From Methylophilus sp. 42 (GTDB lineage Bacteria > Pseudomonadota > Gammaproteobacteria > Burkholderiales > Methylophilaceae): DNA of 64,000 nucleotides. How positions within the stretch are numbered: position 1 is the first letter of the stretch; every line of letters begins with the position of its first letter. Made by a program: the position numbers and the translations under genes. The DNA is taken from the NCBI RefSeq assembly GCF_000384155.1, contig NZ_KB913031.1:1-64000 (forward strand), given 5' to 3'. The notes beneath the pieces are model-generated. The model saw nothing but the letters and a program-made list of their open reading frames with translations, made no database searches and had not been told where the DNA came from. Of this stretch, positions 1-64,000 are shown one piece after another.

Positions 1-18
1 CTAATTTTTAAAGAACAG
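1..18 (-). promoter_or_regulatory. rRNA operon boxA (antitermination leader)
   Basis: Read on the minus strand, this stretch is CTGTTCTTTAAAAATTAG, which matches the boxA element (core TGTTCTTTAA) of beta- and gammaproteobacterial rRNA leaders where NusB/NusE bind. It lies about 50 nt downstream of two strong tandem promoters pointing the same way. The 16S gene itself would begin to the left, outside the window. The call rests on motif and context only. Confidence 0.75.
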
Positions 19-66
19 TCAGCTTCTAAGCCGTTTTCGTTACCGTTATTTCGTAACGAGGTGCGC

Positions 67-94
67 ATTATACAGAGGTTTTTTACTTCGTCAA
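67..94 (-). promoter_or_regulatory. rrn P2-type sigma-70 promoter
   Basis: Minus-strand -35 TTGACG (89-94), 16-bp spacer and -10 TATAAT (67-72), followed by a GC-rich discriminator, with an A/T-rich tract upstream that could be an UP element. This is a near-consensus promoter of the kind found before rRNA operons. It drives transcription leftward out of the window. Confidence 0.8.
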
Positions 95-191
95 CAGCAA
101 TTTAAAAACTCGTCTCAAATCACTATCAACCCACCCTGCTAAAGGCACTTCCTGATAACTAAACATGTCGTTTCGTTTAAGGAAGCCGCGC

Positions 192-219
192 ATTTTACAG
201 CGATGGGGATTGCGGTCAA
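192..219 (-). promoter_or_regulatory. rrn P1-type sigma-70 promoter
   Basis: Second leftward promoter: -35 TTGACC (214-219), 16-bp spacer, -10 TAAAAT (192-197), discriminator GCGCGG. Two strong promoters in tandem about 125 bp apart, plus the boxA element, are the standard arrangement of an rRNA operon. Confidence 0.75.
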
Positions 220-261
220 CCCCCCATTCGCCACTATTACAATTCTGTTACAAATTGATGA

Positions 262-585
262 TTATTTCTTGAAAGCTGCTTTGAGTCGCAACCAGGTTTG
301 CGTCAAGACATTGCCATCCAGATGATAATGCTTATGCAAAGGCTGCTTCACTTCCCAACTGACTTTAAGCCCCGCCGGGAAGGTAACGAAGTCACCCTTG
401 CCAAAACTCACAGGTGCGCCACCTATCGGGGTGACCACACATTCGCCTTCTAATATATATGCCTGCTCTTGCTCATGGAATGTCCAGTCAAAAACAGACA
501 CCTCTTTTTGCCAGGTGGGCCACTTGGCAACACCAAGCTCCTTTAATTGTGTTTCGGCAGGATTATGTTGAACTTGAATTTGCAT
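262..585 (-). CDS. small cupin-domain protein
   Basis: A 107-residue single-domain cupin of the (R)S-2 / cupin_3 kind. The centre holds the typical YILEGE...PIGGAPVSFGKGDFVTFPAG pattern in two parts: a beta-barrel with the short motif YILEGECVV and the second motif GDFVTFPAGL. The usual metal-binding histidines are largely missing from the first motif, so a metal-free or structural role is possible. The start has a good ribosome site (AAGGAG, 7 nt before the ATG). It is transcribed away from tsaC. Substrate and function are unknown. Confidence 0.8.
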   Translation of the reverse strand: MQIQVQHNPAETQLKELGVAKWPTWQKEVSVFDWTFHEQEQAYILEGECVVTPIGGAPVSFGKGDFVTFPAGLKVSWEVKQPLHKHYHLDGNVLTQTWLRLKAAFKK

Positions 586-685
586 CTTGTTGCTCCTTAG
601 ACTGAAGCGCGCATTTTATAGGAAGCGATGCTGTAGTACGCATGGTTTTCGATAGTAAAATAGAATTTTTACAAAATCAGAGTGC

Positions 686-1642
686 ATGATGCGTATCAGC
701 CCGGCGAAGGCGACTGAACTGTTAAAGCGTGGTGAGGTGGTCGCCATCCCTACAGAAACGGTATATGGATTGGCGGCTGATGCACGCAACGAATTGGCGA
801 TTGCCAAAATATATGCGACGAAACAGCGCCCGGCCAATAACCCGCTGATTGTCCATATTGCCAGCGCGGCGCAAGTAACTGACTGGGCAAGTGAGTTTCC
901 GCCATTGGCGCAACAACTGGCACACGCATTCTGGCCAGGACCGTTGACATTAGTATTACCAGCGCGCGCTGAGGTATCGCAAACCGTACGTGCTGGCGAA
1001 CCAACCGTGGCCTTGCGCGTGCCGGCACACCCTGTGGCGCTTGCCCTGCTACACGACAGCGGCCTGGGGCTGGCTGCCCCGTCTGCCAATAAATATACAC
1101 AGTTAAGCCCCACTACGGCCGAGCATGTGGAGTCAGGCCTGGGCCATGATATTCCGGTATTAGATGGCGGTGCCTGCCAGGTGGGGATCGAGTCAACCAT
1201 TGTCAGCGTGCATGGCGACGAGTGGCAATTATTGCGCCCAGGCATGATAGAGGCCGCAGCGATCGCAGCGATTGCAGGCAAACCGGCCACACAGCAAGCG
1301 GCGCAAACGCCGAAGGTCCCCGGACAGCATTTGCTGCATTATTCGCCACGCACACCCTGCCTGCTATTTGCGTCAATCCCAGCCATGTTGCGCTATGCCC
1401 AAACCAGGCCAGCCGCCGCTGCTTTGTTATTTAGCAATACTGAACGAGTAACAGATAAAGATGTTTATCTGCCGAATGATCCTGCGCAGGCGGCAGAACA
1501 ACTCTACGCCGCACTACATACACTGGACGCCGCACAAGCGGAGGTTATCCTGATTGAATCGCCACCCGCCACTCCAGAATGGGACGCCTTGCGTGACCGC
1601 TTGCAGCGTGCGGCCTACCATCCACACGACCAAAACGATTGA
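686..1642 (+). CDS. tsaC: L-threonylcarbamoyladenylate synthase (Sua5/YrdC/YwlC family)
   Basis: Makes threonylcarbamoyl-AMP from threonine, bicarbonate and ATP for the t6A modification of tRNAs reading ANN codons; cytoplasmic. The N-terminal YrdC domain (about residues 5-190) shows the family sequence GEVVAIPTETVYGLAADA and, further on, PSANKYTQLSPTTAEHV. At 318 residues the protein is the long form with a C-terminal Sua5 domain (from about residue 200), including the linker pattern PGQHLLHYSPRTP, so sua5 is an equally good name. Two adjacent ATG codons start the gene; the first is used here. Confidence 0.93.
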   Translation: MMRISPAKATELLKRGEVVAIPTETVYGLAADARNELAIAKIYATKQRPANNPLIVHIASAAQVTDWASEFPPLAQQLAHAFWPGPLTLVLPARAEVSQTVRAGEPTVALRVPAHPVALALLHDSGLGLAAPSANKYTQLSPTTAEHVESGLGHDIPVLDGGACQVGIESTIVSVHGDEWQLLRPGMIEAAAIAAIAGKPATQQAAQTPKVPGQHLLHYSPRTPCLLFASIPAMLRYAQTRPAAAALLFSNTERVTDKDVYLPNDPAQAAEQLYAALHTLDAAQAEVILIESPPATPEWDALRDRLQRAAYHPHDQND

Positions 1643-1714
1643 GTCTGTGAGGCATGACTGGCACAATATGGTGCATATTTATTTATAGCCTCTTATTAGA
1701 ACAAGATACACACA

Positions 1715-2077
1715 ATGAAAAACACCTATCAACATTTGATGATCGCTGCCGTCTCTGCCTTGTTATTTGGCTGCGCCAGCTTTGAGTTTCCCAGCATGTT
1801 TGACAAAGGCACCAAGGAAGTGCCGCGTTACGGTAAAGAAGCTATTCATTACCAATGCGAGAATTATCAGTCTTTTGGCCTGAAACTATCCGCAAACGGT
1901 GACGAAGCCTGGGTCATGCTGCCTGACCATGAAATTGGCCTGGCGAGAGATGCGAGTGATAAGCAGCTTTATCACTACGGCACCATGGATTTGCGCCTGA
2001 ACGGCGAGCAAACCACGCTGGATGACAGCGATCATTTGCATCTCAAAAACTGCAAACCTGCTGAGACCAAAAAGTAA
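1715..2077 (+). CDS. small putative lipoprotein, unknown function
   Basis: A 120-residue protein with a lipoprotein signal peptide: basic start, hydrophobic core IAAVSALL and a lipobox LFGC with the acylated cysteine at residue 20. The mature part is polar and short. It resembles no family I can name. It stands alone between tsaC and the convergent peptide-export operon, whose terminator lies immediately after it. Confidence 0.75.
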   Translation: MKNTYQHLMIAAVSALLFGCASFEFPSMFDKGTKEVPRYGKEAIHYQCENYQSFGLKLSANGDEAWVMLPDHEIGLARDASDKQLYHYGTMDLRLNGEQTTLDDSDHLHLKNCKPAETKK

Positions 2078-2090
2078 GTAGCTTTTGGCA

Positions 2091-2116
2091 CAAAAAAGCC
2101 CTGCAAAAGCAGGGCA
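2091..2116 (-). terminator. Rho-independent terminator of the peptide-export operon
   Basis: Stem GCCCTGC / GCAGGGC (2098-2104 with 2109-2115) and loop AAAA. On the minus strand it is followed by a run of six T (2097-2092). It lies 29 bp past the stop of the double-glycine peptide gene. On the plus strand there is no T run, so it works mainly leftward. Confidence 0.85.
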
Positions 2117-2144
2117 AATACATCGGAGGGGAAAACCGAGTCTG

Positions 2145-2378
2145 TTAAATGCTGACCAAGCCGCCAAACAGGCCAAGCACGCTGCCTAAAATTGGACCGA
2201 CCAATGGAATCGCTGACAGCGTACTGACCAGGCCGTTGACAGTACCGCCGGTAGAACCGGTCGCACCGCCCAGCAAACCACCCAACAACGGAATGCCACC
2301 CAGCAAACCGGACAGGTCGAAGCCCGCACCGCCAGAAACTGCTTCAACTTCAACCTTTTTCAAGCTTTGAATTGCCAT
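2145..2378 (-). CDS. double-glycine-leader peptide, bacteriocin/microcin-like precursor
   Basis: A 77-residue precursor. Residues 1-17 form a class II leader (LKKVEVEAVSGG: hydrophobic residues at the usual spacing before Gly-Gly), to be cut after Gly17 by the C39 peptidase domain of the exporter encoded upstream. The 60-residue core is extremely rich in Gly, Leu and Val with almost no charge (SGLLGGIPLLGGLLGG and a second PLVGPILGSVLGLFGG block), like pore-forming class II bacteriocins. It is the last gene of the leftward operon, 195 bp after the TolC-like gene, with a strong ribosome site (GAGGAG) and an A/T-rich stretch upstream (2510-2570) that may hold its own promoter. Antibacterial activity is inferred. 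No immunity gene is recognised. Confidence 0.8.
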   Translation of the reverse strand: MAIQSLKKVEVEAVSGGAGFDLSGLLGGIPLLGGLLGGATGSTGGTVNGLVSTLSAIPLVGPILGSVLGLFGGLVSI

Positions 2379-2573
2379 TTACTTCTCCTCATTTGCGTTA
2401 TTAATGTGCCCTGCCTAACCCATGCAACCCTTGACGACTGCACCGTTAAGCAGCGCCCAACATCACCTTAATTCAAGACAATTCAGGCGGTGACATCCCT
2501 GCATAACAGCAATATCACAGCGACACCATATTAACTAAAATTAACAATTACGTAAACAAGTTAATAATATTGA

Positions 2574-4040
2574 TCAAGGTTCAACAATGGCCCACAAACC
2601 AACATTGCCCATATTGGCAGCAAGCTTCAATCTGGCTGCACGCAAAGCCGCCAGGGACTTGATATATTGCTGCCTGGCACCGGAGACCGCATTTTGCGCA
2701 TTCAACAACTCAATCATATTGCCCACCCCGGCCTGGTAGCGCCCTTGCGCGACCTTGAATGCCTCTTGTGCGTGACGTATAAGCTCCTCCGTCGCACGCA
2801 GATTTTCACGCTCTGACATCAAGGCGTGATAGCTTTTCCAGACCTCCAGCGAGACCTGCTGCATGATGCGATTCAGCTCAGCCACGCGCGTTTGACGCTC
2901 AGCCTCGGCAGACTGCACCTGATAACTGCGCGAAAACCCTTCAAATAAAGGCATATTCAGCTGCAAGCCGATGGTGGCCGTCGTTGAATAGACATTACTG
3001 GCCGGAAAGTTTGCCAGTTGCTGATAACCCATTTGATCCGAACGACTCAATTCAGTATTGAAGTTTAGTGTTGGCAAGCCTTCTGCCCGCACGCCTTTAA
3101 TATTTTCTTCGGCAGCCAGCACTTTTGCTTTCGCGGCAAGAATCGCCGGATGCGATTCTGTGGCCTGCTGGATCAGCACATCCACCCGGTTAAGAAAATC
3201 CGCCTGCTCCAGCGGTTGGCTGCGTTTTAACAACTGAAACGGGGTGTTGGCCATTAAACCCATGGCGGCAGACAAAGTGCCGTGGGCATTTTTCAGGTCG
3301 CCTTCGGCTTTGATTCTGTCCAGCCTGGCTTGGGCGTAAGCCGTTTGCGCCTGCAACTGGTCGGTGAGCAACCCCACACCTGCCTTGAATTTGGCCGTCG
3401 CGGCGGCCAGGCTCTCCTTGGCCAGTGACTCCGCATCCTCAAAAGCAGTCAAGGTGGCCTGCGTGGTCAAATTGTCAAAATAAGCCTGAGCCGCTGTGAT
3501 AAACACTTCTTGCAAGGCGGCATCATGCGCAGCATTGGCGGCATTTAACAGGGCCTGCGCCTGCCCCAGCTTGGCAGCGCGCTGCCCCAGGTCCGCTAGC
3601 AACCAGCTCAAGCGCAAACTGGCCGTGCGATTGGTGATGTTATTGTCCTGGTCAAGCGAAGAAAATAATGAGTTTTCAACGTGATTTCTCACTTTGGCCG
3701 CACCTGCCGTGACATTGACGCGCGGTAAATAATTGGACTTTTGTACCGCCACTTGCGCGGCCTGCGCTTTAGCAATGGACCAGGCCTCCGCGCTACGTGG
3801 ACTATTACACAAGGCCTGCTCAACCACATCAAGCAGTGTCAGCGGCCGTTGTGGCAAGGCCGCGGCACAGGGCGCCAATTCAGATTCAGCCGCTGTCGTT
3901 AGCATTTCTTTGGCCGGGCTACCGGCGACGCGCCCCTGAAACTCGGTAAAGTCGGTCAGCTGCAGCGCCATGGCGCTGGCTGGCAGCAAGACTCCCAACG
4001 CCCAACATAATGACAACGCCAGGCGCAAAGATACATTCAT
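2574..4040 (-). CDS. TolC-family outer-membrane channel of type I secretion
   Basis: A 488-residue outer-membrane efflux protein with a signal peptide (cleavage near residue 25) and two OEP repeats, each with long alpha-helical stretches rich in Ala and Gln, e.g. ALLNAANAAHDAALQEVF and RYQAGVGNMIELLNAQNAV. It forms the trimeric outer-membrane tunnel for the exporter encoded upstream. The start ATG overlaps the stop of the ABC gene by 4 bp, so the two are translationally coupled. A dedicated copy in this operon indicates a self-contained secretion apparatus. Confidence 0.92.
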   Translation of the reverse strand: MNVSLRLALSLCWALGVLLPASAMALQLTDFTEFQGRVAGSPAKEMLTTAAESELAPCAAALPQRPLTLLDVVEQALCNSPRSAEAWSIAKAQAAQVAVQKSNYLPRVNVTAGAAKVRNHVENSLFSSLDQDNNITNRTASLRLSWLLADLGQRAAKLGQAQALLNAANAAHDAALQEVFITAAQAYFDNLTTQATLTAFEDAESLAKESLAAATAKFKAGVGLLTDQLQAQTAYAQARLDRIKAEGDLKNAHGTLSAAMGLMANTPFQLLKRSQPLEQADFLNRVDVLIQQATESHPAILAAKAKVLAAEENIKGVRAEGLPTLNFNTELSRSDQMGYQQLANFPASNVYSTTATIGLQLNMPLFEGFSRSYQVQSAEAERQTRVAELNRIMQQVSLEVWKSYHALMSERENLRATEELIRHAQEAFKVAQGRYQAGVGNMIELLNAQNAVSGARQQYIKSLAALRAARLKLAANMGNVGLWAIVEP

Positions 4041-6160
4041 GCGCCTGCCACCGCCGTCATATGGACTTTGCCCGCCGCCATCACAATCACGCGCTTGGCT
4101 GAAGCGATGGTCTCCGGCCGGTGCGCGATAATCACGCGCGTCATATCGAGCGCCTGTATGGCCTGGTTGACCATCGATTCACGCGCCACATCCAGGTGAC
4201 TGGTCGCTTCGTCGAGGAACAGGATTTTGGGCCTTTTATATAGTGCGCGCGCCAGCAGGATACGTTGTTTCTGTCCGCCAGACAGCGCTGCGCCCATATC
4301 GCCGATCAGGGTATTAAAGCCCATGGGCATGGCGGCAATTTCTTCATAGACTGCCGCCTTGCGCGCGCACGCTTCCACCCACGCCAGATCAACCTGCTGA
4401 TCGAAAAACGCAATATTGTCAGCAATGGAGCCTGCAAACAGCGCATCGTCCTGCATCACCGTACCGACCATATTGCGCAGATGCGACAAGCCCAGTTTGG
4501 ACAGCGGTTGCCCGCCCACCAATATCTGCCCCTCTTTAAAAGGGCGCAGCCCGAGCATAATGCTCATCAAAGTTGACTTACCGCAACCGGAAGGGCCGAC
4601 AATGGCCACCGACTCCCCTTCTGCAATCTCCAGGTCAACACCATCCAGCACCCAGGGCTCGCCATCGGCATAACGGTAACGCAGGCCCTGAATCACAATA
4701 TTGGCAGGCAATTTCCCAATCTCCTGCTTGCTCATGGTATCCACAACTTCAGGCTCTTGCTCGGCCAGGGCAATATCCGCCAGGCGCTCACCTTGCAAAT
4801 GCAACATACGCATCTCAACCATGCGGTCAATCAGGCCGCTCACGCGCGTCACAAACTGGTCTTTATAGGCAATAAAAGCCAGCAAAACCCCAATCGTGAA
4901 CGCACCATCCATCACCAGTTTGGCCCCCAGCCAGATAATGAGGATACGTTCCACACCGAACAACAAACCATTCAGCAAACGATACATCACCTGCAACTTT
5001 TGCGTACGTAAGTCAGCATTCACTTGCTCGACAAACAAGCCTAACCAGCTATTCCTACGCTCATCTAATCGCTGGAATAATTTAAGCGCACGCACACCGC
5101 GCACGGTTTCAATAAAATGGGTTTGCTGTTTGGCGGCATGCACAATTTGCTCTTCGGTCGCATTGCGCAATGGCCGAAACCAGGCCCAGCGCCCGAGGCC
5201 ATACAACAGCATGGCACCGATGGCGATCCAGGCCATGGTCGGGCTATACAAAAACATCATGGCCAAGGTCGCCACCGTCAAGACACCATCCAGGATGGCT
5301 TCGACAAAGGTACTGGTCAGCGTATGCTGGATTTGATCAATGGCGCCAAAGCGCGACACCACATCCCCCAGATGCCGCTTTTCAAAGAAATCGACCGGCA
5401 AGCGGATCAAGTGCGCAAATAAATTGGCCCGCCATTGCACGTTGAGCGTGGTAGACATATGCATAATGACCCAGGCGCGCACCGTGCTAATGGCCTGCTG
5501 CATACAAACCAGCAGGCCAAAGCCAAGTGCCAGCGTGGTGAGCAAATCCCGGTCTGCCGACACCAGCGCATGGTCAACGACCCATTGCATATAAAACGGC
5601 GACACCAGCGCAAACACCTCCAACGCCAGCGCTAACAGCAACACCTGCCCAAGCGAACGGTAAAGACCGCTGACATGCCCCATCATGTCGCGCAATTTCA
5701 CGCTTTGCTTAAAGGTCACCTGCTTGAAACCAGGATTCGGCCACAACTCCAATGCCACGCCAGTAAATGCGGCAGAGACTTCATCAAAGCTCAATTTGCG
5801 TATGCCCATGGCCGGGTCATGAATCACCACATGGCGCGCGCCCACCTCTTTCAACACCACAAAGTGGTTGAAATTCCAGTGCAAAATGCACGGCCGACGC
5901 AAATCTTTAAGATCTTCGAGCTCCAGCTTGACCGGGCGCGTAGTAAAACCCACGGCTTGCGCCATGCCCATCAAGTGGCTGAGAGTCGTGCCCTTGATTG
6001 AGATAAGAAACAATCGGCGCATGGTCGCCAGATCGGTACGAAAACCATGGTAATTCGACACCATGACCAGGCAGGCCAAGCCACACTCGCTGGCCTCTGT
6101 TTGTAGCGTGATGGGCAGTGTACGCCCCAGGCCAAACGACAGCTGACTAAGAAAAGACAT
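4037..6160 (-). CDS. peptidase-domain ABC exporter (C39; bacteriocin/microcin type)
   Basis: A 707-residue inner-membrane exporter that cuts the double-glycine leader and pumps out the peptide. Order: N-terminal C39 peptidase (residues 15-140) with oxyanion Gln20, catalytic Cys26 in ECGLAC, the His of NHFVVL and the Asp of IHDPAMG, all present, so the protease should be active; six-helix membrane domain (about 160-450); nucleotide-binding domain with Walker A GPSGCGKST, signature LSGGQKQR, Walker B ILFLDEATS and H-loop IIAHRPET. Length and order match CvaB-like exporters (microcin V). It lies between the HlyD-like and TolC-like genes. Confidence 0.95.
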   Translation of the reverse strand: MSFLSQLSFGLGRTLPITLQTEASECGLACLVMVSNYHGFRTDLATMRRLFLISIKGTTLSHLMGMAQAVGFTTRPVKLELEDLKDLRRPCILHWNFNHFVVLKEVGARHVVIHDPAMGIRKLSFDEVSAAFTGVALELWPNPGFKQVTFKQSVKLRDMMGHVSGLYRSLGQVLLLALALEVFALVSPFYMQWVVDHALVSADRDLLTTLALGFGLLVCMQQAISTVRAWVIMHMSTTLNVQWRANLFAHLIRLPVDFFEKRHLGDVVSRFGAIDQIQHTLTSTFVEAILDGVLTVATLAMMFLYSPTMAWIAIGAMLLYGLGRWAWFRPLRNATEEQIVHAAKQQTHFIETVRGVRALKLFQRLDERRNSWLGLFVEQVNADLRTQKLQVMYRLLNGLLFGVERILIIWLGAKLVMDGAFTIGVLLAFIAYKDQFVTRVSGLIDRMVEMRMLHLQGERLADIALAEQEPEVVDTMSKQEIGKLPANIVIQGLRYRYADGEPWVLDGVDLEIAEGESVAIVGPSGCGKSTLMSIMLGLRPFKEGQILVGGQPLSKLGLSHLRNMVGTVMQDDALFAGSIADNIAFFDQQVDLAWVEACARKAAVYEEIAAMPMGFNTLIGDMGAALSGGQKQRILLARALYKRPKILFLDEATSHLDVARESMVNQAIQALDMTRVIIAHRPETIASAKRVIVMAAGKVHMTAVAGA

Positions 6161-6181
6161 GACTCACTTTCATTTCCATGG

Positions 6182-7450
6182 CTACAGCTTGCCAGTCAAA
6201 CTGATTAATGGCTCCAGCACCCACTCATACAAGCGCCGACGTTCGAGCATGACGTCAGCATCCAGCAACATGCCTGGCTGCAAAGGCTGCTTGACGCCAT
6301 AAGCGACGATGGCTTGCTGGTCTAGCACGACTGAAATACGGTAATAAGGCTCGTTGTTTTGATTATTGCCAGACGGATTGCCCATGGTAAAAATCTCACT
6401 GGCTGGCAACGCCGTCCTGGAGACTGACACCACTCGACCGGTGGCCTGGCCAAATTTCTGGTAGGGATACGCCTGGTAACGTAAACGCACCGGCACCCCA
6501 GGCCGCACAAACCCCACGGCACGGCTGGGCGCAAACAACTGTGCTTCCAGCCTGGCGCCGCGCGGCACAATACTCAGCAGCGGCCGGCTACCTTCGACCG
6601 CCATCCCGACACTGGCAACCACTGCCGTTGCCGTGCCGGACTCGGGCGCGCGAATCACCAGGCGACGCTTGGCTTCGCTTTCTGTCAGCTGTTGATTGAC
6701 ACTGGACACACTGCGCTCCAATTGCGCAATCTGGTTTTGATGCTTGGCGCGTACGCTGGACAACTCGTCCTGACGGGCAAGCACATCGCGTTGCATACGC
6801 ACTTGCTCGCGCGCCATGGACTCTAGCCGCGATGACTGCTCTATCCAGTCCTCTTGTTTTTGCTGCGTTTGTTCACGTGAAATATAGTTTTTTTCCAGCA
6901 ACCCCTGGTAGCGTTGGTAGGCCTCTTCACTCAATGTCACGCGCGTCTGCTGCGCTTTATATTGTGCTGCCAGCCGGGTCAGCTCTTCCTGGATACCTAG
7001 CAGGCGTGACTGCAATGCCTGTTGTTCATCATGCTGTTGCAGCCGGGTTTTGACGATTTCATCCCGCAAAGATTGCCGTTGTTGCGCGTGTTGCGCACTG
7101 ATGGACGCCTGCACAGACCCCTGCCCATCAGAGTAACGCTCACTGGACAATACAAACAGAATATCGCCTTGTTTGACCAACTGCCCTTCCTGCACTTTTC
7201 TTTCAACCACCAGCCCTAATTGCGGCGCATAAACTTTCAGCAAGCCAGTTTCTGGCACCAACTGCCCCATGACCGTACTGCGCTTGGTATACGTCGCACA
7301 CGCCATAAACAGCACCACAATCACCGCAAAAACGATGGCTATACCGGTGAGCAACAGGTAACTGACAGGACGCACCAGCAGGATAGTGCCCAGCCAATGG
7401 TTTTTTTGTGCGTTGAGCGCAGCGTGACGGAATAAAGGCTGATTGGCCAT
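6182..7450 (-). CDS. HlyD-family periplasmic adaptor of type I secretion (CvaA-like)
   Basis: A 422-residue membrane-fusion protein linking the ABC exporter to the TolC-like channel. It has one N-terminal transmembrane segment (about residues 27-50, LLVRPVSYLLLTGIAIVFAV), a biotinyl-lipoyl-like half motif (VYAPQLGLVVERKVQEGQLV), a long glutamine-rich coiled coil (about 120-270), the second lipoyl half (IRAPESGTATAVVASVGM) and a C-terminal beta domain. First gene of the leftward operon; the ABC gene follows after 21 bp. Confidence 0.92.
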   Translation of the reverse strand: MANQPLFRHAALNAQKNHWLGTILLVRPVSYLLLTGIAIVFAVIVVLFMACATYTKRSTVMGQLVPETGLLKVYAPQLGLVVERKVQEGQLVKQGDILFVLSSERYSDGQGSVQASISAQHAQQRQSLRDEIVKTRLQQHDEQQALQSRLLGIQEELTRLAAQYKAQQTRVTLSEEAYQRYQGLLEKNYISREQTQQKQEDWIEQSSRLESMAREQVRMQRDVLARQDELSSVRAKHQNQIAQLERSVSSVNQQLTESEAKRRLVIRAPESGTATAVVASVGMAVEGSRPLLSIVPRGARLEAQLFAPSRAVGFVRPGVPVRLRYQAYPYQKFGQATGRVVSVSRTALPASEIFTMGNPSGNNQNNEPYYRISVVLDQQAIVAYGVKQPLQPGMLLDADVMLERRRLYEWVLEPLISLTGKL

Positions 7451-7690
7451 GATGGTAGGTGCCAGCGATGGCGATTACACTCGGTAAATTTAGATAATAT
7501 TTATTAACAAACCAGTGGATTATAGGGGTCAGGCAAATTTAATGTCAATCTATGTTAAGAATAACATCGACCAGAAACCAGGCAGCGCACATGCTGATTG
7601 CAAGGCAGGCTAACAGCACCCTGCGGATAAACCAGCATTATAAATATGCACAAAATAAATCAAGCTATTGATTTATATCATTTAATTTTG

Positions 7691-7706
7691 TGGCACACAT
7701 TCTGCA
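7691..7706 (+). promoter_or_regulatory. sigma-54 promoter of the porin gene
   Basis: TGGCACACATTCTGCA: -24 GG and -12 GC are exactly 10 bp apart and the flanks match the sigma-54 consensus. It lies 96 bp before the porin ATG. I see no clear NtrC dyad or SfnR-type palindrome upstream, only a half site TGCTGATT near 7594, so the activator is open. Confidence 0.7.
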
Positions 7707-7801
7707 ATAAGACACTCTGTAACGTGACCTCATCCCGCCTGTGCGGGACTGAAGATTACTTATATCCATTGATAAATACATGACTAACACAGAGTGAATA
7801 C

Positions 7802-8905
7802 ATGAAAAACAAACCAACATCTCACCGCCTGCGCCAGATCTCGCTATTGACCAGCCTGGCACTCCTCAGCAATCAGGCATTTGCCGAAGCCACCATACAG
7901 CGCAATGACAACCAGTTTATTAATATTGGTATTGCCTCGCGTGTCAGCTTTAGTTCGATTAAAGACGCCGCCCCCAGTGGTAAAGACCGTTCTAATGACT
8001 TTGAAGTAGAAGAGGCACGTTTATATACCAACGGCAAACTGCACGAAAACGTCTCGTTTGAATTTAACTTTGCCCGTAATACGGCAGACGACAAAATAGA
8101 GTTACTGGATGGTCACCTGGGCCTGGAATTCAACAATTACGCCAACTTCTGGATTGGCCGCTTTTTGCCAGCCGCCAGCCGCGCTTCTGCCGTTGCGCCC
8201 ATGTATTCGACCACCTTTGACTTCCCGATTGCCGAGCAAGGCTCTTACCAGTTTGGCGGCCGTGACAATGGCGCCGTGTTCTTTGGTTCAGACAGCAGCA
8301 ATGCCTTTAAATACTACGTCTCGGCGACCAATGGTCGTCAGGGCGGCTCTAACCAGGCTGACAACCTGTCTTACGCCACACGCCTGCAATACAACTTCTG
8401 GGATACCGAGCCTGGCTTTTACAACCTATCCAGCTACGACGGCAAGAAGTCCATCCTGTCGGTTGGCGGTTCGTATCGCTACCAGAAAGATGGCACCGGC
8501 ACTATTGTAAATAAAGGCGATTCCAAGTATTGGAACCTGGATGCGCGTCTTGAAAAGCCGTTAAGTAATGGCGCCGTGCTTGGCGCGGAGGCCTCATATT
8601 ACAATTACGATAACGACAATACGGGCGATACTGTACTGCCAGAAGCCAAAGGCTTTTTCATCAACGGCAGCTATACGTTTGCTGACAAAGTGGGCATAGG
8701 CAAATTTCAGCCCAAAGTGATTTACCAGGAATTTAACAATGACACCACTGGCCTCGACCGCAAACGTATTGATGTGGGTGTGGGCTATTTAATCGACGGC
8801 GACAGCAACAAGCGTATTGATGTGTTCTACTTCAGGGAGAATCGCAACAACTTGCCGGATATTGACGGCATTAAAGCTATTTTCCATGTAGCACACTTCT
8901 TCTAA
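7802..8905 (+). CDS. outer-membrane porin (OprO/OprP-like)
   Basis: A 367-residue beta-barrel porin with a signal peptide (cut after AFA, residue 28). The mature protein alternates polar and aromatic residues and ends in Phe (VAHFF), the BamA recognition signature. Regular strands such as NVSFEFNFARNTADD and FWIGRFLPAASRASAV resemble the phosphate-selective porin O/P family, but that does not prove phosphate as substrate. It sits alone behind a sigma-54 promoter, next to the organosulfur region, so a nutrient-limitation porin is a reasonable inference. Confidence 0.85.
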   Translation: MKNKPTSHRLRQISLLTSLALLSNQAFAEATIQRNDNQFINIGIASRVSFSSIKDAAPSGKDRSNDFEVEEARLYTNGKLHENVSFEFNFARNTADDKIELLDGHLGLEFNNYANFWIGRFLPAASRASAVAPMYSTTFDFPIAEQGSYQFGGRDNGAVFFGSDSSNAFKYYVSATNGRQGGSNQADNLSYATRLQYNFWDTEPGFYNLSSYDGKKSILSVGGSYRYQKDGTGTIVNKGDSKYWNLDARLEKPLSNGAVLGAEASYYNYDNDNTGDTVLPEAKGFFINGSYTFADKVGIGKFQPKVIYQEFNNDTTGLDRKRIDVGVGYLIDGDSNKRIDVFYFRENRNNLPDIDGIKAIFHVAHFF

Positions 8906-8923
8906 GCCTTTGTTCAGGCAATA

Positions 8924-8951
8924 AAAAACGGCCTGCAAGGCCGTTTTTTAC
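8924..8951. terminator. bidirectional terminator between porin and PEP-CTERM gene
   Basis: Hairpin with arms AAAAAACGGCCT and AGGCCGTTTTTT around loop GCA. It is symmetrical, with A and T tracts on both sides, so it should stop transcription both from the porin (plus) and from the convergent PEP-CTERM gene (minus). Confidence 0.9.
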
Positions 8952-8964
8952 ACTGCTGCAATAC

Positions 8965-9531
8965 TTATTTACCAGCTTTTCTTCTTGCGGCAAAGCCTGC
9001 CAGGCCTAAACCAGCCATCAACAAGCCATAAGACTCTGGCTCAGGCACAGTGGTCACGGACAGGTTTTTAACACCCCAGCCCTCATCTCCCAACCCTTGT
9101 GGAATGGCGCTGGCATAGCTGAAAGTCAGGTTGTTGCTACCTAACACCAAAGTCACTGGCAGTGTAATGGTCAACGAGCCGCCGTTATTAAAACCGTTGT
9201 AGACATAATTTGACACGTAGCTTGCGTCACCTTGAGTAATCGTGATTGGACCACCATCACCGCCCAGGTTAAAGCTCGCGGAAAACACAGCGCTACCGTT
9301 CACTGACAGGGTGAAATAGTCTTCATAATTGTTATCTGGAAACCCATCCAGCGTTGCGTAACCAATCAGGTCAAATGAAACGGTCGCAGCCGTCGCAGCC
9401 GCATTAAATGAATAGTCTACAGCGTCCGGACTACTCAATGCGGTACCATCAAAGTCATAAGCCATGGCCACCGGCGTCATTAAGGACGTGATTGCAATAA
9501 ATGAAAAAGCACCAGCAAGTTGTTTTAGCAT
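8965..9531 (-). CDS. PEP-CTERM sorting-domain protein
   Basis: A 188-residue exported protein: signal peptide (residues 1-24), a beta-rich middle, and a C-terminal exosortase signal VPEPESYGLLMAGLGLAG followed by the basic tail FAARRKAGK. The VPEP motif, the transmembrane helix and the Arg/Lys end are all present. Exosortase (EpsH/XrtA-type) systems attach such proteins during exopolysaccharide or biofilm formation; no exosortase is in this window. The gene is single, convergent with the porin. The function of the middle part is unknown. Confidence 0.9.
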   Translation of the reverse strand: MLKQLAGAFSFIAITSLMTPVAMAYDFDGTALSSPDAVDYSFNAAATAATVSFDLIGYATLDGFPDNNYEDYFTLSVNGSAVFSASFNLGGDGGPITITQGDASYVSNYVYNGFNNGGSLTITLPVTLVLGSNNLTFSYASAIPQGLGDEGWGVKNLSVTTVPEPESYGLLMAGLGLAGFAARRKAGK

Positions 9532-9680
9532 CGAAAGCTCCCAAAATATTTACAGTTAGTTTTATATAATTGCAACAAATATGTTACACAATTTGTTACT
9601 AAATTGTAACTACCTGAATGGGTCATGCCTTAAGACAGCATTACTTGTACAAAAACCAGCCACGTCGAATGCGTCATACA

Positions 9681-10454
9681 TTAACGGCCACCCAAATAAG
9701 AGTCGCTGAGCGCCTGGCTGCTGGCAATCGTCTGTGCATCGCCGTGATGGGTGATATGACCACTTTCCAACACATAAGCATAGTTGGCATAGCGTAATGC
9801 CACGGTGGCATTCTGCTCGGCCAGCAGGAAACTCAGCCCTTGCGTCTGCTGTAGCTGATGCACAATCTCAAAAATTTCTTCGACAATCTGTGGCGCCAGG
9901 CCCATAGACGGCTCATCGAGCAAAATCAGCTTCGGGTTAGCCATCAGGGCACGGCCGATGGCGACCATCTGCTGTTCGCCGCCTGAGGTATAACCAGCGT
10001 AACTCTTGCGTAGCAACTTCAGGCGCGGGAAGAAAGCATAAACGCGCTCCAGATCCTGCGCCAACGCCTTACTTGATGGCCGGCGGATAAATGCGCCGGT
10101 GAGCAGGTTTTCTTCCACGGTTAAATGCCCGAAGCAATGCCTGCCCTCCAGCACCTGCACCAGTCCCTGTGCCACCAACTGGCCTGGTGTGGCTTGGGTA
10201 ATATCCTTGCCACTATAGACAATCTTGCCTTGCACGATTTCTCCGCGTTGCGCCGGTGCCAGGCCGGAAATTGCTTTCAGGATGGTGCTTTTACCGGCGC
10301 CATTGGCACCCAGCAACGCAACAATAGACTGCGGCCCAACTTGTAGTGAAATATGTTTGATGGCAAAAATGACCTTTTCATAAATCACTTCAATATCATC
10401 CAGTTGCAACAGTGGCTCACTCGCCAGATTTAATTTTTCATGTGCTTGTGACAT
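9681..10454 (-). CDS. livF: Liv-type ABC transporter ATPase (LivF-like)
   Basis: ATPase of a branched-chain-amino-acid-type (HAAT) importer, 257 residues from the chosen start, which has AGGAGG 6 nt upstream; an open frame extends 24 codons further without support. Walker A GANGAGKST, signature SGGEQQM, Walker B LILLDEPSMGLAP and the family switch LAEQNATVA are all visible. It is the last gene of the unit beginning at msuE. The specificity of the whole transporter is probably an organosulfur compound rather than an amino acid, judged from its operon. Confidence 0.9.
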   Translation of the reverse strand: MSQAHEKLNLASEPLLQLDDIEVIYEKVIFAIKHISLQVGPQSIVALLGANGAGKSTILKAISGLAPAQRGEIVQGKIVYSGKDITQATPGQLVAQGLVQVLEGRHCFGHLTVEENLLTGAFIRRPSSKALAQDLERVYAFFPRLKLLRKSYAGYTSGGEQQMVAIGRALMANPKLILLDEPSMGLAPQIVEEIFEIVHQLQQTQGLSFLLAEQNATVALRYANYAYVLESGHITHHGDAQTIASSQALSDSYLGGR

Positions 10455-10570
10455 CAAAGCCTCCTCAATTCGATCGCGTCGGCAATCTATGCACAGCGCC
10501 CACGACATCAAACTGCACATGCACACCGCCTAAGCGATGTGCACGCCTGTTTTAAACGTTGCCGAACAAT

Positions 10571-11917
10571 TTATTTGGCAGCGACTTCTTCTTTGCTGCA
10601 ATCACGCGGGGTGATACCTTTTTCCTTGGCATACTCGTGTGAAGACTTTTCAATAATCGGGCGCAACAACTGGCGGTCTGCCTGTACCCACTCTGAAATC
10701 ACTTTCCACTTGCTGCCATCCCATTGCTGGAAGCGCACCGCGCCGCCGCCTTCATGGTCAGCGCAACTGAGTTTCAACGGCTGCACCAGGCCCAAGGCAC
10801 CCAGCTCTTTCAAACGTGCATCATCCAGCTTGATATTCTCAAAGCCCCAGCGCACCTCTTCACCGGTCAGTGGACGCTTGCCGAATTTGGCCTGCGCCAC
10901 ACGTACGGCTTCGACGTTGAGGATGCCATTAACCACACCCAGGTTGTAATACACATTGCCGAAACGTTTAGGATCTTGCAGATTGCCTTTACCGGCCTTG
11001 ATCACATACTGATTGATCCCTTGCAATACCGGGAAGCTGGTACCGGAAGGATGCGTAGTAATTGAGATAAAACCTTTGGCAGCATTGCCTGCAGGCGCCG
11101 CGTCGTCTTCCGAGTTACTCCAGATGTTGCCGATAATATGGTCAGCCGGGAAACCGGTTTTCTGCGCGGTTTTCAACGCCACCGGGTTCATCACGCCCCA
11201 GCCACGCAAAATCACCCAGTCCGGTTTAATGCGACGAATACTCAGCCATTGTGATTGCTGCTCATTGCCCGGATGCGGCACTTCCAGCAAGGTCAATTCA
11301 AAGCCGTATTTCTTTGCCAGCAACTCCAGAATCGGGCTGGTTTCCTTGCCATAAGGTGAGCCGTGATACAGCGTGACGATCTTCTTGCCCTTGAGTTTGT
11401 CCAGGCCACCGGATTGCTGGGCGATGTAGTTCACAATCGCCGACACTTCACTGTAAGGGTTGAGTTGCAGCGGGAAAGCATAAGGGAATACGCTGCCATC
11501 GGTGGAGTCGGTACGGCCATGGTTAATAGTGATCAAAGGTAATTTATCAGCGGTAGAACGCTCCAGCGTCGCATAGGCAATGCCCACTGACAGCGGGTTG
11601 GTCGCCGCAGCTGGCGCGCCATTCAGGCCTTTTTTCAGGCGCTCGTAGCACTCCACGCCTTTTTCCACCACATATTCGGTTTCGCATTCACTCCAGGTGA
11701 ATTTCACACCATTGACGCCACCGTCTTTGGCATTAACGTATTGCAGGTAGTCAATAAAGCCGCCAAAGAAACCAGACCCCCCTGCCGCATAGGGCCCGAT
11801 ACGGTAACTTTGTAAGGGAAAATACTGCTCATTGGCCGCTTGCACTTGCGTACTCACACTGCTGACCGCCAATCCTAATGCCAGCCACAGCCAGCGATGT
11901 TTACCGAGAAATTTCAC
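10571..11917 (-). CDS. Liv-type periplasmic substrate-binding protein
   Basis: A 448-residue type 1 periplasmic binding protein with a signal peptide cut near residue 27 (after VQA). The sequence LQSYRIGPYAAGGSGFFGGFIDYL and PYGKETSPILELLAKKYGFEL are typical of the two-lobed HAAT binding proteins. It lies between livM and livF in one direction and without terminators. Because the operon starts with msuE and sfnG and is driven by a sigma-54 promoter next to SfnR-type sites, the ligand may be dimethyl sulfone, another sulfone or a sulfonate; this is inference. It is longer than LivK (about 370 residues). Confidence 0.88.
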   Translation of the reverse strand: MKFLGKHRWLWLALGLAVSSVSTQVQAANEQYFPLQSYRIGPYAAGGSGFFGGFIDYLQYVNAKDGGVNGVKFTWSECETEYVVEKGVECYERLKKGLNGAPAAATNPLSVGIAYATLERSTADKLPLITINHGRTDSTDGSVFPYAFPLQLNPYSEVSAIVNYIAQQSGGLDKLKGKKIVTLYHGSPYGKETSPILELLAKKYGFELTLLEVPHPGNEQQSQWLSIRRIKPDWVILRGWGVMNPVALKTAQKTGFPADHIIGNIWSNSEDDAAPAGNAAKGFISITTHPSGTSFPVLQGINQYVIKAGKGNLQDPKRFGNVYYNLGVVNGILNVEAVRVAQAKFGKRPLTGEEVRWGFENIKLDDARLKELGALGLVQPLKLSCADHEGGGAVRFQQWDGSKWKVISEWVQADRQLLRPIIEKSSHEYAKEKGITPRDCSKEEVAAK

Positions 11918-12030
11918 TCTAAAACTCCTTATTAAAAATATGAAAACAGTTACTAATCGTTTTTAGTTATATAAAAATGTCTAATAGGCACGTTCAACAC
12001 ATAAAAAATCTCCTTAATGAAATGAACGAC

Positions 12031-13098
12031 CTAGAAACGCAGTGGCCACACGCGCAAGCGTTGCTTGATGGTTTGCCAGACCTTGGCCAAACCATTGGGC
12101 TCTTTGATCAGGAAAAAGATAATCAGCGCGCCGAAAATCATTTTCTGAAAATTGTCCAGTTGACCAGGGTCTATCGCCCCCGCCAGCAGGCCGGATGACA
12201 GGTTGGAAAGCAGGATAGGGAATAACACGATAAACGCTGCGCCCAGGAAATTACCGAGGATGCTACCCATGCCACCGATAATAATAATGAACAGGATCTG
12301 AAATGAACGCGACAAGTCAAATCCATGTGGTTCAACGGTTCCCAGGTAAGTGAATGCCCACAGCGCACCGGCAATACCGAGGTAAAACGAGCTGATGGCA
12401 AACGCCAGCAGTTTTGTTTTTGGCACCGAAATCCCGATGACGGCGGCGGCGGTATCCATATCGCGTACCGCCATCCACTTTCTGCCCAGCTCACCGCTGA
12501 CGATGGTTTTTGCCAGCAAGCCCAACGCCAGCACCACGGTCAATGTCAGCAAATAGCGGCCCACTGGCGAACTCAAATCAACGCCGAATATGTGTAATGG
12601 AGGTGCAGTGATCACGCCGGAAGAGGAGTGATTGGAAAACCAGGGGAAATTGGTAAACACCCACAGCACAAAAAACTGTGCGGCGAGGGTAGAGACAATC
12701 AGGTAAAAACCCTTGATGCGCAAACTGGGGAAACCAAACAACAGGCCAACACTGCCTGCGGCCAAACCGCCCACAATCAGGCTGGCCAGCAATGGCAAGC
12801 CCTCAATACGCAAATGCGCGTTGTAGGTGGCAAAAGCGCCCACCGCCATAAACGCGGCTGAGCCCAATGACAACTGCCCGGCATAGCCGGTGAGCAGGTT
12901 CAGGCCCAGGCCTGCCAGCGACAGCACCAGAAACGGAATGAGGATGGCGCTAAACCAGTAATCGTTGCCGATGAAGGGAACCACCAGGAAGGCGAACGCC
13001 AGCAACCCCGCAAACGCCCAGCGCTCCTGTTTGAGCCGGAAAAAACGCTTATCCAGCCGGTAATCGGTGATGAACTGTCCAGATTCTTGATACAACAT
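12031..13098 (-). CDS. livM: Liv-type ABC permease (LivM-like)
   Basis: A 355-residue inner-membrane permease with about nine hydrophobic helices and the HAAT-permease signature GLNLLTGYAGQLSLGSAAFMA in its centre (shown by GLNLLTGYAG and LSLGSAAF). A second conserved block, IIGGMGSILGNFLGAAF, is near the C-terminus. It pairs with the LivH-like protein encoded 22 bp upstream. Part of the sulfur-linked operon. Confidence 0.93.
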   Translation of the reverse strand: MLYQESGQFITDYRLDKRFFRLKQERWAFAGLLAFAFLVVPFIGNDYWFSAILIPFLVLSLAGLGLNLLTGYAGQLSLGSAAFMAVGAFATYNAHLRIEGLPLLASLIVGGLAAGSVGLLFGFPSLRIKGFYLIVSTLAAQFFVLWVFTNFPWFSNHSSSGVITAPPLHIFGVDLSSPVGRYLLTLTVVLALGLLAKTIVSGELGRKWMAVRDMDTAAAVIGISVPKTKLLAFAISSFYLGIAGALWAFTYLGTVEPHGFDLSRSFQILFIIIIGGMGSILGNFLGAAFIVLFPILLSNLSSGLLAGAIDPGQLDNFQKMIFGALIIFFLIKEPNGLAKVWQTIKQRLRVWPLRF

Positions 13099-13120
13099 AT
13101 GGCTTATACCCGTGCCCTAT

Positions 13121-14002
13121 TTACACTCGTTCAATGGCTTTGTCGCCAAACAGCCCATACGGCCTGACCAGCAGAAACAGCATGGCCAGCATATAAGGGA
13201 ACCAGTTTTCAATGCCGCCGCCAATGAGCGGGCCGATAAAGACTTCGGCCAACTTTTCAGAAGCGCCTACAATCAGGCCGCCAACGATGGCGCCTTCAAT
13301 CGAGGTAAAGCCACCAATAATCAGCACCGGCAGCGCCTTCAATACAATCAGCGACAGCGAGAACTGCACCCCGACCCGTGCGCCCCACAACATACCAGCC
13401 ACCAGGCCGACAAACCCGGCCACCGCCCACACAATGAGCCATAGGCGCTGCAGGTGTATGCCTACCGCCAGCGCGGCCAACTGGTCGTCAGCCACGGCAC
13501 GCAAGGCAATGCCCACCCGGGTTTTATTAAATAAAAGGCCCAGCAACACCACCAAGCCACCAGCAATCGCCGCAGCAAACAAATCAAACTGCGACAGTAA
13601 GATGCCAAAAACTTCATACGGCTCATCGTCAATGCCGATATCCAGCGCATGTACTTGCGCGCCCCATACGGCTTGCGCCAGGCCTTCGACGATATAGCTC
13701 AGCCCCAGTGTTGCCATAAACAAGGTGATGGGCGAGCGATTAACCAGTTTGCGCAAGACCAGCAGCTCAATAAGCCAGGCCAGCACGCCCATGGTGATCA
13801 GCGTAATCACAAATGCGCCCCAGAAGGGCACACCACGTTCCAGCAAACTGACAAAGGTCAATGCGGCGAACAGCACCATGGAACCCTGGGCAAAGTTGAA
13901 TACGCCGGAAGCTTTATAAATCAGCACAAAACCGATCGCCACCAGCGAATACATGACACCGGCCAGCAAACCACCCGTCAACACCTCAAAAAAGAAACTC
14001 AT
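13121..14002 (-). CDS. livH: Liv-type ABC permease (LivH-like)
   Basis: A 293-residue membrane permease, first of the pair, with signature segments SLVAIGFVLIYKASGVFNFA and GGFTSIEGAIVGGLIVG that are typical of LivH proteins. It has about eight hydrophobic helices. It lies 9 bp downstream of the LivG-like gene. Same operon and same inferred substrate as the neighbours. Confidence 0.93.
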   Translation of the reverse strand: MSFFFEVLTGGLLAGVMYSLVAIGFVLIYKASGVFNFAQGSMVLFAALTFVSLLERGVPFWGAFVITLITMGVLAWLIELLVLRKLVNRSPITLFMATLGLSYIVEGLAQAVWGAQVHALDIGIDDEPYEVFGILLSQFDLFAAAIAGGLVVLLGLLFNKTRVGIALRAVADDQLAALAVGIHLQRLWLIVWAVAGFVGLVAGMLWGARVGVQFSLSLIVLKALPVLIIGGFTSIEGAIVGGLIVGASEKLAEVFIGPLIGGGIENWFPYMLAMLFLLVRPYGLFGDKAIERV

Positions 14003-14011
14003 GTTTTATCC

Positions 14012-14800
14012 TTAAGCGGCCTGGCCGTGTTTGGTACCCAGATAGGCGGCGATGACCTCGGGGTTGACGCGCACTTCGTCCGGCGTGCCGTCACCGATCT
14101 TCTTGCCGTAATCGAGCACCACCACATGATCCGACAGCGACATCACCACGCCGATATCATGCTCAATGAGGACAATCGTGGTGCCAAACTCGCGGCGGGT
14201 CTCGACAATAAAGCGGCTCATCTCGGCCTTTTCGTCCGCATTCATGCCGGCCATCGGCTCGTCCAGCAGTAATAATTCAGGCTCGGCAGCCAGTGCGCGC
14301 GCCAGCTCTACCCGCTTTTGCAAACCATAGGGCAAGGCGCCGACAATGCTATTGCGCCAGGGCTGCAATTTGAGGAAGGCAATCACGCGCTCTGCTTTTT
14401 GCCGCTGGCGCAATGTGTCTGCCGGGGCACGCCCCAGATTGAACACTTGCTCCAGCCAACTGCTTTTCACTTTGAGGTTGGTACCGGTTAATACGTTATC
14501 CAGCACCGACATGCCCTTGAACAAGGCAATATTTTGAAATGTGCGCGCGACGCCACGCTTGGCCGCCCATTGCGGATGCATGGTGGTACGCGATTCGCCC
14601 TGGTAAGTAATGCGCCCCTCATCGGCTTTGTAAACGCCGTTAATCACATTCAGCAATGAGCTTTTACCGGCGCCATTCGGCCCAATCAGCGCGCATATCT
14701 CGCCTTTCTTCACGGCGAAGCTGATGTTGGTGATGGCTTTCACGCCCTTGAACGACAGTGAAATATGGTCCAGGGCAAGTAATGGTGATGCGGCTGTCAT
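14012..14800 (-). CDS. livG: Liv-type ABC transporter ATPase (LivG-like)
   Basis: A 262-residue ATPase with Walker A GPNGAGKSS, the LivG-specific GVARTFQNIALFKGMSVLDN stretch, a modified signature (LPYGLQKRVELARAL) and Walker B LLLLDEPMAGMN. The start overlaps the stop of the AMP-ligase-like gene by 4 bp, so translation is coupled. Together with livF, livH, livM and the binding protein it makes a complete importer. Confidence 0.93.
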   Translation of the reverse strand: MTAASPLLALDHISLSFKGVKAITNISFAVKKGEICALIGPNGAGKSSLLNVINGVYKADEGRITYQGESRTTMHPQWAAKRGVARTFQNIALFKGMSVLDNVLTGTNLKVKSSWLEQVFNLGRAPADTLRQRQKAERVIAFLKLQPWRNSIVGALPYGLQKRVELARALAAEPELLLLDEPMAGMNADEKAEMSRFIVETRREFGTTIVLIEHDIGVVMSLSDHVVVLDYGKKIGDGTPDEVRVNPEVIAAYLGTKHGQAA

Positions 14801-15951
14801 AGCGCGGCTCTCAGTGCTTTTAAACCAAAATAGTCTTCAGGCGCATGCTGCTGACGCGGAATCACTTGAATCTGGCTGATCTGCCATGGCAACTCTTCCG
14901 GCCAATCACGCACCTGGATGCCAATGGCCTGGAAAAACTGCGCAGCCTCTGCCGATAACGGCTCACCCACCAATAAGGGCACCCGTGTGCGCCGCAAGCC
15001 AAGCACATCTTGCAACGGCAGGATTACCAGCCAGCGTGCCAGCTTAGTAAGCAGCGGCACGCGTTGTTGCGATAGCCGTAATGCCCACGCCACGAAGGAA
15101 AATTGCCAGCTGTTTGGCAGCGGCCAGCGTGACTGTGTCAGTGTATATAGCCGCTGATAGGTCGCCGCAGTCCCCGCCACCAGCGTCGGCCCCAATTCGC
15201 GCCTGTCGGTATCCCTGGTCGCCAGGTTTTCCGGGAAGTTCAACGTAAACCCGGCCAGCAACCAGGGGGATAGTAAATACCTGGCATGTCCGCTGGCCGC
15301 AAACGCACGGGCTGCCAGCGCTTGCTCCTGGTCAGTCAACGCCTCATGCGCCACCAGTTGACGGCCATTGTTCAATAGCTCGGCATGGCTTAATTCGCGA
15401 TATTCCAGTTGATACTGCGCACTTAAGCGATAAAAGCGAAAGGCAATATCATTCGCAGCTGCAGTGATAGGTAAATCGGGGATATCTCCTGCCACAACCT
15501 GGTCGTAAGCACACAACGCCGGATGCTGGTAAGCCGCCAGGCCGCGGGCATCGGCATAAATCACCAGTTGCATATCCGGTTTGGCCTCAAACACCTGGTC
15601 CACTTGCGCTTGCCCTTCGGCAAACACAAATTTCGGCCGCAGCGTATGCAACAAATCCAGCAACTGTTGTTGCGGATAAGCAGCATCTAGCGGCGCAGAG
15701 ACACCGCCCAGATAATGCGCAGCTAAAGATAACAACAAGGCCTCTGGCCGCGGCTCACTGAGCAACACCAGCGTATCGCCCTTGCCGAATCCCTCGCGCT
15801 GCAAAAAGCGGGCGGCGAGCAATACCGCACTGTGCACCGCCTGCCAGCTACTTTCCTGCCAGATACCCAGTTGTTTGTGACGAATCGCCACGCCGGCAGG
15901 CCGATGCGCGGCCTGCGATGCTAGCCAGTTCGGTAATGTATCAGCAGCCAT
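14797..15951 (-). CDS. degenerate AMP-dependent synthetase-like protein
   Basis: A 384-residue relative of acyl-CoA synthetases (ANL superfamily). The N-terminal half is recognisable (LPNWLASQAAHRPAGVAIRH, GKGDTLVLLSEPRPEALLL, HYLGGVSAPLDAAYP). The ATP-binding loop (TSGTTGxPKG) is missing; that place reads RFYRLSAQYQLEYRELSH. The adenylation core and C-terminal swivel domain are also absent or very short (full members have 550-650 residues). It is probably catalytically dead as a ligase. Full-length ligases often sit in Liv-type operons, so this may be a remnant kept for another role. Reading frame intact, coupled to livG. Confidence 0.75.
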   Translation of the reverse strand: MAADTLPNWLASQAAHRPAGVAIRHKQLGIWQESSWQAVHSAVLLAARFLQREGFGKGDTLVLLSEPRPEALLLSLAAHYLGGVSAPLDAAYPQQQLLDLLHTLRPKFVFAEGQAQVDQVFEAKPDMQLVIYADARGLAAYQHPALCAYDQVVAGDIPDLPITAAANDIAFRFYRLSAQYQLEYRELSHAELLNNGRQLVAHEALTDQEQALAARAFAASGHARYLLSPWLLAGFTLNFPENLATRDTDRRELGPTLVAGTAATYQRLYTLTQSRWPLPNSWQFSFVAWALRLSQQRVPLLTKLARWLVILPLQDVLGLRRTRVPLLVGEPLSAEAAQFFQAIGIQVRDWPEELPWQISQIQVIPRQQHAPEDYFGLKALRAAL

Positions 15952-15975
15952 CAGACGATTTCTTTTCGAGATTGA

Positions 15976-17064
15976 TCAAGCAGCTTTGGCCAGTTTTTTG
16001 GCTTCGAGCTCACGCACCAGCGGCAACACTTTCTCACCAAAGTAGGCCACTTCTTCCTGAAAATGCAAAAAGCCGGACAGGATCAGATCCACGCCCACTG
16101 CTTTCAGGGCGACAATGCGCTCAGCAATTTGCTGCGGCGTGCCGATCAGGTTGGTTTTAAAGCCATCGTTGTATTGCACCAGGTCTTCAAATGTCGACTT
16201 CGCCCAATTACCTTCTTTTTCCGGGCTGGAGGCACCGGCATTCTTGACCTCATGGCCAAACGCATTGACCGCGTCAGGGTTGGCCTTGGCGATGATCTCT
16301 GCCAGTACTGCTTTAGCCTCTTCTTCGGTATCACGCGCAATCACAAAGGCATTGACGCCGATTTTGACCTGGTGATTGTTGGCCGCAGCCTTGGCACGGA
16401 TATCATCAATTTGCGCCTTGATGCCTTCGACCGTATTACCATTAGTGAAATACCAGTCAGACACACTGGCCGCCATATCGCGCGCCGCACGTGAGCTGCC
16501 GCCCTGGAAGATTTCAGGATGGGGTTGTTGCAATGGTTTTGGTTTCAGGCTGTAGTTGCTGAAACGGTAAAAGTCGCCACGGTAAGTGAAGTTATCTTGC
16601 GTCCAGATACCTTTGAGCGCCTCGATAAACTCTTTGGAGCGGCGATAGCGCTCGTCATGATCCAGCCAATGCTCACCAATGGCAGTGAATTCGCCACGGA
16701 ACCAGCCAGAGACGATATTGACCGCCACCCGGCCCTCGGTCAGGATATCAATCGTCGCCAGTTGCTTGGCCGCCAGCACCGGGTTCCACGGACCAGGCAA
16801 AATAGCCGCAATCACTTTCAATTTGGTGGTCGCCGCCAGCAAGGCATGCGAAAAAGACACTGACTCATGCTGGAACTCGGCGCCATAACCGGCGGTAAAA
16901 CGGATCTGGCTCAAGGCATATTCAAACCCGGCATTCTCGGCAATTTGTGCCAGTTTGCGGTTGTAGTCGATATCCCAGCTGGTGCGCTGTTCGATATTGC
17001 TAACCACGAGGCCACCGCTAACGTTAGGCACCCAGTAGGCAAATTTAATATTTTCTGTACTCAT
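15976..17064 (-). CDS. sfnG: FMNH2-dependent dimethyl sulfone monooxygenase
   Basis: A 362-residue flavin-dependent monooxygenase of the luciferase-like family, very similar in pattern to SfnG: KFAYWVPNVSGGLVVSNIEQ at the start, NIVSGWFRGEFTAIGEHWLD in the middle and the C-terminal SGFLHFQEEVAYFGEKVLP. In pseudomonads SfnG oxidises dimethyl sulfone to methanesulfinate and formaldehyde with FMNH2 from MsuE. In a methylotroph the formaldehyde is also carbon and energy. Two neighbouring ATGs are possible (17067, 17064); GGAGAG lies 4 or 7 nt upstream. Second gene of the sigma-54 unit. Confidence 0.92.
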   Translation of the reverse strand: MSTENIKFAYWVPNVSGGLVVSNIEQRTSWDIDYNRKLAQIAENAGFEYALSQIRFTAGYGAEFQHESVSFSHALLAATTKLKVIAAILPGPWNPVLAAKQLATIDILTEGRVAVNIVSGWFRGEFTAIGEHWLDHDERYRRSKEFIEALKGIWTQDNFTYRGDFYRFSNYSLKPKPLQQPHPEIFQGGSSRAARDMAASVSDWYFTNGNTVEGIKAQIDDIRAKAAANNHQVKIGVNAFVIARDTEEEAKAVLAEIIAKANPDAVNAFGHEVKNAGASSPEKEGNWAKSTFEDLVQYNDGFKTNLIGTPQQIAERIVALKAVGVDLILSGFLHFQEEVAYFGEKVLPLVRELEAKKLAKAA

Positions 17065-17104
17065 CATCGCTCTCCAAATAATGTTCGGCAAATCATCGCG
17101 TGGC

Positions 17105-17677
17105 TTATACCGCCAGCAAACGGTCTTTATTCACAAGCTCTCTATGCTTGAGCAATGGCAAGGCACGCTCCACCGCCAATGCAATACGGGCAGTGACCGC
17201 CTCGCTTTTCACCTGATAGTTTTCAAAATCTGCTTCGGTGGCATAGACACCAATCGGCAAGGTCAGCGCCTGGAAGAAGCTGAACAATGGGCGCAGTTCA
17301 TGATCAATGATCAAGGCATGGCGCTCGCTGCCACCGGTCGCCGCCAGCAATACCGGCACATCGACCAAGGCCTCATAATCGACCAGGTCGAACAAGTGTT
17401 TGAATAAGCCGGTATAAGACGCGCGGTAGACCGGTGTCGCCACAACCAGCAGGTCAGCCGTTTCAATGGCCTGGATATCTTTTTGCACTTTCACTGGCAG
17501 CGCTTTGGGGTCGTAAGAAGCGACCAGGCTGCTGCCTATTTCACTTAACTCGATCACATGCAGATCAATAGGCAATTGCTGCCCCAGTGTTTGGGTGATT
17601 GCTTCCACCAGCGCAGCGGTTCTGGAAGGCAACTTATAGCTGCCGGAAACGGCAGTGACTTTTAACGGACGGCTCAT
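17105..17677 (-). CDS. msuE: NAD(P)H-dependent FMN reductase
   Basis: A 190-residue flavodoxin-fold reductase (MsuE/SsuE family) that supplies FMNH2 to SfnG and the SsuD/MsuD-type monooxygenase. Family features are the N-terminal AVSGSYKLPSRTAALV phosphate-binding loop, TPVYRASYTGLFKHLFDLV and AATGGSERHALIIDHELRPL. The second of two adjacent ATGs is chosen because AGGAG is 5 nt upstream of it. First gene of the leftward unit, 85 bp from its sigma-54 promoter. Confidence 0.92.
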   Translation of the reverse strand: MSRPLKVTAVSGSYKLPSRTAALVEAITQTLGQQLPIDLHVIELSEIGSSLVASYDPKALPVKVQKDIQAIETADLLVVATPVYRASYTGLFKHLFDLVDYEALVDVPVLLAATGGSERHALIIDHELRPLFSFFQALTLPIGVYATEADFENYQVKSEAVTARIALAVERALPLLKHRELVNKDRLLAV

Positions 17678-17751
17678 CATGACTCCTAATTAAGGTTGCT
17701 GCTGCCGCTTTGTGTGTTCAATCGCAGGCAGGCCAGCTCACTAACACTATT

Positions 17752-17767
17752 AGCAGCATCCATGCCA
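17752..17767 (-). promoter_or_regulatory. sigma-54 promoter of msuE-sfnG-transporter operon
   Basis: Minus-strand TGGCATGGATGCTGCT: GG and GC separated by 10 bp, with the TGGCAT and TGCT blocks of the sigma-54 consensus. The 16-bp palindrome at 17854-17869 lies about 96 bp upstream of its -24 element. Confidence 0.78.
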
Positions 17768-17853
17768 GATTAAATTAATTATATATATCAAACACTTATG
17801 ATGTTTTTTATGATTTCCAACGTGTTGAATTCAGGCTAGTTTTGCTGATGCAC

Positions 17854-17869
17854 TGCTGATATATCAGCA
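17854..17869. promoter_or_regulatory. SfnR-type activator site 1 (16-bp palindrome)
   Basis: Perfect palindrome TGCTGATATATCAGCA. An extra half site TGCTGAT lies at 17843-17849. The same sequence type occurs five times in the two divergent control regions of the sulfur genes and nowhere else that I noticed. The natural reader is the SfnR-type activator encoded at 24985. Confidence 0.75.
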
Positions 17870-17928
17870 ACTTTTCTCAAAATGCAGCAGGCAGGTCGAT
17901 CTCAAATGACCTTGTGGCAACGTGCGAT

Positions 17929-17944
17929 TGCTGATTAATCAGCA
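17929..17944. promoter_or_regulatory. SfnR-type activator site 2 (16-bp palindrome)
   Basis: Perfect palindrome TGCTGATTAATCAGCA, with a half site ATTCAGCA at 17948-17955. Its centre lies about 94 bp upstream of the -24 element of the sfnB promoter, mirroring the 96 bp between site 1 and the opposite promoter. Confidence 0.75.
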
Positions 17945-18028
17945 GGCATTCAGCAGAAAACTGTTTCTATAGAGGCGTGCAAAAAACAAAACTCCAACCT
18001 TACCCTTTAGATTCAAAGACTTAACAAT

Positions 18029-18044
18029 TGGCATATTAAATGCA
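18029..18044 (+). promoter_or_regulatory. sigma-54 promoter of sfnB
   Basis: TGGCATATTAAATGCA: -24 GG and -12 GC with 10 bp between, good match to TGGCAY-N-TTGCW. It is 83 bp before the sfnB ATG. Confidence 0.78.
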
Positions 18045-18126
18045 ATGCAATAAGGCAACGCGCAGCCGCTTTTTAATGGAAACACTGCGCCTTTATTCCC
18101 AACCTTTACTTTGACAAGGATTCAAT

Positions 18127-19359
18127 ATGACTGCACATGCAAGCAAGATTGCGCATTTGCCCGAGCACCCGCCGCGCCAACCGGCGCACGTGATCACCAG
18201 TGACGCCGAAGCGATTGCCGTGGCCAAACAAGTCGCGAGTGAAATCGCCAAAGAAGCGGCAATACGCGACAAGGAAAGACGCCTGCCGCGCAAGGAACTG
18301 GATTTATTCTCCAGCAGCGGCTTGTGGGGCATTACTGTGCCGAAAGAATATGGCGGCGCGTTTGTGTCGAACAAAACCCTGGCTGAAGTCATTGCTACAG
18401 TGGCAGAAGCGGACCCCAGCATCGGGCAGATTCCGCAAAACCACTTGTATATGGTGGAAGGCCTGCGTCTGGACGGCACGGATTTCCAGAAAAAGTATTT
18501 TTATGAGCTGGTGCTGCAAGGCGTACGCTTTGGCAATGCGTTTTCTGAAATCGGCACCCGCAGTGTCAATGATGTGAAAACCAAACTGACACCGACTAAC
18601 AGCGGCTACTTCTTAAACGGCAAAAAATTCTATTCTTCTGGCGCTTTGCTGGCTGACTGGGTGCCGGTAGTGGCCAAAGATGAGCACGACAATACCGTGG
18701 TGGCCTTTGTACCGGCCGGTGCAGAAGGTCTGACGATCATTGATGACTGGTCCAGTTTTGGTCAACGCACTACGGCCAGCGGGACTACCCTGCTGGAAAA
18801 TATCTTTGTGCCCAGCGAGTATGTGTTGCCACACCATTTGGCGTTTGACCGCCCCACAGCCATGGGCCCGGTGGCGCAAATTATCCAGGCCGCGGTAGAT
18901 ACCGGCATTGCGCGTGCCGCGTTCAAGGATACGCTGCATTTTGTCCGTAACCATACCCGCCCTTGGATTGATACTGACCTGGAGCATGGTTACGAAGATC
19001 CACATACCATTAAAGACATTGGCGATTTGCAGATTCGCTTGCATGCCACCGAGGCCTTATTGGCACGCGCAGGCGAGTACATAGACGAAGCCCAGCGCAA
19101 CCCGAATGAAGACACCGTGGCAGAAGCCTCCATTGCCGTGGCCGAAGCCAAGGTATTGAGTACCGAAACCGCGCTGCTGGCAGGTAGCAAACTGTTTGAA
19201 CTGGCCGGTACACGTTCTACACTGGGTGAGTACAACTTGGACCGCCACTGGCGTAACGCCCGTACCCATACGCTGCACGACCCGGTACGCTGGAAATATC
19301 ATGCGGTGGGTAATTACAGCCTGAACCAGGTCAAACCTCCGCGTCATCCGTGGATTTAA
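18127..19359 (+). CDS. sfnB: SfnB-type sulfur-acquisition flavin oxidoreductase
   Basis: A 410-residue protein of the acyl-CoA dehydrogenase fold, the subgroup named SfnB in pseudomonads, where it belongs to the dimethyl sulfone regulon. Recognisable stretches are LFSSSGLWGITVPKEYGGAF, EADPSIGQIPQNHLYMVEGL, NGKKFYSSGALLADWVPVVA and the C-terminal [18 protein letters not shown]. The group resembles flavin-dependent desulfurisation monooxygenases (DszC) more than true dehydrogenases. Exact substrate unknown. It is a single gene divergent from msuE with its own sigma-54 promoter and a terminator behind. Confidence 0.9.
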   Translation: MTAHASKIAHLPEHPPRQPAHVITSDAEAIAVAKQVASEIAKEAAIRDKERRLPRKELDLFSSSGLWGITVPKEYGGAFVSNKTLAEVIATVAEADPSIGQIPQNHLYMVEGLRLDGTDFQKKYFYELVLQGVRFGNAFSEIGTRSVNDVKTKLTPTNSGYFLNGKKFYSSGALLADWVPVVAKDEHDNTVVAFVPAGAEGLTIIDDWSSFGQRTTASGTTLLENIFVPSEYVLPHHLAFDRPTAMGPVAQIIQAAVDTGIARAAFKDTLHFVRNHTRPWIDTDLEHGYEDPHTIKDIGDLQIRLHATEALLARAGEYIDEAQRNPNEDTVAEASIAVAEAKVLSTETALLAGSKLFELAGTRSTLGEYNLDRHWRNARTHTLHDPVRWKYHAVGNYSLNQVKPPRHPWI

Positions 19360-19388
19360 GCATAGACTTAAACTAGCTGCAGTAAAAA

Positions 19389-19412
19389 CAAAGCCCTCGC
19401 ATGAGGGCTTTG
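19389..19412. terminator. terminator between sfnB and ribB
   Basis: Hairpin AAAGCCCTC-GCAT-GAGGGCTTT lying between the convergent sfnB and ribB genes. T run is short on both sides (TTTGTTG to the right, TTTGTTTTTACTG to the left), so it probably serves both, better leftward. Confidence 0.8.
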
Positions 19413-19433
19413 TTGTATTGATCAATCGTTGAT

Positions 19434-20141
19434 TTAACCGCTATACACCATGGCTGCATCGAGCAATGTGCTTTGTTGCCGAACAGGGCGCACAGGCTGG
19501 CGTGGATAGGTCACCTGCAACTGTCGCTCGCGGTAAACAATCATATCGGCAATCGTAATCATCTTTAAACCGTGCTGTTTGGCAAAGCGCAGCAAGTCTG
19601 GTCGCCTGGCCATGCTGCCATCATCATTGACGATTTCGCACAACACCCCCACCGGTTGCAAACCGGCCATCGCGGCCAGGTCATGCGCAGCTTCGGTATG
19701 ACCTGGCCGCTCCAGCACGCCACCCAAGCGAGCACGCAAGGGGAAAATATGCCCGGGCCGATGAAAGTCGCTGGCCTGGCTGGACGGGTCTGCCAATGCC
19801 CGCAAAGTCAATGCACGGTCCGCGGCTGAAATACCACTGGTGGTGCCATATTTGTAATCGACACTGACGGTAAACGCTGTCCTGAATGGGTCGGCGTTAT
19901 GCGTCACCATCTGCGGTAAATGCAGTGCCTGCAAGCGCTGCTCTTGCATGGCCACACACACCAGGCCGCTGCTATATTTCACTAAAAAAGCCATGTGCTC
20001 GGTAGTGATTTTTTCAGCGGCAATAATCAGATCACCTTCATTTTCACGGTCGGTATCATCGACGACGATGACAAATTCACCATTGGCAATGGCTTCTACC
20101 GCATCGACGACGGTATCAAATGGTGGTAACGGAGATTGCAT
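19434..20141 (-). CDS. ribB: 3,4-dihydroxy-2-butanone 4-phosphate synthase
   Basis: Converts ribulose 5-phosphate to the four-carbon precursor of riboflavin; cytoplasmic, Mg-dependent. Conserved motifs DDTDRENEGDLIIAAEKIT, GISAADRALT, HRPGHIFPLRAR and RPGHTEAAHDLA are all there. 235 residues with the start at 20141, chosen because AGGA lies 7 nt upstream; an earlier ATG six codons upstream has no such site. It carries a short C-terminal tail but no GTP cyclohydrolase domain. Last gene of the ssuD unit: it would raise FMN supply when FMN-dependent sulfur oxygenases are made. Confidence 0.92.
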   Translation of the reverse strand: MQSPLPPFDTVVDAVEAIANGEFVIVVDDTDRENEGDLIIAAEKITTEHMAFLVKYSSGLVCVAMQEQRLQALHLPQMVTHNADPFRTAFTVSVDYKYGTTSGISAADRALTLRALADPSSQASDFHRPGHIFPLRARLGGVLERPGHTEAAHDLAAMAGLQPVGVLCEIVNDDGSMARRPDLLRFAKQHGLKMITIADMIVYRERQLQVTYPRQPVRPVRQQSTLLDAAMVYSG

Positions 20142-20161
20142 AGTTGTTCCTGCCTGCATAC

Positions 20162-21016
20162 TTATACGCTGAGCTTTAACAAGCGCGCAGCATTCTGATA
20201 AAACACTTTTTCCAGCACCGCATCTTTAAAACCCAAGGCGGCAAAGTCGTCTATGGTTTGCTTCATCGGCCTGAAAGGATAAGAGGTGCCAAACAGTAAC
20301 TGATCCCCCAGAAACTGGTTCGCCGCCTGTACATACAATTCGGCGCCAGGCTGGAAAATATACATATCGGGCACCAGGTACAGGTTTGGATAACGGAACG
20401 CCGCACCGACAATTTCATTCACATACGGGTAATAACCGTGGAAACAAATAATGTTGAGGTTGGGATATTTTCTCGCCAGCCTGGCCACTGCATTCGGATG
20501 CGCGTAGTCCAGGTCGGGCGTGGTGGGGCCGGACATCACGCACACGGGTACGCCATGCTGCTGACAAGCCTCATACACCGGGTCAAAAATGGGGTCGTCG
20601 ACCTGGCGTGCCGGTTTGCCAAAGCCGGGTTCGATATTAATCGCCTTGAAACCGTAATGGTTGACGGCTTTTTCAATCGCGGCCAAGGCACTGTCTACGC
20701 CACGGCTTTCAATATCCACCGAACCCAGGCCCACCAGTTTAGGACTGTGTTTGACCAGGTCGGCAATCTGCTGGTCGCCGATGGTCAGGTCTGGCGTTTC
20801 ACGCCCCACCACCACGGCAATATCAATCCCGGCCTGGTCGATCTCCTGCAAATAGCCTTCTACCGTATATGAGCGGCGAAAATGCTCGGGTTCAAGCGAA
20901 CCCACACGCTGGTTGAGCCATTTGGCAGTGTCATAAGCAGGGGTGTTGGGCGTAGCGCCAAAAAAGTCATGCAGAAACGCAGGACGGTTGCGTAGATCGA
21001 TAATTTTTTGTTTCAT
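20162..21016 (-). CDS. amidohydrolase-family (metal-dependent hydrolase) protein
   Basis: A 284-residue TIM-barrel protein of the amidohydrolase 2 / ACMSD-like family: early IDLRNRPAFLHDFFG, then GFKAINIEPGFGKPARQVDD, NLNIICFHGYYPYVNE and the C-terminal QLLFGTSYPFRPMKQTIDDF. The usual HxH after the first strand is replaced (DLRNRP), so metal binding is altered. It lies between the DszC-like gene and ribB in the sigma-54 unit. Substrate unknown; it could act on a product of sulfone or sulfonate breakdown. Confidence 0.82.
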   Translation of the reverse strand: MKQKIIDLRNRPAFLHDFFGATPNTPAYDTAKWLNQRVGSLEPEHFRRSYTVEGYLQEIDQAGIDIAVVVGRETPDLTIGDQQIADLVKHSPKLVGLGSVDIESRGVDSALAAIEKAVNHYGFKAINIEPGFGKPARQVDDPIFDPVYEACQQHGVPVCVMSGPTTPDLDYAHPNAVARLARKYPNLNIICFHGYYPYVNEIVGAAFRYPNLYLVPDMYIFQPGAELYVQAANQFLGDQLLFGTSYPFRPMKQTIDDFAALGFKDAVLEKVFYQNAARLLKLSV

Positions 21017-21035
21017 AAACTTTCTTTAGTGTGCG

Positions 21036-22256
21036 TTAGGCGTAGAAACTCGGTGTGGGGTACTGTCCGTTAAGTGCCCAATCCCCTAAATCCTTGAGTT
21101 TGTAATCCACCGGGTCATGCAGGGTATACACGCGCAAATTGCGCCAGAAGCGGTCCATGCGCAGCTTGGCGGTGGTGGCTCGTGCACCAGCCACTTCAAA
21201 CACGCGCGTAGTGACATCCAGCCCGGCACGCGTCGCGTTGACCTTGGCCGAAAACACCGCCAAGGCCAGTTCGCCACGGGTCAACTCATCCAGGCCCAAG
21301 GTTTGCTGCCATGCGTGATCAAGTAAGCCTGCCGCATGATCTGCCAGCACGGCCGACGCATGCAAGCTGGCCCAGAACTCGCCGTAATGCAGCAAGGTAA
21401 ACGGGTCTTCGTGTATGGTCTGTGCCAGTGAGCCTGACCAGACCCGGCTGCTGCTACGCGTATATTTCGCACCTTCTGCCAGCGCGCCTTCGGCAATGCC
21501 GAGATAAATATTGGTAAAAATCAGTTGCGCTACCAACGAACGCAGGCTGGCAAATGGCGAGCTCAACGGGCCAGGGTTCATCAGCAATTCGCTGTCTTCC
21601 ACCCGCAGCTGGTTAAATTCAGCGCTGCCACTGTCTGTCTGCCGTTGGCCGATATTGTCCCAATCACCATTGAGCTGGATGCCGCTACGATCAGTCGGCA
21701 CCGCGGCCACCAGAAACTTGCCTGTGCCTTCTTCAATTGCCGACACAATCAGGTAGTCAGAATCCATAGAACCGGAGCAAAAGCTCTTTTGCCCGGTAAA
21801 CACATAGCCAGCCGCCGCTTTACGTGCCACGGTGCGGTTATCCAAAGGGTTTAAGGCATTGCCCCACCACAGGTTTTGCGCAGCAGTCAGCTTGAAATAG
21901 TGCTGCCATTGCACCTCACTGCCATATAGGCGAATCGAAGTCAGCATCAAAAACTGGAACGCGAATACCTGGGCGATCGAGCTGTCCACACGCGCGATCT
22001 GGCGAATAATGCTGTAGATTTCCTGCCAGCTGCCGCCTAGGCCGCCATAGGTTTTCGGTATCAGCAACTTCAACAGCCCGCTATCCCGTACCGCCTGACG
22101 CTGTTCATACGGTGTGCCGCCTGCGGCATCGCGCTCAATCGCGGTTTCTGCCAGATAGTCGCAAAGCTGTTTGGCCCGCTCGCGTGGTGTGCCGCCAAAC
22201 ACAATGCCATGTGATGCCTCAACGTCGTCCAGGCGTGAATTCAGTGCCAGAGTCAT
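21036..22256 (-). CDS. DszC/SfnC-like flavin-dependent monooxygenase (acyl-CoA dehydrogenase fold)
   Basis: A 406-residue protein of the acyl-CoA dehydrogenase superfamily: [77 protein letters not shown] and the C-terminal RFWRNLRVYTLHDPVDYK. The tryptophan-rich WWGNALNP region and the SFCSGSMDSD loop are features of the DszC-like branch, which uses FMNH2 and O2. It is a close paralogue of the 23780 gene. Start chosen at the second ATG (AGGAGG 4 nt upstream). Probably attacks an organosulfur substrate; not proven. Confidence 0.85.
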   Translation of the reverse strand: MTLALNSRLDDVEASHGIVFGGTPRERAKQLCDYLAETAIERDAAGGTPYEQRQAVRDSGLLKLLIPKTYGGLGGSWQEIYSIIRQIARVDSSIAQVFAFQFLMLTSIRLYGSEVQWQHYFKLTAAQNLWWGNALNPLDNRTVARKAAAGYVFTGQKSFCSGSMDSDYLIVSAIEEGTGKFLVAAVPTDRSGIQLNGDWDNIGQRQTDSGSAEFNQLRVEDSELLMNPGPLSSPFASLRSLVAQLIFTNIYLGIAEGALAEGAKYTRSSSRVWSGSLAQTIHEDPFTLLHYGEFWASLHASAVLADHAAGLLDHAWQQTLGLDELTRGELALAVFSAKVNATRAGLDVTTRVFEVAGARATTAKLRMDRFWRNLRVYTLHDPVDYKLKDLGDWALNGQYPTPSFYA

Positions 22257-22264
22257 CATCCCTC

Positions 22265-23398
22265 CTATGCCGCATGCTTGACCGGTTTGGCCGCACCAAA
22301 CGGCCCCGTCATATTGGTATTGATACTGACCTCGGCGCTGGCCTGCTGGTTAACAGGCAATAAGGGAAACAGCAATTCAGCCACGCGATAAGACTCCTCC
22401 AGATGTGGATAGCCAGAGAAAATAAAATAATCAATGCCCAGAGCCTGATACTCTTTAATCCTGTCGGCCACCTCTTGTGGATTACCCACCAGCGCCGTGC
22501 CCGCCCCGCCGCGCACCAGCCCCACCCCGGCCCACAAGTTGGGTGAGACCTCGAGTTTGTCACGCCGGCCATGGTGTAACTCGGTCATCCGTTTTTGCGC
22601 CACCGAATCAAAATTGGCGACAGCGGCCTGTGCCGCAGCAATGGTGTCATCGGTCACGTGCGAAATCAGTTCGTCGGCCGCTTGCCAGGCTTGTTCGCTG
22701 GTCTCGCGCACAATCACATGCAAGCGGATGCCGAAACGGATGCCACGGCCTTGTGCTGCAGCTGCCGCACGAATGACCCTGATTTTTTCGGCCACAGCTG
22801 CTGGCGGCTCGCCCCAGGTCAAATGCACATCAATATGCTTGCTACTGAGCTGGATCGCCGCCTCAGAGGCCCCGCCAATAAACAGCGGCGGATAAGGCTT
22901 TTGCAGGCTGCCGGTCGGTAAACTCGCATCTTTGACGCGTAAATATTCACCTTCATAATTGACGGCTTCTTCGGTCAATACCGAACGCCAGATAGACAGG
23001 AACTCTTCTGCCTCGGCATAGCGGGCATCATGATCCAGGAAGCTGCCTTCCGCCTGCTGTTCTACCGGGTCACCGCCCGCCACCACATTAATCAGTAAAC
23101 GCCCGCCGGAAATACGATCCAGCGTCGATGCCATGCGCGCAGACACCACCGGTGAAATAAAGCCGGGCCGCGTCGCGACCAAAAATTTGAGCTGTTTGGT
23201 TTCATTGATCAAGGCCGAGGAAATCACCCAGGCATCCTCGCAAGAGCGCCCGGAGGGCACCAGCACCCCGCCGTAACCCAGGCGGTCTGCCGCCTGTGCA
23301 ATCTGCTTTAAATAAGAGAGTGTTGCCGGTCTGGCACCTGTGCTGGTGCCAAGATAACGCTGGTCACCGTGCGTGGGTAAAAACCAGAATATTTCCAT
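22265..23398 (-). CDS. ssuD: FMNH2-dependent alkanesulfonate monooxygenase (SsuD/MsuD)
   Basis: A 377-residue luciferase-fold enzyme that releases sulfite from alkanesulfonates, giving an aldehyde. Family hallmarks: [19 protein letters not shown] at the start, [54 protein letters not shown] and [20 protein letters not shown]. Methanesulfonate (MsuD function) would follow SfnG logically, giving formaldehyde; sequence alone does not separate SsuD from MsuD. First gene of the leftward unit, 46 bp from a consensus sigma-54 promoter. Confidence 0.92.
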
Positions 23399-23443
23399 GT
23401 TGTGTGTTTCCTTCTATTCATGCTGCATACATGGAAAGCCTAG

Positions 23444-23459
23444 TGCAAAGAGCATGCCA
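23444..23459 (-). promoter_or_regulatory. sigma-54 promoter of ssuD operon
   Basis: Minus-strand TGGCATGCTCTTTGCA: fits TGGCAYRNNNNTTGCW completely. The nearest palindrome (23509-23524) is about 60 bp upstream of its -24 element. Confidence 0.85.
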
Positions 23460-23508
23460 CAAATAAAAATCATTATATTCAGTCACTTACAAAGACACCG
23501 AATGCTGT

Positions 23509-23524
23509 TGCTGAATAATCAGCA
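23509..23524. promoter_or_regulatory. SfnR-type activator site 3
   Basis: TGCTGAATAATCAGCA, a 16-bp inverted repeat with one mismatch between arms. First of three adjacent elements in the ssuD / DszC-like divergent region. Confidence 0.68.
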
Positions 23525-23537
23525 TATTTTATGCTGG

Positions 23538-23556
23538 TGCTGCTGTATCAGCAGCA
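23538..23556. promoter_or_regulatory. SfnR-type activator site 4 (variant)
   Basis: Perfect inverted repeat TGCTGCTG-TAT-CAGCAGCA, with wider spacing than the 16-bp type. It contains the CAGCA/TGCTG core and lies between sites 3 and 5; it may be a weaker site. Confidence 0.5.
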
Positions 23557-23560
23557 TGTG

Positions 23561-23576
23561 TGCTGATTATTCAGCA
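23561..23576. promoter_or_regulatory. SfnR-type activator site 5
   Basis: TGCTGATTATTCAGCA, a 16-bp inverted repeat with one mismatch. It is about 160 bp upstream of the rightward sigma-54 promoter. Confidence 0.68.
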
Positions 23577-23726
23577 ACAGGGTGACGGAGATCGCTGTCC
23601 GGCAAAAAACGATGCGGCCGTAAAACCATTCAACATTTTCTCAACCATATGATTTATAAGAATTATTTTTATACTTATCCGACAATCGATGCCATAGAAG
23701 TAGTGATTCACGGCCCCTGCCGGAGT

Positions 23727-23742
23727 TGGCACAAATCATGCT
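23727..23742 (+). promoter_or_regulatory. sigma-54 promoter of DszC-like gene, sfnR and ribA
   Basis: TGGCACAAATCATGCT: GG and GC 10 bp apart, strong match to the consensus. It is 38 bp before the TTG start. Since sfnR is in this unit, the activator probably controls its own synthesis. Confidence 0.8.
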
Positions 23743-23779
23743 GAACTATTAAGCATATGCAACCAGATGGATATTACTT

Positions 23780-24988
23780 TTGAATATAAATACTTTTGCA
23801 ATTCCGCCAACGGCACGCCTCAATGAAGGCCAGCATGCATTGGCGGTAGCCAAGCAACTGGCAGAATCGTTTTCGCTGACCGCCGTGGAACGGGATCATC
23901 AGGGCGGTACGCCAAAACTGGAACGGGATGCGATCCGCAACAGTGGCCTGCTGTCATTGATCATCCCACGCCAGTACGGCGGCTACGGCGCCAACTGGCA
24001 GGAGACGCTGCAAGTGGTCAGAGAGTTTGCCAAAGTAGACAGCTCGATTGCGCATGTCTATGGCTTTCAACATCTGATGCTGGCAACGGTACGACTCTTC
24101 TCCCGGCCCGACCAATGGGAGCGCTGGTACGAGCAAACCGCGCAATCCAACTGGTTTTGGGGCAATGCGCTCAATCCGCTGGATGAACGTACGCTGTGCA
24201 AAAGTTATGACCATTGGCATGAATTCTCAGGCAAAAAAAGCTTTTGCTCGGGCGCCATGGACTCCGAGATGCTGATTGCATCTGCCATTAAAAAGACGGA
24301 TGGTCAGTTGGTGATTGCCGCCATCCCGACCCTGCGTACCGGCGTGACCATCCTCGATGACTGGGACAATATCGGCCAACGCCAAACCGACAGTGGCAGC
24401 GTGAACTTTGAAAAAGTCAGGGTGGAAGAAAACGAGCTACTCACCGAACCCGGGCCACTCAGCAACCCGTTTGCCTGCTTGCGGCCGCTGATCGCACAGC
24501 TCATATTGACCAATATCTACCTCGGTATTGCCGAAGGCGCTTTTAACGACGCGCAACACTACACCTTGCGCGAAGCCCGGCCGTGGAAGAATGCCAATGT
24601 TGATATCACCAGCCAGGACCCTTACATCCTCGCCCATTACGGCGAATTTTGGGTCGGCCTGGAAGCAACGCGTGCACTGACTAACCAGGCGGCAGAAAAA
24701 CTGGATATCGCCTGGGCCAAGGGCCTGGCACTCACCGAGGAAGATCGCGGCTTGCTGGCGACCAGCATCAGTGCCGCCAAGGTCCTGGCAACCCGCACCG
24801 GGCTCGATATCACCAGCCGGATGTTTGAAGTGGCAGGGTCACGCGCGACGCATGCCGGACTGCGGCTGGACCGGCACTGGCGCAATTTGAGAACGCATAC
24901 GCTGCACGATCCACTAGATTACAAAATTAAGGAGCTGGGTGAATGGGCGCTGACTGGTAGCTTCCCTAACCCTACATTTTACTCATGA
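23780..24988 (+). CDS. DszC/SfnC-like flavin-dependent monooxygenase (second copy)
   Basis: A 402-residue paralogue of the 21036 gene, same landmarks: [76 protein letters not shown] and [18 protein letters not shown]. No ATG is available near the expected N-terminus; translation appears to begin at TTG (23780), with only a weak AGATGG upstream. The gene overlaps sfnR by 4 bp. It is likely an FMNH2-using oxygenase for another sulfone or sulfonate, or a partner of the first copy; the reaction is not established. Confidence 0.83.
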
Positions 24989-26109
24989 ATATTATGGACA
25001 AATTTATCGAGAATCTGGATCAGGCGGGTGAATTGGACTACGGCGAGAATGAGAAGAAGCTACTCACGCTGCCCAACTCCCGCGCGCTCACCACGTCTAT
25101 TCGTGCCACCGCACAAGTGTTTGAGGATCCTAAATCCATTGCTTTGCTCAGTCGCATCCAGCAAATTGCGCCCAGCGATGCGAATGTACTCATCATCGGC
25201 GAAACCGGCACCGGCAAAGAGCTTATTGCACGCCATGTGCATGCCTTAAGCAAGCGCAAAGGCAAACCCTTTGTCGCCGTCAACTGCGGCGCCTTTTCTG
25301 ACACGCTGGTCGAAAGCGAATTGTTTGGGCATGAAAAAGGCGCGTTTACCGGTGCATTTGTCGCCAAGGCCGGCTGGTTTGAAGCCGCCAACGGCGGTAC
25401 GCTGTTTTTAGATGAAATCGGCGACTTGCCGCTAAGCATCCAGGTCAAACTGTTACGCGTGTTACAAGAGCGCGAAGTGGTGCGCCTGGGCGCCAGAAAA
25501 TCAACACCAATTGACGTCCGCCTGGTCGCCGCCACCAATGTCCGCCTGGAAGAAGCCGTACAGGCCGGTAATTTCCGTGAAGACCTGTTTTACCGCCTGC
25601 GTGTCGCCCATCTGGAGTTGCCTACCTTAAGAAACCGGCCAGGCGATATCTTGCCGCTGGCCGAGTATTTTGTCAGCGAATATACACGCCGCCTGGGTTA
25701 CGCAGAGATCCGCCTGGATGACTCGGCCAAACAGAAACTGGTGCAACACAGCTGGCCTGGCAATATCCGCGAACTGGAGAACGTGATTCACCACTCGCTG
25801 CTAATTTGCCGCAACAACCTGGTGCGTAGTGAAGACTTACATTTATCCTCCATCTCGCTGCACAGACCGAAGCAGGAGCACACGCCACAGGCCGGTAGTC
25901 ATGCACCCGACTTACTGGAGGAAGCCTTGCAGCAACTGTTTGAATCTGGCAAACCCCAGCTTTACGATTATTTTGAAGATGCCCTGGTGCGCGCCGCCTA
26001 CCACCACTGCCATCATAACCAGGTGCAAACCGCCAAGTTGCTTGGCCTAAGCCGAAATGTGTTGCGCGCCAAGTTGATTAAAATGGGAGCAATCAATGCC
26101 CTCAAGTAA
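24985..26109 (+). CDS. sfnR: sigma-54-dependent activator, SfnR type
   Basis: A 374-residue transcription activator that lacks a receiver or ligand domain: a short N-terminal segment (about 40 residues), an AAA+ domain with Walker A GETGTGKE, the sigma-54 contact loop GAFTGA, Walker [14 protein letters not shown] and the R-finger region [11 protein letters not shown], then a Fis-type helix-turn-helix at the end ([20 protein letters not shown]). This architecture is that of SfnR in pseudomonads, which drives dimethyl sulfone genes under sulfate limitation. It is itself behind a sigma-54 promoter. Without a sensor domain, its control is probably at the level of expression. Confidence 0.9.
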
Positions 26110-26764
26110 CCTTGCGCTCAAACCTGTGCCTGCGGACTTACGTGCACGAATCACGCCACAGGCGGTTGCCAGCCTGCCTACAGACTATGGCCACTATCAA
26201 CTGCACGCATTTATCGACCACAAAAGCGGCATAGAGCATATCGCATTGGTGCTGGGAGAGGTTGGCGGGCAATCTTCGATGCTGACACGTATTCACTCGG
26301 AGTGCCTGACTGGTGACGTGTTTGGCTCACAACGTTGTGATTGTGGCGAGCAGTTCAAACAGGCGCAGCGACTGATACAGCAACAGGGTAAAGGCGTGAT
26401 TGTCTATTTACGCGGGCATGAAGGGCGCGGCATAGGGCTCAGCAACAAAGTGCGCGCCTATGCCTTGCAAGAACAAGGGCTGGATACGGTAGAGGCCAAT
26501 GTGGCGCTAGGCCTGCCAGTTGACCAGCGTGAATATGATATCGCGGTTGGCATATTGCAGCATTTACAGGTCGCCTCGATTCGCTTGCTCAGTAACAACC
26601 CTGACAAATCACAAGCCATGTCCGATTGGGGACTAACGGTTGAAGCCGTTGTGCCGCTAGAAGTGGCAGGTAATCCGCAAAGTGCTGCCTACCTCGCCAC
26701 CAAGAAACATAAACTGGGTCATCAACTGGCGTTGATAGATAGCCATTCACCGCCCAAAAACTAG
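26096..26764 (+). CDS. ribA: GTP cyclohydrolase II
   Basis: First enzyme of riboflavin synthesis from GTP, zinc-dependent. The family core is intact: [20 protein letters not shown] with the three zinc cysteines, [39 protein letters not shown] and the C-terminal RLLSNNPDK. Length 222 residues, slightly more than E. coli RibA (196). It overlaps the end of sfnR by 14 bp in another frame, so it belongs to the same sigma-54 unit. With ribB at 19434 this places both riboflavin precursor branches under the sulfur control. Confidence 0.93.
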
Positions 26765-27369
26765 CTGCATATTGCTAAATGCTGCGCTTGCAGCCGCTGC
26801 AACACGCCGCTGAGCGCCTGATCAACCTGTTGCCGTGCAAAGGACTGGCTCAAAAGCGTGCCTGCCTGTGTGTTAGCCTGCAAGCGCAATTGCACAGACC
26901 GCAGCTGACATTGCAGCTTGGCAAGCCTTGGCCCATCACGCTCAGGCGGTATCTCAAATTCATTTTGGCTACCATACGCTGTAAACAGCAATGTTTCCAG
27001 GCCCACCACCAATGCCATGATATGGTCGCCGGTAAAAGCCGGATCAAATACCAAGCTAATTGCATCAGTGCCTTGCAAGCGGCGGATGCCCTCAAACTTC
27101 CAGTTAGCTTTACCATCAAATACCCACTCGGTCATTTCACGCGGCCCCACTTGGGTGCTTTTAGCCAACTCATCCGGGTATTCGGTATATAACTGCTGCA
27201 TCAACGTACGCAGATCATCGGTATGTGCGCTCATCTCCTGTCTGGTGGTCAACGGTGGTGGCAATGGTAATTGCTTGACCGGGCGCGCCTGCGCCGCATT
27301 TATCATCACCAATACCAGCCATACCACACCGAACAATCGCCAAATCAATCTTTGCTGTTTTAAACGCAT
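26761..27369 (-). CDS. exported protein of unknown function
   Basis: A 202-residue protein with a signal peptide (RLFGVVWLVLVMINAAQA, cleavage near residue 28). The start at 27369 is preferred because it begins the signal peptide; the frame is open for 53 more codons with no sign of coding. The mature part has EMTEWVFDGKANWKFEGIRR and ALVVGLETLLFTAYGSQNEF; it is mostly helical at the end. I do not recognise the family. It overlaps the ribA stop tail to tail by 4 bp and has a terminator hairpin just upstream. Confidence 0.72.
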   Translation of the reverse strand: MRLKQQRLIWRLFGVVWLVLVMINAAQARPVKQLPLPPPLTTRQEMSAHTDDLRTLMQQLYTEYPDELAKSTQVGPREMTEWVFDGKANWKFEGIRRLQGTDAISLVFDPAFTGDHIMALVVGLETLLFTAYGSQNEFEIPPERDGPRLAKLQCQLRSVQLRLQANTQAGTLLSQSFARQQVDQALSGVLQRLQAQHLAICS

Positions 27370-27390
27370 CGCACACCTGCCAGAAATTAA

Positions 27391-27417
27391 AAAGCCCGAA
27401 CATATTGCTCGGGCTTT
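27391..27417 (-). terminator. Rho-independent terminator before the exported-protein gene
   Basis: Stem AAAGCCCGA / TCGGGCTTT with a 9-nt loop. On the minus strand the stem runs into CTTTTTAATTT. It would end transcription arriving from the chemoreceptor gene (stop at 27706) and insulate the 26761 gene. The 285 bp between 27421 and 27705 hold no gene, tRNA or clear repeat that I can see. Confidence 0.75.
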
Positions 27418-27705
27418 GGATGTTAGCGCTAAAAATGACTGATTAAAACGGTTATATTCACAATAAATCATATGCAATATACTCAAGCCATTGAAATAAT
27501 TACAATATTCATAGAGCAATCTAAACATACATGAACAAAATGTAAATTAAAGAGCGTTAAATCGCCATTATTGCCCATTTAATTAACAATAATGACTACC
27601 TACGTGGATCACAAAACATAAAATCAGTTGAATCTTGGTGGTGAAAGGTTACGAATTGGAACCTGATAATCATCTAGTAACACCAGTGAACTGCAGAAGC
27701 CAAAT

Positions 27706-28851
27706 CTAATTCAATTTAGCCGCGATCGCTTCAAAATCAAACCTTAGCATTAATGACCATGGTGATGTTTTAGCACCCGTTTTTATGGGATGAAAAAACA
27801 GAATATCGGATCTATTGCGCGCCTCAACAAATGGCCTTCCTTCGCTAATGGCTTTTTTAGCCTCCGGCGTAAGATCATGAGCAGGCTTGCCCACACGTTC
27901 CACGTCAGGATGTGTGATGTAAGACCCCGCATTTGAAATCAGGGCATATGAGCCAATCCCGTAAGGTTTAAGCTGACTTAAATCATCCTGAAATTTATCA
28001 AGGGCAAAGTCAATCGCTGATACCCCGATAAACTTGCCTGCAGACATAATCACCACGACCATCGTAGCCACTTGTACGGCCTGGCCGTTACTTAAAATAT
28101 ACTCAAAAGGCTCTATCATTAGATTTTTGCCCAAGCGCCTTGGCTGGTCATACCAATTATTCATCCCAGAGGTTTCATAGGCTTCTAATTTGTCACCTAC
28201 AATCGTGCCACTGGCGCGATTCCAATAGGGAATAAAGCGCCCTGTCTCATCATGTCCTTCTTTATTCATATATTCGTTATCTAAACCATCGAACGCATTC
28301 GGCTCAAAACAACAGGCGTAACCTAGCACATCGACATCGGCTTTTAGATTCGCCATCAATAGCGCATTCACCACATCACGCTTTGGCCTAATGCGGGACG
28401 CTCTCATTCCTTCAATCAGATTTTTAATGCCAGACAGGCTGGTTTCCAGCTGCATAAAACGCATTTCAATCTGCATCGCCTGCGCCGCCACAACAAAAGA
28501 AGCGCTTTTTAACAGTGAATCTTTTTCTGCACGCAAGACTTCAAGGCTAGCTTTCACTGAGTCATTTTTAATCGAGGAAACAATGCGACTGATTTCAGTC
28601 GCTGCTTTGGATGATTGCTCAGCCATCACGCGCACTTCGCCTGCAACAACTGCAAATCCAAGACCAGCCTCGCCTGCCCTTGCAGACTCGATGGTTGCAT
28701 TCATTGAAATGAGTGTTGTTTGTTTAGCAACCTGCTTAATAATGTCAGCGACTTTGCCGATTTCATTTGAACTGACCTCTAGGCCTTTGACGAGATTTTT
28801 GACCAGCTCAATCGTCTGGCCTGTGCTCGAATCATTTAATTGGATACTCAA
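27706..28851 (-). CDS. soluble chemoreceptor: MCP signalling domain followed by dCache sensor
   Basis: A 381-residue protein with an unusual order. Residues 1-100 contain the MCP signalling hairpin (TTLISMNATIESARAGEAGL, then GFAVVAGEVRVMAEQSSKAA). Residues about 150-375 form a double Cache sensor (RFIPYWNRASG, GMNNWYDQPRRLGKNLMIEP, GVSAIDFALDKFQ, GSYALISNAGSYITHPD). No transmembrane segment or signal peptide is seen, so it should be cytoplasmic, unlike most Cache receptors. It begins at TTG, with AGAGG upstream. The usual long methylation helices are shortened. Downstream of the APC permease, so methylated amines are a plausible ligand; inferred. Confidence 0.8.
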   Translation of the reverse strand: MSIQLNDSSTGQTIELVKNLVKGLEVSSNEIGKVADIIKQVAKQTTLISMNATIESARAGEAGLGFAVVAGEVRVMAEQSSKAATEISRIVSSIKNDSVKASLEVLRAEKDSLLKSASFVVAAQAMQIEMRFMQLETSLSGIKNLIEGMRASRIRPKRDVVNALLMANLKADVDVLGYACCFEPNAFDGLDNEYMNKEGHDETGRFIPYWNRASGTIVGDKLEAYETSGMNNWYDQPRRLGKNLMIEPFEYILSNGQAVQVATMVVVIMSAGKFIGVSAIDFALDKFQDDLSQLKPYGIGSYALISNAGSYITHPDVERVGKPAHDLTPEAKKAISEGRPFVEARNRSDILFFHPIKTGAKTSPWSLMLRFDFEAIAAKLN

Positions 28852-28910
28852 TTACTTTACCTCTAATTCAACCCAAAGTGAGTGACCCCCATGAAGGGGA
28901 GTAAATAAGA

Positions 28911-28930
28911 AAGGGGGCTGGTGCCCCCTT
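28911..28930 (-). terminator. terminator of the first APC permease gene
   Basis: Stem AAGGGGGC-TGGT-GCCCCCTT. On the minus strand it is followed by TCTTATTTA. It lies 54 bp past the permease stop; some read-through into the chemoreceptor gene is possible. A second G/C inverted repeat (CCCC-ATGAA-GGGG) at 28886-28900 follows. Confidence 0.75.
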
Positions 28931-28983
28931 TAGCTCTTACAAACAATCCATGGTACTGGATCGCAGAGCTTATTATTTCGCCC

Positions 28984-30681
28984 TTATGAGGCTAAATGAC
29001 TCGTAAAGTACACAATCACTCCAGCAACAATCAACGCAAAGTAAGGAAGTACACCTGCGGTCGTTTTCTGATCACCGTCCAAAAGCATGTCTTCTTGCAT
29101 TTCCTTAGGTAACACCCCTTTATCCACGATGTAATGTCTCCAGATAAAGATCGGGAATACCAGTCCTGCCATCACCAAACCACTCATTAATGTACCAGCA
29201 CCCCAGATATTGGCGCCCAGCCCCATCAGGGTGACGTTAACAAAAGCCAGGAAAGTACCTAATACGATCAAAATGGTCGGCGCTTTGTAAGGGCGCTCCC
29301 AATTAGGTCTATCCATACGGTGAATCCAGCCCGCGTTCAGGTTCAGGAAGTTGAAAATGACGTAACTGACATTGGCGGCGGCAAGCAAGAACATATAATC
29401 AGACATCATCAGCAAGACGAAGTTGAAGATCATGTTGGCCCACATGGCGCTTGTTGGTGCGCCATGCTCGTTCACTTTGGACAGGAACTTTGGCAGCAAG
29501 CCATCCGCGGAACCTTGATACAAGGTGCGTGAAGCACCAGACATAGTGGTCATGATTGAAAGCAGCAATGCGAGGATCAGCATCACCACAACCAGATTGG
29601 CAATAAACGCGGTATTACCCAGAATACCAGACAGGGCTTTTGCAACGCCCATACCACTATAAATATCAGGCGCCAGCATGCCATCATACACAGCGGCACT
29701 GGTGGCATTACCTGCAGCGTCAGTCACTGCTGGCGTGATCATTTGGCCTAAGCCCAAATGACCTTGAAATGCTAACGGCACTAACGTAAACACGCCCACA
29801 CACAGCAAGCCAGAATAGAAAATGGCCTTGAAAGTATCAGTTTCAGGATTTTTAAATTCGCGTGTGTAACAAACGGCTGTTTCAAAACCATAGGTTGACC
29901 AGGCGGCGATAAACAAACCACCCGCCATCAACACCCAACCATCAAGATTCCACAGCCCATCAATGACGTTGCCTACACTATCGTAAGCTAATGGGGATAA
30001 TGGAAAAAAATGCTCAGAGGGCATATCCCCGGTGATCAGTGGCACCAACCCGATCATAATCAGCGGGATCAAAGCCGCAACGCCCAAAATCATGGTAGTT
30101 CTGGCGGAACGCAGAATGCCGCCATTCTGGATGAAGTAAACCAGTAAAAGTAAGGCGGAGCCAATGACAAAAGTGGCATTGATACGCAGGGTCAGCCCCT
30201 CTTTCAACATGCCCAAATCCAGAAGTGTCAGCTGCCAAGTATTAATGGCGGCATCAGGTGCGAACATTGCTGTGAGAATATACCCTGCTGCTAGCCCTGA
30301 ACCGATTGAAAGTACAGGCGTCCAGGCGACCCAGTTACACCAGATTGAAAGTGGTGCGACAAATTTGCTGTAACGAATCCAGGCAACAGCTCCATAAACA
30401 GATGCGCCACCGGTTTTATGTGGAAACAAACCGGCGATTTCGGCATAGGTAAATGCCTGAATAAAGCCGAACCCAATGGAGATCATCCATACCAGCCAAG
30501 CCGGCTTACCGACAGTAGCCGCAATCGCCCCCATTGAAAACAACACTAAAGCTGGCACGCCACTGGCAACCCAAAATGCGCCAGTCCAGCTAATCGTTCG
30601 ATGTAGTGAGGCATTTCCAGCCACTACATCGTTACTGACATCTGCGGTAATTGCATCTGTCACATCTACAGTTTTTTGCAC
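28984..30681 (-). CDS. APC-superfamily permease, candidate methylated-amine importer (copy 1)
   Basis: A 565-residue integral membrane protein with about 12-13 helices. APC-type features are the N-terminal GAFWVASGVPALVLFSMGAI and the helix-1 glycine stretch, FTYAEIAGLFPHKTGGASVY, AAWSTYGFETAVCYTREFKN and IMTTMSGASRTLYQGSADG. GTG at 30681 is chosen as start since GGGAGG lies 5 nt upstream. A very similar copy lies at 46914 (also 565 residues). Both are in the trimethylamine island and this one has a 7-2-7 box promoter, so uptake of TMA or DMA (as ammonium ions) is a strong inference, but amino-acid or betaine transport is not excluded. Confidence 0.85.
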   Translation of the reverse strand: MQKTVDVTDAITADVSNDVVAGNASLHRTISWTGAFWVASGVPALVLFSMGAIAATVGKPAWLVWMISIGFGFIQAFTYAEIAGLFPHKTGGASVYGAVAWIRYSKFVAPLSIWCNWVAWTPVLSIGSGLAAGYILTAMFAPDAAINTWQLTLLDLGMLKEGLTLRINATFVIGSALLLLVYFIQNGGILRSARTTMILGVAALIPLIMIGLVPLITGDMPSEHFFPLSPLAYDSVGNVIDGLWNLDGWVLMAGGLFIAAWSTYGFETAVCYTREFKNPETDTFKAIFYSGLLCVGVFTLVPLAFQGHLGLGQMITPAVTDAAGNATSAAVYDGMLAPDIYSGMGVAKALSGILGNTAFIANLVVVMLILALLLSIMTTMSGASRTLYQGSADGLLPKFLSKVNEHGAPTSAMWANMIFNFVLLMMSDYMFLLAAANVSYVIFNFLNLNAGWIHRMDRPNWERPYKAPTILIVLGTFLAFVNVTLMGLGANIWGAGTLMSGLVMAGLVFPIFIWRHYIVDKGVLPKEMQEDMLLDGDQKTTAGVLPYFALIVAGVIVYFTSHLAS

Positions 30682-30838
30682 ACAAACCTCCCTTGAATTG
30701 AATCTGCCTAACCCCACTCAATAATCGCGGTTACTCCACCAACTTTTATAGGCGACCCATCATTTAAAAATTAATAAATATCACTTCACGATACTGATTC
30801 ATGGAAATAAACAATTTCCGTTTATCACATCGTCGTCA

Positions 30839-30897
30839 ATCATAACTACCTGAAAAGTGACTTTCTATTACCACTTAGGCTTACCCCATAAGTGGTA
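30839..30897 (-). promoter_or_regulatory. 7-2-7 box promoter of APC permease 1
   Basis: Minus strand: box TACCACTTATGGGGTA (30897-30882), 14 bp, -35 position TAGAA (poor), 18 bp, -10 TATGAT (30844-30839). The -35 is degenerate, as expected of an activator-dependent promoter. A second heptamer AGTGGTA lies within the 14-bp gap. The box could also serve the small rightward gene at 31005. Confidence 0.65.
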
Positions 30898-31004
30898 GCT
30901 GCAAGCCAATAAACATCAGATACACCGCGAATCGGAATTCAGGGGCTAAATAAATCCAGTGACTTTCAGGGAGGCGGTTTCAATCAATTAAAGAGGGTTT
31001 AGGG

Positions 31005-31244
31005 ATGAGAGTCATAGGAAAAAACGTATCAGACACAGGCCTGGAAATTGACATGATGCGATCAAGATTTAATAACGCTGTTGGTGATGGGCCTACTGGA
31101 GGCCTGCAAAAATATGCTCCTGGCGTTAGGGGGCAGGAGCGATATTACGATGATCAGACTAGAGTGAGAATCAAAGGTGCAGAAGCTGCCGAAGTGGCAG
31201 TTGAAATGCACCGCTTGATCAAGTTATTGCAAAACGCCAAATGA
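31005..31244 (+). CDS. small protein of unknown function (79 residues)
   Basis: Predicted 79-residue soluble protein, charged, with no signal peptide or motif I know; it contains VGDGPTGGLQKYAPGVRGQE and a helical, amphipathic end (AAEVAVEMHRLIKLLQNAK). An AGGG lies just before the ATG. Base composition and codon use look like the neighbours. It is divergent from the APC permease gene and shares its control region, which supports a real gene in the amine island, but the evidence is modest. Confidence 0.5.
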   Translation: MRVIGKNVSDTGLEIDMMRSRFNNAVGDGPTGGLQKYAPGVRGQERYYDDQTRVRIKGAEAAEVAVEMHRLIKLLQNAK

Positions 31245-31262
31245 GCTCAAGCTGCGTACGGC

Positions 31263-31901
31263 TTAAACCACCTTTTTAGTGTGTGCCCATACGGCGGCTT
31301 CCAGTCGGCTTGTTAATTTAAGCTTACTTAACAAATGCTTGATATGTACTTTTACAGTGGTGTCGCTGATACCTAAATGCCTTGCAATGGTTTTGTTATT
31401 AAGACCTCTGGCCAAGCACTCCAAAATTTCCCGTTCACGTTCGGTGAGGGAAACATCATCGTCTTGTTTATTCAAGGTCGGATTCACCAGCGCATTCTTC
31501 AGAATATCTGTCAGGCTTTCATGCAACACCGTGATGCCGGACATGGCTTTTTTCAAGCTTGCACACAAGTCCTCAGGCTCCATATCTTTCAATAAATAGC
31601 CATCGGCGCCAGCACGTAAAGCTTCCAGCAGATCATCCTCAGCATCAGAAACCGTCAACACAATACATTTCGTATCAAGTTTGGCTTCTTTGATCCGCGT
31701 CAGTGTTTCTATGCCATTCATGACCTTCATATTCAGGTCAATTAAAGCCAGCCCCGGTTTTAGCTGCTCGACCAGAGACAGCCCCTGTAACCCGGAGGCA
31801 GCCTCCCCAATCACATCGAACTCGGGATCCGAGGAAATCATCTGCATTACGCCTTTACGGAATAATGCGTGATCATCAATAATTACGACTGTCGTTGCCA
31901 T
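31263..31901 (-). CDS. NarL/FixJ-family response regulator
   Basis: A 212-residue two-domain regulator. The receiver has acidic residues D9/D10, phosphoacceptor D55 in LIDLNMKVMNG, the conserved T/S of CIVLTVSDAE and K105 region LKDMEPEDL. The C-terminal LuxR-type helix-turn-helix reads LTEREREILECLARGLNNKT followed by IARHLGISDTTVKVHIKHLL, which is characteristic of the NarL group. It lies 15 bp downstream of its kinase gene. NarL-type proteins bind heptamer pairs spaced by 2 bp, exactly the form of the boxes found before the island's operons, so it is the prime candidate for their activator. Confidence 0.93.
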   Translation of the reverse strand: MATTVVIIDDHALFRKGVMQMISSDPEFDVIGEAASGLQGLSLVEQLKPGLALIDLNMKVMNGIETLTRIKEAKLDTKCIVLTVSDAEDDLLEALRAGADGYLLKDMEPEDLCASLKKAMSGITVLHESLTDILKNALVNPTLNKQDDDVSLTEREREILECLARGLNNKTIARHLGISDTTVKVHIKHLLSKLKLTSRLEAAVWAHTKKVV

Positions 31902-31916
31902 TTTCTAACCCCATCT

Positions 31917-33764
31917 TTATTGTTTTATACCCTCATTTTTTGGTCGGAACACTAATCGCACCCGTGTTCCGCCTAATCGGCGAGGGATCACCTCAATTTC
32001 ACCACCCAGACAATGGGCGCGTTCGGTCATAATCGCCAGCCCATAATGGTGTGGCTTAGACTCATCAAACGCGGGACCAATCCCGTCATCATCCACCATG
32101 ACAATCACTTCGCCCGTGGACTGCAGTACTAACGACACTTTGACTTTCTCAGCGCCTGAGTGCCGCACAATGTTCGACAATGCCTCCCGGATAACGTGCA
32201 GCAAATGAAACTCTTCATTCACAGTCAACCGGCAATCTTGCAATCGGTTATCCAGCGCAATCGAGAGATTAGAACGGCTGGAAAACTCGCTAATGGTTTC
32301 CTCCAATACGTGATCCAGACCTCGCACATCCATTTGCACCCGGAATGTCGTTAATAACTCCCGCAATTCTTTGTAGGCATTATCCAACCCTTCACGGATA
32401 TCATTTGCAATTTCCGCGGCGTCTGAACTCACCCCCTCCTGATTGAAGATGCTCTGCAACCGTGCAAGCTGAAACTTCATATAGGACAACGACTGGGCGA
32501 GGGAATCATGTAACTCCCGCGCAATCACTGCGCGCTCCTCAAGCAAAGCCACACGTCTTCCCTCCTGCTCACGGGCCTGAAACCCCATGGCCATCGCCAC
32601 CATCTGCGAAGTGACTTCAATCAGCTGGATTTCCATGTCCTCAAAATAGTGGTTGGCATCGGTCTCGATGAGCAGAATACCTAGCCAGCCATTGGAGCTT
32701 GGCAATGGCACTGTCGTGTATTGAATGCACTCCCCCTGGATAAGCTTGGTCTCATGCGTCACTTCAAACATTTGCAGATCTTGATCAAACATACTTTTAT
32801 CGAAAGATAGCGGCATATACCCCGAAAAAAGGGCCCGATGTGAAGAAAAGCGTGAGCCGATATCACTGAACATTAAGGCGACGTTCTTCGCATCCAATGT
32901 TTTTTCCATCGAATAAAGCACCTTTTTCAGGGTGATTTCATTCAAGTCAGAATTTGCGATCAACCTCGCCAACTTAAGCAGGAAGTCTTGAGATAACAGT
33001 GTTTTTCGCGCTTTCTCAGTACTGATCTTATTGGTCCAGTTGCTCTCCGCCTGATAGCCCTCAATGCGGGCCGACATTTCTGCGGTGAGTTTCTCCAACT
33101 TTTCTAACTCATCGCCATAATGAAAATCTTTGCCCTCATTGATTAGATCACTCGGGATCAGCTCATAGATGCGTCCCAAACGGGTAATCAGGATGCGCCA
33201 GGCAGTGAGCATGATGCATGCACCAATACAAATAGCCAGAAAGACGCAAGCCAATTGCATGATTTGAACGACTGCCTGCTTGGCTTCTACATCGTCTTTT
33301 GACGCCTCAATAAACTCATCATAAGCCTCTACAATCAGTTTGCCTTTCAGCAGCGTTTGCTCTTTAGAAGCGCCATACAAGCAACACTTAACAAACGCTT
33401 GGTGCAAGTGGCTGAGCTTTTCATAGGCAGCGGCCAGGCGGGTATCACTCTGCTTTCTACTCCAGGCATACGTTGCATCATCAAAATTACTGATACTCAG
33501 GGAAATTTTGTAGGGTTCTGCGCCAACTTGAGTGGCAGAAGTCTCCAACTTATAGAGCTCTTGCTTCCATAACATTTGCTCGTTATAGGCCTGGGTGATC
33601 GTTGCCAAATGATTAGGGACATAATCAAATAAAAATAACGAGGTCGCCTGCATCAGCACGACGACAATCATCAATGAAGCAACGAGCACATGCATGCTGG
33701 CATATAGCTTGTGGCTATTAACGTACCTCTTTAATTTTCTAAAAAACACTAAAATATTTCGCAT
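31917..33764 (-). CDS. NarX/NarQ-like sensor histidine kinase
   Basis: A 615-residue membrane kinase: two transmembrane segments (about 24-46 and 167-190) enclosing a periplasmic sensor of some 120 residues, a linker/HAMP-like coiled coil, a GAF-like domain (about 265-390), a HisKA_3 phosphoacceptor helix VIARELHDSLAQSLSYMKFQ (His near 413) and an HATPase domain with IREALSNIVRHSGAEKVKV and DDDGIGPAF...YGLAIMTERA. The overall layout is that of NarX. The periplasmic P-box for nitrate is not evident, so the ligand is probably different; trimethylamine or dimethylamine is proposed from location. Confidence 0.9.
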   Translation of the reverse strand: MRNILVFFRKLKRYVNSHKLYASMHVLVASLMIVVVLMQATSLFLFDYVPNHLATITQAYNEQMLWKQELYKLETSATQVGAEPYKISLSISNFDDATYAWSRKQSDTRLAAAYEKLSHLHQAFVKCCLYGASKEQTLLKGKLIVEAYDEFIEASKDDVEAKQAVVQIMQLACVFLAICIGACIMLTAWRILITRLGRIYELIPSDLINEGKDFHYGDELEKLEKLTAEMSARIEGYQAESNWTNKISTEKARKTLLSQDFLLKLARLIANSDLNEITLKKVLYSMEKTLDAKNVALMFSDIGSRFSSHRALFSGYMPLSFDKSMFDQDLQMFEVTHETKLIQGECIQYTTVPLPSSNGWLGILLIETDANHYFEDMEIQLIEVTSQMVAMAMGFQAREQEGRRVALLEERAVIARELHDSLAQSLSYMKFQLARLQSIFNQEGVSSDAAEIANDIREGLDNAYKELRELLTTFRVQMDVRGLDHVLEETISEFSSRSNLSIALDNRLQDCRLTVNEEFHLLHVIREALSNIVRHSGAEKVKVSLVLQSTGEVIVMVDDDGIGPAFDESKPHHYGLAIMTERAHCLGGEIEVIPRRLGGTRVRLVFRPKNEGIKQ

Positions 33765-33817
33765 ATCACAAGCAGATTTTCTTATACTGATATTTTGATG
33801 TAACTAGGCAGCAGCAT

Positions 33818-35176
33818 ATGAGCATCTTTATATTTTCAACGATGATTATCAGTATTATTTACCTAATCGTCCTGGGTGCATGGCACAGCATTGAAGGTCC
33901 TTTTTTAGCACACTTGGCTATTCTGGTGACAATTGCCATCGCGATCTTTTCAGCAGCGCTGGTTTTTATTGTTCAACCCCTGTTTACCAAAGCCAGCACC
34001 AATAAAAAAAGTGAGTCTACACAACAACTTTCCTGGTTAAGAGAAACCTCCAACGCCTTGTCTTCCCCCGCTGTGCTGCTGGATGGCCTGATTGTGAAAT
34101 TTGCCAACACGCCCTTCCTGCGCACACTCGGTTTGGTCGGCCTCGAAGACCAGATCAAGGGCATGCCGTTCACCAACATCATTCATCCCGCCGACCACCA
34201 GATCTTTGCTGAACTCAATGCGGAAGCAGCCACCGGAAAGACCAAAAATGAATCTACCAATATTCGCCTGATTTCACTCGATGGATCGGCTATTCCTTCC
34301 AATGTCAGCCTCACCAAGATGCGTGAAGACAGGGATGCAAACCTCACTTTATTCCAATTTACACCGCTTTCTGCAGAACATACACTCAGCAGCCACTTTG
34401 ACCCTCAATTTAACTATCATTTCATCATCGACAAACTCGAGCAGATTGTTTTCCAGCTCAACTTTGAAGGCAAAATTGTCTTTTTAAACCCCGCCTGGGA
34501 AAGCTTTCTTGAGTACGCGATCAAGGACAGCCTCAATAAAACCATTTCTGACTTTGCGCACCCTGAAGACAAGCTCATGGTGGAGTCCAGACTTGAATCC
34601 GTTGCCTACGGCAGAAAGCCAAGTTTCACCATCGACTTGCGTTTAATCTCCCTCCAGGGGGAGTCCAACTGGTTCCGTTTGAGAGCCAGATCCTCCTCAA
34701 ATATTTCCGGCGAAAGAACCAGCGTTGTCGGCACCATTACCAATATTCAAGACATCAAGGATGCTGAAGCACAACACTCGGCAAACCGTCGTGCCGCCAA
34801 CGCCCTGCTCAGCCATATCCCGGGGATGATTTACCGTTGCAGACATGACAGATCATGGACCTTCGAATATGTCAGCGAAGGCTGTATTGACATCACTGGC
34901 TACGATTCACTGGATTTACTGCACGACCCTAGTCTTACCTATAACCTGATTATTCACCCGACGGATAGAGCGGCGGTTTGGAAGTTGATTAATCAGCAAA
35001 TCGCCGAAGATGAAACCTTCAATATTGTCTACAGGATCATTACCCGCAAGGGCGAAACAAAACTGGTGCAAGAAGTTGGGCGTGGCGTATTTTCAAGCAC
35101 CGGCGAGCTGTTGGCACTGGAAGGATTCATCACCGCGGTACCTGACAAACAACACCACGTTTCCACACTATCCTGA
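33818..35176 (+). CDS. membrane-anchored PAS-repeat protein without output domain
   Basis: A 452-residue protein with two N-terminal transmembrane helices (about 3-22 and 28-53) and three PAS domains (about 70-190, 205-325 with PAC-like WFRLRARSSSNISGERTSVV, and 335-445 with YRCRHDRSWTFEYVSEG and VYRIITRKGETKLVQEVGRG). It stops right after the last PAS domain; there is no kinase, GGDEF, EAL or HTH part. It is divergent from the NarX-like kinase with only 53 bp between, so it may be an accessory sensor for that system or a shortened kinase. No frameshift is visible downstream. Confidence 0.82.
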   Translation: MSIFIFSTMIISIIYLIVLGAWHSIEGPFLAHLAILVTIAIAIFSAALVFIVQPLFTKASTNKKSESTQQLSWLRETSNALSSPAVLLDGLIVKFANTPFLRTLGLVGLEDQIKGMPFTNIIHPADHQIFAELNAEAATGKTKNESTNIRLISLDGSAIPSNVSLTKMREDRDANLTLFQFTPLSAEHTLSSHFDPQFNYHFIIDKLEQIVFQLNFEGKIVFLNPAWESFLEYAIKDSLNKTISDFAHPEDKLMVESRLESVAYGRKPSFTIDLRLISLQGESNWFRLRARSSSNISGERTSVVGTITNIQDIKDAEAQHSANRRAANALLSHIPGMIYRCRHDRSWTFEYVSEGCIDITGYDSLDLLHDPSLTYNLIIHPTDRAAVWKLINQQIAEDETFNIVYRIITRKGETKLVQEVGRGVFSSTGELLALEGFITAVPDKQHHVSTLS

Positions 35177-35301
35177 CCATACAACGTCCTTATACAGAGA
35201 CCAGGCCTGATCGATACGAAGACCTGCCTGCTGGATCTGCGGCCAGCTAAATCCGCACGATCTCCCTTGCAAACCCACCACAACGTGGCAGCTAACCTAA
35301 T

Positions 35302-35337
35302 TTAAGCTAATCACTAGCACACTAGCCCTTAGCTTAA
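35302..35337 (+). other. hairpin after the PAS gene
   Basis: Inverted repeat TTAAGCTAA / TTAGCTTAA with 18 nt between, inside which CTAG occurs twice. No T run on either side. It may stabilise the end of the PAS transcript or act as a weak terminator. The whole gap 35177-35711 holds no protein gene; its other content is the promoter and hairpin described next. Confidence 0.35.
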
Positions 35338-35388
35338 GTCATGCTCGCGTTCGTGTAACCATTAAAGCTAAACGTGCCGGAGGGATTT

Positions 35389-35471
35389 GGGAGGCAATGA
35401 ACATTGCCTCCCTGGCAAGCCCATTCTCGTTTGTACTGTCACTTGAGAGAGGTAAAGTACAGTGAACTTGT
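35389..35471 (-). ncRNA. candidate small RNA (convergent gap)
   Basis: Downstream of a minus-strand 7-2-7 box promoter there is no reading frame. The predicted transcript (start about 35471) has a CTCTCTC stretch, an anti-ribosome-site-like feature, and ends in a 10-bp stem GGGAGGCAAT / ATTGCCTCCC (loop GAAC). Its promoter and first 15 nt (CACAAGTTCA) are similar to those of the 50.8-kb element, which ends in a GGGGAGGC hairpin. Unlike that one, no U run follows the stem, so the 3' end is uncertain. Confidence 0.45.
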
Positions 35472-35477
35472 GCTTTT

Positions 35478-35536
35478 ATTTTCAGGCTTAAGCAGGCGGG
35501 GGACAATTCCCATTTAGGATTACTCCCTTAGGAGTA
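35478..35536 (-). promoter_or_regulatory. 7-2-7 box promoter in convergent gap
   Basis: Minus strand: box TACTCCTAAGGGAGTA (35536-35521, nearly perfect dyad), 14 bp, TTGTC (35506-35502), 18 bp, GAAAAT (35483-35478). Same geometry as the tmd promoter. No gene follows on this strand for at least 300 bp except antisense to the end of the PAS gene. Confidence 0.65.
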
Positions 35537-35711
35537 TTTACATGCAGAACGTAAGATGGGCCTGACTATTTTTAAAAGCAAGACCGCTTAGAAAGACGAT
35601 GAATCTACAGAACATCCGTCAGCGACATCTGACGAATGCCTGAGATGCTGGAGTTACCTGGCGGATGACAACGGCACGGGAGCAGCCTGTTGATGTCTGC
35701 AAAGCTCAACG

Positions 35712-35972
35712 CTAGAAGCTGCGTTTGGCGAGTGCGTGTAATTTGAAGGCTTTTTGCGACTGGAGATCGCTCCCCCTGAAGGTCGCATCTTGCCATGCCG
35801 TGTCTGCTGCAGCGCTTGTACGCTTGGGCTGTTGATAAGGCCGCTTACTCAAGTTCTGCATCTGCGTGGAATACATCGCAGATTTCACATAGACAGCATC
35901 AGTAGCATTTGTAGATTGCATCCCACCCAAAACCATGATTGATGTTGCGATAAAAACATGTACTTTCATCAT
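35712..35972 (-). CDS. small exported protein of unknown function
   Basis: 86 residues, beginning with a signal peptide (MMKVHVFIATSIMVLGGMQS, cleavage near NAT). The mature part is short, basic and polar (QNLSKRPYQQPKRTSAAADT). AGGA precedes the chosen ATG; the frame is open 16 codons upstream without support. It is last in the dimethylamine monooxygenase unit, 48 bp behind the heme subunit gene. No family recognised. Confidence 0.5.
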   Translation of the reverse strand: MMKVHVFIATSIMVLGGMQSTNATDAVYVKSAMYSTQMQNLSKRPYQQPKRTSAAADTAWQDATFRGSDLQSQKAFKLHALAKRSF

Positions 35973-36020
35973 TTTTTTCCTATGTCGTTGATATGGCGTG
36001 ACGAACACCCGTCTTGTCAT

Positions 36021-37061
36021 TTATTCCGGATGTGACCCGTACTCCAATACTTCGCCATCATCAAACTGTGCAAGCCAGTCAATCACATAGCGGTGATAAC
36101 TCGTCATCCCCTTGTATTCAATCAAGTCTGGATGCAGGTCTTTTTGCACGCGGTGCAGACGCTTAGCCCATCGTGGATAGGTAGTGATATCTTTCAGGCT
36201 CATGAGGTAACACCTCACGCCAAATACAATCGCATTGCTACGCGGCAACCTGAACAGGCTCTGCAACTCAACGCGCAGGTTCACCAGCTCACCGACCGTC
36301 TCGTTATTGACCTTATTGCGGTCTATCGCCCATAGCGGGTAATTCTCTGGAGAAGTATCCAGCCGTGGATTCACGGTCATGGTCCAGTTCAGTCTACGCA
36401 CGGGATTCCCCACTTGCAGATTCAACAGGTATTTCAGGGCTCTATCCAACACGCCCAGCTCAGTCACCTTGGGCACTGGGCCATGCCATTCCTGCCATGA
36501 CATGCCGGTATTAAATGCCAATGACCAGTCAGCCTGACTGGTTACAATGCCTGCATCTGAATACAGGGTGCCATCCCGCTGATCCAGCAAGACAAAATCA
36601 CCTTGCATTTGACGCCCCATGTATTCGAATGGCTCTGAGGGCAGCGTGCTGGCATCACCAAAAGTGAAGGTATCCATGATGTCTAAAGGGCGATTTTCCC
36701 AGGTCCAGACGTTACCATTTTTGGTGAGCGTGAAATACTCAGGATAATCATTGGCCATGGAGGTCATCGCGAGTTCGAGAAAGTCCCACTGCGCATCCAT
36801 CATGTGCGGCAAGGCACTGTAACGGCCAGGGTCTTGTTCCAGTGTGATGATCTTGTCCAGGCACTCGGACACATAATGCTCATCCACATCAAATGTGAAC
36901 TCATACACGGATCCCTGCGCACCTTTGGTATGTGGCTCGATATTGACCGAATACATATAATGATCTTCGGCAAAAGGGAAAGGGAAACGCTTGATGGCTC
37001 CAGGGGAATTTTTGTAACTATAGTCATCCCGGAATGACTCATCATTGAAATTTAATTGCAT
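36021..37061 (-). CDS. heme-dependent oxidative N-demethylase (DUF3445), catalytic subunit of dimethylamine monooxygenase
   Basis: A 346-residue DUF3445-family protein. Landmarks: DAQWDFLELAMTSMANDYPEY, ENRPLDIMDTFTFGD, MGRQMQGDFVLLDQRDGTLY, WSLAFNTGMSWQEWHGPVP and the C-terminal RSNAIVFGVRCYLMSLKDIT. Members bind heme and remove methyl groups oxidatively. With the DmmA-like and DmmB-like genes just upstream it forms the set known from dimethylamine monooxygenase operons: DMA + O2 + NAD(P)H to methylamine + formaldehyde. I cannot settle which published letter (dmmC or dmmD) this subunit bears, so no symbol is given. Confidence 0.88.
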   Translation of the reverse strand: MQLNFNDESFRDDYSYKNSPGAIKRFPFPFAEDHYMYSVNIEPHTKGAQGSVYEFTFDVDEHYVSECLDKIITLEQDPGRYSALPHMMDAQWDFLELAMTSMANDYPEYFTLTKNGNVWTWENRPLDIMDTFTFGDASTLPSEPFEYMGRQMQGDFVLLDQRDGTLYSDAGIVTSQADWSLAFNTGMSWQEWHGPVPKVTELGVLDRALKYLLNLQVGNPVRRLNWTMTVNPRLDTSPENYPLWAIDRNKVNNETVGELVNLRVELQSLFRLPRSNAIVFGVRCYLMSLKDITTYPRWAKRLHRVQKDLHPDLIEYKGMTSYHRYVIDWLAQFDDGEVLEYGSHPE

Positions 37062-37105
37062 GTTTATCGCCTTAATTCGAATAAGAAATGAATGGTGTGC
37101 AGGGC

Positions 37106-38059
37106 TTATAAATCCAATACCAAGCGTTTACCTTTGGTACGCGAAACGCATGGCATGATGCTTCTACAGGACACTTTTTCCGAGTCAGACAAATAGTGAT
37201 CATGATGCTCGATACCACCATCCGTTTCGAGGACCGTGAGCTCACAGCGACCGCAAACGCCCCCACGGCAGAGCGAATCCGCTTTGACACCCGCCGCTTC
37301 AATCGCCTCCAGCATGCTCATTTCCGCGGGCACCTGAATTTCGATATCAGACTTGGCCAGTTGCACCTTGAACGGTTCGCCTACAGGCGGCGAGGAGAAC
37401 TCTTCGTTATGAATATTGTTCTCAGGCCAACCCAGGTTTCTGGCAGTCTCCAGCACAGCAACCACCATGGGAGACGGACCACACACATAGACATGAGAGC
37501 CCAGTGGCTGCTGGCTTAACAGCGCATTCAGGTCAATACGCTCGCCTTGACTGTCGGCATAGCAATGCAAGTGGCCCTCACACATTTCTTCCAGTTCATT
37601 GACAAAAGCGGCCTGCTCATAAGCGCGAAATGCGTAATGCAGTTCATAGTCTGCACCTACCCTTTTGAGGTCTTCTATTTGAGACATGAAGGGGGTAATG
37701 CCGATGCCACCTGCGATCAGGATATGCTTATGCGCCAGCTTGGACAGTGAAAAAAGATTCACCGGGTGTGTGATCTTCAGGCGCATGCCGACATGCACAT
37801 GCTCGTGCATAAACAAGGAGCCGCCACGTGAGCTTTCCTGGCGCCGCACAGAAATATGATAAGCCTGGGTATCTGTAGGCGACCCCATCAGGGAATAGGG
37901 ATTCCTGTATGTTCTCCCCTCTGCATCCATCGTCACCACGATATGGCTGCCACCTGAAAATGAGGGCAGCTCAGAACCATCTTCATGCACCAGGGTAAAG
38001 TGCTTAATTAACGGTGTCACGGCCTCAATGGCAGCGACTTTTACATTGATTGTACTCAT
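37106..38059 (-). CDS. dmmB: dimethylamine monooxygenase reductase subunit (PDR/VanB family)
   Basis: A 317-residue phthalate-dioxygenase-reductase-type protein: flavin domain (YRNPYSLMGSP, the RxYS-type motif), NAD-binding domain (LIAGGIGITPFMSQIEDL) and a C-terminal plant-type [2Fe-2S] domain (SLCRGGVCGRCELTVLETDG, final Cys in the terminal region CVSRTKGKRL preceded by CRSIMPC). It carries electrons from NAD(P)H to the heme subunit. Its start overlaps the end of the DmmA-like gene by 4 bp. Confidence 0.88.
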   Translation of the reverse strand: MSTINVKVAAIEAVTPLIKHFTLVHEDGSELPSFSGGSHIVVTMDAEGRTYRNPYSLMGSPTDTQAYHISVRRQESSRGGSLFMHEHVHVGMRLKITHPVNLFSLSKLAHKHILIAGGIGITPFMSQIEDLKRVGADYELHYAFRAYEQAAFVNELEEMCEGHLHCYADSQGERIDLNALLSQQPLGSHVYVCGPSPMVVAVLETARNLGWPENNIHNEEFSSPPVGEPFKVQLAKSDIEIQVPAEMSMLEAIEAAGVKADSLCRGGVCGRCELTVLETDGGIEHHDHYLSDSEKVSCRSIMPCVSRTKGKRLVLDL

Positions 38060-38658
38060 GGATAAATCTCCTCAATCGCAGGCAACTCCCCTGGAGACTC
38101 TGCATCAACCATCAAGCCCATATACGCGCCCAGATTTCTTGAAAAATGGTCACGCACAAACAGCATGCGCTCACAGCCACAACAGGCAGTAATATTGGTT
38201 GTGACATACTTGGAAATGGTTTTGCAGTGCACACAGTACACACTGCGGGCCAGGGTATCGGCCTGCTCTTTCATGATTTCCATTTCCTGGATACCAAACG
38301 GTTTAGCCGCCGCGACCACATCCCAGATAAACCCTTCTGAACCGGCCACATAGATTCGCAAGCCCATTTGCGCATCGCGCAGTTCAAGCTGAAACTGCGT
38401 CAACAAGGCGTCGTCAAATTTATGTATATGCAGACCTTCGGGCACAACCATCTTTAAGGTGTCTGAATAATCCGCGTCCATCTGCCCATACTTTCCATAC
38501 AGTACTTTGACCGGTTGTGTCGGGTGCATTTGCTGAAACAACTTGAGAACTGCCATACCGCCTATGCCAGTGGCAAGCACCAGGTGTGAAGTCGCCTTCT
38601 CATGCCACTTTAAAGATGTATAGACAGGTTTACTTTTAATCCAATACCCACGTTCCAT
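38056..38658 (-). CDS. dmmA: dimethylamine monooxygenase subunit DmmA-like
   Basis: A 200-residue protein with a nucleotide-binding-like N-terminal part (SHLVLATGIGGMAVLKLFQQ, YGKYGQMDADYSDTL, YVAGSEGFIWDVVAAAKPFG) and a C-terminal four-cysteine knuckle (YCVHC and CCGC) followed by LFVRDHFSRNLGAYMGLMVD and an acidic end. This composition is what I know as the DmmA family. Start at 38658 (MERGYW) is chosen since an AAGAGA is 5 nt upstream; the open frame reaches 17 codons further. First gene of the unit, behind a 7-2-7 box promoter. Confidence 0.82.
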   Translation of the reverse strand: MERGYWIKSKPVYTSLKWHEKATSHLVLATGIGGMAVLKLFQQMHPTQPVKVLYGKYGQMDADYSDTLKMVVPEGLHIHKFDDALLTQFQLELRDAQMGLRIYVAGSEGFIWDVVAAAKPFGIQEMEIMKEQADTLARSVYCVHCKTISKYVTTNITACCGCERMLFVRDHFSRNLGAYMGLMVDAESPGELPAIEEIYP

Positions 38659-38751
38659 ATTTATCTCTTCAATTAACCATACGCTGAGCACCGCGCCAGA
38701 GCCAACCATCGTGAATGTGGCATCTGAGATATCCGCAGCACCTTTGCAGCA

Positions 38752-38810
38752 AGACTAAAGCAAGCAGGTGTTGGCGAAAATTATCTTGAAGTTGTACTCC
38801 CAAAGGGGTA
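38752..38810 (-). promoter_or_regulatory. 7-2-7 box promoter of the dimethylamine monooxygenase operon
   Basis: Minus strand: box TACCCCTTTGGGAGTA (38810-38795), 14 bp containing CAACTTCA, -35 position TTTTC (38780-38776), 18 bp, -10 TAGTCT (38757-38752). About 90 nt of leader precede the DmmA-like start. The box and gap are nearly identical to those of the next element at 38.95 kb. Confidence 0.65.
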
Positions 38811-38833
38811 GCCATTTTTGAAGGATTGATGGC

Positions 38834-38941
38834 AAAAAAGAAGGGCACTTATATGTGCCCCTGTGAAGGATGGTTGAACGATCCCTGCCGTATGAAATGC
38901 AGCCTAAATGCAAACCAATACTGACGAAAAAGCATCGTGAC
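38834..38941 (-). ncRNA. candidate small RNA between etfA and the dmm operon
   Basis: A closed transcription unit of about 105 nt with no convincing reading frame: a minus-strand 7-2-7 promoter, then a terminator with stem GGGCAC / GTGCCC (38843-38860) and TTCTTTTTT. The middle carries CCATCCTTCAC, a possible pairing site for ribosome-binding regions. A 70-residue frame crosses it but begins within the promoter and runs through the terminator, so I do not call it a gene. Confidence 0.5.
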
Positions 38942-38947
38942 ATGTAA

Positions 38948-39006
38948 AGAGTAAGCTCATTGTGCACACTTGCAAATGATCATGAAGTTGTACTTCCAAA
39001 GAGGTA
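38948..39006 (-). promoter_or_regulatory. 7-2-7 box promoter of the 38.9-kb small transcript
   Basis: Minus strand: box TACCTCTTTGGAAGTA (39006-38991), 14 bp (CAACTTCATGATCA), TTTGC, 18 bp, TACTCT (38953-38948). It follows the etfA terminator directly and precedes a terminator 90 bp later. Confidence 0.6.
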
Positions 39007-39023
39007 TTTCCTCATGATGCAGA

Positions 39024-39050
39024 TAAAAAAAGGGCACTAAAAAGTGCCCC
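39024..39050 (-). terminator. terminator of the tmd-etf operon
   Basis: Stem GGGCACT / AGTGCCC (39032-39038 and 39043-39049) with a 4-nt loop, then seven T on the minus strand. It lies 27 bp behind etfA and ends the five-gene operon. Confidence 0.88.
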
Positions 39051-39076
39051 AAAGTCAGACCACTCAAAAAAACTCA

Positions 39077-40042
39077 CTATGCTGCAAGCTGGGCTTTCAG
39101 TTCTTCTTCTATGTCAAAAATATCAGCCACAATGCCATATTTGGCGATGGTAAAGATTGAAGCACCCGGGTCGGTATTCACCGCAATAATCGTAGGGACA
39201 TGCTTCATGCCAGCCATATGCTGGATGGAACCTGAAATGCCCATAGCGACGTAAAGCTTGCATGACCCAACCACCTTGCCTGATTGACCCACCTGCCTGG
39301 ATTTAGGTAACCAGCCAGCATCCGCAATCGGGCGTGAGCAGCAAAGGGTTGCGCCGGCTTCGTCTGCCAACTCGCGGAATTGCTCCACGTTCGTTTCTTC
39401 GCCAATCCCGCGGCCAATCGACATGATGAAATCAACGGTGGTGATATCAATATCATTACCGCCGCCGACTTCTACGTAGTCTTTGTTTTGACTACGTGAC
39501 TGCACTGACGGTGCATCCATATGAGACACGGCTGGACTACGTGCCCCATCCAATGGCTTGAATACGCTAGGGCGGATCGTCAGTACTACGGTTGACTTAC
39601 CTGGGAAATCAACTTCAACATTAACCTTCTGGTTGTAGCCACCACGGGTGGCAACAAGTTCATCCCCTTGATACTCCACAATATACACATCCGTGGCAAA
39701 TCCATAACCGGCCTTACTTGCCAAAGAGGAGGCATACCCCAGCGAATCCACAGAGTGCGGCAGCAATACGACTGACGGATTGTGAGCCGCAATCAATGCA
39801 GAGACGGAGGCTTCAAATACATCTGGATCGAAATCAGCCGATGGTCCTTTGACAACTACAAGCTCATCTACCCCATTGACCGATAATGCAGGTACAAAAG
39901 CGTCTGCCTGGCTACCAATCACGGCCACCACGACTTGATCATCAGCACTTTTCTTCAGGCCATTTGCGGCGCCGATCAACTCCAATGAGACGGGACGTAA
40001 ATCGTTACGGCGATGTTCTGCAATCACCAATATTTTACTCAT
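39077..40042 (-). CDS. etfA: electron transfer flavoprotein, alpha subunit
   Basis: 321 residues. Takes electrons from trimethylamine dehydrogenase; holds most of the FAD contacts. The C-terminal FAD domain shows CCSRPIADAGWLPKSRQVGQ, LYVAMGISGSIQHMAGMK and IAVNTDPGASIFTIAKYGIV, all classic for EtfA. The N-terminal ILVIAEHRRNDLRPVSLELI is like the Methylophilus methylotrophus ETF, which I recall well; several substitutions, e.g. in residues 30-75 and 165-180, indicate a different strain or species. Last gene of the operon. Confidence 0.96.
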   Translation of the reverse strand: MSKILVIAEHRRNDLRPVSLELIGAANGLKKSADDQVVVAVIGSQADAFVPALSVNGVDELVVVKGPSADFDPDVFEASVSALIAAHNPSVVLLPHSVDSLGYASSLASKAGYGFATDVYIVEYQGDELVATRGGYNQKVNVEVDFPGKSTVVLTIRPSVFKPLDGARSPAVSHMDAPSVQSRSQNKDYVEVGGGNDIDITTVDFIMSIGRGIGEETNVEQFRELADEAGATLCCSRPIADAGWLPKSRQVGQSGKVVGSCKLYVAMGISGSIQHMAGMKHVPTIIAVNTDPGASIFTIAKYGIVADIFDIEEELKAQLAA

Positions 40043-40044
40043 GA

Positions 40045-40839
40045 CTATGCTCCTTTGAATTCATTAATGATTTGAATGATTTTTGCCGCCTGCTCAGAAA
40101 TAGTGCCTTCAATCATGGTGGCACGGCCTTTTTCCGGGATGTACATGCGACGTACGCGTGACATGGATTGGGCAGCACCAACATCATTTGCAGAAAGTCC
40201 AATGTCAGCCAGGGAGACTTCCTCAATCGGCTTGGTCGCGGCTTGCTTGATACCACGCAGCGACGCATAGCGCGGCTTGTTAATGCCAAGCTGGATGGTC
40301 AGCACTGCCGGGCAATTGATTTCAACTTCTTGCAGCATGCCGCCTTCAAGTTCACGACGGATGACGGCTTTGTTGTCACCTGGCTTGTATTGCAAGTCTG
40401 CAACAACTGCCGCATGTGGCCAATTCAGATAAGAGGCGACTGAAATACCGGTAGAGGCATACGCCTGGTCAGAAGACTGCACCCCTGCAAACACCATATC
40501 CGGCGCTTCTTTCTTGATCACTTCAGTCAAAATGCGGCCAACCACGATGGCGTCAGAACCCTCTGCAGCGTCATCCCAAACTCTGACCGCACGGTCCGCA
40601 CCCTTGGCCAGGCACTTGCGCAGACTTTCATCTACACGATCCGGACCCACAGACACCACGACCACCTCAACCTCGGTATCGCTAGACTCTTTGATCTTCA
40701 TCGCCTCTTCTAGTGAGAAGTCATCCCACTCATTCAGGTCATACATCATGAAATCTTCATCGACGTCCAAACCGTCGTCTCGAATTTCAAAGTCTTCTTC
40801 CAGTGCTGCGGTCTGTTTTACTGCCACTAATATCTTCAT
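40045..40839 (-). CDS. etfB: electron transfer flavoprotein, beta subunit
   Basis: 264 residues, the AMP-binding partner of EtfA. Landmarks are MKILVAVKQTA at the start, the acidic insertion ALEEDFEIRDDGLDVDEDFM, LNEWDDFSLEEAMKIKE, FAGVQSSDQAYASTGISVAS and the recognition loop region with NKPRYASLRGIKQA. The recognition-loop leucine expected near residue 195 lies in PRYASL. Two bp separate it from etfA. Together they shuttle electrons from TMADH to the membrane. Confidence 0.96.
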   Translation of the reverse strand: MKILVAVKQTAALEEDFEIRDDGLDVDEDFMMYDLNEWDDFSLEEAMKIKESSDTEVEVVVVSVGPDRVDESLRKCLAKGADRAVRVWDDAAEGSDAIVVGRILTEVIKKEAPDMVFAGVQSSDQAYASTGISVASYLNWPHAAVVADLQYKPGDNKAVIRRELEGGMLQEVEINCPAVLTIQLGINKPRYASLRGIKQAATKPIEEVSLADIGLSANDVGAAQSMSRVRRMYIPEKGRATMIEGTISEQAAKIIQIINEFKGA

Positions 40840-40855
40840 ACTTTCGTCTCCTTCA

Positions 40856-42277
40856 TTACTTCGTTACTAGAAATGTATCGGGCATTTTCAGGCAGATATT
40901 TGCTGCCCACCGATATACCGAAAACCTGACCTGGAAGTCTGGATCATCCCGCAGACTCCACTTGTCCTGTGCTTGCAAATGAGGGTTGTGTACGAGCAAC
41001 ACGCGGTGCAAGTAGTAAGGGTCCTCAAGTAAGGGCAGCAAGGTATTGCGTGTTGCTGACTTATTTAAAATCACCCCTCTTCTCACATCCGTGTCACTCG
41101 AACCGACCAACGCCTTCAAAATACTTTGTGGCGTATTGGGGTTGTTTGCCACGCCACTTAATACATCCACATCCTTGTCATCCGCCAGCTTCATCAGGAT
41201 TCTTTGTGATGCATTGACCTGGTAGGCCACCCCGGACCGCACCCAAGCACTTGTGTCCTCCGCGAGCATATTGAGCAAATGCACCGTACTCATTGAGTTA
41301 CGTGCTACGGCCCGCCTGACATCTGCGACTGCATCCACAGCAAGCCGGTACAACACATCCAGTGATGTGGTCGGGCTGCGCGCAATTCTCTGCCTGACCC
41401 AGATGTCATCATCTCTGGACAAGGCCTCAATGTGCTCTTCCGACAAATCAATACGCGAAGCCACTTCACGCCTGACCAACTCACATTTATCCTTAATCAA
41501 GTGACGAAAGAGGGCGACCGGCGTTAACGCGTTAGCCGCAACGCCCGCCCTCACGCCTGCATCCTCACAGGCTGCATAACGTTGCAGGCTCTCTTTACTC
41601 ACCCGGCGATTCCTGGCCAGCACGCGCATCATCAACACTTCTTCACTGGCCGCAGCTTTCGCAATCAACCAAGCCGGGCAATTGGCATGTCCGAGGATGG
41701 CTGCCTGTGTATACACCTCCGATGCATCAAATATCCTTGTCAGCAACTCAGCAGAGGCCGATGCGTTCTGGGCAATATTTTTGTGGATGGCCACTGCGAT
41801 ATCACTCCCAGAGGCACGCTCCGACAACTCCGCCAGCACCTTGGCATTCGCTGCGGGGTTTTTACTCAACGCCAACAAGCATTCACTATCGTTGGCGTGG
41901 AGTGCGATCCTTCTTAAAACCTCCGTCCCACTGTTTAAGTGTTGCGCGATGAGCTTGGTGAGTCCGGCCTTGTCCTTGCTGCGCGCCTCTTCGTACAGGC
42001 CGGATAGCACGCTGGATGACGTTCCAGGGTTTTTATCCAGCCGCAGTTCAATCGCCTCATCGTGAACGCCTGCTAATGCGGTGAGTACCGATGCCGGTGT
42101 ATGCTCCCAGCGGGCAATGGCTAACGCCGTTCGCCTTGTGCCGCAAATCAGCGCTTCTAATTCGAGCTTTGTGATCCCTGTTGCCAGCTCATGCACAGCA
42201 GCGGCAACATATGGGTCTCTCGATTTAATCGATAACTGCACCAGCGCATCAGCACTCCCAAACATCATGCATCTCAC
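40856..42277 (-). CDS. LRV (leucine-rich variant)/HEAT-like repeat protein in the ETF operon
   Basis: 473 residues made almost wholly of about 24-residue helical repeats of the LRV kind, with recurring pattern VRxxVAxNxxTPxxxLxxLA: e.g. VRAGVAANALTPVALFRHL, VRRAVARNSMSTVHLLNML, VLSGVANNPNTPQSILKALV. No catalytic motif, no signal peptide, no membrane helix. It begins at GTG overlapping the Fe-S gene stop by 4 bp (ATG codons 3 and 4 codons later are alternatives) and precedes etfB by 16 bp. Probably a scaffold or maturation factor for a flavo- or Fe-S protein in the operon; not known to me as characterised. Confidence 0.82.
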   Translation of the reverse strand: MRCMMFGSADALVQLSIKSRDPYVAAAVHELATGITKLELEALICGTRRTALAIARWEHTPASVLTALAGVHDEAIELRLDKNPGTSSSVLSGLYEEARSKDKAGLTKLIAQHLNSGTEVLRRIALHANDSECLLALSKNPAANAKVLAELSERASGSDIAVAIHKNIAQNASASAELLTRIFDASEVYTQAAILGHANCPAWLIAKAAASEEVLMMRVLARNRRVSKESLQRYAACEDAGVRAGVAANALTPVALFRHLIKDKCELVRREVASRIDLSEEHIEALSRDDDIWVRQRIARSPTTSLDVLYRLAVDAVADVRRAVARNSMSTVHLLNMLAEDTSAWVRSGVAYQVNASQRILMKLADDKDVDVLSGVANNPNTPQSILKALVGSSDTDVRRGVILNKSATRNTLLPLLEDPYYLHRVLLVHNPHLQAQDKWSLRDDPDFQVRFSVYRWAANICLKMPDTFLVTK

Positions 42278-44418
42278 TCTGAGGTTGAAATAACCTCGGC
42301 CACACCGGTGATGTCGACAACGTCGTACTCAATACACTCATCAATCAGCTCAATCAGCTCTCGCACCACAAACTGACCTTCAAAGCCTGATGTTTTAAGG
42401 GCATCCTCGAACATCGTCAGATCTTTAGGGCATGACACGATGAACACGTCCAGGCCCTCAATCTGTCCAGCTTCACGCATACGGTTTGCTGAGGGTTTCT
42501 CAATACCTACCGGATCCGGAATCCAGATACGGCCGCCGCCAGCACCACAACAGAATGAGTTATCGCGGTTACGGCCCATCTCCACCAGTTCGCAGCCCAA
42601 CAGCTTGATCACATCGCGAGGCGCGTCATAGCCTTTGTTATAGCGGCCTAAGTGGCATGGATCGTGGAAAGTCACACGGTAATCGAGCTTTTTCTTCAGT
42701 GTGATCTGGCCAGATTCAATCAACTGTTTCACCAAGGTGGTGTAGTGATTGATTTCAAACTCACCGCCAAAGTCCGGATACTCATTACGGATGGTGTTGA
42801 ACGAGTGCGGATCAGTGGTGACAATCGACTTGAAATCACATGACTGCAGCGTGCCGATGTTCGAAGTCGCCAGGTGTTCGTACAAACCTTCTTCACCCAC
42901 ACGGCGGATGTCGTTGCCTGCATTCATTTCGGCTTCAAACAACAAACCAAAATTGATACCGGCTTTATTCAACAGTTTTGCAAATGATCTTGTGACTTTC
43001 TGGTTACGTGGATCAAATGACGCATAGTCACCTACAAACCAGAGAATATCGACAGGCTCAGCCCTGGCATCCTTGATTTCAAATGGCAGGTCTTTGGCCC
43101 AGGCTGCGCGCTTGCGCTTTGACTCACCAAAAGAGTTGCCTGTTTTATGAATGGTTTGTAATGTTTTCTCGAGGATAGGCTCCATCTCGCCAGCTTCCAC
43201 CAGATTGCGACGCATTTGCACGATGATAGGCACATGCTCAACGGCAACCGGGCAAATCTCGACACACGCCAGGCATGTACGGCATGACCAGAGTGTTTCC
43301 TGCATAACCTGGCCAGGGGACTTACCATGGATATCCAGTTCAGCCTCAGCCGGCAGATCCTTGGCATTCAAAGTCTTATTCGCGAATTCACGCAGAGACA
43401 GAATCACGTCACGTGGTGACAGTGGTGCCCCTACGGCATTGGCAGGGCACGCCTCCTGACAGCGACCGCACTTGGTACAAGCATCCAGGTGCAACAGGTT
43501 TTTCCAGGTTAAATCGGTAATGGTTTTATAACCGGCATTCGCCTGTTCAACCGGAATGATGGGCAATCTTCTGCCCACCAGCGGACTCTTGAACATCAAA
43601 GAGGCAGCGGCGGTGAAGATGTGCTTGATTTTGGTGTAGGGAATACACGCAATAAACGTCAGTGACAGCAAGCCATGGAACCACCACAGGTATGGGCGGA
43701 ATGCGCCCGCACCTTCTGCAGTCATGCCCAGCCCCGTCATCATATGCGCAAGGATGGCACCTACCGGTGACCAGAAACGATGATCCCAGACCGAAGGGGT
43801 TTCACTGAGCCAGACCAGACGTGTCGCTTCGAGAATAAAGCCGGTGACTCCAATCAGGATGAATGACCACAGGAAAGCCCAGTCTTCGCGACGGTAGCCG
43901 CTACGATCATAGTCCGGATCGCCGATTTGCCTGTCCACACGCTTGTAATCAAGCTTGGGCAAATGCATCCACTTACGGCGATACATCATGTAAAGCAGAC
44001 CCGCGATCACGGCGAAACCGGCGACATCCAGCACTAAAGAAAACAGTAGGTAAAAGTTACCGTACCAGAATCTCACACCGAATAACGGCTCAAGAATGTC
44101 GTACTCTAAAGTGATAGTGGCAGTACCGATGAAGAGTAAAACAAAACCAAAGAAAATCAGGCCATGCGCACGGCCCGCTTTTTTGTCACGACGTACCAAA
44201 GTACGATGTGAGGCCATGGTCTTAACCATGTCCCAAAAGCGTTTGAAGATTTGGTTCCAAGATTCATCTGGCTTACCGCGGCGATATTTACGCACCTGTA
44301 CATAACAGCCGTGAATAAAGATCGCAATCGCAAGATAACCAAATGCATAGAATAGATAGATTGCCTTCGGGTCAAAGTCCTGGAAGAGTATTCGAGTGAT
44401 TTGTGTAGGATCTGTCAT
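42274..44418 (-). CDS. membrane Fe-S oxidoreductase (EtfD/HdrD-like), probable ETF:quinone reductase
   Basis: A 714-residue inner-membrane protein. The first about 270 residues have five or six helices with histidines in a NarI-like b-heme fashion (GLIFFGFVLLFIGTATITLE, WWFHGLLSLTFIACIPYTKI). Then two [4Fe-4S] ferredoxin motifs (CTKCGRCQEACP and CRTCLACVEICP), and a C-terminal CCG domain (HDPCHLGRYNKGY, NSFCCGAGGGRIW). This architecture occurs next to etfAB in many bacteria (EtfD in mycobacteria) and replaces classic ETF:ubiquinone oxidoreductase. ATG at 44418 is chosen (AGGTG 6 nt upstream). Inference: it passes electrons from ETF to quinone. Confidence 0.88.
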   Translation of the reverse strand: MTDPTQITRILFQDFDPKAIYLFYAFGYLAIAIFIHGCYVQVRKYRRGKPDESWNQIFKRFWDMVKTMASHRTLVRRDKKAGRAHGLIFFGFVLLFIGTATITLEYDILEPLFGVRFWYGNFYLLFSLVLDVAGFAVIAGLLYMMYRRKWMHLPKLDYKRVDRQIGDPDYDRSGYRREDWAFLWSFILIGVTGFILEATRLVWLSETPSVWDHRFWSPVGAILAHMMTGLGMTAEGAGAFRPYLWWFHGLLSLTFIACIPYTKIKHIFTAAASLMFKSPLVGRRLPIIPVEQANAGYKTITDLTWKNLLHLDACTKCGRCQEACPANAVGAPLSPRDVILSLREFANKTLNAKDLPAEAELDIHGKSPGQVMQETLWSCRTCLACVEICPVAVEHVPIIVQMRRNLVEAGEMEPILEKTLQTIHKTGNSFGESKRKRAAWAKDLPFEIKDARAEPVDILWFVGDYASFDPRNQKVTRSFAKLLNKAGINFGLLFEAEMNAGNDIRRVGEEGLYEHLATSNIGTLQSCDFKSIVTTDPHSFNTIRNEYPDFGGEFEINHYTTLVKQLIESGQITLKKKLDYRVTFHDPCHLGRYNKGYDAPRDVIKLLGCELVEMGRNRDNSFCCGAGGGRIWIPDPVGIEKPSANRMREAGQIEGLDVFIVSCPKDLTMFEDALKTSGFEGQFVVRELIELIDECIEYDVVDITGVAEVISTSE

Positions 44419-44500
44419 TGTTATCACCTGTTTCTGAATGAATGAGTTCCATTAGCCCATGGGCAACTTGTAACTTGTATGTCGGGATTAATGCGTTGAA

Positions 44501-44533
44501 GTAAGGTCGGCGAGCTTGTGCTGCCGACCTTAC
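44501..44533 (-). other. intercistronic hairpin between tmd and the Fe-S protein gene
   Basis: Perfect 11-bp stem GTAAGGTCGGC / GCCGACCTTAC with an 11-nt loop, 12 bp behind the tmd stop, no T run. Such a hairpin can protect the tmd mRNA end or partly stop transcription, giving much more TMADH than downstream products. Confidence 0.65.
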
Positions 44534-44545
44534 ACTCATCAGGCG

Positions 44546-46768
<2,223 letters not shown>

Positions 46769-46782
46769 TCAAACTATGTGTC

Positions 46783-46841
46783 ATTTTCATAGTGATACCC
46801 AGGAGAGACAATTACACTCATGGCTTACTACTTAGGTGTTA
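46783..46841 (-). promoter_or_regulatory. 7-2-7 box promoter of the tmd operon
   Basis: Minus strand: box TAACACCTAAGTAGTA (46841-46826), 14 bp (AGCCATGAGTGTAA), TTGTC (46811-46807), 18 bp, GAAAAT (46788-46783). Predicted transcript start about 46776, leaving a 38-nt leader with AAGGAG before the ATG. Best-founded member of the promoter set, since tmd is inducible by methylated amines in Methylophilus. Confidence 0.7.
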
Positions 46842-46913
46842 CTCAGTAGCGCTTGACTTTTAAGCATGCAATGCTGGTGAAAATATTGCTTTAAACTTTG
46901 CGCATCAGAGGGG

Positions 46914-48611
46914 TTAAAGTTGATCGGTATACCAGACCACAAGAATGGCAACGGCAATGGTGACGTAAGGCAGGTGCTCGAAGAGTTTTGTATATCTTGG
47001 CCGATTCACTTGTACCTGCATGTCGCTTAGCAACTGCGTCGGGAATACGCCTTTATCTTCAAAATAATGGCGGTAAATGAATAAGGGCACGATGAGGGAA
47101 GAAAAGAAGAGCCCAGTCCTTAACGTGCCCTCGCCCCAAATTTCCGTACCCATCCCCATGATGACCAAGTTGAGGTAGCCAAGCAGCACGCCTGCGCCCA
47201 TCAAGATATTTGGTGTTTTATAAGGCCGCTCCCAATGCGGCCTGTCCATGCGATGGATCCAGCCGGCATTCAACACCAGAAAATGATAGATGATATACGC
47301 CACGTTGGAAGCCGCTAGCACAAACACATAATCCGACATCATGAGCAGGATGAGGTTATAGGAAAGGTCTGTCCACATCGCCCTGGTCGGCGAACCATTC
47401 TCATTGACCACAGATAAATACTTGGGCAACAAACCATCCACTGAGGCTTGGTAAAGTGTTCTGGCCGAACCTGACATGGTGGTCATAATCGCCAGAAGCA
47501 AGGTGATGATGAGCATCACCACCATGATATTGGCGATGATTGCGCCGCCACCGACAATCGAAGCCAGCGCACTGGCCACCCCATTCCCCTTATAAATATT
47601 GGCAGCGAGCATGCCGTCGTACATGGCCGGTGACTTCACTTCCCCTGCATCCCCGATCACAGCAGGCACCACCAACTCCCCTAGCCCCAAGTGACTTTGA
47701 AACGCAATCGGCACCAAGGTAAACACGGCCATACAGAGCAATGCGGAATAGACAATCGCCTTGAAGGTATCCGCCTTGGGATCCTTAAACTCACGCGTGT
47801 AGCACAACGCCGTTTCAAACCCATAAGTGGACCATGCTGCTACAAATAATCCGCCAGCCATCAGCTTCCAGCCATCCAGATTCCAGTCGCCATCTATGAC
47901 ATTGCCGTCCATGTCGTATGCTAATGGCGTGAGCGGAAAGAAATGTTCGCTGGCCAGGTCGCCAGTGACAAAAGGCACCAGTCCAATCAACAACAATGGG
48001 ATGAGCGCCACTAACCCCAACACCATGGTGGTGCTGACTGAGCGTAAAATACCACCGTGCTGCACGGCGAACACCAGCAATAGAAAGGTGGCGCCCAGAA
48101 TGAAGGTTGCATTGATTCTCAGGCTGAGGCCCGCCTTGATCGTACTTAAATCCAGCAACGTGATTTGCCAGGTATTGATCAGCGAGTTTGCATCAAACAG
48201 GATGCTTAACGAGTAGCCTGCGGCTAAACCTGAGCCAATCGCCAGTACCGGCGACCAGGCGGCCCAGTTACACCATACATTCAATGTAGCAATAAACTTG
48301 CTGTAGCGTATCCAGGCAACCGCACTATGGATGGACAACCCGCCAGACTTATGTGGGAACAGTCCGGCAATCTCCGCATAAGTAAAAGCCTGGATAAAAC
48401 CAAAGCTAATCGAGACCATCCACACCAGCCAGGCCGGCTTACCGACGGTTGCCGCGACAGCGCCTAGGGTGAATAAGACCAGCCCCGGCACCCCGCTTGC
48501 AATCCAAAAGGCGCCCTTCCAGCCAATGCCTCTATGCAAACCAGTTTTGGCTGCTGGTGCCTGACTGGCGAGATCAGCCGCTACGGAATGATCAGAAGAG
48601 GATAAAGTCAC
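46914..48611 (-). CDS. APC-superfamily permease, candidate methylated-amine importer (copy 2)
   Basis: 565 residues, same layout and close sequence to the 28984 gene: GAFWIASGVPGLVLFTLGAV, FTYAEIAGLFPHKSGGLSIH, AAWSTYGFETALCYTREFKD, GSARTLYQASVDGLLPKYLS and HWERPYKTPNILMGAG. It has about 12-13 helices. It follows ribBX in the same direction after 79 bp, so it lies in the cofactor operon upstream of tmd. Two copies may handle different amines or concentrations. Confidence 0.85.
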   Translation of the reverse strand: MTLSSSDHSVAADLASQAPAAKTGLHRGIGWKGAFWIASGVPGLVLFTLGAVAATVGKPAWLVWMVSISFGFIQAFTYAEIAGLFPHKSGGLSIHSAVAWIRYSKFIATLNVWCNWAAWSPVLAIGSGLAAGYSLSILFDANSLINTWQITLLDLSTIKAGLSLRINATFILGATFLLLVFAVQHGGILRSVSTTMVLGLVALIPLLLIGLVPFVTGDLASEHFFPLTPLAYDMDGNVIDGDWNLDGWKLMAGGLFVAAWSTYGFETALCYTREFKDPKADTFKAIVYSALLCMAVFTLVPIAFQSHLGLGELVVPAVIGDAGEVKSPAMYDGMLAANIYKGNGVASALASIVGGGAIIANIMVVMLIITLLLAIMTTMSGSARTLYQASVDGLLPKYLSVVNENGSPTRAMWTDLSYNLILLMMSDYVFVLAASNVAYIIYHFLVLNAGWIHRMDRPHWERPYKTPNILMGAGVLLGYLNLVIMGMGTEIWGEGTLRTGLFFSSLIVPLFIYRHYFEDKGVFPTQLLSDMQVQVNRPRYTKLFEHLPYVTIAVAILVVWYTDQL

Positions 48612-48690
48612 GGTGAGGGGCCCAATAGGCGATGCTGGCGATCAGAACCATCTGCGTTTTTTGGTTTATTTAGCGTGTGAAAAACTCAAA

Positions 48691-49875
48691 TCATACCGCT
48701 TTCTGCCAACTGTCCCTAGTCACGAAATCGGTAACACTTAAACCAAAGCCAGACATACTGGGCATTTTGCGCGGCTCAGCCATCAAGTGCATATTCAAAA
48801 CTCCCAAATCTCTAAGTATTTGTGCACCAATCCCATAATCTTTGAGCGTATGCTGGTTGTTTGATGGATAAGCCGCTGAGTGAATTGCATTGATAACATC
48901 TCCATTTTTCTCTTCACGCCTTAACATCACAATCACCCCTTCGCCGACCTGACTGATTTTGCGCATCGCATCAGGCAAGCTCCAGCTATGGTGCTTGCTA
49001 CTCGCGTCCAATACGTCCAGCACAGACAAGGGCTCATGCACTCTGACTAATATACTTTTCTCTTTATTCATCGTGCCTTTCACCAAGGCCAAATGCAGTT
49101 CATTCGCCAATGACTCTTGATACGCAATAAGCTGAAAGGGGCCATAAGGGGTTTCAATGAGCCGCTCGGCGACACGCGATACCAGGCATTCTGTTTGGCT
49201 TCTGTAACTAATCAAGTCTGCGATCGTGCCAACCTTCAGGTCAAATTGCGCCGCAAACTCCAAAAGATCAGGTAAACGTGCCATTTCGCCATTATCTTTG
49301 AGGATTTCACAAATCACGGCAGAGGGGTCCAGATTTGCCAGCCTGGCGATGTCACATCCAGCTTCAGTATGACCTGCGCGTACCAACACCCCTCCACTCT
49401 CGGCAATGAGTGGGAAGACATGCCCGGGGCTCACAATATCCAATGGTTTTGCATGTGCCTGTACAGCGGTTTTAATCGTGTGCGCCCTATCAGCCGCTGA
49501 AATACCCGTGGAAACCCCTGCTGCGGCCTCAATAGAGGCCGTGAAGTTGGTGCCCATTTTTGTGCCATTACGGGACACCATCGGGCTGAGGTTGAGCTGT
49601 CGCCCACGTTCAGGTGAAATCGTTAAGCAAATCAAACCACGCCCATGCTTAGACATGAAGTTAATCGCCGCCGGAGTCACATGCTCAGCCGCCATCACCA
49701 AGTCGCCTTCATTTTCCCTATCTTCATCATCCAGCAGGACAACCATGCGACCGGCCCGGATCTCTTCGATAATCTCAGTAATGGGACTAATGAGCTTTCT
49801 GGTTTTTTTATAAGTGACAGAGGCCTTGACTGATGTAGTCTGGTTTAACAAAGCACTTTCTACCGGAATATTCAT
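48691..49875 (-). CDS. ribB: 3,4-dihydroxy-2-butanone 4-phosphate synthase with degenerate RibA-like domain (RibBX)
   Basis: 394 residues from the ATG at 49875 (AGGAGGG 5 nt upstream; an open frame extends 50 codons up into folE2 without support). The N-terminal RibB domain is complete: LLDDEDRENEGDLVMAAEHV, GISAADRAHT, SPGHVFPLIA, RAGHTEAGCDIARL. The C-terminal half follows the GTP cyclohydrolase II outline, but the zinc-cysteine block is gone: ILVRVHEPLSVLDVLDASS in place of SECLTGD..CDCG, so only the RibB reaction is expected. Riboflavin for the FMN of TMADH and FAD of ETF is a fitting use. Confidence 0.9.
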   Translation of the reverse strand: MNIPVESALLNQTTSVKASVTYKKTRKLISPITEIIEEIRAGRMVVLLDDEDRENEGDLVMAAEHVTPAAINFMSKHGRGLICLTISPERGRQLNLSPMVSRNGTKMGTNFTASIEAAAGVSTGISAADRAHTIKTAVQAHAKPLDIVSPGHVFPLIAESGGVLVRAGHTEAGCDIARLANLDPSAVICEILKDNGEMARLPDLLEFAAQFDLKVGTIADLISYRSQTECLVSRVAERLIETPYGPFQLIAYQESLANELHLALVKGTMNKEKSILVRVHEPLSVLDVLDASSKHHSWSLPDAMRKISQVGEGVIVMLRREEKNGDVINAIHSAAYPSNNQHTLKDYGIGAQILRDLGVLNMHLMAEPRKMPSMSGFGLSVTDFVTRDSWQKAV

Positions 49876-49885
49876 GATTGCCCTC

Positions 49886-50683
49886 CTACAGGTCCTGGCT
49901 CGTAATACAGGCGTACGCCGAATGATTGTGAATAGACTCAAAGTTTTCACACTCAACAACAAAACTCTTGATACGGGCTTCCTTGTAAAAGGCCGTGGCA
50001 ATATCCCGCACCATGTCTTCGACAAACTTAGGGTTGTCGTAGGCGAACTCCGTCACATATTTCTCGTCAGGTCGTTTTAACAACCCATACAGTTCAGAAG
50101 ACGCCTGCATTTCTACTAAACGGATGACATCTTCGACCCACATCAATGTATTGAAAGACACCGTCACCGTCACATGGGAGCGTTGATTGTGGGCACCATA
50201 GGCAGATATCTTTTTTGAGCAAGGGCAGAGGCTAGTTACTGGGATCAGTATCTTGACTTTGACGTCATGCCCGGCCTCTGAAATCTCACCGATAAAGGTA
50301 ACATCGTAATCAAGCAGACTTTTGACGCCAGAGACGGGTGCAGCCTTATTCACAAAGTAGGGAAACGCCATTTCAATATAGCCAGTTTTAGCTTCTAGCC
50401 TGAGAGCCGTTTCATGTAGAAGCATGTAAAAACTCTCTAGCGAGATTTCACGCTCAATATGATTAAGAATCTCGATGAAACGGGACATGTGCGTCCCCTT
50501 AAAGTGTTGCGGCAATTGCACATACATATTCAACAGTGCAATCGTTCCTTGGGCATCACCAGACTTATCTTTAACTTTAACCGGATGACGAATCGCCTTA
50601 ATACCAACTTTATCGATCGCTAACTGACGACCATCAGCAAGGTTTTGAACATCTTCTATGGGTAATGGGAGTGGTGAATTCAA
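49886..50683 (-). CDS. folE2: GTP cyclohydrolase FolE2 (type IB)
   Basis: 265 residues. Converts GTP to dihydroneopterin triphosphate, entry to folate-type pterins. Typical features: [33 protein letters not shown], the metal-binding [20 protein letters not shown] and [18 protein letters not shown]. Type IB works with metals other than zinc. First gene of a folE2-ribBX-APC unit, 10 bp before ribBX. Tetrahydrofolate (or a related carrier) accepts the formaldehyde from TMA and DMA, which explains the location. Confidence 0.93.
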
Positions 50684-50761
50684 AATAATGCTCTTTTCTC
50701 AATCAAGTGATTGTCAGTGACGAGGTCTTCATTGCTCTCATAACCATTCCTGTACACCCTC

Positions 50762-50853
50762 AAAAAAATGGGGAGGCCAACTGGCATTAGCCTCCCCTCA
50801 TAGTGCAAGTTCAACTCGGATGTGAGGGGAAATCAGGTTATTTCTGAACTTGA
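50762..50853 (-). ncRNA. candidate small RNA or terminator-leader of folE2 operon
   Basis: A transcript predicted from the 7-2-7 promoter would start near 50853 and meet a strong terminator: stem GGGGAGGC / GCCTCCCC (50770-50777 and 50790-50797), then seven T (50768-50762). Inside, CAAGTTCA pairs perfectly with TGAACTTG, and the loop between contains TTTCCCCTCACATCC, complementary to ribosome-binding sequences. It lies 80-170 bp before folE2, so it may be either an independent RNA of about 90 nt or an attenuator. No reading frame and no FMN or folate riboswitch consensus is seen. Confidence 0.58.
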
Positions 50854-50859
50854 GATTGA

Positions 50860-50918
50860 ATTTTCAAACTTGTGAGCAACCATGACAATTGTCATTAAGG
50901 ATTACTCCGTAAGGATTA
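50860..50918 (-). promoter_or_regulatory. 7-2-7 box promoter upstream of folE2
   Basis: Minus strand: box TAATCCTTACGGAGTA (50918-50903), 14 bp (ATCCTTAATGACAA), TTGTC (50888-50884), 18 bp, GAAAAT (50865-50860). From the box to the -10 it aligns with the element at 35.5 kb. Confidence 0.68.
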
Positions 50919-50977
50919 CTTAAGTCTTATACGTCAGGATTGATTAGGCGGGATAAAAAGAGTGAGCAGAAACGAAA

Positions 50978-51008
50978 CATTCCACGTAATAGGCCATTAC
51001 GTGGAATG
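50978..51008 (-). terminator. terminator of the amine-island cupin gene
   Basis: Long perfect stem CATTCCACGTAAT / ATTACGTGGAATG with a 5-nt loop, then TTTCGTTT on the minus strand, 30 bp past the cupin stop. Confidence 0.8.
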
Positions 51009-51037
51009 TGGATCAGGAGGTGAAACTTGAAGCGTTA

Positions 51038-51388
51038 TTACAGAGGCGCACGTTGGCCAGTGAAGAAACCAACCGCTTTATCCGGTGTGCTGAAAGTCAC
51101 ATTGCTGCCTGCTGGGAAATACAATACATCACCCACGGTTGCAGTCACTTTTTGACCTGTGTCATCAGAAATGATGAAAGTGCCTGCCACTACGATTTTC
51201 ATTTCTTCGTAATCATATGAGTAGCTTAATTCATTACCGGCATGCAGGTGGAAGAAACCAGCACAGATGGTTTTGTCTTTATCTTGAGAGACGAATGTAT
51301 CGCCCAGGAAAGCTGGTACATTCGGCACATTCATTGAAGGCTGGTCATCTTTAATAGCCTGTTTTTTAAATTGAAACGGTTTACTCAT
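51038..51388 (-). CDS. small cupin (EutQ-like) of the methylated-amine island
   Basis: 116-residue single cupin. FFHLHAGNELSYSYDYEEMK and VAGTFIISDDTGQKVTATVG-DVLYFPAG (two parts) give the double cupin motif; the overall look is similar to the ethanolamine-utilisation EutQ cupin. The first-motif histidines are partly replaced by Asn/Tyr/Glu. It is a single gene with its own 7-2-7 box promoter and a strong terminator, with AAAGGAG 8 nt before the ATG, which suggests high expression. Function unknown; formaldehyde or amine binding are mere possibilities. Confidence 0.8.
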   Translation of the reverse strand: MSKPFQFKKQAIKDDQPSMNVPNVPAFLGDTFVSQDKDKTICAGFFHLHAGNELSYSYDYEEMKIVVAGTFIISDDTGQKVTATVGDVLYFPAGSNVTFSTPDKAVGFFTGQRAPL

Positions 51389-51425
51389 TACAGTTCTCCT
51401 TTGGGGTTACTTGAAAAGTGTTTGT

Positions 51426-51484
51426 ATTAAATCGCTTTCAAAATGAACCGACAATTACACCTAAGGGGTACTCTCAAAGAAGCA
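51426..51484 (-). promoter_or_regulatory. 7-2-7 box promoter of the cupin gene
   Basis: Minus strand: a weak distal box at the standard position (51484-51469, TGCTTCTTTGAGAGTA), overlapped by a better proximal dyad TACCCCTTAGGTGTAA (51470-51455) that touches the -35 TTGTC (51454-51450). Then 18 bp and -10 TTTAAT (51431-51426). Confidence 0.62.
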
Positions 51485-51660
51485 TAAGCAAGAACGTGCT
51501 GTTGAATCGAACAGGATGGCTTTGACCGGCACGTAAATAGAGAGCAAGGATGGACGGCATGACCTGAGTCAAGCCAGCCAGACGAAAAAAGGCCTCCTGC
51601 TGATGAGAAAAAGCGCAGGAGGCCAGGGAAAAACCGTATGAATGAAGATTGCGTTAGCGC

Positions 51661-52500
51661 TTAGAACGTATGCTTTATGTAGCCATAAAACCTGCTTTTA
51701 TCAAGGTCGTCACCCGATGCATCGACATACCAGCCTTTTTTGGTAATAGAGTGGATGTAGCTAACACCGGCATTCCACCCCTTCGAGCCGGCAAATTCGA
51801 ATGCGCGACTAATCCCGACTGACATATCCGTGTAGTTGCCAACGCTGTAATTTTCAACCACCTGATGTCCGATGTGAATATTATAGTTGGTATCCGTGGT
51901 GGGGACTTTGCCGGTGTAATTGACATCAATGTAGTTTGTTCCTCTGGAGCTACCATGCCCGACAGGCTTTCCTCGGTAGGTGGTTGTGCCAAGAGAATTG
52001 GTGTTATACCCGAACCAGTCCGTCAATGCCTGGTAGTACTTCACATTCAAGCCTTTGTAGTCGACCTTTAGAATCATCTCGACCACGTCGGAATTTTCAC
52101 CTGTAAACGTATAACCTTGGGGATAGGTAAAATTGAAGATCTCGCCAGTGATCGCAAGGTCTTCTGTAATGGCTTTTCTATACCCAACGTAATAATCTGT
52201 CTCATAGGTGTTGCCGTAAACCGCATCTCTATGCACAGTCCCGTAACCAAACCCGGCATAAAATCCACTGTCATGCGAATAATCGATGCTCGCATAAAAC
52301 TGACCGTGTTTTGCGAATGACAAGCCCCTGAACAAGTAATCACTATACGCACCCGCCGTCATCGACCAGTGGTGTGGCGAACTCTTTGCCCCACTTTGCT
52401 CTTCGTTATCACGCTGCACGGCCTCTTCAGCCAGTGCTACAGAACTTCCTCCAAACGCCAGGAAGAAGCTACAGACTATGATTCCTTTACTCTTTTCCAT
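51661..52500 (-). CDS. TorF-family putative outer-membrane porin
   Basis: 279 residues. Signal peptide (IIVCSFFLAFGGSSVALA) and a beta-barrel ending in Phe (RFYGYIKHTF). The strand AGAYSDYLFRGLSFAKHGQF is the signature of the TIGR02001 / Gcw_chp family called TorF, often near trimethylamine N-oxide genes. ATG at 52500 has AGGGAG 4 nt upstream; the frame is open for 7 codons more. Likely lets methylated amines or related small solutes through the outer membrane. Confidence 0.85.
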   Translation of the reverse strand: MEKSKGIIVCSFFLAFGGSSVALAEEAVQRDNEEQSGAKSSPHHWSMTAGAYSDYLFRGLSFAKHGQFYASIDYSHDSGFYAGFGYGTVHRDAVYGNTYETDYYVGYRKAITEDLAITGEIFNFTYPQGYTFTGENSDVVEMILKVDYKGLNVKYYQALTDWFGYNTNSLGTTTYRGKPVGHGSSRGTNYIDVNYTGKVPTTDTNYNIHIGHQVVENYSVGNYTDMSVGISRAFEFAGSKGWNAGVSYIHSITKKGWYVDASGDDLDKSRFYGYIKHTF

Positions 52501-52585
52501 GTACTCCCTTTCAAATCGCATATCATATTTTTAATAATTACTTATTACTGACCGATGCCTAAAAGGTGAGGCTATTCGCCAAGAT

Positions 52586-52644
52586 TGATTATTTGAACTA
52601 CGTTGAATACTTTTATTTTTTGAACTTGTACTCACTTCATCTTT
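52586..52644 (-). promoter_or_regulatory. possible 7-2-7 box promoter of the TorF porin
   Basis: Minus strand: box AAAGATGAAGTGAGTA (52644-52629), of which only the proximal heptamer GTGAGTA is good, 14 bp (CAAGTTCAAAAAAT, resembling CAACTTCA in the dmm promoter), then poor -35 and -10. Weakest member of the set. Confidence 0.35.
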
Positions 52645-52834
52645 TATTGAATATCCTCAACAACTCCTGGTCGCCATCAGCAAATAAATAGTGCAATGAT
52701 GCAATTCAACAATAGCGAGGTTATTTTTTTAAATATAGAAAGAACTGGCATGCAGTTGCATTTAGAACTACCGCGATGACTGTGATGCCACTTTTTACTA
52801 CCACCTGCCGGTTTTTACCATTCCCACTAAGTCT

Positions 52835-52893
52835 TAATACCTTTGAAGTATTGCCGGGGTGTATTTTTCGAGATAAGTTAACCCTCCTACATA
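52835..52893 (+). promoter_or_regulatory. 7-2-7 box promoter of the AraC-family gene
   Basis: Plus strand: box TAATACCTTTGAAGTA (52835-52850), 14 bp ending GTGTAT, TTTTC (52865-52869), 18 bp, TACATA (52888-52893). It is 120 bp before the AraC-type ATG. The rest of the 52501-53012 divergent region is A/T-rich and holds further TAC half sites (52788, 52816), but no gene. Confidence 0.5.
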
Positions 52894-53012
52894 GATCAAG
52901 ACACTGAGCCTCCTGATAAGAACAAAAATGCTAACCTGCTGAATTTATGAATAAAATCAGAGAGAAGCAAGGCTCACGCAGATGACGGATGTTGTAAATT
53001 AGGAGCAGAAAC

Positions 53013-54023
53013 ATGGGGAATTGTGACTTTCTTGAACACACTGATAACGTTGCCAGTACAGGCTTCCATTTAATTAATCGTGAGTCTTCTGATGTGATTG
53101 AACAAGCAGAGGCTTTGCCTTTCTGGTCACAGGATTACACGCAGCTTGGAAAAGGTGTTTTCTCAGGATCAATCAAGAGCATTCACCACAGCGGCATCCA
53201 GATTTTTAGCGAGAGGATGAACCGTGCAGTCGATCAAATCGCCAGCGCGCCCGAAGACTGCTTTGTCATAGGGTTGCCAACCCTGGTTGAGGGGGACTCC
53301 ACTTGGGGGCTACTACCTGTTAAGCCACGTTCTTTAATCACATTGGGGAAAAACACTGAGCTGTATTTCAGAACCTCTGCCAACTCTGAAATCATCGCCG
53401 CGGTGATTCCAATCAGCAGAATGCAGGCGTTCGCGCAGAAAATTGAATGGTCAGGATTTGAGGATGCAATCGGCACCATCAAACCCGTAGAAATGCTACA
53501 CAACGAAGCCTCTGGTCTATTATTGAAGACTCTCATGTATGGGCTTCACTCCGTCTATGAGAACGCCAACAAAGTGCACTTAAATGAAAGCTGGACAAAT
53601 TATGAAGAGGATTTACTAGCCTCCTCCATGCATGCCCTAATGCTAGCCAGCAGAAATGTCCACCCGTTCTATTTTGATCACAAAATTCCGAGATATATCG
53701 TCAATCGCGTCCGGCATCTCACCATATCCAGAGATGGCTTTCCATTAAGCATAGATGAAATATGCGACCATTTGCGTATCAAGCGTAGAACGCTGAACTC
53801 AGCATTTGCGCGCGCATTGGGCATTACGCCATTAACATATATGCGTAACCTCAAACTCCACAAAGTACGGATGGATTTAATCACCTACCCAAGTGAGAAA
53901 GTGAGTATCTGCGAAACGGCCGCAAGATGGGGGTTTGTTCATATGAGCCTTTTCTCAAAATACTATAAAGATCTTTTTGGAGAGTACCCTACGCAGACAT
54001 TACAGCGAGTGAGATCAAACTAG
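53013..54023 (+). CDS. AraC-family transcription regulator (EutR-like)
   Basis: 336 residues: an N-terminal ligand-type domain (about 1-220, with PFWSQDYTQLGKGVFSGSIK) and a C-terminal double helix-turn-helix, LSIDEICDHLRIKRRTLNSA and SICETAARWGFVHMSLFSKY followed by FGEYPTQTLQR. The arrangement resembles EutR, the ethanolamine operon regulator. It is divergent from the TorF-like porin gene and is preceded by a 7-2-7 box, so it may be a second-level regulator of the island. Ligand unknown. Confidence 0.88.
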   Translation: MGNCDFLEHTDNVASTGFHLINRESSDVIEQAEALPFWSQDYTQLGKGVFSGSIKSIHHSGIQIFSERMNRAVDQIASAPEDCFVIGLPTLVEGDSTWGLLPVKPRSLITLGKNTELYFRTSANSEIIAAVIPISRMQAFAQKIEWSGFEDAIGTIKPVEMLHNEASGLLLKTLMYGLHSVYENANKVHLNESWTNYEEDLLASSMHALMLASRNVHPFYFDHKIPRYIVNRVRHLTISRDGFPLSIDEICDHLRIKRRTLNSAFARALGITPLTYMRNLKLHKVRMDLITYPSEKVSICETAARWGFVHMSLFSKYYKDLFGEYPTQTLQRVRSN

Positions 54024-54120
54024 GTTTCTACAAAGTTAGTGGCGATTCATATGGCTGAGCCAATTTTGGATGAGCCCAAATCACATCCTATTCTTTATAA
54101 ACATTTTTTCGATGCCAAAA

Positions 54121-54149
54121 ATAAAAAAGCCCTGTAAAAACAGGGCCCT
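54121..54149 (-). terminator. terminator of the MFS-ssb operon
   Basis: Stem GCCCTGT-AAAA-ACAGGGC (54129-54146) followed on the minus strand by TTTTTTATTTTT. It lies 38 bp past the ssb stop. Confidence 0.87.
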
Positions 54150-54186
54150 ATCTAATTTAAATCAACAATATTTATTATGGTGTCGA

Positions 54187-54720
54187 TCAGAATGGGATAT
54201 CGTCATCAAAATCGTCAAAATTACCGGCTGGCTTACTCGCTGGGGCAGGCTGGAATGCATTACGGTTACCACCGCCCGCATTATTACCGCCACCCATAGC
54301 TGGCTGACGCGCAGGCGCCTGGTTGTAATCGTCCATGCCGCTACCGCCCTGCTCCATATCGCCGCCTTCATAAGGCGCGCTACCACCTTCGCGGCCAGTA
54401 CCCAGCATTTGCATCTGGTCAGCCACGATTTCGGTGCTGTAACGGGTGACGCCATCTTTTTCCCATTTGCGGGTTTGCAAACGGCCTTCGACATACACCG
54501 GGCGGCCTTTTTTCAGGTATTCACCGGCGATTTCAGCCAAACGGCGATACATGACAATGTTGTGCCATTCAGTTTTTTCCTGGCGTACGCCGGATTTGTC
54601 TTTCCAGTTTTCGGTGGTGGCGATGCTGAAGTTAGCCACGGCCTCGCCGTTTGGCATATAGCGCACTTCCGGGTCACGCCCCAGATTACCCATCAAAATC
54701 ACTTTATTGACTGATGCCAT
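54187..54720 (-). CDS. ssb: single-stranded DNA-binding protein
   Basis: 177 residues. The OB fold (1-110) begins [20 protein letters not shown], with [20 protein letters not shown] and [21 protein letters not shown] Gly/Asn/Gln-rich flexible linker follows, then the acidic tip DDFDDDIPF, which contacts replication and repair proteins. Downstream of the MFS gene with 7 bp between, which fits the betaproteobacterial uvrA-MFS-ssb order. Confidence 0.97.
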
Positions 54721-54727
54721 GGTGTCA

Positions 54728-56119
54728 CTACTCCCCTATTCTATTCATGATTGCTTGCGACAATGCCGCCTGAAATTCTTTGCTGCGCTGATTTTCCAAT
54801 TTTACCATGAGCATGGTTTCTGAAGGAATGGCGACCACTTCATACACGCCTTCCATGGCACGGATATCCTGCACCAGGATGGCGGCTTGTTCGTCATTAT
54901 ACCCTTGTATATGAAACATTTTTGTTTTGACACTGGGTGGTGCCTGCATGCCAAGCGCCAGACCAAACCAGATCACCATCAAGGCAGCACAGAAGACAAA
55001 TACGGTGGGGCTGCCATAGCTGTGTGATAACCAGCCGCCTAGCGCTGCGCCCAAAAACATGCCGAATGATTGCGCGGTATTGTGGATCCCCATCGCCGTG
55101 CCTTTGGCCGCCACCGGCGCCATTTTTGAAATCAGCGACGGCAAAGAGGCTTCGAGCACATTAAATGCAACAAAGTATGAGAACAGCGTCGCCACAATGC
55201 CCCATAAGCTATTCAGGCTGAACATAAAAGCGATTTGCGTCAGCAACATGAGGCCAACTGCACTGATAAACACCGGTTTCAGTTTGGCTTTTTTCTCGGC
55301 ATAAATAATGGCAGGCACCATGAGGATAAATGACAGCACCAACACCGGCAGGTAGATTTTCCAATGGGTATTTTCATTCATGCCTGTGCTGTGCTTAATG
55401 GCAAACGGCACCACCATAAACATGGCCATTTGTGCGCCATGCAGGCAAAAAGTGCCAAAGTTCAGGCGCAATAATTGGGTGTCACGCAGTACTTCACGAA
55501 TCTTGGCCGGTGCGGCCTGCGCATCGGAGTGAAAGTGCGCATGCAAGGGCTCTGGCACAGCAAACTTCACTACGGCAATGGCTAAAATAGATAACACGGC
55601 GGTTAACCAGAAAATGCCCGACACCCCTATCCATTGATTCAAAATCGGCCCCGCCACCAACGACACGGCAAACGTGACGCCGATAGTGGCGCCTATCATG
55701 GCCATGGCTTGTGTGCGGTGCTCTTCACGTGTGGAGTCTGCCACCAGCGCGGTGACCACGGCAGAAATCGCGCCCGCGCCCTGAATCGCACGGCCGACAA
55801 TCACCATGTAAATATCTTGCGCGGTGGCGGCAAACACACTGCCCACCGCAAACATGATCAAGCCCAGGTAAATCAGCTTTTTGCGGCCAAAACGGTCAGA
55901 TGCCATGCCAAATGGCAACTGAAAAATCACCTGCATAAAGCCATAGGCGCCAAGTGCCAGGCCGATGAGTGCGTGGTTATCCCCGCCCTGCAAAGTTTCA
56001 GCATAAATCGCAAAAATAGGCAGGATCAAAAACATGCCCAACATACGCAGCCCGTAGATAGACGCCAAGGCCGCAGTGGCACGCGTTTCTATTCGGGTCA
56101 TTTTTTCGGAGAACTGCAT
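54728..56119 (-). CDS. MFS transporter with extra C-terminal domain
   Basis: 463 residues with 12 helices. MFS motifs: [19 protein letters not shown] between helices 2 and 3, and [20 protein letters not shown]. Beyond helix 12 (from about residue 395) is a soluble extension ([39 protein letters not shown]) with a beta-alpha-beta look like a small HMA-type fold but no CxxC. The gene is divergent from uvrA (77 bp between true starts) and ahead of ssb. Substrate not known. Confidence 0.88.
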
Positions 56120-56196
56120 GAATCTGTAAGAAAACTTGGCTTAATTTTGAATAATTGCGTATATTATCAGGTTGGCTGTCTGTTCGTGAAAGTATC

Positions 56197-59031
56197 ATGG
56201 AATTTATCAAAATTCGCGGGGCGCGCACCCATAATCTGAAGAACATCAATCTGGATATTCCGCGCAACCAACTGGTGGTGGTGACCGGCCTCTCCGGCTC
56301 CGGAAAATCTTCACTGGCCTTTGATACGCTCTACGCAGAAGGGCAGCGCCGCTATGTCGAAAGTTTATCGGCCTATGCCCGCCAGTTTCTGGCTCGCATG
56401 GACAAACCTGATGTCGACCTGATTGAAGGCTTATCGCCGGCGATTTCCATCGAACAAAAATCCACCTCGCACAACCCGCGTTCTACCGTGGGCACCGTGA
56501 CTGAAATTCATGACTACCTGCGTTTGCTCTATGCGCGTGCCGGGGACCCTGAGTGTCCGGATCATGGCATCAAACTCGAAGCGCAAACCGTCAGCCAGAT
56601 GGTGGACAGCATCCTCAAACTGCCCGAAGACACCAAATTGATGATTCTGGCGCCCGTGGTGTCTAACCGCAAAGGCGAGCAGCTCGATTTATTCGATACC
56701 CTCAAAGCACAAGGTTTTGTACGTTTGCGCATTGATGGCAAGGTCTACGAAATGGACAGCCTGCCGCAACTGGCCAAAACGACCAAACACAGTGTGGACG
56801 TGGTAGTGGACCGACTCAAAGTGCGCGAAGATATGAAACAGCGTATTGCTGAGTCATTCGAAACCGCCCTGAGACTGGCCGATGGCAAAGCGATTGCCCT
56901 GGAAATGGATAATGAAAAAGAACATCTGTTTTCAGCCAAATTCTCCTGCCCGGTATGTGATTACTCACTAGTCGAGCTAGAGCCACGTTTATTCAGCTTT
57001 AACAACCCCATGGGTGCCTGCCCCAAATGTGACGGCCTCGGCCAGGTCACGTTTTTTGACCCCAAGCGCGTGGTAGCTTTTCCGCATTTGTCACTCGCCA
57101 GCGGCGCCATTAAAGGCTGGGACAAACGCAACCAGTTTTACTTCCAGATGCTGGCCAGTTTAAGCCAGCATTACAGCTTTGACCTGGAAGCGCCGTTTGA
57201 GAATCTGCCGGAAGAGACCCAGCAAATTCTGCTGTTTGGCTCTGGCCGCGAACAAATCACCTTTAAATACCTCAATGAACGCGGTACGTTTTTCAGCAAG
57301 TCGCACACCTTTGAGGGCATTATCAACAACCTGCAACGGCGCTACCGCGAAAGCGACTCCACTGCAGTACGTGACGAACTGGCCAAATACATCAACGCGA
57401 CCAGCTGCCCGGATTGTGCAGGCACACGTTTGCGCCGTGAAGCGCGTCACGTCAAAGTCGGTGACCGCAACATTCACCAGATTTGCGAAGTGCCGCTAAA
57501 ACAAGCGCTACACTTTTTTGAAACACTGCAACTCAGCGGCCAAAAGCTGGCCATTGCTGACAAAATTGTCAAAGAGATCGAGAACCGCCTGAAATTCCTG
57601 ACCAATGTCGGCCTGGATTATTTGTCACTGTCGCGCTCGGCAGAAACCTTATCTGGTGGCGAAGCGCAGCGTATCCGCCTGGCATCACAAATTGGTAGCG
57701 GCCTGACCGGCGTGATGTATGTGCTGGACGAACCTTCGATTGGCTTGCACCAACGCGACAACGACCGCTTACTGGAAACCCTGAAGCGCCTGCGCGATAT
57801 CGGCAATAGCGTCATTGTGGTCGAACATGATCAAGATGCGATTCAACTGGCTGATTTTGTTGTCGACATAGGCCCTGGGGCTGGTGAGCATGGCGGCAAT
57901 ATTGTTTCTTTTGGCACACCAGCCGAAATTGAGGCCGATCCCAATTCACTCACCGGGCAATATATCAGCGGTAAAAAACAGATCACCTTTAAATTGCCGC
58001 GCACCCAACCTGACCCTGCGCGTTGGATCAAACTGAACAATGCCACCGGCAATAACCTGAAAAATGTCAGCGTCGAAATCCCGGTTGGACTGCTCACTTG
58101 TGTCACCGGCGTCTCCGGTAGTGGCAAATCCACGCTGATCAACGACACGCTCTATCGCGTAGTGGCCACACATTTGTATGGCAGCACCACCGAAGCGGCG
58201 CCACATGAAAGCATCGACGGCCTGGAGTTCTTTGACAAAGTGGTTGATGTTGACCAAAGCCCGATTGGTCGCACCCCGCGCTCCAATCCGGCCACGTATA
58301 CCGGCCTGTTCACTCCTATTCGCGATTTGTTTGCCAGCGTGCCTGAAAGTCGTGCACGTGGTTATGGCCCTGGCCGCTATTCATTCAACGTCAAAGGTGG
58401 TCGCTGCGAGGCATGCCAGGGCGATGGTGTACTGCGCGTAGAAATGCACTTTTTGCCGGACGTGTATGTGCCGTGCGATGTGTGCAAAGGCCAGCGCTAT
58501 AACCGTGAAACACTGGAAATTCAGTTTAAAGGCAAAAATATCCACCAGGTACTGGCCATGACCGTGGAGCAGGCGCACCAGTTCTTTAATGCGCAACCGG
58601 TCATAGAACGCAAACTGAAAACCCTGCTGGATGTGGGCCTGGGCTATATTACGCTGGGGCAATCGGCCACTACGCTGTCGGGTGGTGAAGCACAACGGGT
58701 CAAGCTGTCACTGGAGCTGAGCAAGCGCGATACGGGCCGCACGCTGTATATTCTGGATGAACCAACTACTGGTTTGCATTTTGCCGATATCCAGTTATTG
58801 CTGGATGTGATTCACAGACTGCGCGATTCCGGCAATACAGTGGTGATTATTGAGCACAACCTGGATGTGATTAAAACGGCTGACTGGCTGATTGACATGG
58901 GGCCTGAGGGCGGTGATGGTGGCGGTGTGGTAGTTGGCGTAGGCGCGCCTGAGGAACTGGCAAAAAATACGGCCAGTTATACTGGCCGTTACCTCATACC
59001 CTTATTAAAACATCTCGCTGTCAAGGGCTAG
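56197..59031 (+). CDS. uvrA: excinuclease ABC subunit A
   Basis: 944 residues from the ATG at 56197 ([14 protein letters not shown]), the usual UvrA beginning; the frame is open for 14 more codons. DNA damage recognition ATPase of nucleotide excision repair. Two ABC modules: first Walker [11 protein letters not shown], second GVSGSGKST, signatures LSGGEAQR twice, Walker [11 protein letters not shown] and [10 protein letters not shown], and zinc fingers C..C pairs in [16 protein letters not shown] and [16 protein letters not shown]. Length agrees with E. coli (940). Confidence 0.98.
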
Positions 59032-59173
59032 GTCAACATGCAACCGGTCCCCGAGATGCGCCGTCATTTGACAGTGCATCCAATACGGATGTGGTAAAGC
59101 CACATACATATATTTATATAAAACATTGTATGTGGCGGTATGAGGGTTTAATAGCTTAAACAAGCCCTTAAAA

Positions 59174-59860
59174 TCAGGGTATTTTCACCAATCGCATGCG
59201 CGCCTGTATGGTGCCAGCGTGACGACTCAGGTAACGTGTGCTGCGATGTACATCATAAAAGCGTGGATTCGGGATCATGGCTGCCAACCTGGCAGCCTCT
59301 GCTGGTCCAAGTGATCTGGCATTCCCATGAAAGTAATGACGCGAGGCCGCTTCGGCACCAAACACACCATCGCCCCACTCAATCACATTCAGGTAAATTT
59401 CCAGAATACGGCGCTTGGTCAATAACTTTTCTAGCATAAAGGTGATGACCGCCTCTTGCGCTTTGCGCCAAGGCGTCCGGTGGCCGGATAAAAACAAGTT
59501 CTTAGCCAATTGCTGGCTGATGGTGGAACCACCCGCCACAATTTTGCCTTTTTTCAGGTTTTTCTCGAATGCGGTTTCTATGCCCACCCAGTCAAATCCT
59601 TCGTGGTCGACAAACTTGCTATCTTCGGCTGCAATCACAGCGCGCTTTAAGTGGTTGCTGATTTTTGCATAGGGCACCCATTGCTGCTGCAACTTTGCAT
59701 CAGGGTGACTTTCCTGCATGACTTCGAGGCGTGCTTCCATAAACGCGGTTGAGGTCGGGTTATGCTCAATCCACCATAACACATGTAATAGCACCCATAC
59801 CTGATACAGGCAAATCCACAGCAGCAAGAGGCCAAAAAACAGTTTAATGGCTTGTTTCAT
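59174..59860 (-). CDS. mtgA: monofunctional biosynthetic peptidoglycan transglycosylase
   Basis: 228 residues, one N-terminal membrane anchor (LFFGLLLLWICLYQVWVLLH) and a GT51 domain with AVIAAEDSKFVDHEGFDWVG (catalytic Glu), GGSTISQQLAKNLFLSGHRT and ILEIYLNVIEWGDGVFGAEA. Polymerises lipid II in the periplasm. It precedes nothing in its direction; aroE lies 10 bp upstream in the same direction, the pair typical of betaproteobacteria. Confidence 0.96.
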   Translation of the reverse strand: MKQAIKLFFGLLLLWICLYQVWVLLHVLWWIEHNPTSTAFMEARLEVMQESHPDAKLQQQWVPYAKISNHLKRAVIAAEDSKFVDHEGFDWVGIETAFEKNLKKGKIVAGGSTISQQLAKNLFLSGHRTPWRKAQEAVITFMLEKLLTKRRILEIYLNVIEWGDGVFGAEAASRHYFHGNARSLGPAEAARLAAMIPNPRFYDVHRSTRYLSRHAGTIQARMRLVKIP

Positions 59861-59870
59861 CGTGAGAAAC

Positions 59871-60695
59871 CTAGGACTGACGCAAAGACTGGATCACAGA
59901 AGCAGTGTCTGGACGCAAACCATGCCACAGATAAAACGCTTCGGCCGCCTGTTCTACCAGCATGCCCAAGCCATCTGCCACGCGCGCCCCTGCAGCCCGC
60001 GCCTGCTGCATAAAGGGCGTGTCTCTACCATACATCATGTCGTAGGCCAGCGTATGTTGCTGGAATACCAGTGCTGGAATTTGCAATGCACTATCGGTTA
60101 ACCCAGCTGAGGTAGCATTAATCACCACGTCATAGCCTTGCGATAAGTCGGCAAATGCCTGCACCTGCAATGTGACCTTTGTACGATCAGCGTCTGCTGC
60201 AAACCGATCCGCCATGGCCTGCGCTTTATCCAGGCTGCGATTAGCAACGGTCAGTTGCAAAGGCTGCTGTTCAAGCAAAGGCAACACCACGCCTTGCGCA
60301 GCACCACCTGCACCAAGCAACAATATGGTTTTGCCAGCCAAGCGTGTTTGCTGATGTTTGAGGATGTCGTTAACCAGGCCGCAGCCGTCAGTATTGTCAC
60401 CAAGTAACTGCGAAGCTTTGAAGCTTAAAGTATTCACCGCGCCTGCTGCCTGCGCCCGCGCAGATAAGTCCTGGCAGGCATCAAAAGCCTCAAACTTAAA
60501 TGGCACCGTCACATTGGCGCCCACATAACCGTCGGCTTGCAAGCGCGCAATCGTTGCAGCAAAGCCATCCAAAGGCGCCAGCACCTTCTCGTAAACGATG
60601 GATTTATTGAATTGCTGTGCAAAGGCCTGGTGGATCAATGGCGATTTGCTATGTTCGATTGGATGACCAATCACTGCATACTTTTCAACGGTCAT
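59871..60695 (-). CDS. aroE: shikimate dehydrogenase (NADP+)
   Basis: 274 residues from the ATG at 60695 (MTVEKYAVIGHPIEHS); a TTG three codons earlier is less likely. Reduces 3-dehydroshikimate in aromatic amino-acid synthesis. Motifs: GHPIEHSKSPLIHQAF, GANVTVPFKFEAFDAC (catalytic Lys), NTDGCGLVNDI, GAGGAAQGVVLPLLE for NADP, and the NRSLDKA basic patch selecting NADPH. Upstream of mtgA. Confidence 0.96.
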   Translation of the reverse strand: MTVEKYAVIGHPIEHSKSPLIHQAFAQQFNKSIVYEKVLAPLDGFAATIARLQADGYVGANVTVPFKFEAFDACQDLSARAQAAGAVNTLSFKASQLLGDNTDGCGLVNDILKHQQTRLAGKTILLLGAGGAAQGVVLPLLEQQPLQLTVANRSLDKAQAMADRFAADADRTKVTLQVQAFADLSQGYDVVINATSAGLTDSALQIPALVFQQHTLAYDMMYGRDTPFMQQARAAGARVADGLGMLVEQAAEAFYLWHGLRPDTASVIQSLRQS

Positions 60696-60736
60696 ACGCG
60701 GCAAAGCTTCATTTGTCTAAAGTGATTGATACAGCG

Positions 60737-61186
60737 TTAATTAGTCCACGGCAGGCCAGCATGCTTCCAGCCGTTAATCAAGGTTCTTTGCTTCAGCGCA
60801 TTGGCCTCGCCTTCAAAGCCTTCAATCATATTATAAGCATTGCTATAGCCCAGTTGCTGCGCCAACAACGCCGCATTATGACTGCGTCCGCCTGTACGAC
60901 ACATAAAAATCACGGTGCATGATTTATCCACTTGCGCTTGCAATTGTGCAGCAAACTCGGCATTTGCCACCATGCCAGGGTAAAACGCCCACTCTACATG
61001 GGTCGCAACAGGCACACGCCCGACCAACTCCAACTCCGCGCGTGAGCGTACATCGACCAACACCGCTTCGCTATTCTGGCTAATCAATGCGTAGGCTTCT
61101 TGCGGCGTCACCGCACCCGCATATGACAAGCCAGTTTGTGAGGCGCGGGCATGGGCCTGAGTTAAGATATTTTCTACGCTTTCCAA
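60737..61186 (-). CDS. rhodanese-like sulfurtransferase domain protein
   Basis: 149 residues, one rhodanese domain: EAVLVDVRSRAELELVGRVP and the active loop IFMCRTGGRSHNAA with catalytic Cys, followed by LAQQLGYSNAYNMIEGFEGE. The CRTGGRS loop is of a single-domain type (GlpE/PspE-like). Physiological sulfur acceptor unknown. It is upstream of aroE in the same direction. Confidence 0.92.
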   Translation of the reverse strand: MESVENILTQAHARASQTGLSYAGAVTPQEAYALISQNSEAVLVDVRSRAELELVGRVPVATHVEWAFYPGMVANAEFAAQLQAQVDKSCTVIFMCRTGGRSHNAALLAQQLGYSNAYNMIEGFEGEANALKQRTLINGWKHAGLPWTN

Positions 61187-61257
61187 ATCACACCTTCATT
61201 CATTCACACAAGGACTAAAACGGCGAGTATACCCGCGAAAGCAAGTCAAAATCACAA

Positions 61258-61274
61258 TGCACAATTTTGGTGCT
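61258..61274. promoter_or_regulatory. NtrC site 1 upstream of glnA
   Basis: TGCACAATTTTGGTGCT: matches the NtrC dyad TGCACY-N5-RGTGCA with one change. It is 92 bp upstream of the -24 element of the sigma-54 promoter. Confidence 0.72.
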
Positions 61275-61287
61275 CAATTTGTTGCAT

Positions 61288-61304
61288 TGCACACAAATAG
61301 TGCA
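61288..61304. promoter_or_regulatory. NtrC site 2 upstream of glnA
   Basis: TGCACACAAATAGTGCA: NtrC dyad, 30 bp (about three helix turns) from site 1, the spacing that favours cooperative binding. A possible sigma-70 -10 element TATAAT lies at 61314-61319, as in enteric glnA with its second promoter. Confidence 0.75.
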
Positions 61305-61364
61305 TGATGTTTTTATAATTTTATGTAAGATACCCCTTAACCATGCAAAATGGTTATTTTGGCG

Positions 61365-61380
61365 TGGCATGCTTCCTGCT
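61365..61380 (+). promoter_or_regulatory. sigma-54 promoter of glnA
   Basis: TGGCATGCTTCCTGCT: GG and GC with 10 bp between. The predicted start near 61391 leaves about 145 nt of leader before the glnA ATG. Confidence 0.8.
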
Positions 61381-61536
61381 AATATTACACATTGAGATTT
61401 CCTGGGATTCGGTCATCCGGCTGAATTCCAACTATCCATTGTTTGACACTTGCTCACGTTACGGGACATCCGCAACATGCCCCGCTTTTTGCGTGTGCAA
61501 CTTAAAATTTAGACCTTGATCATTGAGGAGAATGTA

Positions 61537-62946
61537 ATGTCCGTTGCAAACGTAATGAAATTGGTTGCAGAAAACGACATCAAATTTGTTGATTTCCGTT
61601 TTACCGATACCAGAGGTAAAGAGCAGCACGTGACTGTGCCAGTTTCTCACTTCGACGAAGATAAATTTACTGAAGGCCATGCATTTGACGGCTCTTCCAT
61701 CGCTGGATGGAAAGGCATTCAAGCCTCTGACATGCAACTGATGCCTGATGCAAGCACCGCATACATTGACCCGTTTTTTGACGAGCCAACATTGGTTTTA
61801 ACCTGTGATGTTGTTGACCCTACAGATGGTAAAGGTTACGACCGCGACCCACGTAGCTTGGCGAAACGCGCTGAAGCCTACCTGAAATCCAGCGGCCTGG
61901 GCGACACAGCCTACTTCGGTCCTGAGCCAGAGTTCTTCATTTTTGACAGCGTACAATGGGATGCCACCATGGGTGGTAGCTTCGTTAAGATCAACTCCGA
62001 AGAAGCAGCCTGGTCATCAGGTGAAAAATTCGAAGGCGGCAACACAGGCCACCGTCCAGGCGTTAAAGGCGGCTACTTCCCAGTGCCTCCAGTCGACTCA
62101 TTGCACGACATCCGCTCTGCGATGGTGATGACACTGGAAGAGTTGGGCGTGCCTGTTGAAGTGCATCACCACGAAGTGGCGACTGCTGGTCAATGTGAAA
62201 TCGGTACTAAATTTGCAACATTGGTACAACGTGCTGACTGGACACAAATCCTGAAATACGTAGTGACCAACACCGCGCACGCTTACGGTAAAACTGCAAC
62301 CTTTATGCCTAAACCAATGTTTGGCGATAACGGTTCTGGTATGCACGTGCATCAATCCGTATGGAAAGATGGCAAAAACCTGTTTGCAGGTAACGGCTAT
62401 GCTGGTTTGAGCGATTTCGCCCTGTACTACATCGGCGGCATCATCAAACACGCGCGCGCATTGAACGCGATCACTAACCCAGGCACTAACTCATACAAGC
62501 GCCTGGTGCCACATTACGAAGCACCGGTAAAACTGGCTTACTCTGCTAAAAACCGTTCTGCTGCGATCCGTATCCCATTCGTACATTCAGACAAAGCACG
62601 TCGTGTTGAAGCTCGCTTCCCAGACCCGATTGCCAACCCATACCTGGCTTTCTCAGCTTTGCTGATGGCTGGCCTGGACGGCGTTCAGAACAAAATTCAC
62701 CCAGGTGAACCAGCGACAAAAGACTTGTACCATCTGCCACCAGAAGAAGATGCATTGATTCCAACCGTGTGTTCTTCATTGGAGCAAGCGCTTGAGTACC
62801 TGGACAAAGACCGCGAGTTCCTGACACGCGGTGGTGTGTTCACTGATGACTGGATTGACTCTTACATTGCATTAAAAATGGAAGAAGTTACCAAATTGCG
62901 TCAAACACCACACCCTGTTGAGTTTGGTTTGTACTACTCCTGCTAA
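61537..62946 (+). CDS. glnA: glutamine synthetase type I
   Basis: 469 residues from the ATG at 61537, which has GAGGAG 6 nt upstream; a TTG 7 codons earlier is less likely. Condenses glutamate and ammonium with ATP; dodecamer. Motifs: [70 protein letters not shown], and adenylylation site DLYHLPPEE (Tyr near 397). In a methylamine user this enzyme assimilates the ammonium released. Two NtrC sites and a sigma-54 promoter precede it; ntrB follows. Confidence 0.98.
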
Positions 62947-62962
62947 TCGCAAGAGACGCACC

Positions 62963-62996
62963 AAAACAGGGCAGCTTAGGCTGCCCTGTTTTTTTA
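62963..62996 (+). terminator. glnA terminator
   Basis: Stem CAGGGCAGC-TTAG-GCTGCCCTG followed by seven T; 20 bp after the glnA stop. Confidence 0.93.
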
Positions 62997-63071
62997 TGCA
63001 CACTCAGCATCGTCAACCTTTTGCAGTAAACACACGTTGATAACCTCAACAATCTACTCTAAACTATTGCC

Positions 63072-63563
63072 ATGAAAAGACTTTTTTACGTTCTCGCTTT
63101 TGTACTGGCATCAAGCAGCTGCCTGGCGGATATCTACAAGTATACGGACAGCAATGGTGTGACCACGTACACCAATATCAAGCCAGAAAGTCACAGCAAA
63201 GCAGAATTGGTCATTAGCGGCCCAAAAACGGCGGAGCCACCACCCGTTGCGCGTGAAAAAAAACCTAGCGCAAAAGCCCCCTCTCCGGCTAATTTCCCCA
63301 AAGTGGATAACCAGACGCAAAACCAGCGCGACCAAAAACGCCGCGAATTGCTCATGAGTGAATTAGAGCAAGAAAAACAAGCACTTGAACATGCAAAACA
63401 GCTCTACGAAGAGGCGCAAAATACGCCCGAAGTCTATAAAGGCGCCAATGGAAAAACCTTTAGAAACGTCGCAAAATACGATGAAAAACTACATGTGATT
63501 GAAGCCGAAATTCAGGCCCATGAGCGTAACATCGAGCTACTCAACAAAGAACTTAATCTGTAA
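63072..63563 (+). CDS. DUF4124-domain exported protein
   Basis: 163 residues with a signal peptide (FYVLAFVLASSSCLA, cleavage near residue 20). The DUF4124 motif follows at once: DIYKYTDSNGVTTYTNIKP. The rest is a Pro/Lys-rich linker and a long charged coiled coil (ELEQEKQALEHAKQLYEEAQ...HERNIELLNKELNL in pieces). Common between glnA and ntrB in betaproteobacteria; function not established. Confidence 0.88.
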   Translation: MKRLFYVLAFVLASSSCLADIYKYTDSNGVTTYTNIKPESHSKAELVISGPKTAEPPPVAREKKPSAKAPSPANFPKVDNQTQNQRDQKRRELLMSELEQEKQALEHAKQLYEEAQNTPEVYKGANGKTFRNVAKYDEKLHVIEAEIQAHERNIELLNKELNL

Positions 63564-63672
63564 ACGCACCATTTTGGGAATTCTTTAAACCATTTTTGAC
63601 ACCTGAGTTAGAATTGGCTTGGCTTTTGCTTTAAAACAGGGCGTGATTCACTCTTTTTAACAAGCTTAGGAT

Positions 63673-64000
63673 ATGGTTCAAAAATCTCCCCACGGGTTTA
63701 GCGGTTTAGAGCACATTGCAACAGCAGTGATTCTGCTCAATAACCAGCTGGAAGTAACCTATGCAAACTCGAGTGCAGAGATACTGTTCGCGTTTAGCGC
63801 CAACCAAATTCACGGCCTGCACATTCACGATGTATTCGTGAATTGCGAGATTCTGCAAATGGCGGTCACCAATGCCATACAAACTCAAGGCCCCTTTCGG
63901 GAACACGAATTCACGCTGACCACACAACGCGGGCACACCACGGCGGTCACTTGTACCGTCACACCCATTTCAACCACCTTCAACCAAACACCAGAGGACA
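63673..64000 (+). CDS. ntrB: nitrogen regulation sensor kinase NtrB (GlnL), N-terminal part
   Basis: Cut by the window end: 109 codons are present without a stop. Translation from the ATG at 63673 (AGGA just before it) gives MVQKSPHGFSGLEHIATAVI, then NQLEVTYANSSAEILFAFSA and HGLHIHDVFVN, i.e. the PAS domain that begins NtrB/GlnL. Together with PII it controls NtrC phosphorylation and so the glnA promoter. The kinase part lies outside the window. Confidence 0.85.
   Translation, partial: MVQKSPHGFSGLEHIATAVILLNNQLEVTYANSSAEILFAFSANQIHGLHIHDVFVNCEILQMAVTNAIQTQGPFREHEFTLTTQRGHTTAVTCTVTPISTTFNQTPED

Follow-up and report, generated by a model that had tools for sequence, protein, structure and literature searches.

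The promoter module of the methylated-amine cluster

The window, that is, the whole stretch of 64,000 nucleotides of Methylophilus sp. 42 that was analysed, carries a methylated-amine cluster whose features are listed in Table 1. Trimethylamine dehydrogenase is a textbook enzyme, and the gene that we take to be tmd was named from its domain make-up together with general knowledge of the enzyme. The tmd promoter consists of a 16-bp dyad, 14 bp, a TTGTC-like -35 element, 18 bp and a GAAAAT-like -10 element, and the same register was found in a gene-free gap (35.5 kb), before folE2 (50.9 kb), before APC permease 1, the dmm operon and the cupin gene, and at 52.84 kb. At the folE2-linked module, TTGTCA-17-GAAAAT was also recovered independently.

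Table 1. Features of the cluster, with positions in the window and, for modules, matrix scores
Feature	Position	Strand	Remarks
Module before APC permease 1	30839..30897	-	8.9
NarL-like response regulator, proposed regulator	31263..31901	-	receiver and LuxR/GerE HTH
HisKA_3 sensor kinase	31917..33764	-	two TM-like hydrophobic segments; kinase half resembles NarX/NarQ
PAS protein	33818..35176	+	two TM-like segments; divergent from kinase
Candidate small RNA 1	35384..35471	-	z -3.96; also in G075 and G115
Module in gene-free gap	35478..35536	-	37.2; faces structured stretch at 35.38-35.47 kb
dmm genes (HODM-type dimethylamine oxygenase)	36021..38709	-
Module before dmm operon	38752..38810	-	1.9; same class in relatives
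Candidate short RNA 3	38834..38941	-	ends at terminator 38841-38862; z -2.99
Weak module copy, 38.95 kb	38948..39006	-	-4.9
tmd (presumed), trimethylamine dehydrogenase	44546..46738	-
Module before tmd	46783..46841	-	59.1; distal site 46826-46841, proximal site 46812-46827, -35 TTGTC 46807-46811, -10 GAAAAT 46783-46788
Candidate small RNA 2	50763..50853	-	z -5.12; folE2-linked
Module assigned to folE2 by the sequence-only reading	50860..50918	-	35.3; would lead first into short terminated RNA
Module before cupin	51426..51484	-	5.8
Two-way site, porin/araC	52792..52893	.	14.5 toward porin (minus), 6.8 toward araC (plus)
AraC-family gene, rejected as common regulator	53013..54023	+

To train a scoring matrix, 17 tmd promoters from other genera (10 effective) were used, with Methylophilus excluded. 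Left out of the set of 21 tmd promoters were the three from its own genus (G000, G075 and G115) and that of G031, where no module lies directly before tmd; the Tmd locus of G045, which contains a stretch of N, stood outside the set, as did weaker Tmd homologues. The five top scores in the window fell, in order, at tmd, the gap, folE2, the minus reading at 52.85 kb and APC permease 1. Ranks six to eight were 46826 (plus strand, 7.7), which is the tmd box read in reverse, the plus reading at 52.84 kb, and 51423 (minus strand, 6.6), at the cupin start codon; ranks nine to 13 were the cupin and dmm modules, 9444 (plus strand, 0.1), 52821 (plus strand, -3.0) and the 38.95-kb copy.

An earlier reading of the letters alone (the sequence-only reading) had claimed nine module sites, which did not include 9444. 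Seven of these are among the ten best window matches, while the 38.95-kb copy came thirteenth and a porin site at 52.6 kb was absent from the 25 window matches listed. The site placed before the AraC gene at 52.85 kb does score, but more strongly toward the porin gene than toward araC. It had also been claimed that the uniform spacing cannot be chance. The background maximum of the matrix was 0.47 in 12 stretches of 20 kb from the same genome (240 kb in total), against 59, 37 and 35 at tmd, the gap and folE2.

A third-order Markov null gave expectations per window of 0.13 matches at 1.9 or above, 0.034 at 5.8 or above and 1.1 at -4.9 or above, and because of these the dmm site is marginal when taken alone and the 38.95-kb site alone is at chance level. 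The dmm site is nevertheless conserved in relatives, and the 38.95-kb site, in which 29 of the first 33 bases equal those of the dmm promoter, is probably a duplicate of it. The same identity would suit the explanation that all the repeats arose by duplication of promoters and spread through recombination, with no common regulator. This is hardly credible, since the gene classes behind the module are the same across genera and since the spacers hold 0.2-0.5 bits of information against about 0.95-1.36 bits in the box, gap and -35 element (logos of rows with <85% identity, hence non-redundant, that exceeded the score limit of their class), a contrast that is favoured by site choice because the selecting matrix ignores the spacer.

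The 16-bp box alone was rejected as a genome-wide signature, as with one mismatch it gave 70 forward matches, fewer than the 180 of the reversed control. The whole module has four matches in the genome, every one inside this window and cluster; specificity resides in the whole module only. The box, the 14 bp and TTGT stand in register upstream of 20 of the 21 tmd genes examined, and the -10 element does so at 19, so that the 18-bp step is tight at tmd; it is looser for APC permeases, where mean -10 information is 0.64 bits versus 1.27 at tmd.

Distribution of the module

The whole module was present in all 28 regulator-positive genomes of the family (78 sites, with 6 in the reversed control of the same 28), eight of which lack tmd, in both genomes in which tmd but no regulator was detected, and in 13 of the 120 genomes with neither (14 sites, all with two to three mismatches); the reversed control gave 24 sites over all 150 genomes, and the genomes are related, so that these counts are not independent. 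Among 99 matches scoring at least 3 in the relatives, none lies inside a recognised gene, such genes making up 51% of that DNA. The module is real and keeps its fixed spacing across genera, and the sequence-only reading is supported in its proposal of a common regulator and a methylated-amine regulon.

In the DNA fetched from more distant holders no module was seen, the best scores being -15.6 (Hyphomicrobium MAG, L176), -14.0 (Pseudogemmobacter, L177), -5.3 (Ferrovum, L178), -12.0 (Burkholderiaceae, L179) and -19.7 (Cupriavidus, L181); for Ferrovum L182 and L183 the best was -13.1, with the tmd promoter outside the DNA scanned. Hyphomicrobium zavarzinii gave weak module scores of 3.8 and 3.0. 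The link is therefore established for Methylophilaceae, and weakly for H. zavarzinii. Genome G117 has a Dmd-like gene, only a 40% paralogue of the regulator, and a weak match (5.7) 615 bp upstream. Genome G099 is a relative using the other TMA pathway. It has a module (score 5.7) before tmm (NCBIfam 833.9, cut-off 675) and another (29.4) before a tdm-like gene (NCBIfam 1043.5, below the cut-off of 1100).

Two overlapping NarL-type sites in the proposed operator

The 16-bp box is a NarL-type 7-2-7 site, and the apparent 14-bp gap hides a second, weaker 7-2-7 site. The two are 14 bp apart and overlap by 2 bp, and the proximal one abuts the -35 element. The NarL heptamer consensus TACYYMT was taken from the literature (available text of PMC4886647) and not derived from the module sites. 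Its four best mean fits lay at columns 1, 10 (minus), 15 and 24 (minus), with 5.49, 5.72, 5.11 and 4.70 of 7, in 76 non-redundant modules that were chosen by the matrix and a few of which are opposite-strand readings of one place; the next best fit was 4.38, and random sequence gives about 2.5. The targets thus carry the 7-2-7 TACYYMT sites looked for with a NarL response regulator. In the cupin module the left heptamer is better in the proximal site (TACCCCT) than in the distal one.

With a start of transcription 7 nt past the -10 element, the distal site would be centred near -57.5 and the proximal site near -43.5. The sequence-only reading had proposed class II activation from its palindrome, which is the distal site and too distant for this on its own; the weaker second site, however, occupies the expected place.

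A NarL-like proposed regulator and a sensor that lacks the nitrate motif

The response regulator passes the NCBIfam NarL model (273 bits, cut-off 250), for which reason genome pipelines may call it 'NarL, nitrate'. Its best PDB match is NarL (1a04, E 9.3e-64), and the recognition helices read TVKVHIKH and TVKVHVKH, respectively. The genes for regulator, kinase and PAS protein were linked in 27 of 27 loci; no module was seen before the kinase gene, in the 53 bp that separate it from the divergent PAS gene.

The AraC-family protein might instead be the common activator, like TmaR, the AraC-family master regulator of TMA catabolism by the Tmm pathway in Ruegeria (available text of PMC13390433), and its gene is part of the cluster and starts close to a module. 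Its homologues (E<=1e-40), however, occur in 6 of the 28 regulator-positive genomes and in 8 of the 122 others, and by coordinates are inside the cluster only in G000, G075 and G115; on this distribution, which does not follow the regulon, the protein was rejected. AraC-type operators are direct repeats, unlike the inverted repeat here, which fits NarL. The AraC-family protein is thus very unlikely to be the common activator, and the regulator of the module is most likely the NarL-like protein.

The kinase has the NarX/NarQ layout, in which a helical domain flanked on either side by a TM-like segment precedes the HisKA_3 kinase half. Against the curated NarX and NarQ models it reached 211.8 of 578 and 228.8 of 553 bits, mainly through the kinase part, and passed neither cut-off. 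A structure model (mean pLDDT 73.3, pTM 0.38) places helices at 18-77 and 133-200; the fold matches listed were kinase-domain matches, and no NarX or NarQ chain was among the best 50 of 1126. The nitrate motif of such sensors is G-x-x-R, in the P-box (available text of PMC8199190). As G-x-x-R[MLI] it occurred in none of the 29 family kinases (first 130 residues), whereas aligned NarX and NarQ of E. coli carry GSLRM. The sequence AGSLFL in the first TM segment was considered as a P-box with Arg replaced by Phe and was dropped, as MAFFT pairs NarX INKAGSLRM with ITQAYNEQM further on; profile comparisons leave the P-box region unaligned. Conserved aromatic and acidic residues of the sensor are F43, D46, Y47, W65, W100 and Y147, counted on 25 of the 29 kinases with the four most divergent excluded.

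These data also bear on a true NarX-NarL system that answers nitrate and couples amine oxidation to nitrate respiration. The regulator score and the fit of the box to the NarL consensus would agree with it, but the kinase falls far below the NarX/NarQ cut-offs and all four genome matches of the module lie inside the methylated-amine cluster. The missing motif led to its rejection, and we regard it as very unlikely, about as much so as AraC as common activator.

Candidate small RNAs

The gap module and the module that had been assigned to folE2 score highly, and both would lead first into predicted structured RNAs of roughly 90-110 nt before any gene, as perhaps does the 38.95-kb promoter. Candidate RNA 1 has a hairpin with unpaired CUCUCUC, followed by a GGGAGGCAAU/AUUGCCUCCC hairpin that lacks a T run and was not scored as a terminator under a rule of loops <=8. 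Candidate RNA 2 has a hairpin in which CCCCUCACAUCC is modelled as partly paired, and then a strong terminator (50770-50797) with T7. Candidate RNA 3 has a full-length match in G115 (94.8%) and none in G075. Rfam 15 gave no match at gathering score in the whole window, and nothing on point was found in the literature searched, including the available text of the review PMC10992012.

With loops <=8 no unit except the folE2 unit of the window yielded the right hairpin, and both gap units returned 'no term'; the rule was widened to loops <=69 in units and controls alike. The widened test covered 13 of 22 units, near-duplicates and three gap units being excluded, and UCUCC was present in 11 of the 13 versus none of 30 control folE2 upstream regions, a fair comparison because the controls were searched for UCUCC only. 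In the G006, G140 and G031 units end-finding stopped short of the terminators. The z value was above -2 in four units (G006, -0.8; G140, -0.1; the folE2-linked unit of G075, -1.5; G055, -1.9). The pyrimidine stretch was predicted to be fully unpaired in 17 of the 22 units, and partly or wholly paired in G045, in G062 and in the three folE2-linked RNAs of Methylophilus. Covariation of the hairpins is not claimed, because the alignment misplaced outer stems.

The folE2-linked hairpin unit could be a cis-acting attenuator of folE2 and not a separate small RNA. It lies 221-315 bp upstream of a folE2 gene in the genomes compared, and on inspection the GGAGG arm of the terminator might pair with the CUCC stretch. 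There are, however, units with no folE2 behind them, at 35.5 kb here and in G062 (L115), where the sole match to folE2 lies at a distance of about 1.8 Mb, and for 30 folE2 genes located apart from the module the 330 bp upstream contain no UCUCC and no comparable hairpin. At least two folE2 genes occur in 14 of 16 genomes, and the remaining two carry a single copy that is not in the cluster, which fits either reading. We find attenuation a rather unlikely but serious alternative; the short structured RNAs, predicted from promoter, fold and terminator, are probably base-pairing regulators.

Proposed mechanism

Taken together, the module is very probably the target of the cluster-encoded two-component system, with the NarL-like regulator acting on two 7-2-7 sites. 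The HisKA_3 kinase would sense a methylated amine or its product, perhaps joined by the PAS protein, and, as its family suggests, phosphorylate the regulator. Regulator dimers would occupy the distal and the weaker proximal site and, from the latter, beside a weak -35 element, recruit RNA polymerase at tmd, dmm, the APC permeases and the cupin gene, and in relatives also at dmd-like, tmm, tdm-like and globin genes. The module promoters would also turn on the short structured RNAs with their pyrimidine-rich, CUCC-like stretch.

More tentatively, and with rather less than even confidence, we suggest that NarX-NarL has been retooled for methylated amines as a whole: the six conserved sensor residues could hold methylammonium, the operator would be the two overlapping sites, and, as one conserved output, a small-RNA family with a CUCC-like stretch would retune the translation of further genes during amine growth. 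Should methylammonium prove to be the ligand of the sensor, the solved framework of NarX/NarQ could serve to study a switch from anion to cation sensing. The small RNAs, if true, would add a post-transcriptional layer to methylotrophy. The proposal supplies a regulator for tmd genes, with operator, sensor and a regulon over both known TMA-oxidation routes.

Comparison with known systems

GacA, of the NarL/FixJ family, controls the RsmY/Z small RNAs and in this resembles the regulator as proposed here; the GacA box and the GGA-motif RNAs of that system differ from the CUCC-bearing RNAs here. Pseudomonas AgmR/PedR1 and PedS2-PedR2 are likewise LuxR-type response regulators in an oxidation cluster, in that case for alcohols, with other genes and other signals, and no operator is given in the available text (PMC12997753).

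The claim that no regulator had been described for TMA dehydrogenase genes was uncontradicted in the literature as far as it was available. In Ruegeria pomeroyi, TmaR and TmoR coordinately control genes for TMA, DMA and downstream steps, as proposed here, but belong to the AraC and GntR families and act with Tmm, whereas a NarL-like protein and TMA dehydrogenase are concerned here; the available main text mentions no two-component system, motif or palindrome (PMC13390433).

Close, too, is E. coli NarX/NarQ-NarL (ogt, yeaR), which shares the heptamer, the 7-2-7 spacing and the recognition helix bar one residue in eight. At ogt, too, the proximal site abuts the -35 element (-44.5; available text of PMC7419079), but the second NarL site is at -77.5, 33 bp away, compared with 14 bp and a 2-bp overlap here. 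Also unlike E. coli, the sensor has no nitrate motif, there is an extra PAS protein and the targets are methylated-amine genes.

Scoring of the promoter module

A scoring matrix of 59 columns, with the spacer columns zeroed, was prepared for the module (16-bp 7-2-7 box, 14 bp, TTGTC-like -35, 18 bp, GAAAAT-like -10), and training was limited to 17 tmd promoters (effective number 10) from other genera because circularity was to be avoided. The highest window scores were obtained at tmd (59.1), in the gap at 35.5 kb (37.2) and at folE2 (35.3), against a background maximum of 0.47 in twelve 20-kb stretches of the same genome. The 52.85-kb (-) place scored 14.5, APC1 8.9, 52.84 kb (+) 6.8, the cupin 5.8 and dmm 1.9; a Markov simulation gave 0.13 expected matches of at least 1.9 per window. 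All eight places stood in the window's top ten, the remaining two being the tmd and cupin places read in another way; this upheld the claim of a shared layout at the eight. The module proposed at 38.95 kb ranked only thirteenth (-4.9, by itself a chance-level score), below an unrelated place at 9444 (0.1).

The box, 14 bp and TTGT were in register at 20 of 21 tmd promoters, with the -10 also in register at 19; it was displaced by one in genome G007, and in G031 modules lay 5' of the upstream APC genes and of the FeS gene instead of tmd. Matches of at least 3 in relatives' loci numbered 99, eight from the own-genus genome G075; none lay inside recognised genes, which make up 51% of that DNA, and 86 were followed within 1300 bp by a recognised gene on the same strand. 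The module is real.

The araC-side 16-mer TAATACCTTTGAAGTA recurs without a mismatch at G000:C1:1994623 in the same genome, where the matrix score was only -1.6.

Features of the region and of related loci (genes by Pfam/NCBIfam)
Feature	Position	Remark
NarL-like response regulator	31263-31901	
HisKA_3 kinase	31917-33764	
PAS protein	33818-35176	
APC permease 1		
APC permease 2	46914-48611	above TMAO-permease model cut-off
dmm genes, Tmd-like flavoprotein		same region
ribBA, folE2, EutQ-like cupin		same region
TorF-type porin, AraC-family gene		same region
Leucine-rich-repeat-variant protein	40856-42277	flanked by FeS protein and etf genes; also in relatives' loci spanning that stretch
15-pair hairpin	50977-51009	between cupin and RNA-2 module; probably cupin terminator
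Globin-linked module	L074:15152 (-)	score 43.8
Globin-linked module	L070:5511 (-)	score 11.5
Globin-linked module	L091:17291 (+)	score 9.3
TGGAC-variant module	L080:5888, L058:8861, L175:13765	5' of Tmd paralogue
Regulator paralogue with Dmd-like gene	G117:C1:1672057-1677329, G140:C26:15815-21087	

Distribution in the Methylophilaceae

The regulator was scored as present at E<1e-80 (next-best matches were paralogues at ~1e-50, and some weaker match occurred in 150/150 genomes) and Tmd at an identity of 85% or more. The regulator was found in 28 of the 150 family genomes, Tmd in 22 and both together in 20. A 34-base module pattern, allowing three mismatches or fewer, was present in all 28 genomes with the regulator (78 sites), in the two that have tmd but no detected regulator, and in 13 of the remaining 120 (14 sites, each with 2-3 mismatches); the reversed control pattern gave 24 sites in the 150 genomes, six of them in the 28. 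The family-wide scan proposed earlier thus showed the module tracking the regulator (28/28 versus 13/120), with the reservation that these counts are non-independent because the genomes are related. The four pattern sites of the own genome all lie inside the window.

Eight regulator-positive genomes lack tmd, and in those inspected the module was 5' of APC permeases and GcvT-like dmmD-type genes. In genome G099, modules precede a trimethylamine monooxygenase gene (module 5.7; NCBIfam 833.9, cut-off 675) and a TMAO-demethylase-like gene (module 29.4; NCBIfam 1043.5, cut-off 1100).

In some relatives the module precedes globin genes (Pfam Globin or Bac_globin), which suggests an oxygen or NO link. 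A variant with TGGAC for TTGTC, found in Hyphomicrobium zavarzinii too, was 5' of a 63-65%-identical Tmd paralogue that is probably dimethylamine dehydrogenase. A 40%-identical regulator paralogue adjoins a Dmd-like gene, perhaps as a sister system. Ferrovum MAGs, a Burkholderiaceae contig and Cupriavidus (L178, L179, L181-L183) also combine regulator and PAS-like genes with genes of the amine type; this matrix detected no module in the DNA fetched around those loci, where the operator may have drifted.

Candidate small RNAs

A hairpin that is rich in GC and has a T run starts ~55-85 nt past the -10 of the 'folE2' module, preceded by a UCUCC-like stretch predicted to be unpaired in 17 of 22 candidate RNA units. 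UCUCC was present in 11 of 13 non-redundant units (the window's own has CCCUC, and genome G062 CUCC) and a terminator in 13/13 under a widened hairpin rule; within 330 bp upstream of 30 module-distant folE2 genes, 26 from regulator-negative and four from regulator-positive genomes, each scored 0/30. Fold z-scores were -5.1 for RNA 2 (folE2-linked), -4.0 for RNA 1 (35.5 kb) and -3.0 for RNA 3 (38.95 kb), and -2.2 or lower in 18/22 units. An Rfam search of the whole window gave no match.

The short units may give rise to trans-acting RNAs; the folE2-linked ones may instead be attenuators. No folE2 gene follows the 35.5-kb unit found in three Methylophilus genomes, nor does one follow a unit in G062. 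The 35.5-kb hairpin lacks a T run and the 3' end of RNA 1 is therefore less sure. The terminated G062 unit (L115:4417-4809) is headed by a strong module (29.7); since a 105-aa open frame with no Pfam match begins inside it, it may have a coding role, the product being an RNA or a small protein.

Proposed regulator, predicted operator and sensor kinase

The regulator scored above the NCBI NarL model cut-off, has NarL as its closest solved relative, and is almost identical to its counterparts in M. methylotrophus DSM 46235 and Methylophilus sp. QUAN. The NarL heptamer consensus TACYYMT, as given in PMC4886647, was slid over both strands of 76 non-redundant modules, and the four best fits were at top-strand 1 and 15 and bottom-strand 10 and 24. 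Two 7-2-7 sites are thereby predicted, in module columns 1-16 and 15-30 with TA common to both, and the 14-bp 'gap' is therefore the second site. The fixed register of box and spacing was correctly recognised in the sequence-only reading. At cupin promoters the proximal site was better conserved than the distal one (1.08 bits in the gap versus 0.95 bits in the box).

In the kinase, F43, D46, Y47, Q62, W65, W100 and Y147 were conserved in 84-100% (25 of 29 kinases used), and these residues may bind a cation; the structure model was of modest quality (mean pLDDT 73.3, pTM 0.38). Assignment of the pair as NarX-NarL was set aside because the nitrate motif G-x-x-R[MLI] was found in 0/29 family kinases (first 130 residues).

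Comparison with known systems

The claim that no regulator of TMA-dehydrogenase genes had been described agreed with a literature search, most subscription journals lying outside its scope, in which, among the papers listed, only TmaR/TmoR of the Tmm pathway were described as regulators of TMA catabolism. The NarL-like mechanism is the known part; the methylated-amine regulon, the altered sensor, the overlapping predicted operator and the candidate RNAs are new. At E. coli ogt one NarL site, centred at -44.5, abuts the -35 and the other lies at -77.5 (PMC7419079), whereas the sites predicted here are centred near -57.5 and -43.5 on an assumed start 7 nt after the -10. Profile comparisons showed the kinase half to be common to this kinase and NarX/NarQ, but in NarQ nitrate is held by G-x-x-R (PMC8199190), whereas the kinase described here is without G-x-x-R[MLI] in its first 130 residues.
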